Source: Branchiostoma floridae (lineage: Eukaryota > Chordata > Leptocardii > Amphioxiformes > Branchiostomatidae). Taken from it: a stretch of DNA of 64,000 nt. Shown in pieces: positions 1-64,000 of this stretch. The notes under the pieces are model-generated. The model was not told the origin of the DNA. It searched no databases and was given only the letters and a program-made list of their open reading frames with translations. The position numbers and the translations under genes are program-made. Every line of letters begins with the position of its first letter. Position 1 is the first letter of the stretch. The stretch spans positions 33,845,832 to 33,909,831 of the forward strand of contig NC_049981.1 of assembly GCF_000003815.2 (NCBI RefSeq), read 5' to 3'.

Positions 1-11
1 GAGTCTGATCT

Positions 12-553
12 AACTTGAACCACTCGTATCATATTTGACTCACCATCGTATCACGTAAAAAAAATAAAAAGATGAGAAAATAATTTTCCTTTATTCCAAT
101 TTGATAAAGTCCTTGATTAAACCGGTAGCCTGGTACTTCATAATACCCCTGTAAATGCACTTAAGTTCGCGGGGATTTAATTTCGCGGTAGTGTGAAAAA
201 GGACTTTTTGCGGTTGTTTTAATTTCGCGGTAGCACCATGCACTTTTACATAGTCTCTTAAGCCATGGAAAAATGTTCGCGGTGGTTTTAAGTTCGCGGT
301 GAAGCGGCCACCGCGAAAACCGCGAACATTAACCCATTGCGAAAGTTTCTGCATTTACAAAGTATCTTATTACCTGGATGTCTAACCTTCATATCGTTTG
401 TGCTCAACTCATTCGTTTAAAAAATGACTTGAACCACTTGCATTACTGTTTGATTCACCCTCGTATCACGTAAAACAATAAAAAGGGGAGAAAATAATAA
501 ATTTGATATGAAATGTCCTTGATTAATTAAACCGTTAGTCTGGTTCTTCAGTA
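12..553. repeat. Diverged direct repeat of about 130 bp flanking a MITE
   Basis: Bases about 12-140 and 425-553 share the same order of motifs: 'acttgaaccact', 'cgtatcacgtaaaa', 'aataaaaag', 'gtccttgatta', 'aaaccggtagcctggt'. They are clearly related but diverged, with indels. The MITE at 151-358 lies between them. This looks like an old local duplication or two copies of an unrecognised repeat. No gene is visible in 1-1100. Confidence 0.5.
151..358. mobile_element. MITE, copy 1 (termini gtaaatgc...gcatttac)
   Basis: A 208-bp inverted-repeat element with repeated 'ttcgcggt' blocks on both arms (ttcgcggtggttttaag and its complement). A second copy lies at 47647-47854 with the same order of blocks, which shows this is a dispersed family. 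There is no coding capacity. In the second copy the ends are flanked by TA, which suggests a Tc1/mariner-type non-autonomous element. The small ORFs that cross it are repeat artefacts. Confidence 0.75.
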
Positions 554-1139
554 TATTCATGTGCATGCGCAGACGACGTCGGGTGGGTGCACGTGACTTT
601 TCTGGCCTGTGCATGTGTACAATGTATTACCAAGGAGGTTAAAAAGGACCTCTCTGCGTTCTCATGAGTTTTATATCCAAAAGTGAAAGTGTTCACAGTG
701 TCAGTGGTTCACTTTCTCCTGCCTCCGAGGAAACCTTGAATTGACGCAAACAGCCCCTGATAACTCCAGGGCCCTCCAAGCAGAGGCGGGTTGGTTGGAG
801 TTTATATTCCGGTGAGTTCGCGACGACTCCGACACGCACATGCGGAAACTGTGCCGGTTCTGACTCCCAGGAGCGCTTTTCGGGGAAAACGGGGCACAAT
901 TTGTCTATCGGCCTTCGTACGGGAGGAATGTCCTCTTCATCATACCGACCTAAAATGTCGAAAAGATAATGAAAATCAAATATTCAAGGACAAATTAGTT
1001 TTGACGAAAACGTAGATAAAAAGCAGATGTAGAATATTCATATTTCGTCTGGTTAATTCTCCAAATTCTGTAGTTCTACTGATAGAATATAAAAATAGCG
1101 TCCGTATTTTATTTTATTTTGTCCTCCCGCTAAGTTAGT

Positions 1140-1463
1140 CAGGTCAAAGGTCATCCTGACTTCCGCATTTTGGGTGTGTGTCCCGAACAGAACGTTACTC
1201 CGTGAGTCACCCCTGTAAAGGCCGGGATTTGGCGCTCCTTTCCCGACATTCAGACATTTTCCCCGTCAGAGGTCAGACCAGCGGGCCCTCGCGCCCCTCC
1301 GGCATGTTGTTTAGGGCGGCGGTGTGAGATTTTGAGCGCCTTTTCCAGCCGAACTGTTCGGGTTTTATAAAACTCGCGCGGGTACCGAGTACGAGTCGCG
1401 CTCCGAGTGTGTGTTTCCGGCGGCGGAGCGACCGTTTCCTTTGTTGTGGTCCGGCTCTGGCAG
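1140..1463 (+). promoter_or_regulatory. Probable promoter and non-coding first exon of the SH2D4-type gene
   Basis: A CpG-rich stretch contains a TATA-like 'ttttataaaa' at 1363-1372, then a GC-rich segment that ends in a strong donor, 'ctggcag|gtaagc', with the exon end at 1463. The first coding exon of SH2D4 (7901 onward) begins directly after a 3' splice site and has its ATG only 17 nt inside. An upstream non-coding exon is therefore required, and this is the best candidate. The transcription start would fall near 1395. Assignment to SH2D4 is inference from position and strand. Confidence 0.45.
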
Positions 1464-2001
1464 GTAAGCTCACCTGCACAAGGTGTAAAACTGCACGTGA
1501 GAAGCTACTTCTAGTCACGTAGACGTCATGTAGACCAAAGATAGACGATATTATCACACCCTCCCGCTGAAGACACTAAGCTTCTAGTCTTAGTGTAGTG
1601 AAAGTCTAACGTAAGTATACACTTGGGGGTAGTGACCTCCAACGTTGCGCAATTTTATGTACAACTGCATCGTACATGTAACGTTATGTGTCATCCGAGA
1701 ACGATTTGAACGATTTCGAGACTCTAAACCCGTTTAAAACGCTCTATAGTTTCCATTTAGGCCCCACAGTTTGACAGCAATGTTCTAACTTATCTAAGTG
1801 GCAAAATGATTTTATTCATGGTCTGCCTTCTTTTGAGGCTACTAACTTCGACTTATATCAATCGAAAGCCTGTATGCCATATACTGTAGCCTATAAACTT
1901 TCTTCCACTCTCACCGGGAAGGACCCTTAATGCTTTTCGATACGCATGTTGGGTTCTTTAAGTTTGTAACAGTGGGGTTTAAGCGCTGCCAAACTGACCA
2001 C

Positions 2002-2084
2002 GCCAACGGCTCTAGAGTTTTTGGTGTTGTGGTTTGCACGTTGGATTTGTAATCTGCCAAACTGGGTTCGATCCCGGGTGTTGG
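2002..2084 (+). repeat. tRNA-like sequence (tRNA pseudogene or SINE head)
   Basis: The segment has a T-arm-like 'ctgggttcgatcccgg' and a plausible anticodon region 'ggatttgtaatctg' resembling tRNA-Thr(UGU). Its ends, gccaac at the 5' side and gttggc at the 3' side, could pair. The spacing is longer than a normal tRNA between the acceptor and the anticodon arm, and the D-arm is not convincing. A tRNA-derived repeat is more likely than a working tRNA gene. Confidence 0.3.
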
Positions 2085-4283
2085 CATGTTTGTTTCTTTC
2101 TGTTCTTACTTGCCCCTTCGAATTCTAAGTTCTCGAGGTGTGGCTCTCCTCGGCTTACTGCCCTATCCGAGGGACATCCCTACCTGAGTGAAGTGAGGAA
2201 ACTCGTCTTAAGTGCCTCTGCCAAGGAATTTGTAGCATGACAAGGTTCGAACCCAGGACCTCTGGGTTCTGTGTCAAATTGTGAAAGGATGGCCAAACAA
2301 GGACATCCTATGTAATTGGATATGATTATTATAACCCCCTGCTTACTCGCTCGGTGGTATCGCCCGTCATTCAGAAGCGAGCATCACCACGCTTCTCTGT
2401 CTCCGAGCTATACCGGTGAAGTTGTGTTTTTTCCCAAATGACACCACACGGCCCCACTGGAACATGTACAAATGTACATGTAGTGTTATATCATGCTCAT
2501 GGACATGGAGCAGGAGGTTTTGAAGTGAGAGGAAGAAGCACAGACAACACGCCCCCAGGTAGACTGTAGACTGTAGTCCTCCAGGACTGATGGTTGGGTA
2601 TTGTCCCTGAACCTTCACATCCTGCCAGTCCTTATGTAACAATGGGTGGGAGAATTACACTACTACTAGTACTAGTATTATCAATAGCATTTTATAGTTA
2701 TAATATATATATACTTTATCAGCTGAAATTCATGAAGATCGGTGGAGAAGGGGTGCATATTTTATTCAACTTCAAGTTTCTCCATTTTATGTGTCAGCCT
2801 TTCGTATTTGTCTGGAACTTGCCCCAAATCGGGGTGCGTACTTAAATTTGTGTGCGTACTGAAATTGAGAAAATACGGTAACAGAAATTATGAAGCTAGT
2901 ACTAGTATGTATGTCCCTGACCTGTTGTATGGCCATGAGTGCCTGACGTCAGACCACGTGTACACATGTAGTCAGCCAGCTGGGTGTGAAATCCTGATTG
3001 TGTTTGGTTAATGTGTCGGCATAATGACACCACAACACACAATGGGACCTGGAGTAGCAACGGGCAAGGACATACACATGCACACATGCAGTTTTCCTAT
3101 TATTCATCAAATGACAGAACATCTCTAGTACAGACAGTTAACGGAAAATGTAAGCTATGCTTGGGGCAACTATATCTGTCATCAACTTCCTTCAACAGGC
3201 TTCAGTTTTTACTGCAGTCTCCAAATTTGTGTTCATTGAAACATACAAATGTTAAGTGTGAATGTGAGTGTTTTGAGGACAGATGATCAAGGACGTTGTA
3301 ATGTCCATGTCCTAATGAAGATTGAGTCAGAAAAGAAAGAAAGAAAAAAGCACAAGAAAAAAGTTGTGTGTCAAATGTAGTAAACGTGAAGCAGCGATTT
3401 ATAATTATATACAATCATAATATAAATCAATAAATATTACCAGAACCTGAACAATACAGCGGAAACTGTCTGAAGCCCGACTGGAATGGGAAAAATTCTG
3501 AAACAAATATTCATGTAAAATACGCCATGCCATAACTATTCATGCTCTCCATATTACATGCTCTCTCTGTCATGTTAAACAAGAACTATTTGATATGCTA
3601 GACTTGGGAAACAATATAGTTATGTTTGGAAAGTGGCCTGTGTTTTGGCACATAATTGGTAACCCTGCCAGCAAGTGTAAACCGTGTTATGCGCATGAAT
3701 ACATGATGTATGTTGAGTTGAGTTTGAGTTGAGTTGAGTTGTATGTGTAAGGTAGACAACAATTCTTACATGAGTGTGTGTTAAGGTTTGTTTATTGTTG
3801 AAACACTACAACTACAATGTATGATATACTCCCCACAAGTGCAGGTGGTTGTAAAACATGTAATCTGAGCACAAGTATCAGATCGAGTTACACTTCCTCA
3901 TGGCGAGCCACAGGTACCAGGAACAGGAAACCGCAGCTTTGATAGGATTGTAAAGTTTGTCCTTCAAGTCCGGCTGCAGTTAGACAGACCATTGTTGTCA
4001 GGTCTGATCCTCTGTGCACTGGGAAAACTCTTCTTCACTCCTGAAGCATTTTCAGCTTTTTTAAATCATCATTAATATTGTCGCCGCTCTGCAGTGCTGG
4101 CACTGAGGTGGGCCGTAGAAAAATGATGGTTCTGTCAGTTTGAAATTGATACAAAACTAGTGGCAGTCACTGGAAAAGGCGAGAGAAGCCGTTCGTTCAA
4201 CGTTTGGTTTGCATGGATGCATGGATCGGTCAATTTAACCAAACTCTTCTTATTGCCCTTTTATATGCACAATTACGCAATGG

Positions 4284-4371
4284 AGTTAGCGTGGCCAAGC
4301 GGTCTACGCGCTGGGTGGATATAGCGATTTGCTTTTGCAGCCGTGGATCGTGGGTTCGAACCCCACTTATG
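4284..4371 (+). repeat. tRNA-Leu/Ser-like pseudogene or SINE head
   Basis: An A-box-like 'gtggccaagcggtcta' is followed by a perfect T-arm, 'gtgggttcgaaccccac', then a T-run. The spacing fits a class II (Leu/Ser) tRNA. The 5' acceptor strand (gttagcg) has no complement after the T-arm, so a functional tRNA is unlikely. Confidence 0.35.
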
Positions 4372-5110
4372 TTTTTTTCTTTGTTAGACAAATCTCATGT
4401 AATGTTTTTTTAATAGAAGACAGACCAATTCAGTAATTCGATGTTTAAAAACTCTTTTTTCATGTGATTTTGTTTAACATCCAGGCTTTTTCCAAAATAC
4501 GCACCGGCCAGCTTTTTTCAGAAGCTTTCTTGTTTCATATTGTTCTATCAAAGTGATCACTATAGCTGTCCTGCTTGGTTGATTAGAGCCTAGCAAGAAG
4601 GCACGTCTACTCCTTTTCGAAACAGGGTCTAGAAAAAAATCTACAAATTGGTGGGTACTACATTGTACAAACTTGCCAAAGAAGTATATACATAACTTTA
4701 TTGCACAATAATTGTACAAGGTACAAAGTATGGCATCCTACTGTACAGTTCTATGAAGCCTTACCTACTTAATACAACAGTGTGTTGTTGAAGAAGGACG
4801 ATTATACTTTCACAGCTATCTCAATGTATAGATGTAATGTGACTGTTGGTGAGGTTCTATGTTTAAAGGAAACTTAATTTCAGACATAATATTATAGTTT
4901 CTAGCCTCCTTTCCATGTATTTGTCATGTAAGATGTCTGAATCAGTCAAAGTCTTCAAGGTCATGTCCACTCAGTTTTACAAACTGCCTGCAGAAGAGTT
5001 TGTTTACTGTGAAGACAGAAGCTGTTGTGAGTTTTAATCAGAAGTGTGTGATTCTGGCTAAGAGTGCTGTTGTATATTTACAGTAAACACAGATCACTTT
5101 ACAGGAAAGG

Positions 5111-5438
5111 AGTTACAGATTGTTCCTCCTCTACTAGTCTAGAACCCAGGCACCATGCTGCAGCAGTAACAGGTCTCTCCTTCTGTACTAGCCTAGAACC
5201 CAGGCACCATGCTGCAGCAGTAACAGGTCTCTCCTTCTGTACTAGCCTAGAACCCAGACACCAGGCTGCAGCAGTAACAGGTCTCTCCTTCTGTACTAGC
5301 CTAGAACCCAGGCACCATGCTGCAGCAGTAACAGGTCTCTCCTTCTGTACTAGCCTAGAACCCAGGCACCAGGCTGCAACAGTAACAGGTCTCTCCTTCT
5401 GTACTAGCCTAGAACCCAGACACCAGGCTGCAGCAGTA
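5111..5438 (+). repeat. Start-codon/3' splice-site minisatellite, left part (about 54-bp unit, 6 copies)
   Basis: Each unit contains a pyrimidine-rich 3' splice site (ctctccttctgtactag), then 'cctagaacccaggcaccatgctgcagcag' split by small variants, then 'taacag'. The same sequence from the acceptor through ATGCTGCAGCAG occurs once in the real first coding exon (7901-7929), so the array is derived from that exon edge. The array continues at 7287 after the transposon at 5439-7286. Long ORFs on both strands here are artefacts of a unit length divisible by three. Confidence 0.85.
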
Positions 5439-7286
5439 CTCTCACCTCTCAAATAAACGTACCGGTACGTTTATTTTTTTCAGCCTCAAAATCCACCCGG
5501 TACATTCTTATTTTAGACGGTACGTTTATTTATTTTTTCAAATTGGGGCTTTCATTACTAACCTAGGACCCCAAAAATATTGAAATTTTGGGTTTTTCTG
5601 CCGATATTTCCGTGGTATTTTTGCTCAAAATTTACTATTTTGGGGGGAGCTGCCTGACGTGACTTACCAGGTCCCCCAGTACGCACAGGGCGGGTCTCCC
5701 ATGTGGCAAGCCAAGAGTGTCGGCTTTCCGAGGGAGTGTTCTTGTATGACAATCTTTTTCGTGGAACTTGTACAAATACAACTACTAGTACAAATATGTT
5801 TCCTCCTCGTTCTCAACACTTTTTCCTCGTAACTTCCGCGCCTTCCTCCACTTAACAGCATTAGTATAATTTTTATGGAGGCAAAAAATATATAATCAAA
5901 CACTTGTCCCTCAGACACTTGGTACGTTCCGACAGGCCGTGGGAGGCTGTTGAAAGTTCTTCACGATAGCAGATACTTTTGGTCATTTTATCAAAGTAGA
6001 AACTAAACTAACAATATATAATATGAAATATTTTTGAAAAGTTGGAGCACTGTTGCCATCAGATATGTTTATGAGCGTTTGTTACTGTCATTTAATCATC
6101 AGTTATTGTCAGTTCCACCCGATTTCATTCTATGTTTTGGAAAATCCAAATGCCGTCAGCACTCCCCAAAAGTAAACCTGACTGGACAACGCCCCCAAAG
6201 GGGCGGAGTCAAGTCTGTTCAGGCCTTTTAGGACTTTTACCGCCAGCAGGCATGGTGCAGTGGGCGGGGCAGTGTGCATATAAGCCGTGGGAAAGTGTTT
6301 CCCTGCCTCATAGATGAATACATTAAGCCATATTTGGTGTGTATCAGTTTCAAAGCTGGAGTCAAAATTTACAAAGGGCTCAAAGGAACGTGCTTTTTTT
6401 CTATCTTGCGGTAATGCCTGCAGAGGAATCAGCAATACGATATGAATGTAGAGGGAGGTGTAAAATGTTAAATATTTTCTGTGTTCTTTGACTTCTTTCT
6501 CTCACTAAATTTCTAGAATTGATAACAAGAGATGCAGAGAGGAATAGGTGCTGATATTTGTAGCTAGCCTTTACACATTAAAAGCTTCACTTGGTCAGTG
6601 CACTTCTTCTTCCATCGTGTATTTTGGACCATGGGATGTAATAACTACGTGTAGCTCACAGCAAATGGTGAATAGATTACATATGTACAGGTCAAATGTA
6701 TTATTCTCTCTCTCTATATATATATATGACATTTTTCAAGGCCCAATCTAACCAATTACAAAAGTCCAAATATGATAAACATTCTAAGATTATGGCAGTG
6801 TGATGTAGCCATTCTTTTTGAAGTATTACAAAAGTTTTCCATGATCACTTGCTTCAAGTTCCAAGTAGAAAATGTATGTACAAGTATCATGTAAATTTTC
6901 ACAAAATTACGAATACTATAAATCAATCTTATATATTACCTTTTATTACAAAATGGAAAAAAAGATAATATATCGAACAAGATAACTATGGTTATTCTGT
7001 TCATTATATATACAATTAACTGATACGGTACTCAGGCACAAATAAATAAAGAGAACCTACCTACTTATCATATTCTCTTGGACAGAAGTAGCATGGACAT
7101 GTAGTTTACATCGGTATGCCTAAACACCACAAACGAGTGCAAACGAGCAGGCAGACCCAGTTTACATGTCAATTTGGTATTTTTCTGGGGGGTACTTTTA
7201 TTCCAGGGGGTACTTTTATTAGATTTTGAAGATTTGTCCGGGGGGTACTTTTATTCCAGGGGGTACTTCTATTTGAGAGGTGAGAG
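5439..7286. mobile_element. TA-flanked non-autonomous DNA transposon, copy A (1,848 bp)
   Basis: The ends are a perfect 17-bp inverted repeat, CTCTCACCTCTCAAATA, flanked by TA on both sides (5437-5438 and 7287-7288). Joining the flanks gives 'ctgcagcagTAacaggtct', which is exactly the surrounding minisatellite unit, so the boundaries are certain. Subterminal blocks (ggtacgtttatt at the left end, ggggggtacttttattcc at the right end) match those of copy B at 31032-32774 in reverse orientation. No transposase-like ORF is visible. A Tc1/mariner or similar TA-targeting superfamily is inferred from the duplication only. Confidence 0.9.
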
Positions 7287-7900
7287 TAACAGGTCTGTCC
7301 TTCTGTACTAGCCTAGAACCCAGGCACCATGCTGCAGCAGTAACAGGTCTGTCCTTCTGTACTAGCCTAGAACCCAGGCACCATGCTGCAGCAGTAACAG
7401 GTCTCTCCTTCTGTACTAGCCTAGAACCCAGCCACCATGCTGCAGCAGTAACAGGTCTCTCCTACTGTACTAGTCTAGAACCCAGGCACCATGCTGCAGC
7501 AGTAACAGGTTTCCCTGTCCCTAGCCTAGATCCCAGACACCAGGCTGCAGCAGTAACAGGTCTCTCCTTCTGTACTAGTCTAGAACCCAGGCACCATGCT
7601 GCAGCAGTAACAGGTCTCTCCTCTGTACTAGCCTAGAACCCAGGCACCTTACTGCAGCAGTAACAGGTCTCTCCTTCTGTACTAGCCTAGAACCCAGGCA
7701 CCATGCTGCAGCAGTAACAGGTCTCTCCTCCTGTACTAGCCTAGAACCCAGGCACCTTACTGCAGCAGTAACAGGTCTCTCCTTCTGTACTAGCCTAGAA
7801 CCCAGGCACCATGCTGCAGCAGTAACAGGTCTCTCCTCTGTACTAGCCTAGAACCCAGGCACCATGCTGCAGCAGTAACAGGTCTCTCCTTCTGTACTAG
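7287..7900 (+). repeat. Start-codon/3' splice-site minisatellite, right part (about 12 copies)
   Basis: Continuation of the array at 5111-5438. Most units keep 'caccatgctgcagcagtaa', that is the gene's own start codon followed by CTG CAG CAG and then TAA. The last unit runs into the real coding exon, where CAGCAG continues as atcctgaag instead of TAA. Every unit also keeps a usable-looking acceptor (ctgtactag). Confidence 0.85.
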
Positions 7901-7905
7901 TCTAG

Positions 7906-15914
<8,009 letters not shown>

Positions 15915-16016
15915 CTACGTCTTAAAGACATCACATAACATCTTATTTAGTAACAACGTCTTAAAGACATCGCATAACGTCTTATTCAGTAACAACGTCT
16001 TCTCGCCAGCACAATA

Positions 16017-16222
16017 CACACTGTACATTTCCAAACCAGCACCCGGAAAGGCTGTTAACGGGATCGAAAGATAAACATGTACTATATCAAGAAATATAGA
16101 CAAATTAATTATGATAATTGTCTTTCTTTTTATTTTCCTTTCTGTGTGTGTTGTATCTTTCATATCTTGCTTTTTGTTACTGTAAACTGCCCTGCCGAGT
16201 GCTGGTTTGGAAATGTGACAGT
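16017..16222. mobile_element. Short inverted-repeat element (probable MITE)
   Basis: 'acatttccaaaccagcacc' near 16023 is mirrored by 'gtgctggtttggaaatgt' near 16200, with imperfect pairing continuing into gctgttaac/gtaaactgc. The element is about 205 bp with no ORF. No duplication could be fixed. Confidence 0.5.
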
Positions 16223-16471
16223 GGTATGTGAGAAACTGGCCCAGGACGTCAGCATGGCTCATACAGGAACCTCAGAACTCTGCAACCTGCTGAAAATTGC
16301 TGGACCTTGTGATTGACCTTGGTATAAGGACTGGCTTATTGCAGGTGACAGAAGACTTTAAGTCTTTAAGCCCCGTGTTTGCCCTGGAGTCTAAGAGTTG
16401 GGTAATCAGGATGTTTGTTGAGGAATGTTGTAGAAATGAGTTTTTCTCTATAAGAAAGGTCGATTCTGCTG

Positions 16472-17492
16472 GGGTTGGCGGAAACGGCTGCCCGGTCGGT
16501 CGGCGGAAACGACTGCCCGGTCCAGTCCGGAGGTTGGTTTTGGGGGTTTCGAGTATTGCATATACAAAATGTAGCAGAGTAAGGTATCTAGTGTAGCTGC
16601 GCCTCCTTGCAGCAGTTTAAGCATTGTAATCTCAATATTAAACGTATACAAAATTTTGGACGGGATTTTGGTTGGAAAATGGCTGGTAATATTCTGTATA
16701 TAAATTATGATGAGCGTAATTGTGTACATGCCATAAATCCGATCGTAATTACGACCGTATCTATGGGGTGCTATCACATGGAGAGCGGTTGGTAATATTA
16801 AGTATGTACCAGTGTCTGAAGATTTCCCAGACTGCAATTCTTTGATCATGATACTATTTTCACACATGTTGGAAATGATAAGATGATAAAGATTTAACCA
16901 AGGATTTAACAAATGTGTTCGTGGCCAAAGCACTGAAAGTCAGCATAATCCCATCCAGTCTCAGGTCGGCAGAGCAGCTAGAGCCCTAATAACACCGCGA
17001 TAAACAACGTGGCCTCGATCAGCTCGAAAAATTCTAAATTAGCAATTAATCTTCAACATGAATGACTCATACTCTGATCAATGCCCACATCTTATTTGTC
17101 TAAAGCTATTCCGAAGAGCAAATAATAATAAAGTTTACTACTGTTCCCTATTAGAAGCGCCTCACACATATTGGATCCACGTGGCCACACACGCTGCGTA
17201 TTTCGGGGTCAACGACCCAACGTTAATGTGCGCCACATGGAATGCCGAAAACTTCAGATGAATTACACAATCAAATCAAATTTCGAATTTCTGATATTAC
17301 GGTAATGTTTACGATATTAGTGCTACTGTTAGTTGTTGGGTCAGCCTACACGGGAAATGCACCTAAATTACTGCTGCGATAGCAAGCCATCTTGTTTACA
17401 TTTGGTATACTCAAAACCCCCAAAGCCAACCTCTGGACCAGACCGGGCAGCGGTTTCCGCCGACCGACCGGGCAGCCGTTTCCGCCAACCCG
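16472..17492. mobile_element. 1.0-kb non-autonomous DNA transposon with 8-bp target duplication
   Basis: The flanks TTCTGCTG at 16464-16471 and 17493-17500 are identical. The arms of about 95 bp are inverted copies: 'gggttggcggaaacggctgc' on the left, 'gccgtttccgccaaccc' on the right. Each arm also carries a second 'ggcggaaac'/'gtttccgcc' block and 'gttttgggggttt'/'aaacccccaaagc'-type blocks. The 8-bp duplication suggests a hAT or P-like mechanism. The interior has no ORF of interest. Confidence 0.75.
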
Positions 17493-18509
17493 TTCTGCTG
17501 TCCTTGCCTGATCATCAGTGAAGCAGCTCCACAGTTGCAGGTTTCTCTGTGAGTGTGAAACTTGATACACAACTTCTTCCAAGTCTGCGTGAGCTACGAG
17601 TGAAAAAATGTTCTATAAGCCACATGTAGTTACAATTTAGCTTAAAAAACACAGCAAACAGCAAAACTTGCCATCCGAGATTACATGTACAAACAGTACT
17701 ACTAGTAGCTAACTTAGTAATCATGCATGTATCAAACAATTGATGGTGAAAATGTGTCATGTAGAAATGTGTGGCCAAAATAAGTCATTCTACAGTAGGA
17801 CAGGTATCATGTTTACTGACTAAGAAAATCATTTACTATTAATCTAAATCTAGAAGACTTTTGGAGCAATGTTTGAAGAAATTTAGTATACAGAATATTA
17901 TGAAAGGCCAGACGAGTATAAACATAGGAAAGTTCTTGCAATGATTAATGTGATAAAATGTTTGGAAGCAATGATATTGGAAAGTGAATCATGGCAATAA
18001 TTAATGATCATGATCAAACCTTCATCAATAAGGCAATAATATTATGCAGTATATCTCACATAAAGGTCCAGCAATATTGATTATGAAATTATGAATTAGA
18101 TAAAAGATTATCATCTATCTTTGAATGTATGTTTTTTTGATATTGGAGAATTAAGTATAACCATAAATATAATCATTACAGCTTATTAATCAAGCTGTTG
18201 GCTGCGTATTTAATCATCAGAAGAAAGATGACAGCAATCGGTATGAAACGGACGTGTGTAATATTTACATCATGTACAAATATGTGTAATATTGTAACAC
18301 ATGTAAAAGTGCAAGACTGGCAGTTAAACTTGTGTATAAGCGCTGGTGAACACTTGAGGGACTCAGAAATAGTATTCATTCTACACATACTTACATAATT
18401 ATTCTTACTCTAAAAACTTGAAGCATTCACAAAGTTCAGTTTTGTGATGACTATAGGTGCTTCAGTAGTCACTGTGTACAATCTAAGGGACCACCAGACA
18501 TAAAGGTCC

Positions 18510-18690
18510 TTATACCCCCCTCACATTAGGCGAAAATTGATCGGACGAGTCTGCGAGCTCTAAATTACGAGGAGGCACGACGAAGGAATGGCAGAGTTCC
18601 CCCCTTCCTGTCAGGGTCATGCCTCCTCATAATTTAGAGCTCGCAGACTCGTCGTCCGATCGAATCGCGCCTAATGTGAGGGGGGTATAA
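18510..18690. mobile_element. 181-bp palindromic MITE
   Basis: The termini 'ttataccccccctcacatt'-type and the mirrored 'aatgtgaggggggtataa' enclose a nearly perfect inverted repeat that includes 'gagctctaaatta' and 'taatttagagctcgcagac'. It is non-coding, with TA-rich ends. Confidence 0.75.
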
Positions 18691-20099
18691 TGCAGACTGA
18701 GGGGTCAAAGGCACAGGTTTGACTGCACGTATAAACATCAATTGTTTGAATTTAAACAAGCATATTTTGTAAATGTTCCACTTTCTTGTGTCCTTTTTGA
18801 AGACCTGGTAAACCCCAAACTTCTCAATGTGTTTAATGGTGTTCCGAGGAAGGAAAATATCATGTAGAAAGCATTGTTATTAATGTTAATATGATGATAG
18901 ATACGTTTGTTAGATTGAATATCAAAGTATAATACACGCTATTCAGTGAAACTTGCCCACGTACCTTCTCTACTTTTAACAATGTTTGCTGATTTTTTTG
19001 CCACTGATAATCAGACTTTATATCGAACAGGACCCTGTATGTAATCATGGTACGTCACACTAGCCAGGGGTGCCCCCTAGTGGCGAAGAAGGGTATTACA
19101 AGAAGGTGGCCATGTCCAATGTAACTCACTGATGTGACCTGTTATCTGATTCTGAACATTACAAGTCTTTCTATCCAGGATTTACCTTGTACCACTTTAA
19201 CATTTTCTGGAAGTTGATAACAAACAATAATGTTGTAAATCAATTTTTTGTGCTAGGTAGAAATTGATAAAAGCATCTTTACATGTATATGCAATCAAAC
19301 TCTGCAAACGTGTATAAAACTTTTGTAAGCATGATAATGACATTTGTATGTAATGTTTTCCAATTTTGTATAATTGAGATTATAATTATCCGCACACAAT
19401 GAGTCATACACTGTACATAACTTCCTGTATGCAAACTATACATAATGTAACTGCTGCCAACTTTTCGACCAAGTACTGTAGCATTGAGGCCAAACTGATT
19501 TCAGTTTTGTTGGTTTTCCAGTACAAAAAATCCTGAACTAAAAGATAAACTTGAAAACTGTCTGAGGGGAAATTCTGTACCTTGGTACTCACAGCTTCAG
19601 GGAGTGGATATAGACATAATATATACTAAGTCAAGTATTCCTCAAAGTCTTTTTCCGTTGCCATCTTCCAACAGTTTGCGTAGAACCAAGCAAAGGAATT
19701 GGTCTGGCCTCCTAGCCCAGTAGAATAAAGAGTTGAGCAAGTTCAAGGGCAAAAATGTGCAGTACCAACCAGGCCTGGTACCAACTTTTCTTGGTGTTAA
19801 AGTCTGAGATTTTAAAACACATGGAGACCCCCTTCCTGTTTGTGAGGGTACTGCAGACAGGTTGACTTTAGGGGACCAGACTTGGCAGACAAATTTTCTG
19901 TATACTGAGCAATATTTAATCTTAGTCAGTTATTCTTCCAGTGTTTTTCTACAATTCATAGTCTTTATCTTAAACTGTCTTATCGATAATCAAGGCAGAT
20001 GAAGGTAAAATACATTACTCAAGTAACGGTTACATTATCAGGTCTGTACTGTTCCTGGAGTAACAATTATCTAGCCAAAGAGAAGGCACATCCTCTGCA

Positions 20100-20225
20100 T
20101 ATTGAAGATGATTTTCCACTGTCTTACAACACCAAACTAAATTCGAGGTAAGCTGATTTTGGTGTTATAAGACAGTGGAAAATCTTCAATATGTACTACA
20201 TCAACACAGATGAGCTTTCATGCTT
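20100..20225. mobile_element. 126-bp hairpin element related to the Penelope tail, 12-bp target duplication
   Basis: The duplication ACATCCTCTGCA lies at 20088-20099 and 20226-20237. Inside, arms of about 37 bp (ttttccactgtcttacaac and gttataagacagtggaaaa) pair around a 20-bp loop. They are followed by a tail 'catcaacacagatgagcttt' that matches the 3' tail of the Penelope fragment at 48286-49080 ('ccaacacagatgaacttt'). It has the same order of parts (arm, arm, tail) but no coding segment. Confidence 0.65.
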
Positions 20226-20884
20226 ACATCCTCTGCAGCATATACTTGTGAATACAAACATGAGTCAGCGGGGAACTACTTACAAGTGGGTTAAAGTTAT
20301 GCCAAATCTTTCTTCCACACAGGGTTGATGGATGTATAAAATGTGCTACGTGTTCTACCTACCATGTTCGTTGTTGTGAATGTCACATTAGGATATCACT
20401 TGATATACTAGTACATGTATCAGGCTTTGAAATGTGCAAACCTGGAGTCTTCACTTCAGCATCACTGTTGTTCTGTCACAATGTTGGCTCAAAGTCAGCT
20501 GACTCTTGCCTTTTGGTGCACATTTGCTTTATTATGTTTACTAACTTGTTTACCTGGTCATTGTCTGTAAAACATGGATGTTTGTTCTGTTTTCTTTCTT
20601 TGTTTGCTGCCTATAAAACACTGAAATACAATAAAGCAATCAAGTACTTGAAAGGATATCAACTTGTCGTAAATCGTTTTTTCACTTTGTAACATTTTAC
20701 TCATTTTCTTTTCAGAATAATTAGGTACACACAATAGTCAGGTGGTTTTTATGTCTGCCTTTCTTGTTTTGCAACGGAAACTGGGCAGTTGTCATGGAAA
20801 CCTAATGTTGCCATGGAAGCTGCTGTCATGGAGACAGACTTGATGAAATAGATTCATGAATAGACATCAGACAGTACTACATAC

Positions 20885-20890
20885 TTTATT
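20885..20890 (-). terminator. Candidate DNA2 polyadenylation signal
   Basis: AATAAA on the minus strand (tttatt on plus), about 630 nt past the DNA2 stop codon. It is the first clean hexamer after the tandem repeat that surrounds the stop. This is inference only. Confidence 0.4.
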
Positions 20891-21284
20891 CTTTATCAAT
20901 ATTCACAAAAATACAAATGTATGGCAATAGAGAAGTTCATTAAAATATACATAATACATTTAATACTGTACAACTGCAGTGTATCAGAGTAATAGATGTC
21001 AATGAAGTACAAATTTGTTCTGCACATAATGAGTAAAATTGTCATGATTGACAATTTCCTTCTTAATTTATTTTGAAAGGAAGTTATGTCGTACATTCAC
21101 CTGTTTACAGAACGGCCTCCCATACTGGGCTGAACTGTAGGTCCTGTGATCCTGGCAGCACTGGGTTTGTTTGCAGAAACCCACTAAAACATCTCTGTGG
21201 CTCTTACCGCAATAGTGTTCACACCTGCACCTTAGACGTGTATATGTTAAATTATCTAACACTTTTGGTTGGTTACCTTGTAGG

Positions 21285-21540
21285 ACCTCTTTCAGTCATT
21301 GGTTGGCATGGACTAAAACCAGTGTAGTGACTGGTTGGCGATCCTCCAATCATGAGTCGCACCTGGATCAATCCAAGCCAGTGATTGGTTGGCAGTCCTC
21401 TGACCACAAATTGCACCTGGATCACAGCCATTCTGTGATTGGTAGCCATTCTCCAATCACAGGTCACCCATGTACACCTGGGTCAAAGCCAGTCAGTGGT
21501 TGGTTGGCCATCCTCCAATCAAAAGTCACCTGGAATGTTC
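21285..21540 (-). repeat. Degenerate array spanning the DNA2 stop codon
   Basis: Four diverged units of about 50-60 bp with 'ggttggc.atcctccaatca', then a short spacer and 'cacctgg' (plus strand). The unit nearest the gene contains the last codons and TGA of DNA2, so the array was seeded on the end of the coding region. Confidence 0.65.
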
Positions 21541-24500
21541 TCTGCCCCTGGGGGGAGTTCCAGAACCATCTGATTGGCCGACAGATGGCTGAGCAGGCGC
21601 TCGACGGGGTCGTACCGGGTCAGCGTGCTGAGGGAGCCAATCAGCAGCAGCTTGTGCTTGGCGCGGGTGATTGCCACGTTCAGCCGGCGCCAGTCCTGCA
21701 GGAGCTCACCCAGCTGAGGGGTACAAGGTCATTCAACAAGGTCACTGAACAAGGTCATTCAACAAGGTCATTCAACAAGGTCATTGGACAAGGTCATTGT
21801 ACAAGGTAGGGCTGGGTACCGGTACAGAAAATTCAGGTCCAGGTCCGGTTCAGGTCCAGAGGATTAGGTCCAGGTCCGGACCTGAACCTGGACCTGATGC
21901 AGTATGACCGATACCAATGGTCCATTTCACTACAAAGAAATCTGTTTGGTGGAGAATTAGACTTACACTGGCGTTTTAAAATCCTTCAACGCTAACTGCA
22001 CCTGTACGATTGGCTGTAAAACTTGGTAGAAATTACTATAAACTCTACTCTACTTCACTCTTGTTATTTTCTTCCACCTGGAAGCGCCAAAACGTGTGAA
22101 TGCCTGATAAAATAATCTGTTAATTTTCTAATCGGTCCAACATCCGGTCCACCTAATTTTTTCAGGTCCGGTTTTTCTGGACCGGTCCAATGAGGAAAAC
22201 CGGTTTTGTACCGGTACGCTGTACCGATACCCAGCCCTAGTACAAGGTCATCTGTTCACTGATTAGAGGAGGTTAAAATAAGATCTTATGTCAACCTCCT
22301 TGACGTAAGGTAGCGGACACTGTAAGAAGCGTCAGACCATCTACAAAACGTATACAGTTGCTAAAGTAACTTCTCTACTGTGTCTCTTGTTACCTGGATG
22401 ATTGTGCAGCGGAATGACACCACACCAATAAAATGGAAATGTTTAAACATGTACAGTTAGAAGTACATGTGTGTTGCCCTGTACCTGCCCTCCTGAGTTA
22501 CTTCTGACGAAGGACACCATGATCACACTCTTGTCTCTACCCTGGTATTTATCCACCGTGTTGATCTCCACCCCGGGGTACCCTGGGTTGTTCTCCTCCC
22601 CAGGGCAGCCTGCTCCCTGCAGCAGGTCAGACAGGACCCGGAGCTGTCTTCTGTAGGGAGCGATGATGCCTATATCCTCCTGCAGGCACCCAGCCTGGAC
22701 ACACAGGACAGCTATGTCAAGACTAATAATGTGTAAACAACGACTGGCACCCAGACTGGGTGAATTGGACAGCTACATCAGAAATACTTAACACATTAAC
22801 CGATGGTCAAGTTGAATAAGAAAACTCTTTCTGAGTTGGTTGCAGAGCTGCCTACCTTGACAAGAGCAGATGTGAGCGTCCGAACCAGCTGAGCCTCTGT
22901 CCGGTTACTCAAACCGCCCTGTTCGCTGGTCTCCACTGCCGGTACCTAAAGAGTAGAGACAGTATGCTGTAGTCGAAGTACTGTCAAACTTTGTCAAATG
23001 TTCGATCTGGCGCCATTGAACCTCGACTCCTACCTGATAAAGAGAAAGTCACAGATGACCTTTCATGCTGAGGTTCTCCTGTGTCCAGGGGTGTTTGTTT
23101 GTTTGTTTGTTTGTTTGTTTTCTCACCTTGTCTGTGTCCAGGGGTGTTTGTTTGTTTGTTTTCTCACCTTGTCTGTGTCCAGGAATCTGACAAGTGCGTC
23201 CGGCCTGAGAGCTTCCCGTATCCATGACGACGCCACGCCAAGCCCTGACATCACTTCCTCCAGCTGTGCCCAGGCGGGAAGGTCGAGCCGTGCTGTCGCG
23301 ACCTTGTCGGAGCCGCAGCGAAGCTTCCCATCATACATCAGGGTGTTGCTGAGGTCCATGATGTCAGAGTTCATGCGGTACTGCACGTTCAGCGTCGCTG
23401 TCGCACTCTGTGGGGAACAATTCACGTTATAGTCTGTTTTTATATCATACCTGGTCCGTATTTACGTTCGACACCGGTGTTCAGACCGGTCCGGATTTTA
23501 CCTTTTTCAAATTTTTGACAGCAACACACTCAAGCGAGTTTTGAATCGTTTGAATCAAACTATGGAGCTCCAGTCTGTACTGCAAAACACAGACCGGTTG
23601 GAACTTTATTGTTTTTTATATCTAGCTGATGATGACCCCACACAGGTAAGCTGTGTCCTTACCTGATGATGACCCCCTAGGAAACCTGTGTTCTTACCTG
23701 ATGATGTCCCATCTTCTTAAAGAGACTCTCGTCCATGCCCATCCTGCGGGCCGTACCACTCTGCACCAGGGGGGGCAGCTGCTGGTGGTCCCCGACGAGC
23801 ACGAACCTCCCCGCGTGCACCAGCGGCCCCAGGCACACCGGCTGGGCAATCTGAGACGCTTCGTCCACGATACACACGTCAAACTTACGCCGTGAGAACA
23901 GCGCGTGTTTGGCGCCCAGGCACGTGGTCGCAACTACCGGCTGGGGAAGAAGGCAGGGAGCATAGAATGTAATTTACAAGATGACAAGTCATGCAATGGG
24001 AACTGTCAGTAAACCATGATCACTGAGAAAAAGATACACACTTTCTTTTCCATCAGAAAACTCTACATATCCGAAATCTAGTTATTGTGTGTATGTCCCA
24101 ATTATATTGTCTGTTTCTGTATGTGCTCAGGGACACCTGAAAAGCAGACTGTAGCCTTAGTGTAGTATTACCCTGGTAAAATAAAAGATGATGATGATGA
24201 TCTGTAAATGGGAACAACAAAAAAGAGGCAAACAACTTGCACCTTGTCCATGTAGAGCTTGTCCAGCTCGGCCACGGAGGTCAGTCCTCGGGTCAGCTGG
24301 TCGTCGGTGTGGGGCGCCACGCCCGGGTGGACTCGGGAGGCACTGCCCAGCCGCAGGAAATCAACCTGGGAAACATGGAGATGCAATGTTACATGTCAGA
24401 CAGTTTCCTCTTAAGCTATTGCAAGAGGCTAAAATCTTCTGATTGTATAGTCTGAGGCCACAGAATTTCCAGGCAAGGATCTAAGAGAGCCAAACAGCTG

Positions 24501-27500
24501 GGTTTTGAGACGAACCACTGTCCAAAGAATGCCCTGATCATAGGACAATCACACAACCTCTGTTGTCCAGCTCTATCTGGCCGCAGATTGAAGAGTATCT
24601 CTCAGATGACTTTTCCTCCCAGCTGCCTATTCAGGAGCGCTACAGAAGCACAAAAACTTTCTTTACCCTCCTGCTGTGAAATCTATGTCCCTGTAAAAAT
24701 AAGTGAGCTTACAGTATCATCTGGGTATGAGATCTACTCTTACCTTGTAGTTGGTGAGTTTGAGCAGCACGTTGTCGACAGCAGAGTTGGTGTAGAGTTG
24801 GGGTTATAGGGTAAAGGTTAGGGTCAGGTTTTGACCTTGTAGTTGGTGAGTTTGAGCAGCACGTTGTCGACAGCAGAGTTGGTGTAGAGTTGGGGTTATA
24901 GGGTAAAGGTTAGGGTTAGGTTCTGACCTTGTACTTGGTGAGTTTGAGCAGCACGTTGTCGACAGCAGAGTTGGTGTAGAGTTGGGGTTATAGGGTAAAG
25001 GTTGGGGTTAGGTTCTGACCTTGTACTTGGTGAGTTTGAGCAGCACGTTATCGACAGCGGAGTTGGTGTAGAGTTGGGGTTATAGGGTAAAGGTTAGGGT
25101 TAGGTTCTGACCTTGTACTTGGTGAGTTTGAGCAGCACGTTGTCGACAGCAGAGTTGGTGTAGCTAGCCAATCAACACATGGCCTGTTTCTGCAGCTGGT
25201 TCCATCCTGGAGAAAATAAACAAACAAACAAACAATATAAACAACTCAACCTAAACCAGGACCTTCTAAATCGCTTGCTTCTGCGGCTGGTTCAGACCTG
25301 AAACCACCAAGCTGTTTGGTACCAGACATGTAATGGTTATGAGGAGAAGGGAGAAGGTTTCAACTGAAATCTGCTTAAACAACCACACATCCCTTGATAC
25401 AGAATGAGATGGGAATCAAACCCTGCACCTTTGAGCTCAAAACTGACATCTGCTAAAACAGCTACACATCATTTGGGCCAGATGGGAATCAAACACTGCA
25501 CCTTTAAGCTTAAACCTGATATATTGTTTGTCATGAAGTCCAGGAAGATAAGTGGCGTGCCATAGGGCACTTCACGAATGAATTTTCAAGTCTGCTCAAA
25601 CAGCTGCACATCATTTGGGCCAAATGGGAATAAAACCCTGCACCTTTGTGATTAAACCTGACACTTGCTCAAACAGCTATCATTTGGATATGATGGGAAT
25701 CAAATCCTGCACCTTTGAGTATCCTGGCGATGGTATCCCTTGCGCCGGCTGGACACATGTCGGAGACTCTTGTGTGGAAGCGAGGCTCGCGCTGTTCCAC
25801 GATCAGCTCCCGGAGTCGCTCGGCTGTTGCGGTTTTCCCCATCAGACGGGCGAGGTTCGCCAGGCTGGTCGCCGTGGAAACGTACCCGTCCTTTTTGTCG
25901 ATGGTGAAGACGGTGTCTGCAGGGAACTTGGACAGGTCCCTGGGGGGAGTTTAATGTAAAGGATGTTTTGCAAACCTTCACATTTCTGCAAACTGTGATT
26001 GATATGACTGAAACTGCTCTGTCAAACTACACAGTAGTTTAACTGTTTATACCATCACTACAATTTAAATACTTGATTCAAATTTATACGAGACAATACA
26101 GTATGCTGCACCTGGCAGCAAGATGCTGATGTTGTGCAGCATACTACAATTTCAACATGATACCTAAAAAATTGCGGGATGCTGGCGAGAATTTAAGAAA
26201 TCACTACAAGATTTGTAATTTTTGATTTGAATTCATTCTAAAAATCAGGAACCCCATAAATGTAAGATTCTGACCTGTCGACTCTGACAGACAGAGTTTC
26301 CTCTGCCAGTTCGGTGAGAAATCCGGAGCACATCGCCACCATGTTCCTGTCCTCCACACTGACCAGGATGTAGTCATCCACGCACAGTCGCAGGGACTGG
26401 GCAGGCTGGGAGCTGTGGGATGGAGGGAGGGAGAGAATGGCTGTAGAACGAGTACAGACATGTCATCCACACACAGGGACTGGGAGCTGTAGGATGGAGG
26501 GAGGGAGAGAGAGAATGGCTGTAGAACGAGTACAGACATGTCATCCACACACAGGGACTGGGAGCTGTGGGATGGAGGGAGAGAGAGAACGGCTGTAGAA
26601 CGAGTACAGACATGTCATCCACACACAGGGACTGGGAGCTGTGGGGAGGGAGGGAGGGAGAGAATGGCTGTAGAACGAGTACAGACATGTCATCCACACA
26701 CAGGGACTGGGAGCTGTGGGATGGAGGGAGAGAGAGAACGGCTGTAGAACGAGTACAGACATGTCATCCACACACAGGGACTGGGAGCTGTGGGGAGGGA
26801 GGGAGTGGGAGAAGGGCTTTAGAACGAGTACAGACATGTCATCCACACACAGGGACTGGGAGCTGTGGGATGGAGGGAGGGAGAGAATGGCTGTAGAACG
26901 AGTACAGACATGTCATCCACACACAGGGACTGGGAGCTGTGGGATGGAGGGAGAGAGAGAAGGGATTTAGAACGAGTACAGACCAAAGATGCACAAACCA
27001 ACAGTTGTACAGGTGTGTTCTCACCTGGTTGTCAGGTGTTTCCTCCTGAAGGTACAGGTGAAGTCTCCGTCCACACCTGGCTCACACCTGGCCAGCTCCA
27101 GCCCGTGGGCACAGTCTCCGCTCTTCTCCCTGAACAGGAATAAGTCTTAGTACAGGAATAAGTCTTAGTACAGGAATAATTCTTAGTACAGGAATAAGTC
27201 TTAGTACAGGAATAATTCTTAGTACAGGAATAAGTCTTAGTACAGGAATGAGTCTTAGTACAGGAATAAGTCTTAGTACAGGAATAAGTCTTAGTACAGG
27301 AATAATTCTAAGTACAGGAATAAGTCTTAGTACAGGAATAATTCTTAGTACAGGAATAAGTCTTAGTACAGGAATAAGTCTTAGTACAGGAATAATTCTT
27401 AGTACAGGAATAAGTCTTAGTACAGGAATAAGTCTTAGTACAGGAATAATTCTAAGTACAGGAATAAGTCTTAGTACAGGAATAAGTCTTAGTACAGGAA

Positions 27501-30500
27501 TAATTCTAAGTACAATGCTAAACTAATCACAACAGGAATACTTCTCAATTCTTAAACCGGGAATAAAACTTCTGGCTGTGTAATAAGAGAAGAGGTAAGG
27601 CCGTACATGTAGGTAAGCTAGAGAAGTCATGACAAACGTGACTTCACACCTGTCGTGAGCAGGTTTACACCACAGGTGTGGAACTCACCTGTCCTGAGCA
27701 GGTGTGGAACTCACCTGTCCTTAGCAGGTTTACACCACAGGTGTGCCAGGTGTGGAACTCACCTGTCCTGAGCAGGTTTACACCACAGGTGTGGAACTCA
27801 CCTGTCCTGAGCAGGTGTGGAACTCACCTGTCCTGTGCAGGTTTACACCACAGGTGTGCCAGGTGTGGAACTCACCTGTCGTGGGCAGGTTTACACCACT
27901 GAGCAGGTGTGGAACTCACCTGTCCTGAGCAGGTTTACACCACAGGTGTGCCAGGTGTGGAACTCACCTGTCGTGAGCAGGTTTACACCACAGGTGTGGA
28001 ACTCACCTGTCCTGAGCAGGTTTACACCACAGGTGTGGAACTCACCTGTCCTGAGCAGGTTTACACCACAGGTGTGGAACTCACCTGTCCTGAGCAGGTG
28101 TGGAACTCACCTGTCCTGAGCAGGTTTACAGGTGTGGAACTCACCTGTCCTGGGCAGGTTTACACCACAGGTGTGGAACTCACCTGTCCTGGGCAGGTTT
28201 ACACCACAGGTGTGGAACTCACCTGTCCTGGGCAGGTTTACACCACAGGTGCGCCAGGTGAGACTTGTGCGAGGTCTCCCTGTCCTCCAGCATGACCAGC
28301 AGGTACCAGTGAGAGAAGTACTTCAGGTGAGACGTCTTCAGGTGTTCTGTCTCCTGTCTCAGCAGCTCTGACATGTCTCCTTCAGCTTCTCCTGACTCAA
28401 ACACTCTGCAGAAATGTACCCAGCACAGTCAAACATGATATAATCTTTGATACTTTATTCAGTATATCAGCTATTAGACTGAGGTCCTCTTGGAGTACAC
28501 AAAAACGAGTAACATACAAATGACATAAAAAGTTCTTACAGCCATTTACAGACTCAAAATCTCCAGCAGAAACTTGCTCAAACTGTACACATGTATATCA
28601 TATTTTTTTATGGTTAACAGTTTCATATGGAAATGGATTCTTTACTAGTCTTGTATACATGTCCTTTTAAAGGGAGACAAATACAAAGTGTCTTTCTCTG
28701 TGACATCAAAATACAGAAAGCAATTATTGAAATCTCAAGAGTCAGACAAAATCTAATACAAAATATATATGCATCTTGTATAAATATTGTACATTGCTGA
28801 TGTGAATTTCAAGTCATGAACAACTTAGAATATGAGGGTGTCTTTTGAATATAGCAATCCAACATAGAAAGTGAGTTTTGATATGATAAGGATTGTTTGA
28901 CTCTCCAGGTCAATGGACACCCATGTGGGTCCACAGTTACCCATGTACCTGTTGTATATAGCACAGTTACCCAGCTGGGAGCAGTATTTACACCCACGTG
29001 GGTCGTTGATGACCGGAGGCAGCTGGGCCGGCACCACGCTGTCCCCCTCCTGGGTTAGCGAGCGTTTCAGCTGGGTCACCAGACTGAGGGTGACATGTGT
29101 CCATAAAGGTTAGGCATTCAGATGATGGGTTATGCCAAATAACAGTTACTCAAGCAACTGGAAATGATGACAGAAACTCAAATAAATAGAAATAACATAA
29201 ACACACACACAAAGACACCCAGACACGAATATAAACACACTCACACAGACACACAGACTCTCACACAAACAAACACATTTAAACATATCCCCCTCCCACC
29301 TGTTCCTGAGCATGAGTATCTCCCTCCTGTCCACATGGCCGGCAGGAACAGCCTTCATGTTTCCTGTCTTCATTCTAACACCCCCCTATCTACACTCCTA
29401 CACCTCATACACCCCCTCCCCACACCCCCTAACCAAACACCCCCTCCCCACACACCCCCTCCCACCTGTTCCTGAGCATGATCAGCTCCCTCCTGTCCAC
29501 ATGGCCAGCAGGAACAGCCTTCATGTTTCCTGTCTTCAGGTACAGCAGCAGGCCCAGCTCAGGGTCGGAGTGCTGCTCACGGGTCAGCAGCGTGTACAGG
29601 ATCACCTAGGCAACAAGGTCAGAGGTCAACAAGGTTATAGGATCACCTAGGCAAAAAGGCCAGAGGTCAACAAGGTCACTGGGCAACAAAGTCAGAGGTG
29701 AACAAGGTTATAGGGTCGCCTAGGTCAACAAGGTCAGAGGTCAACAAGGTTATAGGATCACCTAGGCAAAAAGGCTAGAGGTCAACAAGGTCACATGGTC
29801 ACTGGGGCAACAAGGTCAGAGGTCAGTAAGGCTATAGGGCCACCTATGCAACAGGGTCAGAGGTCAACATGGTTACAGGGTCACCTGGTCAACAAGGTCA
29901 GAGGTCAACAGGAGTACAGGATAACTTGACTCTATAGAGCCAGTCTCACCTGGCTCCTGTGTTCTATAGAGTTGTTCTCACCTGACTCCTGTGTTCTATA
30001 GTGTGTTCTCACCTGACTCCTGTGTTCTATAGTGTGTTCTCACCTGACTCCTGTGTTCTATAGAGCCAGTCTCACCTGACTCCTGTGTTCTATAGAGTTG
30101 TTCTCACCTGACTCCTGTGTTCTATAGTGTGTTCTCACCTGACTCCTGTGTTCTATAGAGTTGTTCTCACCTGGCTCCTGTGTTCTATAGAGTTGGTTTC
30201 CCGGCCAGTCTTCAGCTCCAGAGGCAGGACTCTCCGCAGGGGGTCCCTGCCCCGAGGCTGGATCCGCACTTCCGTCGTCACGTCGAGTTTCCCCTTCAGC
30301 CCAAACCTGCAGCACAGCAGCAGTTTGTTTTCAATTATGTCCAAAACACCCTTTAGAAATCCGCAGAAACATTCTGTACCATAAAAGGTACATCCAAAAA
30401 TAAATATCAAGTCAACAAATACTTTCATTCCGGAGTGTTTGCTTTCCAAATGTGGCAAATCTGTCTTTTTAAAAAAAAATCAGAAATCAAGAAAAGTATG

Positions 30501-33500
30501 AACCCCTGACCTTGGAGCCCACACATTCTCCTCAATATCCCTGACAGAGCTGACGGCCACGGTGCTCCGTTCATCGCCACGGTTACGGTACGTTGTTCCC
30601 GGCAGCTTCACCTCCATCTCCGCTCCCCGTGTCCCGTAGAACCTGTCGGCCCAGCTGCGCATCACGGGCAGGTACTCCGCTATCTCCTCCTGCAGCTGGG
30701 TCTGGGTCAGGCTCAGGCTGAACCTGGGTCAAAGGTCAAGCAAAGGTCAGACTCAGGTCAGGCTGAACCTGGGTAAAGGTCAGGGCAAAGGTCAGACAGG
30801 CAAGCACTGAGCTATCTCCTCCTGCAGCTGGGCCTAGGTCAGGCTCAGGCTGAACCTGTGACAAAGGTCAGGGCAAAGGTCAGACTCGGGCTGGACCTGG
30901 GGCAAAGGTCAGGGCAAAGGTCAGACTCAGACGGGGGGGGGGGGCCCACAGGAAAGTTCAAGGGAAAGGTCAAGTGCAGGCCAAACCTTGGGGTAAAGTT
31001 CAGCAGAAAGGTTAGACTCAGGCTGAACCTACTCTCATGTCCCTAATAAACATACCTTCCGGAATAAACATACCCCCCGGACAAATCCTCAATATCTAAT
31101 AAACATACCCCCCGGAATAAACATACCCCCCGGAAAATTACCAAATTGACAAGTATTTAACTGTGTCCATACTAACGTTACTTCTGTCCAAAGAAAAGAA
31201 GATGATAAGCAGGTAGGTTCTTTTTATTTATTTATGCCTAAGAACCACATCAGTTGTATAAATGAGCTGAAGAACTATAACAGATATCTTGTTCGAATTA
31301 TGATATTTTCTCCATTTTGTAATAAAAGGTACAGTGAAACCTGCCTTATGAGTAACCTGAGTATAGGGGCCACTTGGCCATTTCGGTCAGTTTTCGTCGG
31401 TCCGTTGGATTTTTTACCTAATCATTAAGAAATAGTCTATAGCGGTCACCTGTCGAATGCGGTCGCGGCCAGACGATTTTCGGTCCGGCCGCTATGCCAA
31501 CACTGCCGATAGCGGTCACCGGCGCGACTGGCGGGGTTCACTTTTTTCAATTTCTGCACTACATCAGCAAAATGTAGGCTCAAATTAGACGATTTACGAA
31601 GGAAACGTTGAATAAAGAAACATTATACAAAATTATGTGATTTTATGCGAAGTTTTTCCACCAAAGTGGTGTTGAATTCACGCGGCGTTTTTTCTCGTCT
31701 CAGACTCTTTGCACTCTACGTATACCCTTCTCTACATCGTCATATCTGTGCAAACTGGAAGACCATATGGACAGATTTTACAAATAGACCGTCCGTTCAT
31801 GTATCTGATGTTTTAGGTTCTTGAAATGCATGTACGCTGTCCCAATTTTCGTATTCCGCGGGCCAAAAATGCGTCTCCGGTAATTTTCCAAGATGGCGTC
31901 AGCAGCAGATAAACAAGGTCACTAGGGGTCAGTGGGCGACTCCATTTTTCCAAGGTAAAATGTCGCAAAAAGAATTCTCTTGTGTAGCATGAAATACAGT
32001 GATTACGGTATAAAAACGATTAAAATCTATTACATGAAACTGTTTTATGTGAAAACTAGACTAAGGCTGATTTTTGCCGGAGAAATAAGCCTACGTACAG
32101 AAAGTTTATTTCGACGTGACCTTCTCGGCATAATGGCACATGCATCTACAGAGGAAAGTGTTTGTGGCGGTTTGAAGCTTAGAAATGATTATGAACTGGC
32201 TGTTTTTACCGACGAATTCCTGCCGTTTTGGAGAATATGCGGCGTCAAAACTCATATCACAAGGGAAACGAACTTATAGTTGTTATTTTTACGTCCAGTA
32301 TTTATTATGTGAACGAATCACTCTTCCGCCTCGCTGACGATAGAGCATGGAACCACAAGACCGGAAATTCCTCGTGCAAGGTGCAGGTTTACGATGTAAA
32401 CAGAGATTGTAAACTACTACTAAATTAAAACTAAAAGTTATTTATGTAAAAATTGTATTTCAAAACGTCAGTGCGGTGTCTTATTTTCCCCCAAGAACAA
32501 CATTTACTTCGTAGCGTCAAAGTGTACCGCGTACGCGGGTCAAAACGCGGGGAAATCCGCGCTGTTTCGCCCGACAAATAGTGAATTTTGAGCAAAAATA
32601 CCGCGGAAATATGGGCAGAAACCCCCAAAACTTCAATTCTTTGAGGGTCCTGGCTTAGCAAAGCCCCAATTTTCAGGAAAAAAATAAACGTACCGTCCAA
32701 AATAAGAACGTACCGGGTGGATTGTGAGGCTGAAAAAAATAAACGTCCCGGTACGTTTATTAGGGACATGAGAGTAGGGCAAAAGTCAGGGCAAAGGTTA
32801 GACTCAGGCTGAACCTGGGGGCAAAGGTCTTGATGAAGTAAATATATAATATTAATAAAGAAATGTTGATTTTGTTCTGGAAGGTTATCCATAATCTCTT
32901 ACATGTCCCGAAGGTGCCTCTGCTTCTGCAATGCCTGCTGGGAGATCTGCTTGAGGGAGTCAGCGCTGAACGAGGTAGTTGTGGCTGCCTGGAAGACGTC
33001 ATGTAATATGGTACCGAGCAGCATCTGTTTACTGGAGCCGTCTGTGCCCTGGGGGGAGGGGGGCAGAAGAACAGGACAGTTACCAAACTGCACATAGCCC
33101 TTTCTATTAGTTATTATCTATGTTTTGCTAAAGAAGTTTCTGTGCCTTATGCCACTTGCTTTATTCCGTTGGTTACAACTTTGACTATCTGAGGTCAACT
33201 TAGGTGACCTTTATACAACATGATTTGTTAAGAAAAATGTAAGTTAAATAAGTCCAGGACTGCCTGAAATTTGTGAAAGGAGTGTACACGTGAAGTGAAA
33301 GATTATTGCATACAGCTGGTAAACATGTACTGATAGATAGACGTCCTAACCTTGAACCTCTCGCTGAGAACAGCTCTCCGCAGACACTTGATGCCATTGG
33401 CTACTGCTGTTGATGACATCAGGAGGTCAGGGGTCACCACAATGTACCCGCGGTCCCTGTCCACCATGCAGATGCCATCAGCGCCAAACTCCGCCATCAC

Positions 33501-36500
33501 GTGCACGATGTCGCCTGACTGGACGGGCAGTCCCGCCCAGCTGTCGCGGAGAACGCAGGTCCGGCCGCTACGGTGCGCGGGATTGGTCAGCTGCAAGGTC
33601 AGCTGGGTCACATACCCATCATGCTCTGCTGCCTCGACCCCCTGAACTCTGAACCTGCCGAACTTGTTACAGACGTCGGCAGTGCCGAGGGTCGGGTCAT
33701 CTGTGGAACTGGGGAGGGGCAAGGGGATAAATAGAAGCGAAACTTCATCGTCTATTAAGTCCAGTAGTGAGTCACCCGGCTACTTTGGCTATTGTTACTC
33801 ACTCAACGTGGACACTACATTTCCCTTCATACTAGAACAAAATGCACATCTCCTTATTCCATTCTGATGCCGGTACTCACTACAGGGCTCGAAATACCCC
33901 CTGCATATGCAGGTTAGTGCAGGTAAAAATGGAGCTGTGCAGGTATTTCTGGTGTCTACCTGCACCTAACCTGCACTGGTCCATGTACTGGGTTTTATAC
34001 ATAAATGTCCTATGTATATGGATTGATATCAGCTGCATTGATGTTACCACCCATTTAGTATAAAAGAAAAAAATAGCAATGGTTCCTGAGCAATTTTAGT
34101 ATGATCCATACTTCCTAAGTTCAGAGTGGTGCAGGTAAAATTTGTCAGATGCAGGCAATTTTCAGTTACCTGCACCAGTGCAGATATGCAGAAGAAGTAT
34201 TTCGAGCCCTGCACTGCAATGGCACCAACCTTGCTGCTTTGCCGCCCTTGAAGGGTGACATCTCGCTGAAGCTCCTGGCCAGCTCAGCGGCGCCCCCTGT
34301 CAGGTTCTCAAAGAAGCTGTCGTTCAGCTCCTCCCAGTCCGCACTGCAGGGGCTCACCGGCTCCGCTTCACACGGCTGTGCGGGGGGCGCGAGGGCAGCT
34401 GTCTCCATGGCAACTGGCTTGTCTGTCTCTGTGGAAACTGACTTGTCTGTCTCCGTAGCAACTGACTTATCTGTCTCCATGACAACTGGCTTATCTGTCT
34501 CCATGACAACTGGATTATCTGTCTCCATGACAACTGGCTTATCTGTCTCCATGACAACTGGCTTATCTGTCTCCATGGCAACTGGCTTATCTGTCTCCAT
34601 GGAAGCTGACTTGTCTGTCCCTATGGCAACCCTGTGTTGTGCATCTATTGACAACATTTCTTCCAGCTTGGCTTGTGGAGTTTCTTCTCCAACATTTACC
34701 TGTGTAGATTTAACAGGAGGTAGAATACTGGTAAAGTTGTTCCCAGCATTGTGACATTTGACAGTGCTCCCTCCTGTGTCTATTGTGTCTGTTTCTGTTG
34801 TCTCTACTTCTGTCCTCCCTGCCTTACGCACAACGCCCCTGCTGTCTGGGTCTGTCCTGTCAGAGGGGTCACCACTGGCAGGGTGCTCTTCAACTTTGAC
34901 CTGGGTTGGTTCCCCTTTGATCTTGTCCTGTTCACCCTTGACCTCATCCTGTTCACCCTTGACCTGGGTTTGTTGTCCTTGACCCTGAGATGTTTGTTGA
35001 CCTTGAGCTAATTGTTGACCCTGAGCTACGTCCTGTCCGTCCAGCTGAGTTGACAGGTTCTTTCTGCAGGTGACACCGGTCCCCCTCCGCAGCTGTGGAG
35101 AAACAACATTTCCAGGTAAAAAAAAAATGTTTTACCTGTACCGCAAGATTAAAAAATATCAATACACCACATCTAGTCCCAGAGATACAACTAAGGAAGC
35201 TTGCAAGATTCAGGGCACATTGGGTAAACCTGAGGAAAGACTCCACAGTAGTTTTAGGAAACTGGTTATTTACTGGATAACATTACAGTTCTACACAAAC
35301 ACCTGTTTGAGACCACCTAAGGGACTTGAAGAGGGCACCAAAACATCTGCATTATGTACTGGTTGTGTGCACAGAATATAAACACTGAACTGTGACTCCA
35401 GGAAGACTGATTGCTGGAGGACCGCCACAGATCAACCCCAGACCTCAGCTGAAGCATCTTACCTGAGTACCTGCAGCTGTGTCCGGTGTTCTACTCCTCT
35501 TGCCGACAGGTGAGCTGCCCCGCGCAGGTGACCTCTTCCCTAGCAACGACCCCGTCCATGACAACCACTTCTTCCCTCCTGTTGACGTCCTGTTCCTGTC
35601 CTGTAACGATCCTGAAGTATCTTCATCCGACAATGCCCCTCCATCCTCGGCCTCAGAAACATTTTCTGTCCGTTTCGTCTCCTCGCAATTTTCACTTTTT
35701 CCTCCTGAAACTATAACCTTACTGTCCAAACTGTTGGTTGCTATGCACCTGTTCTGTTTAGTTCTAGTTGCCAGGGACCTGGCGTTCTGTTTTACTCTTG
35801 CTTCTGGAATGATTTCTGGAGAGTCGATCTGAACCAGGGTTGCCATGGTAACAGCATCAGCACCATGTTCCTCCTCTTTGATAGGCGAGTCCTGTTCTGT
35901 TGTTCTATCCTTTGTGGAGGGTTCATGTCCATGTTTGGATTCTGCAGAATGGTTGTCATGGGAACCTCTTGCACAGTTCTGTCCAGCAAAGCTGTCGTTG
36001 TTTACTTGTTTGTTTATCCACTCCCTCCCCTCAGGAGAGATCACTAACGACTTGTTCAGCTCGTCAGAAGAACACGCCCCTTCCTCACCTGGAACATTGT
36101 CTGGAGACTTGCTTGAGACGTCTTCTAAGACGTTGTTGCCTCTCTTCCCAGCAGTTCTCCCAAGATGCTTTGCTACGTTCTCTTTACTCGCCCCCCTCCC
36201 GCGCAGGGACAGCTTAGCAGATCGACCCCTCAAGGTCGCTGTCTTCGTTTTCCTGCCAACCTTGTGTTTCGGCGTTGCTGTGACGAAATCTGAGCTGTCG
36301 TCGGAGAACTCAGCGATAAACTGCGTCCCCGCTGCCTGGGTGTCGGGAATCCCGATGACCTCTGACCTGGCGCCACAGTGCTCCGAAGTCTTCTGTGCAG
36401 GTGCAGGTGAGGTCAGCTGTGTCTCAGGTACTACTGTGACGGAACAGCAGGGTCCAGACTGTGCAGCAGGAACAGCTGAGGTGGAACAGCAGGGTCGTTG

Positions 36501-37828
36501 GTTTGGCCGGGCCCTACTGGCAGCTGTCCTCCCTGAGGTGGCTGTGCCTTTAGAACTGCCAGGACCTGATAGATAATGAGCAATACACAATAAGCAAAGG
36601 ACAGTGGTGGCTCTGTGAGCTGAACAGCCAAACCAATAAATATTTTGAAAAATAAATAAATATAAGGCAAAGGTACCTAAGACATTTGCACACACATCAA
36701 ACATGTTTATGAATATCTGGTAGATCTTTGATGGAATAAGTCCTCCCTTCTGCTTCTGGGCTGAAACCTAAGTTCAAAAGGAAAACCTTGAACTTGTTGG
36801 AGCCAGAATTCTAGCTGGCTATCTAAAAGTCAACATGAACACCTGTAGAACTGCAGTTCACACACACCCAGCCTCACCTTTCTTAGCTGGCAGTCCCACC
36901 TGTGTGAACAGGCCGCCCCGCTGTGATGGGCCCTGCAAACAGAGAACAGTTATTACAGAACACAACAGAACATCATCACTACAGAACAGTCTACAGAACA
37001 CAACAGAACATCATCACTACAGAACAGTCTACTCTATACAGAACACAACAGAACGTTAGCACTACAGAACAGTCCACTGAACACAACGGAACGTCAGCAG
37101 TACAGAACCTAACAGAACAGAACATTAACAAAACAGAACAGTCTACAGAACACCCGACTGTGATAGGCCCTGTCAACAGAACAGAATTTTCAAAATATGA
37201 TTTCTTATGACTATGCAGCAAGTTCCAACTGTGTATGAAACCTGAGTTCTCCCAGCCTCACCTTAGAGAAGAACTGGTCGATGGCTGTCTGTCCTTTAGA
37301 CTGCTGACTGCCTTCCTTAGTCTGGAGGGGAAGAAAACATGACATTTATGACATTTCAGGAAAAATAAAATACATTGCATTAGGAGGAGGACTGAAAAGA
37401 GAGATCAGACCAATGATCATGGAAGGACAAAATCCACGGGACCACCACATAGAAGATTGATCAACAAGATAGGGAAACATTTGCTCAATTTAGTTGGCAT
37501 GTGGAAGGATTTTAGTAGTTGGGTCGTACGGGTGTTATCAGGAGAAAACTGGGCCAGCATTCCTCGGACCTTGAGCCGATCAACACTCTGTTTTGTCAAT
37601 GGTTATAAAGATGACCCTTGTGACTTTCTGGTGAGAGGGATTTTCAAGATTGAAATTGGGGTTAGTGTTTTTCTGAAGCCTTGTTTCAGTGTATGTTGAA
37701 AAGACAACCTACTGGGGCTCTCCATATAGGAAAGGCTTTCCTACAAAAGGCTAAAGGCCCAGTAGGTTGTCTCTAGGTGATGATGAACAGTAACTCACCG
37801 TGCTGCTCTTCTTGCGGAGCCTCCCCAT
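21519..37828 (-). CDS. DNA2: DNA2 replication helicase/nuclease, helicase motif I segment missing
   Basis: Recognised exons in transcript order: 37828-37799, 37321-37262, 36932-36878, 36565-35463, 35092-34230, 33708-33351, 33048-32903, 30723-30511, 30306-30171, 29605-29466, 29083-28949, 28405-28223, 27129-27025, 26412-26275, 25939-25713, [broken 25297-25166], 24793-24744 (one of five copies), 24365-24243, 23940-23698, 23407-23168, 22945-22856, 22694-22485, 21713-21519. All joins up to 25713 keep frame. Features in order: PIP-like QTAIDQFF in exon 2; about 650 extra disordered residues; nuclease motifs GLKGKLDVT and LELKTG; Fe-S cysteines in [13 protein letters not shown]; helicase motifs YTNSAVDN (Ia), IVDEASQ (II), GDHQQLPPL (III), VQYRMN (IV), [10 protein letters not shown] (V) and [10 protein letters not shown] (VI). 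The family processes Okazaki flaps and resects breaks. Missing: the GxxxxGKT segment between motif Q and Ia. Confidence 0.92.
21727..21806 (-). repeat. Short 'aacaaggtcattc' repeat beside the last DNA2 exon
   Basis: Five or six units of about 14 bp starting 13 bp upstream of the 3' splice site of the final exon. The hAT-like element at 21807 inserted at the end of the array, duplicating part of a unit. Confidence 0.7.
21807..22239. mobile_element. hAT-like non-autonomous transposon, 8-bp target duplication
   Basis: GTACAAGG at 21799-21806 and 22240-22247 flanks a 433-bp element with ends 'tagggctgggtaccggtac' and 'gtaccgatacccagcccta'. Subterminal regions are rich in 'caggtccgg' and its complement, several copies in both orientations, a layout seen in hAT transposase-binding zones. 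No ORF. It sits in the last DNA2 intron. Confidence 0.85.
23075..23167 (-). repeat. Copies of a DNA2 exon end (5' splice-site edge)
   Basis: 'cttgtctgtgtccagg' (plus strand), the end of exon 23168-23407 with its donor, is present about three times, separated by gtttgttt runs. The copy joined to the full exon is the functional one. Confidence 0.7.
23625..23697 (-). repeat. Three copies of the donor edge of the helicase motif II exon
   Basis: 'cttacctgatgatgacccc' and its variants (plus strand) repeat the last 10-12 bases and donor of exon 23698-23940, once near 23630, once near 23660 and once at the true edge. Confidence 0.7.
24744..25166 (-). repeat. Five tandem copies of the DNA2 motif Ia exon
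   Basis: A unit of about 106 bp contains the whole coding segment [17 protein letters not shown] plus donor and intron bases that include 'ggttagggttagg'. The rightmost copy (about 25115-25165) has an upstream AG (ggctag|ctacacc). The leftmost copy (24744-24793) has the best donor (aag|gtaaga). Middle copies lack an AG acceptor. The expected splice is therefore unclear, and intronic copies may be dead. Confidence 0.85.
25166..25297 (-). pseudogene. Broken DNA2 Q-motif exon; Walker A coding lost
   Basis: After the acceptor at 25299-25298 the reading frame continues the previous exon correctly as [10 protein letters not shown] and then meets TAG (25268-25266). A second copy follows ([10 protein letters not shown], after an acceptor near 25207), then TGA at 25174-25172 and directly [11 protein letters not shown]. 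Human DNA2 has roughly 35-45 residues, including the GxxxxGKT ATP-binding loop, between these two points. No such sequence exists between 25166 and 25713 on either strand. It looks like unequal recombination between two exon copies that deleted the piece between them. Confidence 0.75.
25390..25712 (-). repeat. Donor-edge copies of DNA2 exon 25713-25939
   Basis: 'gggaatcaaaccctgcacc' followed by tttga (plus strand) appears four times, each containing the exon's last bases CTCAAAG and donor GTGCAG in reverse complement. Units are about 65-110 bp and include 'cagctacacatcatttgggc'. Confidence 0.75.
26413..26990 (-). repeat. Acceptor-edge array of DNA2 exon 26275-26412 (about 8 copies)
   Basis: A unit of 80-85 bp contains the acceptor and first coding bases (plus strand 'ggactgggagctgtggga' with 'tcatccacacacag') plus 'gaacgagtacagacatg'. 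The true exon start is 26412. It yields many spurious 60-110-aa ORFs on both strands. Confidence 0.85.
27130..27520 (-). repeat. 18-bp minisatellite touching a DNA2 acceptor (about 22 copies)
   Basis: The unit 'acaggaataagtcttagt' starts at the acceptor of exon 27025-27129 (…ttattcctgttcag|GGAG on the minus strand). The pyrimidine tract of the true acceptor is itself the first unit. Confidence 0.85.
27640..28222 (-). repeat. 39-bp donor-edge array of DNA2 exon 28223-28405 (about 14 copies)
   Basis: The unit (plus strand) is 'ggtttacaccacaggtgtgg' then 'aactcacctgtcctgagca'. It copies the last 29 coding bases and the GTGAGT donor of the exon. Some units have an extra 'gtgccaggtgtgg'. Every copy keeps an intact donor. 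Confidence 0.88.
29285..29465 (-). repeat. Second copy of the 3' half of DNA2 exon 29466-29605
   Basis: About 70 bp of exon plus donor (plus strand 'cacctgttcctgagcatga' through 'ttcatgtttcctgtcttca') is repeated at 29299-29370, followed by C-rich 'cacaccccct' repeats. The true exon is the copy that continues to the acceptor at 29605. Confidence 0.8.
29606..29930 (-). repeat. Acceptor-edge array of DNA2 exon 29466-29605
   Basis: A unit of about 40-60 bp (plus strand) is 'ggatcacctaggcaacaagg' then 'tcagaggtcaacaaggttata'. It includes the acceptor and the first 7 coding bases. At least five units, diverging with distance from the exon. Confidence 0.8.
29931..30170 (-). repeat. Donor-edge array of the DNA2 nuclease exon 30171-30306 (about 8 copies)
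   Basis: The unit (plus strand) is 'ttctcacctgactcctgtg' plus 'ttctatag'. It repeats the coding end (SIEHRSQ) and the donor. The only base change is ggc to gac in most copies. Confidence 0.87.
30724..32840 (-). repeat. Acceptor-edge array of DNA2 exon 30511-30723, split by a transposon
   Basis: Units (plus strand 'ggctgaacctgggtcaaagg' and 'tcagggcaaaggtcagact') copy the acceptor and the first exon bases (FSLSLTQ). One unit near 30806-30858 also copies 'gctatctcctcctgcagctg' from deeper in the exon. The array occupies 30724-31031 and 32775-about 32840. The 1.74-kb transposon copy B lies between. A G-run sits at 30931-30943. Confidence 0.83.
31032..32774. mobile_element. TA-flanked non-autonomous DNA transposon, copy B (1,743 bp)
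   Basis: The inverted ends CTCTCATGTCCCTAATAAAC and its complement are flanked by TA (31030-31031 and 32775-32776). The flanks rejoin as minisatellite sequence 'gaaccTAgggcaaa'. Its order is reversed relative to copy A. Shared blocks include 'gataagcaggtaggttct', 'ttccattttgtaataaaag' and 'gagcaaaaataccgcgg'. Inside, near 31330, is a 'cagtgaaacctgcc' motif with 'agcggtcacc' blocks resembling a nested MITE. No transposase ORF. Confidence 0.88.
33883..34211. mobile_element. hAT-type MITE (CAGGGCTCGAAATAC ends) in a DNA2 intron
   Basis: The left end 'cagggctcgaaatac' and right end 'gtatttcgagccctg' are perfect inverses. The interior is rich in 'tgcaggta' motifs in both orientations. The 329-bp element sits 18 bp from the donor of exon 34230-35092. 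The flanking 8-mers are only loosely similar, so the duplication is eroded. Confidence 0.8.
34410..34640 (-). repeat. Coding minisatellite: 8-residue METDKPVV repeat in DNA2
   Basis: About ten in-frame 24-bp units encode variants of METDKPVV within exon 34230-35092, in the disordered N-terminal region. It is a purely exonic array, unlike the junction arrays. The shadow-frame ORFs (SQLSWRQI and LSVSMTTG types) are artefacts. Confidence 0.9.
36933..37200 (-). repeat. Acceptor-edge copy and acagaaca repeats upstream of DNA2 exon 3
   Basis: 'ctgtgataggccctgtcaac' near 37149 duplicates the acceptor edge of exon 36878-36932 ('ctgtgatgggccctgcaaac'). Between the two lie degenerate 'acagaacagtctacagaac' units. 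Confidence 0.7.
37703..37771. repeat. Small hairpin in the first DNA2 intron
   Basis: 'gacaacctactggg' (37703-37716) and 'cccagtaggttgtc' (37758-37771) are perfect inverses around a 41-base loop that itself holds 'ggaaaggctttcc'. It may be a tiny MITE or a chance RNA hairpin. Confidence 0.6.
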
Positions 37829-38686
37829 GGTCAAGTTCACGCCTTGTCAACCAGGGCAACCGGAGAATATCCTTTTAAAAGACAGATCAAACTGATGAGA
37901 AAAACTCTCGTAACGTGACCAAATCACTTAGAAGGGCTCCCTTGGAAATCTGTTACTACGTTAAAGGAAGGGACTACCCTAAAGATCAATAAATAAAATA
38001 AATAAACAAATAATAATCATAAAGTGGACGGAAAATGTCGAAAACTGCCCTAAGTTTCCAAAAAGACATCCTTGCAAAATAACACATCTATTAAGAAAAA
38101 GTCCGGCAGGAGGAAACTGTTGAAAAAATCCATGCGTTTCTTTGCATTTATTTCAATCAGTCAATTTCTGAATTTCTGAAAACCACAAAATTTAATAAGC
38201 CCCCCTCCCACAAACCTTCGAAAAAATAATTAGTCCTGAAATCTCACCAAAACTGCCCTCTCTTCTTACTACAGACGTACGGGGAACTTTCCTGACACCG
38301 ACCAACATGCGGTGCTGAAAACGGAAATACAGCCTCAAAATAAACACTTGAACGGCCCAAAATATACACTAGTAGCTCTCCCAGTGACTTTTGCCGCCAA
38401 CTTTCACATTTATTTTTCCCGGCAGTTTCGCGCAGACGCAGAACTTCCGGGTTTACCTTGTTCGCTGATGTCCTCCTGAAACCAGGCAGAAAATATCAAC
38501 AAAAACAGTATTATCATAAGATGTCTTAATTTTCAAGGCTAATATATACCCTAACATTATAACGTAGTTGATTTCTATTGTCTATTGTGTTGAACATGTT
38601 TGCTGATTGTTCTCTTTGTTTGTTTATCATGTTATTTACCTATCGCGGTTCAGGGTAAATTGCGCGGGAAATCAACCTGAGCAAAA
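37829..38686. promoter_or_regulatory. Divergent promoter between DNA2 and the deoxynucleoside kinase
   Basis: The two start codons face away from each other across 858 bp. E2F-like sites are visible: TTTCGCGC at 38426-38433 and 'tgcgcgggaaat' at 38661-38672. A third TTTTCGCGC lies just inside the kinase first intron (about 38879). An ETS-like 'cttccggg' is near 38443. Both genes serve DNA synthesis, so shared S-phase control is plausible. This is inferred from motifs only. Confidence 0.55.
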
Positions 38687-41600
38687 ATGGCGACAGAAGC
38701 GAAGAAAGCTCGTCTGAACCGGATCAAAAGGGTCGCTGTGGAGGGGAATATCGGTATAGGACGGCTGTTTCTACTCTGTGTGACGTGTGACTGTGTCAAG
38801 CACATTGCTGTGTAGTTAGAACTCTTACCGACGGCTTAAAATGGTCAATAAGTCTAGGTTTCGGTCAGCTGTCTTTCATTTTCGCGCTGTTTGCTTTGTT
38901 TACCTCCGGATTTTTTGAGTAGAGTTTCCGATTGTCTGTCCTTGCTACATGCCCTCTCGCTGTCTTCATATATTTGAACGAAAAGAAATCTCATCGCTTT
39001 TTAGCACTATTTGAACAATAAACGCCCATGATTATTCACCTCAATGCCAAACAACTATCAGGCCGCCCCCCTCCCACCTTCTCCAGGAAAGTAGATGAAG
39101 GTACTACGGTAGCAGAGGATTTCTGTAGTGAAGGGCCACAGGGTGACTGGCTTTGACGGGCAAAAAAATATAGTAGAGTGCACTTTAGGAATACCGAAAT
39201 CGGATATGTTTCAAGAACGGATATGTTTGAGTTTAGGGTAACCGTTACAAGCCTCAAAATATTTTTTTTAAATCCTGTCTGCGTATTGCCTTATTTATGA
39301 AATCGCAAGCCCCACATCTGCACAACCTCCTACCTTTCCTGGTAACATGTAGAAATCTATGACCATATGATGATGTACCAATATCACACTGCTGTGCTGA
39401 CATCCCTTCATCCTTGATGCTACGGCCGCGTGGCGCGTTGGTACACCCGATCCCTCGATCTCGGAAGTTAAGCAACGCGCGGTCCGGATAGTGCTTGGAT
39501 GGGGGACCAACCAAGGACGTCCGGATTGCTGTAGCCTCACGAAGTTTTCCACGAAATCGTCTTCCGGGAGGGACGTAAAACGGGGGTCCCGTGCTCGAGG
39601 AGGTGCCTCGACCACGTTAAACAGCCTCATTACTCATACTTTGGGTACCTACTGGCTGGCAAAATACACCAGATGATTATTGATGCTGATTTCTCCCGTG
39701 TGTTTCCCCAGCGGTGGGGAAGTCGACCTTCATCTCCCTGCTAGAGGAGGAGTCTTCTGATTGGGCGATCGTCGGCGAGCCGCTGTCCCGCTGGCAGAAC
39801 GTGCAGTGCCACAGCGAGAGGGACGAGGTGGGTTACAGGGTCGGGGTTCTAGTCCCGCTGGCAGTGCAGGGTCAGAGGTAAAGGGTCGGGGTTCTAGTCC
39901 TGCTGGCAGTGCAGGGTCAGAGTTACAGGGTCGGGGTTCTAGTCCCGCTGGCAGTGCAGGGTCAGAGGTAAAGGGTCGGGGTTCTAGTCCTGCTGGCAGT
40001 GCAGGGTCAGAGTTACAGGGACGGGGTTCTAGTCCCGCTGGCAGTGCAGGGTCAGAGGTAAAGGGTCGGGGTTCTAGTCCTGCTGGCAGTGCAGGCTCAG
40101 AGTTACAGGGTCGGGGTTCTAGTCCCGCTGGCAGTGCAGGGTCAGAGGTAAAGGGTCGGGGTTCTAGTCCTGCTGGCAGTGCAGGGTCGGAGTTAGAGGG
40201 GCGGGGTTCTAGTCCCGTCAGCAGTGCAGGGTCAGAGGTATAGGGTCGAGGTTCTAGTCGGGTTGGCAGTGCAGGGTCAGAGTTATAGGGTCGGGGTCAT
40301 AGTCGGGTCGGCAGTGCAGGGTCAGAGTTAAAGGGTCGGGGTCCTAGTCGGGTCGGCAGTGCAGGGTCAGAGTTCTAGGGTCGCGGTCAGAGCAGGGTCG
40401 GCAGTGCAGGGTCGGGGTTCTAGTCCTGCTGGCAGTGCAGGGTCAGAGTTACAGGGTCGGGGTTCTAGTCCCGCTGGCAGTGCAGGGTCAGAGGTGAAGG
40501 GTCGGGGTTCTAGTCTCGCTGGCATTGCAGGGTCAGAGTTACAGGGTCGGGGTTCTAGTCCCGCTGGCAGTGCAGGGTCAGAGGTAAAGGGTCGGGGTTC
40601 TAGTCCTGCTGGCAGTGCCATGTCAGAGTTACAGGGTCGGGGTTCTAGTCCCGCTGGCAGTGCAGGGTCAGAGGTAAAGGGTCGGGTTCTAGTCCCGCTG
40701 GCACTGCAGGGTCAGAATTACAGGGTTGGGGTTCTAGTCCCGCTGGCAGTGCAGGGTCAGAGGTAAAGGGTCGGGTTCTAGTCCCGCTGGCACTGCAGGG
40801 TCAGAATTACAGGGTCAGGGTTCTAGTCCCGCTGGCAGTGCAGGGTCAGAATTACAGGGTCGGGGTTCTAGTCCCGCTGGCAGTGCAGGGTCAGAGGTGA
40901 AGGGTCGGAGTTCTAGTCCCGCTGGCACTGCAGGGTCAGAATTACAGGGTCGGGGTTCTAGTCCCGCTGGCAGTGCAGGGTCAGAGGTAAAGGGTCAGGG
41001 TTCTAGTCCCGCTGGCAGTGCAGGGTCAGAGGTAAAGGGTCGGGGTTCTAGTCCTGTTGGCAGTGCAGGGTCAGAGTTACAGGGTCGGGGTTCTAGTCCC
41101 GCTGGCTGTGCCATGTCAGAGTTACAGGGTCGGGGCTCTAGTCCCGCTGGCAGTGCAGGGTCAGAGGTAAAGGGTCAGGGTTCTAGTCCCGCTGGCAGTG
41201 CAGGGTCAGAGGTAAAGGGTCGGGGTTCTAGTCCTGTTGGCAGTGCAGGGTCAGAATTACAGGGTCGGGGTTCTAGTCCCGCTGGCAGTGCAGGGTCAGA
41301 ATTACAGGGTCGGGGTTCTAGTCCCGCTGGCAGTGCAGGGTCAGAGGTAAAGGGTCAGGGTTCTAGTCCCGCTGGCAGTGCAGGGTCAGAGGTAAAGGGT
41401 CGGGGTTCTAGTCCTGCTGGCAGTGCAGTGTCAGAGGTAATAGGTCAGGGATCTAGTTCTGCTGGCAGTGCAGGGTCAGAGGTAAAGGGTCGAGGTTCTA
41501 GTCCCGCTGGCAGTGCAGGGTCAGAGGTAAAGGGTCGGGGTTGTAGTCCCACTGGCATTGTAGGGTCAGAGATAAAGGATCGGGTTCTAATCTTGCTGGC

Positions 41601-44221
41601 AGAATCTGCAGTGTCTGTGTTAAAATGTTTTCTCCGTTTACAGGAAATCACCCTGTCCCAGAAGCACGGAGGGAACCTGCTGGACATGTTCTACTCCGAC
41701 CCTCGCCGCTGGGCGTTCACTTTCCAGTCATACGTCTGCCTGAGCCGTATGAGGCACCAGCTCAAACCGGCACCGGGCCACCTCGAAACTGCCGCCGAAC
41801 CCGTCGTCTTCTATGAGCGCTCCGTCTACAGTGACAGGTGAGGACACACCTGCCAAGAAACAAATATGAAAGTATTTTCTATGGTTTAAACCTTTGTTAT
41901 ACAACACCATGTATGCACATGTGCCCAAAGTTTCACCCTATAGCACATTAACAACACACTCCTGTACCCATCAGGTACTGTTTTGCTGCCAACTGTTTTT
42001 CTCTGGGCACGTTTAACGAGACGGAGTGGAACATCTACTGTGACTGGCACTCCACCATGATGGCCGCCATGGGCGAGCTGAAACTGGACGGGATCATCTA
42101 CCTCAGGGCTGAGCCAGAGGTGAGGGGTCAGAGGTTATAGGTTATGGGTCAGGGTGGAACATCTACTGTGACTGGCACTCCACCATGATGGCCGCCATGG
42201 GCGAGCTGAAACTGGACGGGATCATCTACCTCAGGACTGAGCCAGAGGTGAAGGGTCAGGGGTTTAAGGTTATGGGTTGGGGGTTATAGGTCAGGGGTCA
42301 GAGTGAAACATCTACTGTGATTGGCACTCTATCATGACGGCTGCATCATGATAGAGTCAGCTGAAACTGGATTGGGTCATGTACCTCAGGGCTGAGCCAG
42401 AGGTTAGGGGTTATAGGTCAGGAAGGGGTGATAGGTCAGGGTTATAGTTGAGGGGTCAGGAAGGATTCTTGGCAAGTTGAGAAGAGGTGGTAGTTTCCTG
42501 TTGACTAACCTCCTTATCGTCCGTACAGGTGTGTCTGGAGAGACTTAAGCTGCGAGGTCGGCCTGAGGTGAGAATCCCTCCTGTCTGCCATTCTCTGTTC
42601 TTCTGTGTTTGTTACTGTTATTTGAGAATGTTCAGCCATTCATATTTATGTCAGCATAAAATGTCAGTAAGTTCAATCTAAATGTTCCTATTCCTGCTTC
42701 ATGTTCCTGCTACAGGAGCGTCCTGTCTCTGTACTGTTACCATACTGTTCCTGTTCTACTATTCCCTGTTATAGGAGCGTCCTGTCTCTGTACTGTTACC
42801 ATACTGTTCCTGTTCTACTATTCCCTGTTATAGGAGCGTCCTGTCTCTGTACTGTTACCATACTGTTCCTGTTCTACTATTCCCTGTTATAGGAGCGTCC
42901 TGTCTCTGTACTGTTACCATACTGTTCCTGTTCTACTATTCCCTGTTATAGGAGCGTCCTGTCTCTGTACTGTTACCATACTGTTCCTGTTCTACTATTC
43001 CCTGTTATAGGAGCGTCCTGTCTCTGTACTGTTACCATACTGTTCCTGTTCTACTATTCCCTGTTATAGGAGCGTCCTGTCTCTGTACTGTTACCATACT
43101 GTTCCTGTTCTACTATTCCCTGTTATAGGAGCGTCCTGTCTCTGTACTGTTACCATACTGTTCCTGTTCTACTATTCCCTGTTATAGGAGCGTCCTGTCT
43201 CCCTGGAGTATCTGGATCAGATCCACACCCGACACGAGTCCTGGCTGGTGCATAAGGAGATCAGGTGGGAAACCTGAACCACAGTGCTGTATGTTGTACT
43301 ACTGGTGGGGAAACCCTAATCACAATGCTGTATTTAGTCATGCTACTGCAGCAGAGTTAACCCTTTCCCGGCTGCCTTACATGGTAACAAGTACAGATGT
43401 GGTGCTAAACAGCAGCCTTAGCAGGGTAAAGACTAGGCATTTTGTACGCAATGAAGTTTCTGCAGTCATGCTGAATAGTTTTTATCTGCTGCAGTGTTTC
43501 AGACAGTCTCAAGGGGGCGCCGATCCTGACCATGGACTGTAACCTGAGTTTCCAGGAAGACACAGACAAACAGAACGACATGATGTCACAGGTGGGTCAA
43601 CAACAGGTTTACATTCTGTAGCGTTGTCTAGATCTGACTTTTACAATAAAGAATGAGAAAAACCTGAAAAACATGCCATGGACCTGAACATGATCTGCTG
43701 GACAGGTAAAATATTTGATAGAAACTAAAATGTATAAATGAAATGACAGTTCAAGAAAGAGGCTAAAGATATAAACTTGTACACATCTTTTGTTTGGGCC
43801 CTGTACAGGACATGTAAACAACACTGTGTGCCATTCCTACGTCATGTACAGGAAACATGAACAACACTGTTACCAATAGTCCGCTTACGTTTTCCTACCT
43901 GTACCATTCATATGTCCCATAGCTGACATCCACCGCTAACTGTTGGTAGGAAGGACATCAGACTTGTCTACACAACAAAGCGTTTCCTACACAACAAAGC
44001 GTTTCCTACACAACAAAGCGTTTCCTACACAACAAAGCGTTTCCTACACAGCAAAGCGTTTCCTACACAACAAAGCGTTTCCTACACAACAAAGCGTTTC
44101 CTACACAACAAAGCGTTTCCTACACAACAAAGCGTTTCATCGTCATGACTGTTTCTAACTCTGACCCGAGCCTCCATGTTTGTCCCCTCTCCAGGTGAAG
44201 GCCTTTGTTGCAGGGCTGTAG
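38687..44221 (+). CDS. DCK: Deoxynucleoside kinase (dCK/dGK family), complete
   Basis: Eight exons join in frame: 38687-38753, 39712-39827, 41644-41837, 41975-42119, 42529-42567, 43188-43264, 43495-43591, 44195-44221. They give 253 codons, compared with 260 in human dCK. The phosphate-binding loop is GNIAVGKST, split by intron 1. Other family marks are [11 protein letters not shown] (substrate glutamate), [11 protein letters not shown], the ERSVYSDRY catalytic/base-binding motif, [11 protein letters not shown], the [19 protein letters not shown] lid and a C-terminal VKAFVAGL as in dCK. It phosphorylates deoxynucleosides in the salvage pathway, making dNMPs. No mitochondrial presequence is evident ([14 protein letters not shown]), which favours a cytosolic or nuclear dCK-like enzyme, but invertebrate members are not one-to-one with human ones. 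It is transcribed head to head with DNA2. Confidence 0.92.
39422..39679 (+). mobile_element. 5S rRNA-headed SINE with 8-bp target duplication
   Basis: The head (to about 39536) aligns with 5S rRNA: 'ctacggcc', 'gatctcggaagttaagca', 'tagtgcttggatggggga' (box C) and the closing 'tgctgtagcc'. It continues into a non-5S body, 'cgggagggacgtaaaacggg' and 'cctcgaccacgttaaacagc'. TTGATGCT flanks it at 39414-39421 and 39680-39687. The duplication and the body argue for a SINE3-type element using the 5S internal promoter, not a 5S gene. It lies in intron 1 of the kinase. Confidence 0.72.
39828..41600 (+). repeat. Donor-edge array of kinase exon 2 (about 40 copies, 39-42-bp units)
   Basis: The unit is 'gggtcggggttctagtcccg' then 'ctggcagtgcagggtcagag' then gtaaa or ttaca. 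Exon 2 itself contains 'tcccgctggcag' and 'gtgcag' before its donor 'gacgag|gtgggttacagggtc'. The array is therefore seeded from this junction, and many units keep a donor-like 'agag|gtaaag'. It is the largest array in the window (1.77 kb). ORFs of up to 314 codons across it are artefacts of unit lengths divisible by three. Confidence 0.85.
42120..42415 (+). repeat. Two extra copies of the 3' part of kinase exon 4 with donor
   Basis: About 95 bp, from 'ggaacatctactgtgactgg' to 'ctgagccagag|gtgagggg', is repeated nearly perfectly at 42152-42250 and in a worn form at 42303-42405 (a single-base change gives 'tgattggcactctatcatg'). Confidence 0.85.
42695..43187 (+). repeat. 59-bp acceptor-edge array of kinase exon 6 (8 copies)
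   Basis: Each unit is 'gagcgtcctgtctctgtact', then 'gttaccatactgttcctgtt', then 'ctactattccctgttatag'. The first 14 bases are the start of exon 6 and the end is its acceptor. Copies are virtually identical, so there are eight complete acceptors in a row. The true exon starts at 43188, where the sequence turns from 'tctctg' to 'tctccc'. A 59-bp unit means use of any upstream acceptor would shift frame. Confidence 0.92.
43970..44140 (+). repeat. 19-bp minisatellite (tttcctacacaacaaagcg), 9 copies
   Basis: Near-perfect repeat in the last kinase intron, ending about 55 bp before exon 8. No exon-derived part was recognised, so it is an exception to the junction pattern. Confidence 0.9.
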
Positions 44222-45111
44222 GCAGGACTGGGCTCAGGTGTGCTCAGGTGTGCACAGGTGTGCTCAGGTGCGAACAGGTGCGCACAGGTCTGCACAAGTG
44301 CAGCATGGCTGTGAACTTGGCAGGTGCAGCATGGCTTTTAACTTGTCAGGTTTACCTGCAGATTTGCTGTATCAGGCCCATTGTACAAGACCATTTTCAT
44401 TCCATTCTATGCACCCTTAGTCTTATAGAACTGTAGCTATGTATCAGTAGATGCCATGCTTTGTACAATTGTTGTGCAGTAAAGTTACCGTATGAAATTA
44501 ATTAATAATGAGTCTTAGAAGAGGTTTTACTCACAGTTTCAGGTGGGGAGATTTAAGGTTTCCTCCCAGCTGTTTCCATCTTGACATCTTGCTTAATTTT
44601 TATTTTTAATTGTGTGAGAACCACGGAACTATATTAATGTGGCCGCCTGTCAGCTTATCATCAATACAACACTTTCCACAAATTGATATATGGACTTGTT
44701 AGTTATTTAGGACTAAATTAGTAAGTTTCTAGATACAGTGTCCCGGTTGCTTGTCTCCTGGTTTTATGATGTAATTTTTTGCACTTTTGACAAAACTGGC
44801 TCAAAATGAGTTTACCAATACCATGAATTTTAAGACTAATGTGTAGAAAATGATGTTTGTAAATAGATTTGAGTATCAAGAGGTAGTTACTCTGATGTTT
44901 ATACTAGTATTGCTCTTTTCAAATCATTCATTTTGATCAGATTATAGTCATATTTCACGTATTGAAACAAGCACTTTAACATTAATTTGTCTATTTATAA
45001 ATTCCTTTGTAAATGATCTGTATATGTTGAAATTATTGATGAAATGTTTTGTCCTAAATTATGTATAAGATTAAAGAATTAACCTCAGTATCACTCCTTT
45101 GCATGGTTTTT

Positions 45112-45117
45112 AATAAA
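45112..45117 (+). terminator. Candidate polyadenylation signal of the kinase gene
   Basis: AATAAA in 'tttttaataaagtcc', 890 nt past the stop. The sequence between is AT-rich without repeats, consistent with a 3' UTR. Weaker hexamers near 44480 could give a shorter form. Confidence 0.45.
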
Positions 45118-45407
45118 GTCCCAACTGATCTTTGTTGAAGTCTTGGCTTGAAAGATTGTTTCTTTGGATGGGTTCGGAATAAATCACGAATGCCCGGGCT
45201 TATAGTTGAAGACAGAAGAAAAATTTAGACTGTTCATGACGTTTAAAATGACAAATTAACTGGTAGATGTACCAACTTCTGAGTATCTAAAAACAGCTCA
45301 GCCAAGAACAAGATGCAGTCATGTCTTTAAGCATTAAAATTTCAAACCAGGGATTGAAAGCTCCAAATCTGACCTGCTTTAAGAGACTCTTGAAGTAATA
45401 GAAATGA

Positions 45408-46623
45408 CCGGTGTGACAGCGATCTCGCCCCCCCAGCGATTTCGCCCCCCCGGGGGGCGAGATCACTAGCGTTTTCGCCCCCCTTTAGCGTTTTCGCCCC
45501 CCCCCCCCGAACATTACTAGTATTCCTCGGAGGGGTCTTAAGAGCAGCTGGTTACTACATATTAGGTGCGCTACCTGGTACTATACTGCACCTGGGAGTA
45601 ACATAGTTGGTGTGTTACCTGGTACCTATATGGCACCTTATTACCGTAAGATGTCATACCTTGTTAATTACGTGCAAACACTACATTGAAAAGACAATGC
45701 TATTGTGAACGTATAAATCAACACCGTCTATGGTACGGAATACGTCAGCTATATGTTTTCAATTTGTCTCAGTATTTTCTTTTTTGTGCAGAAAACATTT
45801 CCAAAGCACTAAGAAAAACACAATTGAATAATAGTTTCTCATTATAAACACTATCTATGCACAAGTTCATATACCTATGAATGTTATATTGCTAAATGCT
45901 ACAAAAAACTGGTAAAGTACTAGTCTTAAGAAACACGGATAAAACACCAGTTCCTGAATACTAGAAAAACAGTCATATTGGAGGTGAAGATATCCATAGG
46001 GTAGGTGCATATAACAAAATGTACCAGTTTCTAAATACTAGAAAAACAGTCATATTGAAGGTGAAGATACCCCTTGGCCAGGTGCATACACCAAAATGTG
46101 CATTATTCTAATGAATACCTTATTTGCATAATCAATAAAGACATGACATAGTTCTTTTGTGGTCAATTCATAATAGAGACTTCATATTGGAGATATGTAG
46201 GTTGCTTGAGGACAGGTGAATACAATTAAATATATCTCATGTCAAAACTCAGGTACATGCAATAAAGGGAATACAAGGGACCCAACCCTCCTTGTCTGAA
46301 ACAAGTTCAACTACTAGTATCTTATTGCCATGTACTTACGTTAATATTGATACTATGGATGGAATTATGTATCAAACTCGTGTACTTATATCATTCTGAA
46401 ACTGCATTGTGTGATTTATACCAATCAACTTCTAAAATATCATGTAAACCCGTTTTTTTGGGGGGGGGGGCGAAATCGCTAAAGGGGGGCGAGGTAGGGG
46501 GGCGAGATCACTAGCCGGGGAGGGCGAGATCGCTAGTGATTTCGCCCCGGGGGGGCGAGATCGCTAGTGATTTCGCCCCCGGGGGGGCGAGATCACGGGG
46601 GGGCGAGAACGCTGTCACACCGG
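45408..46623. mobile_element. 1.2-kb non-autonomous element with C-tract/G-tract termini
   Basis: The inverted ends are 'ccggtgtgacagcgatctcg' and 'cgagaacgctgtcacaccgg'. Next to each end lie alternating blocks such as 'gcgatttcgcccccc', 'ggggggcgagatcactagcg' and 'ttttcgccccccc' in both orientations. The interior contains a tandem duplication of about 80 bp ('tactagaaaaacagtcatat', near 45959 and 46034). No ORF. No clear target duplication. Confidence 0.7.
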
Positions 46624-48272
46624 AACGAATGGACACGGACTATGAACCCTTACATTTCACTCTACTAATGTTTTGTACCATGAGTATGTAATGATATATG
46701 TTGATAGATTTATTAGGACTCAAGTAATCTATCCCTCTCTGTTATATTTTATCTAACCCTTTCGGCCTGCAGGCCAATTTGAGCTTCTCATTAATAAACT
46801 ACTTAAAGGTTAGTACAAACAAACAAGCGTAAGAAATGAAACTCTGACCAAACTCAGCAACATGATCACATTATTTATTCCTGAATATTTCACACACCCT
46901 TCACCATTGCACCACCACCCAGGAATTTCACAAAGCCCTTAAATACGTTTATCTGACTTACAATTGCATAGCTGGAGCTTGACCAGTAAGTATAAAATCA
47001 ACTAACACTTGCTAAGTTAAAAATCACTTAGTAAATTTTATGGATGACATCCTCTGAAGAGTGCAAAAATAGGGGGGGAAAAACAAGATGGGTGAAAAAA
47101 AACAAGATGGCTACATTTTCAAAAATAGGCACCATAAAGTTGTGATGACTTGTAAAAAGAATTAAAGGGACAAAACATGGTATCAGAGCCAACAATGCAA
47201 TCATTCCTGTATCTAAGACATGTACAGGTGTGGCAAAAGTGACACTAGTGTGGTAGACTGGCATCACCAACAAAGTTGGTAACCACACTCATAGCTTCCA
47301 TATTGGTGTCACTTTTACAACTATCCAATAAGTTTCATTTCTACAATGCACGTGCTGATGTCATCCATAAAATTTAATTGCTGTGGCCTTATTGCAGGTT
47401 AAACAACACAAACAGATGTAGATGGTGAGGATCGGTGGGCTGATAGTGACCAACATAAAGTGTGCTTGTCTTCTCTGTGTGGCTGTGATGATATTATATT
47501 CAGAATTGCAACAAGAAAAGTGAACATGACAAGGTTTACAGCAAGTGGCAAGTCTTACCTATGATGTTGATTGTATTTCACAAAAGTGGTCTTACTTTAG
47601 TTTGTATACTTCTCATGGTGACAGAGTTGATGATGTCCACAGGATACTGTAAATGCATTTAAGTTCGCAGGGATTTAATTTCGTGGTAGCGGAAAAAAGG
47701 ACTTTTCGCGGCGGTTTTAAGTTCGCGGTAACACCATAGAGTGTAGTTTAATACCATAATAGAAAAATGTTCGCGGTGGTTTTAAGATCGCGGTGAAGTG
47801 GTCACCGCGAAAACCACGAACATTAACCCACCGCGAACATTTCTGCATTTACAGTATTGTGCTCTCCAGGACAGTTAGTGTCAGACTGGGAATCCATTTT
47901 TTCTACCCTGCGTTGATATATTATGCCATTTTGCCTCATTTGTTATATTCGTAACTTAACATATATATTGTGCCTTTGTTTCCTGTGTAAATCTAACATT
48001 CGTTTAATGTATTATCTATAGATAATATCACATGCACATAACGCCCTGGCCTGGGTACATGCTAGATATTGTGCTGATCATCTTCACAACATCTTATTCA
48101 ATTAGTTATTTTCCCTGCTGCTGTCCTGTTTACATGTAAATCTGTTTTGTAAAGGAAGATTGTTTCAAAACATTACTGAGTACCACAAACCTTCTGGTAT
48201 ATCTTCACAACTAAAAACTTAAGAATCTCCCCTATAAATTATATATATATATATATAATATATATATATATC
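46624..48272. other. Intergenic, no gene seen apart from a MITE
   Basis: AT-rich unique sequence with the MITE at 47647-47854 and an (at)n run at 48240-48270. ORFs here are short and unconvincing. Confidence 0.5.
47647..47854. mobile_element. MITE, copy 2 (ends ctgtaaatgc...gcatttacag, TA flanks)
   Basis: Same family as 151-358, with the same 'ttcgcggtggttttaag' arms. TA lies immediately outside both ends (47645-47646 and 47855-47856). Two copies 47 kb apart on the same fragment show a numerous family. Confidence 0.8.
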
Positions 48273-48285
48273 AGCTGTAAGAATT

Positions 48286-49080
48286 CTTGAACTAGTTGAA
48301 CTGTAATTTCCAACACCAAAATTGGACTCACCCAAATTTTCGACTGTACAGCATCAGTCTTTGTCAAGGAATGAACAATCCACTGCTGTTGTGACGTCAC
48401 GTTATGTAGATAGAACACGTGACTCAGTAAGCAGTGGATTATAGGTTGCAGGAAGTCTATGGCGCCCACCGTCTCTGTTCAGGGATGGTTGTAGAGCCCG
48501 GATGTAGATTGCTTCTTTAATCCCTCTGGCGAAAAAGTCTGGTTCTGTGTCCAAAATTTCAACTTTGTCTAGTGACACTGAATGACCCGGTGATTCTATG
48601 TGTATATGTTGGGAAACTTCTGAGGTTTTTGAACTCGGGCGTTTGTGCTCAAGGAACCTGGTCTTAAGTGATCTCTCAGTCTCCCCAATATAGGATTCTG
48701 TACAAGGGCCCCTGATGTTCTGTCCTTGGCACTTAATATGATAGATGACACCACACTTTTGTTCTTTAGGGGTTTTGTCTTCAGGTGCTACAAGGATGTT
48801 GCGCAGGGTATTCGCCGGCCTGAAACAGGTTTTTATCCCATGTGAGGTGAAGATTCTTCTAAGTCCTTCAGATACACCTTTCACGTAAGGAAGCACTGCT
48901 TACTGAGTCACGTGTTCTATCTACATAACGTGACGTCACAACAGCAGTGGATTGTTCATTCCTTGACAAAGACTGATGCTGTACAGTCGAAAATTTGGGT
49001 GAGTCCAATTTTGGTGTTGGAAATTACAGTTCAACTAGTTCAAGAATGACTTATACCAACACAGATGAACTTTCAAGTTA
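48286..49080 (-). mobile_element. 5'-truncated Penelope-like element, GIY-YIG endonuclease part, 13-bp target duplication
   Basis: The minus-strand ORF from 48896 to about 48426 carries the end of the reverse-transcriptase region (LPYVKGVSEGLRRI, FRPANTLRNILV), a CGVIYHIKC-type start of the nuclease and YIGETERSLKTRFLEHKR, all typical of Penelope-like elements. Inverted repeats of about 155 bp (48286-48437 and 48894-49044) bracket the coding part, followed by a 36-base tail. AGCTGTAAGAATT lies at 48273-48285 and 49081-49093. The catalytic RT core is absent, so it is non-autonomous. Confidence 0.85.
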
Positions 49081-49444
49081 AGCTGTAAGAATTGTCGAGT
49101 GTCACACATGATCAGAGAAGAGACTAATGTTTATCTTATAGGAATGACAAGAAGACGGCTGCTTCACAACCCATGCTGAAGCCTTGTTATGTAATACTGA
49201 TGGGTTTTTTGTTGAAGACATTCGTTTAATGGTCACGTATGAACACAGTTAATAGAGTGTTCATCTAAGTTAGTAACAGTGACTTTTTTTTGGAGGTACA
49301 TGTTTATACCTTTAAAAAAGAAGTCACTGCTATAGATGAAAATTCTATTAACTGATTGTGTTTTGATGTTTTGGAAGACTGAAGACTGACAGATTTGTTC
49401 CAAACTCACCTGCAAAAAGCTAGAGAGGCAAGAAAGGTGGAAAG

Positions 49445-49450
49445 TTTATT
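49445..49450 (-). terminator. Candidate polyadenylation signal of the elongase gene
   Basis: AATAAA on the minus strand, about 200 nt past the elongase stop codon. It is the first hexamer downstream. Confidence 0.5.
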
Positions 49451-49648
49451 TGACCATTTTAAACAAGTTGCATACGCATGTGGAATATAAAATGTTGCTC
49501 CAACCGTTAATTTTGCAACAGACTTGGTAATGTTCCAGACTTTGATTGATACGACAGAGTTTTGCTTGCTGTAAGCTGGAGATGCATACATGTCTGCACC
49601 CCTCTGCAGGACACCAGTGGTCCGTCCCGTTACCATGGCACCGACCAA

Positions 49649-52600
49649 TCAGCTTGTCTTCTTGTCGTGATTGACAGGCCGTTTCTGCAGGTAGGCCCTG
49701 TAATAGAAGTTGCTGAAGAGAGCGACCATGCTGAGTCCGTACGCGATCCCGTAGATACAGAACCCATGGTACAGGTATCCCAGGGTGCTGTGCACCAGGC
49801 CGATAAAAAATTGCACGATCTGGAGAAAAGCGATGAAAAGGGTAAAACATGTCTCAAAGCAGTTTCTGTTCATTGAAAGGCTGCTCTTCCACTATTCCTG
49901 ACACAAAAGACAGACAATATGCAGAAGGTTTGAATCCTAGGGTATCTAATAGTCTAGCCTATTCTATGCAATAATGTACAAAGGCAGTCCGGTGTCCATC
50001 TGAAGTGGACCCGCTATAAGTGTCCACTTGTGGCTTTCCGAGAAGCGCTGGTCATTACTGAATTCAAAACTCAAATGAATAATACATACATCCGTTTACA
50101 CGTTAAACGGGAATTCCTACATCTATTTTGAATGACAAAGTACAATAATGAACAGTGCAGCCATTTTAAGGGCTGTGACCCTTTCCAGTTGCATGCTGGG
50201 TGAGAATTCAAACTCTCGCCCTTTGGGACCAAGGGCAGGGTCACCTTCCACTGGACCACAGACCCGAAATGGACACCTTGGTAACCTACCTGTAGCTCTG
50301 TGACCCTGCATTTCCATGGTAACCTACCTGTAGCTCTGTGACCCTACGTTTCCATGGTAACCTACCTGTAGCTCTGTGACCCTGCGTTTCCATGGTAACC
50401 TACCTGTAGCTCTGTGACCCTGCATTGCCATGGTAACCTACCTGTAGCTCTGTTACCCTGTGTTTCCATGGTAACCTACCTGTAGCTCTGTGACCCTGCG
50501 TTTCCACGGTAACGGCTTGTCGGGGAAGGCGGCGGACAGCCCGTAGTAGAGGTAGAGAAAGACGTGCACGAGGGAGTTGAGCCCGAGGGGGACGGCCATG
50601 GCCGCCCAGGGGTAGTGGTGGTAGCAGAAGTCCGACAGGAGGAGGATGGAGGCGTGGTGGTACACGTGGAGGAACGACATCTGTCTCCGTCTGTGCCGTA
50701 ATACCTGCGGGAAGCACAACACTGTCGGTTACTGTCAGTTACTGTCAGTGCTGTTACTACAGTAGTGTCAGTCCGACAGGAGCAGGATGGAGGCGTGGTG
50801 GTACACATGGAGGAACGACATCTGTCGCCTTCTGTGCCGTAACACCTGCAGGGAGCACAACACTGTCAGTTACTGTCAGTTACTGTTAGTACTGTTCCAT
50901 ACTGCCAGTACTGCTGTTACAGTAGGGTCAGTCTGACTGGAGCAGGATGGAGGTGTGATGGTACACATGGAGAAACGACATCTGTCTCCGTCTGTGCCGT
51001 AACACCTGCAGAGAACACATTACTACTCTCCATACCTTAAACCTTGAGCGGGGACATCTACGTGATACAGACAAAATCAAGCAATTTCTCTAACAAATCA
51101 GACATTTTAGCAGCCACCATCTTTCATCAGTTCCTGATAAAGTCAGTGGATGCTAAATGTCCTCCCTAAGCACTGAGCCAAGAACAGCGGAGTGATACCC
51201 ACCATGAAGATGGTATCCCAGAGTTCCAGGTTCTTGGTGACCCAGTAGAGCAGGAAGACGTGCTTGAGGGCGTTGACCTCGCCCTTGTGAAACCAGGACG
51301 GGCTGACGGACACGCCGTACGCAAACGCCGCGAAACTGTACAGGCTGAGGGCGCTGCACAGCAGGTTATACACCACCAGGGTCTGTAGGGATCAATAACC
51401 AATAACCAATAATCAATAACTAATCATCAATAACCAATAATCAATAACCACAAACTGTACAGGCTGAGGGCGCTGCACAGTAGGTTATACACCACCAGGG
51501 TCTGTAGGGATCAATAATTAATAACCAATAATCAATAACTAATCATCAATAACCACAAACTGTACAGGCTGAGGGCACTGCACAGCAGGTTATACACCAC
51601 CAGGGTCTGTAGGGATCAATAACCAATAACTAATAATCAATAATCAATAATCAATAACCACAAACTGTACAGGCTGAGGGTGCTGCACAGCAGGTTATAC
51701 ACCACCAGGGTCTGTAGGGATCAATAACCAATAACTAATAATCAATAACCAATAATCAATAACCACAAACTGTACAGGCTGAGGGCGCTGCACAGCAGGT
51801 TATACACCACCAGGGTCTGTAGGGATCAATAATTAATAACCAATAATCAATAACTAATCATCAATAACCAATAATCAATAACCACTAACTGTACAGGCTG
51901 AGGGCGCTGCACAGCAGGTTATACACCACCAGGGTCTGTAGGGATCAGTAATCAATAACTAATCATCAATAACCAATAATCAATAACTAATCATCAATAA
52001 CTAATAATCAATAACCACAAACTGTACAGGCTGAGGGTGCTGCACAGCAGGTTATACACCACTAGGGTCTGTAGGGATCAATAACCAATAATCAATAACT
52101 AATAATCAATAACCACAAACTGTACAGGCTGAGGGCGCTGCACAGCAGGTTATACACCACCAGGGTCTGTAGGGATCAATAATCAATGATCAATAATCAA
52201 TAACCAATAATCAATAACCAATAATCAATAACCACAAACTGTACAGGCTGAGGGCGCTGCACAGCAGGTTATACACCACCAGGGTCTGTAGGGATCAATA
52301 ATCAATAACCAATAATCAATAACTAATAATCAATAATCAGGAAACTGTCGAGAGAAAGCACAGAGAAAACACAATGTCAGCGTCGCACATTAATCAGTCT
52401 ACAGAACACAAGGTTGAAGGAAGGGCTGGTGACTGAATATCCCCAAAACTTGGAGGAAAAGGGAGAAAACAGAATTGATAATCAATAATCAAAGATATAA
52501 GAGAATTGTCCTAATGATGATTATGCAAATATCGGAGATTGGTTCCGCGTGCTGAACTGACCTTGCGGAGCGACCTTGGCTTGGTGCTTCTCTGCCAGCC

Positions 52601-52708
52601 GATGGACAGCGGCACGAGACAGAGGTACGCCACGGCAACGGGCGTGGACTTCAGGCCCCGCAGCGTCTCCGCAAACCGGACGACCCCCGGGGTCAGCGCT
52701 GACGCCAT
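49649..52708 (-). CDS. ELOVL-type very-long-chain fatty acid elongase, complete
   Basis: Four exons join in frame: 52708-52562, 51382-51203, 50704-50480, 49819-49649, giving 240 codons. The elongase signature is complete: KNLELWDTIFMVLR, the histidine box HVYHHAS, NSLVHVFLYLYYG and several hydrophobic membrane segments. The protein ends KKTS, a dilysine ER-retrieval signal. The family carries out the condensing step (malonyl-CoA plus acyl-CoA) in the ER. The loop after the histidine box (ILLLSDFCYHHYPW) differs from vertebrate ELOVL1-7, which have WW in this place, so I do not assign a subfamily. The start ATG is the first in the exon that keeps the frame. Exon 1 uses a GTCAGT donor. Exon 3 is flanked by arrays on both sides. 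Confidence 0.88.
50270..50479 (-). repeat. 38-bp donor-edge array of elongase exon 3 (about 6 copies)
   Basis: The unit (plus strand) is 'ggtaacctacctgtagctct' plus 'gtgaccctgcgtttccat'. It copies the last 28 coding bases (RRVTELQ) and the donor gtaggt. All copies keep the donor. Confidence 0.9.
50705..51015 (-). repeat. Acceptor-edge array of elongase exon 3 (2 extra copies)
   Basis: About 70-80 bp from the histidine-box half of the exon plus the acceptor (plus strand 'gtccgacaggagcaggatgg' through 'gtgccgtaacacctgcag') recur at about 50768-50850 and 50930-51010, with 'actgtcagttactgtcagt' spacers. The copies encode HVYHHAS again but stop soon after. Confidence 0.88.
51383..52340 (-). repeat. 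Acceptor-edge array of elongase exon 2 (about 9 copies)
   Basis: A unit of about 95-120 bp contains the acceptor (tccctacag on the minus strand) and the first about 50 coding bases of exon 2 (TLVVYNLLCSALSLYS), joined to 'caataaccaataatcaataa' runs. Every unit retains the acceptor. Confidence 0.92.
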
Positions 52709-52858
52709 CTTGGTCTCCAGCCAAAGGTCACGGATCTGCCGAAGGTGAGACAAAGAAAGGATAACTGGAACGGGTGCAGCAGTTGTATTTACAATTCTAC
52801 AATCATTATCATTGGTTGGCTGCAGCACAAGAAACTGTAAGCCTAAGTAAGGATACAA

Positions 52859-54517
52859 CTTACCTGTTGGGATTTAATGCTGCAGAACAAACTTTGCTTT
52901 CAGCTCTAACTCTGCAAGAATTATAATAGATAGATAGGGATCAGAGTCCTGCCACTGCTGTGTGTAAGGCTATACGTCTATAGTTCCTCTCAGTGACTTG
53001 TTCTGGAGAACTCCTGAGGTCCAGCTGACCCTTACACAGCGCCCCGCCCAGGTAGAGTACCCACTCCACAGCTAACATGAAAGACCTGCCGGATTACTCC
53101 AGGAGAGACATGAACGACCTGCCGGGTTACTGAAGAGCCAGGTGTTCCACGAGCAAACAGCGGAGTACAGACATTGTCACCATGGGATGAAAAGCATGAT
53201 TGTTCTAGCCGTGATGATCATAAGTTCACCTAGCCCTGCCCTGACTTCTCCCTACATTAATCTAATAACAATACGATTTTGGTGCCAAATGGCTACCTTA
53301 GGGTAAACGGTTTATCATAGTCTTGCAGGGTAAGAGCGGTACCAGCTACTTGAAAGTTGGCCTTGACCAAGCCCTGCCCATGTAAGTACCACATGTAACA
53401 TGACTCCGCCTGACTTCAAAGCCCTGCAGGTTACCTGGAGTGGCAGGTGGGAGGGGTGATGGGCTGTACCAACTCAAACGGAGGGGTGAGGGACTGTACC
53501 AATAGGTAGGACCTGGGAGGAATGACGGGCTGTACCAACTCAGCTGAAGGGGTGACGGGCTTTACCAACAGGTGGTACCTGGGAGGGGTGATGGGCTGTA
53601 CCAACAGGTGGTACCTGGGAGGGGTGAAGGGCTGTACCAATAGGTGGGACCTGGGAGGGGTGATGGGCTGTACCAATAGGTGGGACCTGGGAGGGGTGAT
53701 GGGCTGTACCAAATCAGCCGGAGGGGTGACGGTCTATACCAATGTGAAGGATAAAGATTCTAATCATAATAAGCAGCTGTCATTTATTATAAACTGTGGA
53801 GACTGTTAGGGGTTGTTTTACTTGTGGCACAAGAGGGTTATGACCTGACCAAGAGTCGCCATGACTCCTAAGTTGTTGTGTCTACCCGGCTGATGAAAAA
53901 TCAATAAACAGTCTCATCGCACAAGTGCACTGGGAAATATCTCATCTCCACAGCACCCATTATCCAGATTACTGTATACAGATGCCAACTCTGCTAAATC
54001 CTTGTCTCCAAATTTCATTTTTTGCCTTCCATAAAACAATACAAATAGAAATTTATGAAAAGGGAATGAAAAGAGAAATATATTGACTCGTCAGACTTTC
54101 TTACGCACCATTAGAAAATTGTCTTTTGTCAGTATGCAGCAAATGTTATAAAGGTTGCATACACAGTTGCAACATTTTCTCAAATACTAAATCTTACATC
54201 CTACATTATATTTGTAATTTGCTCAGTTTTTTAATTCATGAAAGCAGCACATGTAAAACTGAAATTCCACTGGACTTAGTCTGGGACTGGTCTCAGCGGG
54301 CCATGCAGCAGTAGATATTCATTGGCTGGTTATGAAAACTCATGGTCAAACAAAATGCAACCTAGATAATGTTACCATAATAACCAGATTACATAATAAC
54401 TGCCAAATAACTTTACTTTACTGGATCATAAGGCAACCCAGGCGTTTGAAAATAAACAAACTTCCTTACTTTAATATTTCATGCAATTATCCTGCTGGTG
54501 CAATAATATGAAGTTTT
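52859..54517. other. Upstream of the elongase: one minisatellite, otherwise no feature
   Basis: At 53440-53740 a 35-40-bp repeat ('ggaggggtgatgggctgtac' then caa.aggtgg.acctgg) has about eight copies. No exon was recognised beside it, although an untranslated elongase exon could be. Two copies of 'gacctgccgggttact' lie near 53090-53130. The rest is AT-rich with no ORF of interest. Confidence 0.5.
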
Positions 54518-55450
54518 CTAGCCGGGGCGACTAGAAACGAAAAACTTATTAACTTGTAATATAATATACAGGATGTTTTTGTTTCTAGTCGGGGGGGAGC
54601 ATATTTGGCTAAACGGTATATGCGTATCCATTCCGTGGAGATACCTTTTCCTCCGGTTTTTTGCACGTCCCCGGCTTCGGCCATGTTCGGGTACCTTTCG
54701 GTAGCGGTTCCGAGCTTCTCGATTTATGGCCGAACCGCCACCGAACATGGCCGAGAAGACTTCGGAACATTTCGGGGAGCGCTGCCGAACAGGCAAAATG
54801 GCGGCCCGGTTTTAAAAACAATGGGGACTGTTTGTAACAGGTCGCGTTGTGAAGTACTTAGGGGTTTTTAAAGCAGGCAAACACCACGGCGCGGTGTGCA
54901 CATTCTCCTACAGCAGAGTACCGTCAGTCATTTATTCCTGACTGTACTCTGCTTTCCTTCCCTTTTGCCGGCGGTATTACCCGCCCTACTTATTATATAT
55001 TAATGAGCTTGCCCTTATATGGGCAGTCAGCCGTTGGGGATCGGGCGTTGGCATGGTGAGCAAACAAAGTCATGGTAATACGTAACATGATTGGCTGGTA
55101 GCTTCCCAGCGGCCTTTGCGAGACAGCTTCACGACAACAAGAAGCCCAAGGAAGGCCTGTTCTCTGATTGGTTGACAGCTTGTTTGTGGCGACAATCATA
55201 ATACCCGTAGGTAGGCCCTGGGACAGCAGGGCCCCATAAGGTAAATGCCGTTGGGGACCGGGCGTTAGGAGGATGGGTGTGCAAGACTCCAGGGAAAACG
55301 GGGACGTGCAAAAAAACGGAGGAAAAGACACGGAATGGATTCGCATATACCGTTTAGCCAAATATGCTCCCCCCCGACAAGAAACAAAAACATCCTGTAT
55401 ATTATATTACAAGTTAATAAGTTTTTCGTTTCTATAGTCGCCCCGGCTAG
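54518..55450. mobile_element. 933-bp foldback-type element with about 150-bp inverted repeats
   Basis: The left arm, 54518 to about 54672 ('ctagccggggcgacta' to 'tttttgcacgtcccc'), and the right arm, about 55300-55450 ('ggggacgtgcaaaaaa' to 'tagtcgccccggctag'), are nearly perfect inverses. Internal secondary repeats include 'gatcgggcgttgg'/'gaccgggcgttagg'. No transposase. The flanks share no obvious duplication, apart from CTAG at the termini. Confidence 0.8.
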
Positions 55451-55779
55451 GAGTTATCCTGAGCTAGACTGCACCAGTTTGGGATAATGGGATGCCGTGC
55501 AACACATATGTGTGTGGTAATCCGTTGTGCAATTAACTGGCTTCTACCAAGGAGCTTTTATAAAAGCTCCTAATTGCTTCTACTGTACCCAGATTTAACA
55601 CCTACAATATCATATACACAATTACCTATTTGCATCCCATCCCTTTCTGCATTCAAACTCAGACTAACACAAACACCTACCTGTAGATTCTCTCCTGCTG
55701 TTTTACTTCCGCAGGTGAGAGGACCCCTCAGAGCTCACCTGTCCTCACACCGGCACCTCCACCTGTCCTGGACACGCCC

Positions 55780-55900
55780 ATCCGTGACGTCATACCCGGA
55801 AGTAAAACTCTCCCGGTCAAAGTTCGCACCGCGGGGCATGCCGGGAGCCGGATGGCCACGTCACGCGCATGCGCCAGGAAGGCGGTCCGGCTTTCTGCAG
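55780..55900 (+). promoter_or_regulatory. Core promoter of USO1, separated from its ATG by an insertion
   Basis: CpG-rich sequence with a CRE-like 'gtgacgtcat' (55784-55793), an ETS-like 'ccggaagta' (55796-55804) and a perfect NRF1-type GCGCATGCGC (55865-55874). These are typical of TATA-less housekeeping promoters. The following sequence is the 1.78-kb insertion, and the native leader resumes at 57681. Assignment to USO1 is by position and orientation. A divergent role for the elongase gene 3 kb away is possible. Confidence 0.5.
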
Positions 55901-57680
55901 GTGAAAGGTCACCATTACAGACATGCGCAGAATTAGCATTTTGATGCCATAGAAGATGGCTTGCAAAAGTAAGTGTAAGAAGCCTTTTTGTTGGGAAATG
56001 TTGGCATTTTGGAGCTGGAAATTATGGTCAGGTATTCTGGCTATTTTATTTTGTGAGAAAAATAAGCTTTCTACCATGTTTGGAGTGTTTTAGACAGTCT
56101 AGAGTATGTATAGTTTGGGTGTTATCAGGGAGGTCAGAGGTCACCAGAGTTTCTTATTTTGTTTGTGGGGGCGCATTGCACCGAACCGAATGTTTTCAAA
56201 ATCGCCATATGCGCTCTTTAGAAGTCAGATTTGCCTGCCAATGTGAGATTTTCACCAACTAAACCTTAGGTAGGTGACTTTTGACAGCCTTTTCCCTACA
56301 TCTTATGCATGCAACAGGTGCCTGCCAGCCATTGGAGGTCTGTAACCTTACAGCATTTTCATATGGGTTTGAAGTTCAAGGTAGACAAGTGTCGGTCACT
56401 TCGAGTGATGCGAGGCAGGGTCGTTACAAATTTCAAAGACTTCCCGGAGACCGTTCTCCCAGTAACAGTCCCCTGGGAGTTGTTAACTCATGTGTCACGA
56501 GGGCTATGGTGGAGGTCCAAGACTATGGTTTGTCTCAATATTGCTTTGCAAAAAGTGGCACTTAGAAGGAAGAAATGGTATAATCTGCTACCCCAGACAG
56601 AAAGAGGCTACTGTTCCTCAATTTAGGCACCTAAATTTGTATATAAAAGCTGCTAGGCTACACTTTCAAGCATTTACTGACAGTGCATACTGTGCACAGA
56701 ATGGGGGGGGGGGGGTGTAGAGGAGCCATTGTGGCTTATATTTCCCCTGAAATTGGTAATGTGACCCCGGGGCAAGCTTCAATTAACTCATTTGACTTAG
56801 ATTCATTGAGAAATTCTTCCATTTTAATACTTTTTTGTCCTTTTTGTCAGTTTTTCAACTTTTTGTATCCTTTGGCTATATATTGCAATATGTACACTCA
56901 TCAAGTGCTTACAGGTCTAAACTAACAGCATTTTAGTACTGATTCAGGAGCCTAAATGGAGGTAGAGTAGTCCCCTTGTGTCAAGGTGAGCAGTTTTCAA
57001 CTCCCTTTCCTTTGATTGTCACTTTTTGCCAAATGACAAGGGACCTGTCCATATAGACTCAGACCACTGTCACAGCATTGAGGACAGCTCTCTAACACCT
57101 GTTATCCAAGCTATTCCCAAGAGACTATTCTTTGTCAGAAATCTTTGAAACTCAGGCTAATACTGAGCAACCCTTTTCCGCACCATGTGAAATAATTGAA
57201 ATTTGTCTATCTTGAACTTGAAGCCTGTAGCAGGTGAAAGGTCACCATTACAGACATGCGCAGAATTAGCATTTTGATGCCATAGAAGATGGCTTGCAAA
57301 AGTAAGTGTAAGAAGCCTTTTTGTTGGGAAATGTTGGCATTTTGGAGCTGGAAATTATGGTCAGGTATTCTGGCTATTTTATTTTGTGAGAAAAATAAGC
57401 TTTCTACCATGTTTGGAGTGTTTTAGACAGTCTAGAGTATGTATAGTTTGGGTGTTATCAGGGAGGTCAGAGGTCACCAGAGTTTCTTATTTTGTTTGTG
57501 GGGGCGCATTGCACCGAACCGAATGTTTTCAAAATCGCCATATGCGCTCTTTAGAAGTCAGATTTGCCTGCCAATGTGAGATTTTCACCAACTAAACCTT
57601 AGGTAGGTGACTTTTGACAGCCTTTTCCCTACATCTTATGCATGCAACAGGTGCCTGCCAGCCATTGGAGGTCTGTAACC
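55901..57680. mobile_element. LTR-like insertion: identical 447-bp direct repeats, TGCAG target duplication
   Basis: The repeats 55901-56347 and 57234-57680 appear identical base for base (constant offset of 1,333). TGCAG lies outside both ends (55896-55900 and 57681-57685). The 886-bp interior lacks gag/pol. One reading frame (56309-56626) has a stretch GLKFKVDKCRSL that faintly recalls the end of a LINE-type reverse transcriptase, plus a G-run at 56702-56716. There is no clear primer-binding site or polypurine tract, so a duplicated non-LTR fragment remains possible. Confidence 0.65.
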
Positions 57681-57722
57681 TGCAGTTTTGGACTAAAAAA
57701 CACCAAAAATCGGGCATAAATC

Positions 57723-60700
57723 ATGAATTACCTGAAGAATTTCCTGGCGACTCAGCCGGGCACGCAGCCGACTGGAGCCGAGACGGTAGGAAAAGTTTGG
57801 CGGCGCCTGTAGACCCGGAGTCCCGCCTGGCTTCGGACGCAGGATGGTGGTTTTTTGATGAGGGGGGAGGGGGGTAAATATGGACGTGTGGCAAAACATG
57901 ACAGCTGGGAAGTTTGATGTTGACATGGGGAAAAATTCCGGTAGGCGTTCTGTGGGACGTGCTGGTGTGGGAAAGTGGGAACAGCTCATTAGGAAATGGG
58001 AATAATCTGATAATCCTTGGTGCAGTCTGTGGGGCAGGTGGTTTCAGGTGCCACATGGACAGGTGTGTAATAATTACAGGTGTGTAACGGTGCTGTAGCC
58101 ACACCTGTTACAGAGAAACAACAACCTTACCTGAACTGTCTAGAGTGCAAGAGTGGTGGGATTATTGTAAACCAACTTTCAGCACTGACAGAATTTTTCA
58201 GACAGGACATTTAGATGAAAATTTAAAGCACAGCTGTTCAAGGGAAGAAGGTACTTCCTGGTTGACATGTCTTCAGGTTTACTCGACTTTTGTTACATTA
58301 TTTCTAACCACCCCCCACCCCCCCAGATCGAGCGGCTGTGTGACCGAGTCCAGTCATCCACACTTCTGGACGACAGGAGAGACGCAGTCCGAGCCCTCAA
58401 GGCGCTGTCCAAGGTGCGTCACACTCATCTGGTTTATCGCCTGTTGTTATCGACATACGATGATAAACCTGCTCAACATTCTTCTCATTATCATTGTTAC
58501 ATATAGTACTTTAATGTCCAAGCAGAGCGTTTACGACGGAAATAAAGAGAAATGTTTATTTGGTTTTTAGTCCTAGCAATGGTCTTAGCGAACGGTCCCT
58601 CAGATGCAGAGGGACGGGCAGTACTAATTCGTAATAGACCGGCTGGAAGCCAACTAGAGAGCAGTCATTCCTGACCCGGTTTCAAACTAGAGCGGCCACG
58701 GAAAACCCGCCCACCCACAGCCTGAAATAACTAACGTAGCAGTTACCATTGTATATATATTACTTCTCCTGTGGAGAAATATTTTACATAACGTTATACA
58801 TGTCATAACAGAATTAATGATGACATTGACAGAAGCACATTCTTCCAACAACTGCTCACCTGCTGAGAATGAATGATTGTTGCACATTGTTGCTACACTG
58901 GGCTAACATGTTGAACAGATACAAAGTAAAACTAACTATAAAAAGTATAAGATAAACAGCGAAAAGCGAAGTTAAAAGTGCATGAATTAAACTTCTTTTC
59001 ACTACAGACGTACAGTACAGATGAAAGAATAGACCTACATATAATGTGAAATTTAGTGCTGCTAACATGGTACCCAGGAGATTTAGAACTGGCTCTGCTC
59101 AGAAGAAGAAGGGTTGAGTTTTTTCTGTAGCACCCCGCTGATGTGCCTGTAACACAATGACTTTACGTCAGTAACCCTGTCCTGTTTGTTGTGTGGTTCT
59201 GCAGAAATTCCGTCTGGAGGTGGGAACCCAGGGCATGGACATCCTCATCAACGTGCTGGAGACAGACAGGTGTGTGTGTGTTTGTCTGTGTGTATGTGTG
59301 TGTGCATCTGTGTGTGTGTGTGTGTTTGTGTCTGTGTACATGTGTGTGTGTACATGTTCATGTGTGTGTGTGTCTGTGTGTGTGTGTGTGCATCTGTGTG
59401 TGAGTGTGCATCTGTGTGTGTGTGTGTGTGTGCATCTGTGTGTGAGTGTGTCTGTGTGTATGTGTGTGTGCATCTGTGTGTGTGTGTGTGTGCCTGTGTT
59501 TGTGTCTGTGTACCTGTGTGTGTGTGTGTGTGTGTACATGTTCATGTGTGTGTGTGTCAGTGTGTGTGCCTGCATGTGTGTGAGACAGAGAGAGAGAGTT
59601 TAGCTAATAGAGTATATGCTATGTTAGCATGTGTCTATGGGAGTAAGTACTAGTAAGCATGCAGTCTGGAATTGCCAGGCATAATCGCTGTGACTTTCAG
59701 TTCTTGATTCTGGCGAATAGTGTTTTTATTTATCTGTTTTTTTTGTATTTAAGTCTGAGTCTGTAATTTTTTCCTGAAGACGGACGGAAAGATAGTGAAC
59801 ACGCTGTTGAAACAGTGTTATTTATGTATTTATTTGTTTGTTTGTATTTACTCAGGACGGATGGAGAGATAGTGAACTATGCACTGGATATGTTGTTGCA
59901 ATGGTGTTGTTATTTATTTATTTGTTTGTTTGTATTTACTCAGGACGGACGGAGAGATAGTGAACTATGCACTGGACACGATGAACAACATCATGTGTAA
60001 CAACCCCGAGGACGATGATGATGAAGGTCAGTGCAAGGTCGCGGCTGTGTTAGAACACTCTTCCCAGTGCTGTAGAGGGCAGAACAAAGGTCAAAGTTGA
60101 TATGAAATCCTCCTAGGTACTGATGCTGTATCAGCAGTCGTGGTGACAGAAAACAGAGACTGGAATGTCTGAAGTTCTAAACTTTGATAATCTAGGCTAC
60201 ATTTGTACAAAGACTCTTATCTTGACATTACTCTCAATTTGATAATGCAACTGTCATGGAAGGCCTACAATCCTATCATACAGCCTTTTCAAACTCTAAA
60301 TTTCTATACCCCTTGTTCTGACCACTTCCATGTTCTAACCCCCCTATACTGCCCTCCCCCCCCCCCCAACCACACGTGTCCTGTTTTAACCACCTGTCGT
60401 ACCCCCTGTTCTTCCAGACATCCCCCAGACGAACGGGGAGGTTCGGCAGGAGCCAGAGGATCTGGGGGGACAGTTAACCCCTGTTCTGACCCCCCTGCTC
60501 TACCCCCCTGCTCTAACCCCCCCTGTTCTAACCCCCTATTCCTCCCTCTGTTCCAGACATCCCCCAGACGAACGGGGAGGTTCGGCAGGAGCCGGAGGAC
60601 CTGGGAGGACAGTTTACCGAGATCTTCATCAAGAAACTTGAGAACGTCCAACTTCTTCTCAACTTCCTAGAGGTGAGGCTCAGTGTCCGCCCTGCTGTAT

Positions 60701-63700
60701 GGGTCAGGGGTCAGCAGCTTCAGCTGATATTGCCGGGTGGTCCACTTTTGTTGCCATTTTGTGGTTGATTTCTCAGTAACTCCAATAGAGAAACCCTGCT
60801 ACGGAGCTATTGGTCCTGTCACAGTGGTGGCCTGGCTTCTGACTGGAGGCGGTGGGTTAGCCAAGTTTGAAGGCACATGTACTGTAATTTCTATGCTGTG
60901 TTTCATCCAGGTGTGTTCATGCCTGCCAGGAATGAAACATGCAGGTGTGTCCCCACCTGCCAGGTATGTTCCATCCAGGTGTGTGCCCACCTGCCGGGTA
61001 TGCTCCATCCAGGTGTGTTCCCACCTGCCAGGTGTGTTCCATCTAGGTGTGTTCGTGCCTGCCAGGTATGAAACATCCAGGTGTGTTCCCACCTGCTAGG
61101 TATGCTCCATCCAGGTGTGTTCCCACCTGCCAGGTGTGTTCCGTCCAGGTGTGCCCCCAGCTGCCAGGTGTGTTCCTACCTGATGTTGTGTTCTCCGTGT
61201 GTCCGCAGGAGTACGACTTCCGTGTGCGCTGGCCGACGGTGAAGCTCATGACGACCCTGCTGTGTAACAGGTGCAGCCAGATGCAGCAGATCATCCTCAA
61301 CAGCCCTGTGGGTGGGTATCTGGTTCACTTAACAAACAAACAAACAAACAAACAAACTTCACCATTGTGTGGGTGGGTATCATGAGCTGTAACAGGTGCT
61401 GTAACAGGTGCTGTAACAGATGCTGTAACAGGTGCTGTAACAGGTGCTTACATGTGGGTGGGTATCTGTGCTGTAACATGGGCTGTAACAGGTGCAGCCA
61501 GATGCAGCAGATCATCCTCAACAGCCCTCTGGGTGGGTATCTGTGCTGTAACAGGTGCTGTAACATGTGGGTGGGTATCATGTGCTGTAACATGGGCTGT
61601 AACAGATGCAGCAGATCATCCTCAACAGTCCTGTGGGTGGGTATCGGGTTCACTTCTCAACAGCCCTTTGGGTGGGTATCGGGTTCACTTCTCAACAGTC
61701 CTGTGGGTGGGTATCGGGTTCACTTCTCAACAGCCCTGTGGGTGGGTATCGGGTTCACTTCTCAACAGCCCTGTGGGTGGGTATCGGGTTCACTTCTCAA
61801 CAGCCCTGTGGGTGGGTATCGGGTTCACTCCTCAACAGCCCTTTGGGTGGGTATCGGGTTCACTTCTCAACAGTCCTGTGGGTGGGTATCGGGTTCACTC
61901 CTCAACAGTCCTGTGGGTGGGTATCGGGTTCACTCCTCAACAGCCCTGTGGGTGGGTATCGGGTTCACTCCTCAACAGCCCTTTGGGTGGGTATCGTGTG
62001 CTTTGATATGTGTTGTAATAATTGCTGTAACATGTGCTGTACACAGCTTTAACAGGTGTAGAGTAGGCAAAAGGGTGGTGTAAGTAGCTGACAGAAACTT
62101 AGTCGCCTGATGATGATGAAGTATCTGACAGCAGGGGTTGTGCACATGTTCAACAGTATCACACAGCTGTGTCAGTTGACAGTAGCATCCATCATACATC
62201 ACCTGCTGACGGGTGTTCATCATGCCTCACCTGACATGTTTCTCCCCTCTCACCTGCTCAGGTGTGTCTAGACTGATGGACCTGATCTCCGACGCTCGCG
62301 AGGTCATCAGGAATGATGTGAGTAATGTGCAGTAGCACTCAGTTCTGTAACAGGGTCTTTAGATGTGCTGTCCCCTTCCCAGTCTATTTCTTCATATTAC
62401 TTGTGCTATGTATGACACCTACCCACGTGGGAAGGAGGAACCCTTTACATCCTTGGTCGGAAGTCCTCCTAGGAGGCGGATACTCCGAAGAACAAAGCTG
62501 TATGACACCTACATGTGTCTTCACTGTGAAGTAGAATACAGAAATATCAGCTTGATACAATAATGTGTATAAAAACTATATTGTGGATAGTGTACAAAGA
62601 ACTCTGTTATCTACAAGTCATTTTGAACACTACCAACTGTAAACTAAAACTAGTCAGTAAGGTTACAGAAATATCAGCTCAGTATAAAGACTATATAGCA
62701 GGCTCTGTTACTTACAAGTCATTTTGACATCCCATTTAGGGCCTGCTGCTGCTGATCCAGCTCACCAAGGGGAACGCTGCCATCCAGAAGATCGTCGCGT
62801 TTGAGAACGCCTTCGAGCGACTCCTCGAGATCATCGTGGAGGAGGGCCACAGTGATGGAGGTGGGCGGGTGTTTGTGTTACTATGGAAACCTGTGGTTTT
62901 TGTTTATTGTTGTAGGAACTGTTGTTGGAGATTTATTTCTGCAGGAATTATTTATTTTTTATTTTTGTTTATTTCTGCAGTAAATGTTGTTGAATATTGT
63001 TTATTGTTTATTTTTGCAGGAATTGTTGTTGAAGATTGCTTATTTATTTTCTGCTGATATTGTTCTTGATGATTGCTTATTTACATTTTGCAGGAATTGT
63101 TGTTGAAGATTATTTATTTTTACATGAATTGTTGTTGAAGTTTGTTTATTTGTTTTGCAGGAATTGTTGTTGAAGATTGTTTATTACTGATGATGAACCT
63201 GCTGAAGAACAACAACTCCAACCAGACACTGTTTAAGGAGGGAGGGTAGGTCCAACTTCACAACATTCTGTGCTTTAATAAGAGATGTTAACTAATTAAT
63301 GATTTAGTGATGAAATAAGGCATAACGCCTTCCTACATCTCAAGAGCCCCATTCATCTTGCTGCTGATCTGCAGAAAAACTGGATGTATTCTTGGAAATC
63401 TTTTGGTTTGAATCTGTCTAGATCCAGGTTTCTTCATAGCCATCATATAAACTTCCATTGTAAGGGGTTTATCCACACCTACATGTACACATGTACAAAG
63501 CGGCTGCCGTGTTGTGTTCCTCCTCAGTCTGATCCAGAAGCTGACGCTGTTTTGTAACATCACACAATTTTGGTGAGGTTTGTATTTGTTATGTTTTCAG
63601 GGACACTGGAAGGCCCCAGAACTAATTATGATTTATTGATGGGTTTTGTCCCCAGTCTGATCCAGAAGCTGACGCCGTTTTTCGACATCACGGAGGCGAG

Positions 63701-63755
63701 TCCGGGCGGCGGCTGGTCCGCCCAGAAGGTCACCAACCTGCACCTCATGCTCAAG
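57723..63755 (+). CDS. USO1: USO1/p115 vesicle tethering factor, N-terminal part (continues past the window)
   Basis: Ten exons join in frame: 57723-57785, 58327-58413, 59205-59269, 59944-60026, 60557-60672, 61209-61311, 62262-62317, 62740-62860, 63161-63245, 63656-63755, giving 293 codons so far. The start [13 protein letters not shown]...GAET matches the short first exon of p115. The armadillo-like globular head follows: [146 protein letters not shown]. The protein tethers COPII and COPI vesicles at the cis-Golgi with GM130/giantin and Rab1. The coiled-coil tail and acidic end would lie to the right. Exon 6 is extended relative to the human pattern by CNRCSQ. Confidence 0.93.
59270..59590 (+). 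repeat. (tg)n microsatellite starting at the USO1 exon 3 donor
   Basis: The donor itself, 'gacag|gtgtgtgtgtg', is the first unit of an imperfect 320-bp tg repeat with ca/tc interruptions. Cys/Val-rich or Thr/His-rich ORFs here are artefacts. Confidence 0.9.
59775..59943 (+). repeat. Two decoy copies of the USO1 exon 4 5' edge
   Basis: 'ggacggatggagagatagtg' followed by aactatgcactgga is present near 59855 with its own 'tttactcag' acceptor. A shorter 'gacggacggaaagatagtg' lies near 59780. The true exon begins at 59944. The decoy exon body dissolves into 'tatgttgttgcaatgg'. Confidence 0.85.
60415..60556 (+). repeat. Decoy copy of the USO1 exon 5 5' edge
   Basis: 'ttccagacatcccccagacg' through 'gaggatctggggggacagtt' (about 65 bp) duplicates the acceptor and start of exon 5 with two or three base changes. 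It then passes into ccctgttctaacc repeats. Confidence 0.87.
60905..61195 (+). repeat. About 34-bp minisatellite before USO1 exon 6 (8 copies)
   Basis: The unit is 'catccaggtgtgttcccacc' plus 'tgccaggtatgct'. It ends shortly before the acceptor of exon 6 but includes no recognised exon bases. Confidence 0.85.
61312..61995 (+). repeat. Donor-edge arrays of USO1 exon 6 (about 17 copies, several lengths)
   Basis: From 61640 a 43-bp unit 'ctcaacagccctgtgggtgg' plus 'gtatcgggttcacttct' copies the exon end (LNSPVG) and its donor. Before it, longer units re-copy 'aacaggtgcagccagatgca' and 'gcagatcatcctcaacagc' from deeper in the exon, mixed with 'ctgtaacaggtg' repeats. Confidence 0.9.
62905..63160 (+). 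repeat. Acceptor-edge array of USO1 exon 9 (about 7 copies)
   Basis: The unit 'tttgcaggaattgttgttga' plus 'agattgtttattta' copies the acceptor and the first about 20 coding bases (GIVVEDC). Copies range from near-perfect to worn. The true exon starts at 63161. Confidence 0.88.
63520..63575 (+). repeat. Decoy copy of the USO1 exon 10 5' edge
   Basis: 'ctcagtctgatccagaagct' then gacgctgttttgtaacatcac mirrors the true exon 10 start (63656) with several changes. The decoy acceptor is intact but the frame is soon lost. Confidence 0.8.
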
Positions 63756-64000
63756 GTCAGCGGACCCTACCGTCCAGGGAAACTGCCTCTTATCGTCATG
63801 TTGTGCTTTGGGGTTGTTTTGGTCATCTAAGATATTAGCATGACGATTTTGGAAACTTGACTTCAGCATGAGTCACAGTTATCTTCTTATGTGTGTGGGA
63901 AACCTCGAATATGTGTATCAATGAAAACTGGATATGTACAAAACCTTGATATGTGTATGAAGCTTGAAACATGTATGAGACTTGATATGTGTGTGAAAAT

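Follow-up and report, generated by a model that had tools for sequence, protein, structure and literature searches.

Tandem arrays spanning splice junctions in five neighbouring genes of Branchiostoma floridae

Few sites in a gene are as constrained as its splice junctions, yet more than a quarter of those in the amphioxus DNA considered here have been copied, with their signals mostly intact. We asked whether these copies reflect a process acting at junctions or ordinary minisatellites that happen to overlap them. Within the window (the whole stretch of 64,000 nucleotides that was analysed), which lies ~340 kb from a contig end, five genes were modelled, SH2D4-, DNA2-, deoxynucleoside-kinase-, ELOVL- and USO1/p115-like, comprising 49 exons and 91 junctions whose positions were fixed from GT/AG and phase. 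The modelled genes show homology to known proteins in alignment, and the frame is open in every modelled exon but DNA2 exon 15 (DNA2 exons 1 to 14 and 16 to 21 are open). These frames are open without the array copies, a pattern consistent with normal mRNA splicing. A junction was scored as spanned when a tandem self-match with a score of at least 20 included at least 5 exon and at least 5 intron bases; no self-matches of that score occurred in two Markov controls. Tandem duplications span 25 of the 91 junctions, and the junction arrays in the window are real. All five genes carry spanned junctions, as originally predicted, and the proportions are roughly equal for acceptors (14/46) and donors (11/45), so both 5' and 3' boundaries are affected. 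One of the 25 belongs to the uncertain DNA2 exon 15, where just 6 intron bases are included and the array lies upstream of the donor used; dropping this exon gives 24/90.

The original prediction, made by a model from the letters of the window, had listed about 30 junction arrays (31 intervals). Twenty-five match the spanned junctions (Table 1); the other six are less clean, being weak or rearranged or lacking exon bases. The interval at 8483-8945 shows no exon copy, that at 9316-9425 begins at the donor without exon bases, that at 59270-59590 is a (GT)n tract beginning at the donor, and that at 11932-12130 contains one weak copy (score 13, against 11 for the best of 20 shuffles). For the interval at 63520-63575, the true junction lies 80 bases further, at 63656. 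The 18-bp array near DNA2 exon 12 stops 4 bases before the exon (exon end 27129), and the 45-bp array at deoxynucleoside kinase exon 2 is probably exon-derived, judging by an exon-only score of 43.5 compared with 39.5 for the best of 200 shuffles.

Table 1. Arrays and duplications at splice junctions, with positions in the window
Feature	Position	Strand	Unit and remarks
SH2D4-like exon 1 acceptor array	5108..7929	+	unit of 54 bp with 24 exon bases; interrupted by transposon-like insert at ~5440-7285
SH2D4-like exon 2 acceptor array	8200..8390	+	~92 bp
SH2D4-like exon 5 acceptor	12119..12688	+	2 junction copies 175 bp apart, GAAT microsatellite between
SH2D4-like exon 7 donor array	14524..15533	+	unit ~81 bp
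DNA2 exon 18 donor array	23079..23183	-	41 bp
DNA2 exon 17 donor array	23644..23710	-	~35 bp
DNA2 exon 15 array, uncertain exon model	24738..25163	-	92 bp unit, presumed 52-base exon plus donor
DNA2 exon 14 donor array	25362..25719	-	decayed; missed by TRF
DNA2 exon 13 acceptor array	26406..26998	-	74 bp
DNA2 exon 11 donor array	27647..28260	-	39 bp, 29 exon bases
DNA2 exon 9 donor duplication	29184..29538	-	166 bp, 73 exon bases
DNA2 exon 8-9 intron	29595..30200	-	41-bp acceptor array and 32-bp donor array, one from each end
DNA2 exon 7 acceptor array	30664..31030	-	spacings 41-45 and 132 bp; adjoins transposon-like insert (~31031-32775)
DNA2 exon 2 acceptor array	36908..37180	-	TRF 38-45 bp; best junction copy at 237 bp distance
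Deoxynucleoside kinase exon 4 donor array	42024..42418	+	128 bp, 94 exon bases
Deoxynucleoside kinase exon 6 acceptor array	42706..43201	+	59 bp, 99% match
ELOVL-like exon C donor array	50276..50513	-	38 bp
ELOVL-like exon C acceptor array	50629..51024	-	141 bp, 76 exon bases
ELOVL-like exon B acceptor array	51333..52339	-	~105 bp, 50 exon bases
USO1 exon c acceptor array	59741..59983	+	~88 bp
USO1 exon d acceptor duplication	60412..60618	+	139 bp, 62 exon bases
USO1 exon e donor array	61263..61999	+	units of 35 bp; at 221 bp, a copy holding 49 exon bases
USO1 exon h acceptor array	62894..63185	+	~35-37 bp
USO1 exon i acceptor duplication	63521..63691	+	128 bp, 36 exon bases
45-bp array on the donor side of deoxynucleoside kinase exon 2	39832..41584 (predicted at 39828-41600)	+	rearranged; left out of spanning count
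18 bp intron array near DNA2 exon 12	27134..27514 (predicted at 27130-27520)	-	no exon bases; left out of spanning count

Hand-set units range from 32 to 175 bp, and the smallest spanning spacings from 32 to 237 bp. Exon bases per unit number 5 to 94 in the 24 sure cases, close to the 7 to 95 first proposed. The copies were said to come always from the adjacent exon; comparing 26 arrays with the 49 exons gave 20 adjacent match pairs and 2 non-adjacent ones; the latter were the insert-split SH2D4 array and a single match of 18 bases. That arrays share no sequence with each other likewise held for the most part, with a shared match in 11 of 325 array pairs, one being the split SH2D4 array and the rest mostly involving arrays with (TTTG)n tracts. 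Among copies aligned without gaps over 7 bases on either side, donors kept the GT in 54/54, and acceptors kept the A of AG in 61/62 and the G in 59/62. Spacing was a multiple of 3 in 7/25 cases by script and in 8/25 with hand-set units; this is the chance level, and there is therefore no sign of coding copies.

We favor, with a probability of about 0.6, the reading that these arrays are mirages, minisatellites with a unit crossing an exon-intron boundary, which arose as DNA-level duplications seeded around junctions, were expanded like minisatellites and are tolerated in introns. Alternatively, ordinary minisatellites could arise at one rate everywhere, with exon-internal ones purged, edge-overlapping ones remaining and the window array-rich from its nearness to a chromosome end, so that no junction process would be needed. 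The placement of arrays within the window argues against this second account. When placement was constrained to respect exons, 10.8 ± 2.3 of 36 array-intron entries were expected to span a junction and 24 did so. With TRF alone, 17 of 37 arrays were spanning versus 8.5 expected (P = 3.6e-4). The local background rate gave 1.83 expected spanned junctions against the 25 observed, a 13.6-fold excess that hinges on the mostly small units among background arrays. The weakest window test, by rotation, still gave 17.5 expected for the same 25 (P = 0.00045). Array rates were 0.74 per kb in intron interiors and 0.47 per kb in non-genic DNA, and the genic excess therefore lies mostly at junctions. In favor of a single rate, an average intron base lies in an array in 40% of cases compared with 27% for a junction. 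We consider this base-level coverage comparison a poor guide, since arrays that expand take up intron space but are barred from exons, and preferred array-level placement. Of the original interpretation, private arrays rather than a spreading satellite are supported, for one array by DNA probe and by comparison of arrays within the window, and so is an excess at junctions over background in the window.

The single-rate account finds support elsewhere in the genome. We sampled 20 internal and 8 end-proximal stretches, taking contig ends as chromosome ends. Arrays with units of at least 10 bp occurred at 0.17 per kb internally, 0.46 near ends and 0.72 in the window, the end-proximal density being 2.7 times the internal one (P = 0.001; 8 versus 20 stretches). 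Spanned junctions numbered 4/98 predicted junctions in internal stretches (1.6 expected; P = 0.08) and 3/26 in end-proximal ones (1.3 expected; P = 0.14); taken together, the stretches outside the window had 7/124 spanned versus 3.1 expected, an excess of just 2.3-fold (P = 0.04). A further 10 kb beside stretch L005 yielded three additional predicted exons and not a single spanned junction. A similar density genome-wide, as originally suggested, is not supported: the same automatic pipeline found 20/81 spanned across the initial 60 kb of the window compared with the internal 4/98 (Fisher P = 9e-5), although it was trained on the window and favors it. Junction arrays are rarer elsewhere, and the window density is therefore not a genome average. 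Arrays of like structure do occur outside, in an XRCC6/Ku70-like gene (L009) and a UDPGT gene (L024). Two further array-bearing genes are what we take to be a DMXL-like gene (L005) and a GMCL-like gene (L024). With the end effect and the small external excess on its side, and the window placement tests against it, we consider the single-rate account rather unlikely.

The position of the junction within the unit bears on this account and on a third. The exon share of the unit averaged 0.42 by script (Kolmogorov-Smirnov [KS] P = 0.11) and 0.48 with hand-set units (KS P = 0.06), and the junction has no fixed place within the unit, as a single rate would allow. If exonic DNA were instead prone to tandem duplication, with wholly exonic duplications purged unless in frame and tolerated, the survivors would straddle exon edges. 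Three exon-internal arrays in DNA2 exons 3 and 4, with units of 24, 18 and 42, all divisible by 3, fit that idea, but they are the only exon-internal cases, and duplication linear with exon share would predict a mean share of 0.67 rather than the scripted value. Without DNA2 exon 15 the mean was 0.40, and 0 of 20,000 simulations were as low; the hand-set mean was also too low (P = 1e-4). We regard exon-prone duplication as unlikely.

R-loops and RNA-templated repair at splice sites, both raised as causes in the original prediction, fared worse and appear very unlikely. Like pre-mRNA, the units do run from exon into intron, and pooled sense GC skew was weakly positive in intronic array DNA (0.077, versus 0.009 in other intron DNA). 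Per array, however, a consistent R-loop-like G skew is absent, sense-strand skew being above zero in 16 of the 34 array segments and below zero in 17. No array contained spliced exon-exon or distant-exon sequence, which argues against a spliced RNA template; unspliced RNA may have served as one.

Assembly artefacts, with haplotypes collapsed or expanded at repeats, are highly improbable. Several sampled stretches of the assembly have N gaps, and copy numbers are described as varying between assemblies in PMC3902484; against this, the window contains no N, every array resembles the exon it belongs to, a transposon-like insert in one array is flanked by copies left and right, and PMC3902484 describes PGBD5 repeats as rechecked and confirmed in Sanger and Illumina data. 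A detection artefact, in which pairs with one constrained exon copy diverge at half speed and stay visible longer, starts from the one coding, and so probably conserved, copy per junction array, but it is largely refuted and highly unlikely, the excess being at least as strong in young TRF arrays (at least 90% match and at least 2.5 copies; 7/11 spanning versus 2.4 expected) as in those below 90% match (7/22 versus 3.3), with 4 of the 37 arrays in neither class.

The window arrays show the first step of the reading that we favor, duplication seeded at junctions: a contiguous stretch of exon edge, splice site and some intron has been copied in tandem, and the extra copies are intronic. Such segments are commoner at junctions than the background array rate predicts, in the window and, weakly, elsewhere. 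The first duplication would be a local DNA accident (breakage, a stalled replication fork or slippage) around a junction of a transcribed gene, and later growth would proceed by slippage or unequal exchange, more strongly near chromosome ends. Selection would purge exon-changing copies and tolerate intronic ones because the spliceosome would use the outermost site, the other sites being GT/AG-bearing decoys. The small junction excess outside the window counts against this reading, as do the modest excess in the rotation test, the lower array coverage of junctions than of intron bases and the unfixed junction place. More tentatively, an amphioxus germline process might produce small tandem duplications centered on junctions of transcribed genes, most strongly near chromosome ends, and continually copy splice sites into introns, where they would form a stock from which new splice sites and introns could arise.

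Classical vertebrate subtelomeric minisatellites have tandem units of tens of base pairs and private sequence and are denser near chromosome ends. The window-type arrays resemble them in all three respects, with contig ends standing for chromosome ends, and differ in their excess at exon-intron boundaries. Boundary-spanning minisatellites in amphioxus Adh3 were reportedly described by Canestro et al. in 2002. Such minisatellites, mentioned for Adh in the original prediction, are indeed in print: PMC3087553 and PMC3902484 both cite the Adh case as mirages, and they add globins BflGb6/BflGb9 and PGBD5, respectively. As presented there, mirages have units of ~10 to 160 bp, cross 5' or 3' boundaries, keep AG/GT in many copies, are private and are thought to leave regular splicing unaffected. 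The window arrays share the boundary crossing, the kept signals and the privacy, and their units fall largely in that range, with a few larger. Copy number in mirages varies between haplotypes or somatically; for the window arrays, two DNA probes revealed no second haplotype. Whereas those cases concern single genes or loci, the window offers 25 junctions in five neighboring genes, background statistics and a chromosome-end effect. The Rogers model, as discussed in PMC3087553, derives intron gain from tandem duplication of AG/GT exon segments; our arrays likewise carry splice signals, but the duplications lie within existing introns and no new intron is shown. Searches on boundary minisatellites, mirages, and Branchiostoma and subtelomeric repeats, covering few subscription journals, returned neither a survey of mirages across a genome nor any mention of a bias toward chromosome ends. 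As far as these searches show, the junction density, the statistics and the location effect are new, mirages as such being already published. The arrays offer a natural test of how the spliceosome chooses the outermost among many near-identical sites. They may also be a source from which new introns arise, they give a handle on what breaks DNA at exon edges, and the chromosome-end gradient and background rates turn a single-gene anecdote into a hypothesis testable genome-wide.

Nothing suggestive of a function for the copies was found. Selection on decoy splice sites was considered and set aside: GT and AG are kept, but so are many neighboring positions. (TTTG)n tracts occur in 5 of 26 junction-array intervals and in the L005 array; they were not taken as a general cause because no other tetranucleotide repeat was as frequent in the sampled DNA. 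Among 7-mers, no motif was common to the 47 arrays; AGGGTCA occurred in 7 of them, compared with 1.6 expected.

Junction arrays, tandem repeats whose unit crosses an exon-intron boundary and whose copies lie in the neighbouring intron, are frequent in the window. TRF returned 131 rows, and an ungapped self-match detector, independent of TRF, found 51 arrays covering 16,855 bases, with no matches on two Markov controls. Counting a junction as spanned when one repeated segment held at least 5 exon and at least 5 intron bases, we found 25 of the 91 modelled junctions spanned (14/46 acceptors, 11/45 donors), or 24/90 when the uncertain exon 15 of the DNA2-like gene is left out. The original prediction had listed 31 intervals as splice-site arrays; all 25 spanned junctions are among them, while the remaining six intervals failed the check.

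Exon ends were set from splice signals and phase, with the sequence read directly. The spliced frames of the SH2D4-like (8 exons), deoxynucleoside kinase (7) and ELOVL-like (4) genes are open, as are those of USO1/p115 over 9 exons (the gene continues beyond the window) and of DNA2 in exons 1-14 and 16-21. Pfam domains in the modelled genes were SH2, Dna2, Dna2 rift, dNK and ELO; USO1 gave only an ELMO_ARM match, below the cut-off. PDB sequence matches were to p115 (USO1; E = 1.8e-110), DNA2 (2.5e-142, with exons 5-14 as the query), deoxycytidine kinase (deoxynucleoside kinase; 3e-83) and ELOVL7 (ELOVL-like; 1.6e-19), and these alignments continue across those junctions they cover. The SH2D4 name is our presumption, from the SH2 domain. 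The doubt over DNA2 exon 15 comes from the Walker A segment: one search pattern found no match to it in the window, and the DNA2-like gene has no recognisable Walker A where it is expected, beside a junction array; deletion, assembly loss and a pseudogene are all compatible with this.

We compared the number of spanned junctions with chance in three ways. When array masks were rotated within introns, 25 spanned junctions compared with 17.5 expected (p = 0.00045), an expectation that is overstated because this null allows arrays to wrap onto exons. When arrays were placed so that any exon overlap stayed shorter than one unit, a junction was spanned by 24 of the 36 array-intron entries against 10.8 ± 2.3 expected, and five further entries came within 10 bp of one. 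The 36 include one array twice, once for each of two introns, and leave out the array of SH2D4 exon 1 because no exon upstream of it was modelled. The same placement with TRF arrays alone gave 17/37 against 8.5 expected (p = 3.6e-4), 17/37 with 3 bases required (p = 0.0016) and 15/31 with 8 (p = 4.4e-4); the excess appeared in young arrays (7/11 against 2.4, p = 5.4e-4) and in those below 90% match (7/22 against 3.3, p = 0.025). Finally, a background rate from 12 non-genic and 12 intron-interior arrays predicted 1.83 spanned junctions among 91, making the 25 found a 13.6-fold excess, a rough value since most background units are small and since one non-genic array (5108-5438) in fact belongs to the split junction array of SH2D4. 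Array rates were 0.47 per kb in non-genic and 0.74 in intron-interior sequence, and the genic excess therefore lies mostly at junctions.

Within the window, each array is largely private to its exon. Comparing 26 arrays with 49 exons gave 20 match pairs with the adjacent exon and 2 others, namely the split SH2D4 array and one 18-base match. Only 11 of 325 array pairs shared a BLAST match: the split SH2D4 array and, for the rest, mostly arrays with (TTTG)n tracts. A genome search with one array, that of ELOVL exon B, found the full unit at its own locus only, among 22 matches; the others were of 39-58 bases, with E values of 8e-10 or weaker.

The smallest junction-spanning spacing was 32-237 bp by script, and partly hand-set units measured 32-175 bp, with spacing divisible by three in 7/25 and 8/25 cases, respectively. 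Units carried 5-94 exon bases in 24 sure cases (7-94 with partly hand-set units), a mean exon share of 0.42 (KS against uniform, p = 0.11) or 0.48 (p = 0.06). For 23 of the 25 junctions, 116 copies crossing the junction could be aligned gap-free over 7 bases each side; among these, GT was intact in 54/54 donor copies, and the A and G of AG in 61/62 and 59/62 acceptor copies; adjacent positions were preserved nearly as well. A looser count found the dinucleotides intact in 104/107, over 23 of 30 junctions examined.

Because each unit holds contiguous exon-intron DNA, copying was at the level of DNA or unspliced RNA. A simple R-loop cause is argued against by mixed sense GC skew (16 of 34 array segments positive, 17 negative), although the pooled skew is weakly positive. 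Cutting at the splice site is argued against by the lack of a fixed junction position within the unit. If exons were themselves prone to duplication, units should be mostly exonic, and this was not observed. The exon-internal arrays of DNA2 have units of 24, 18 and 42 bp, all divisible by 3; exons are therefore not immune to tandem duplication. We favour an account in which local duplication in the junction zone would seed an array, the duplicated segment would expand as a minisatellite, and copies would be tolerated because the outermost splice site is used.

The window arrays are amphioxus mirages, fresh examples of a described phenomenon. PMC3087553 reports mirages in globins, refers to Adh3 and further loci, mentions haplotypes of 6 and of 3 units, and calls the mechanism unclear; PMC3902484 adds a PGBD5 mirage and cites troponin C. 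Literature searches found no genome-wide mirage survey and no chromosome-end effect, and as far as they show, what is new is how dense the arrays are, the statistics against background and the gradient towards contig ends.

The window ends ~340 kb before the end of its contig, which is 34,247,348 bases long. Using a small exon finder trained on the window, which recovered 37/49 window exons exactly, we also sampled 20 internal stretches, totalling 191 kb once N were excluded, and 8 others at about that same distance of 340 kb from contig ends, totalling 68 kb. One pipeline gave 4/98 spanned predicted junctions internally, 3/26 near ends and 20/81 in the window's first 60 kb, fractions that are approximate, as predicted exons are noisy and training favours the window. 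The fold over background was 2.5 internally (p = 0.08) and 2.3 near ends (p = 0.14); pooled, 7/124 were spanned against 3.1 expected (p = 0.04). Clear cases occur in the sampled stretches L024, L005 and L009 (see table). No junction was spanned in a 13-exon predicted gene fragment in L013, which we take to be cadherin-like, and an extra ten kb beside L005 held three more predicted exons and no junction array. For arrays with units of at least 10, density was 0.17 per kb internally and higher near ends, at 0.46 (Mann-Whitney p = 0.001), and it reached 0.72 in the window; when every unit size was counted, the three values were 0.25, 0.54 and 0.78.

Inserts, arrays and tracts in the window and in sampled stretches
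Feature	Location	Remark
Insert 1	5440-7285	splits junction array
Insert 2	31031-32775	adjoins another junction array
Expected Walker A segment not recognisable, next to a junction array	24738-25712	DNA2-like gene
Three exon-internal tandem arrays	34399-35028 and 36417-36496	DNA2 exons 3-4
19 bp array	43968-44138	9 copies, 98% match, outside modelled genes
(TTTG)n tracts	8304, 14577-15480, 23094, 59833, 61333	within 5/26 junction-array intervals
(TTTG)n tracts within a junction array	L005 2892-3616	
58 bp donor array	L024	direct reading
Acceptor array	L024	UDPGT gene; direct reading
144 bp donor array	L005	direct reading
Acceptor array	L009	XRCC6-like gene, spacing ~188 bp; direct reading
Kilobase-scale short-unit arrays	L015 430-2679 and 3114-4030, L020 194-3447	internal stretches

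The large L015 and L020 arrays have best offsets of 43 and 60 and lie away from predicted exons. The two inserts in the window are related, agreeing at 85% across 203 bases of one end and at 69% across 358 of the other. They carry 25-26 bp terminal inverted repeats and, on our reading of their ends, are flanked by TA target duplications; they probably belong to a single DNA transposon family.
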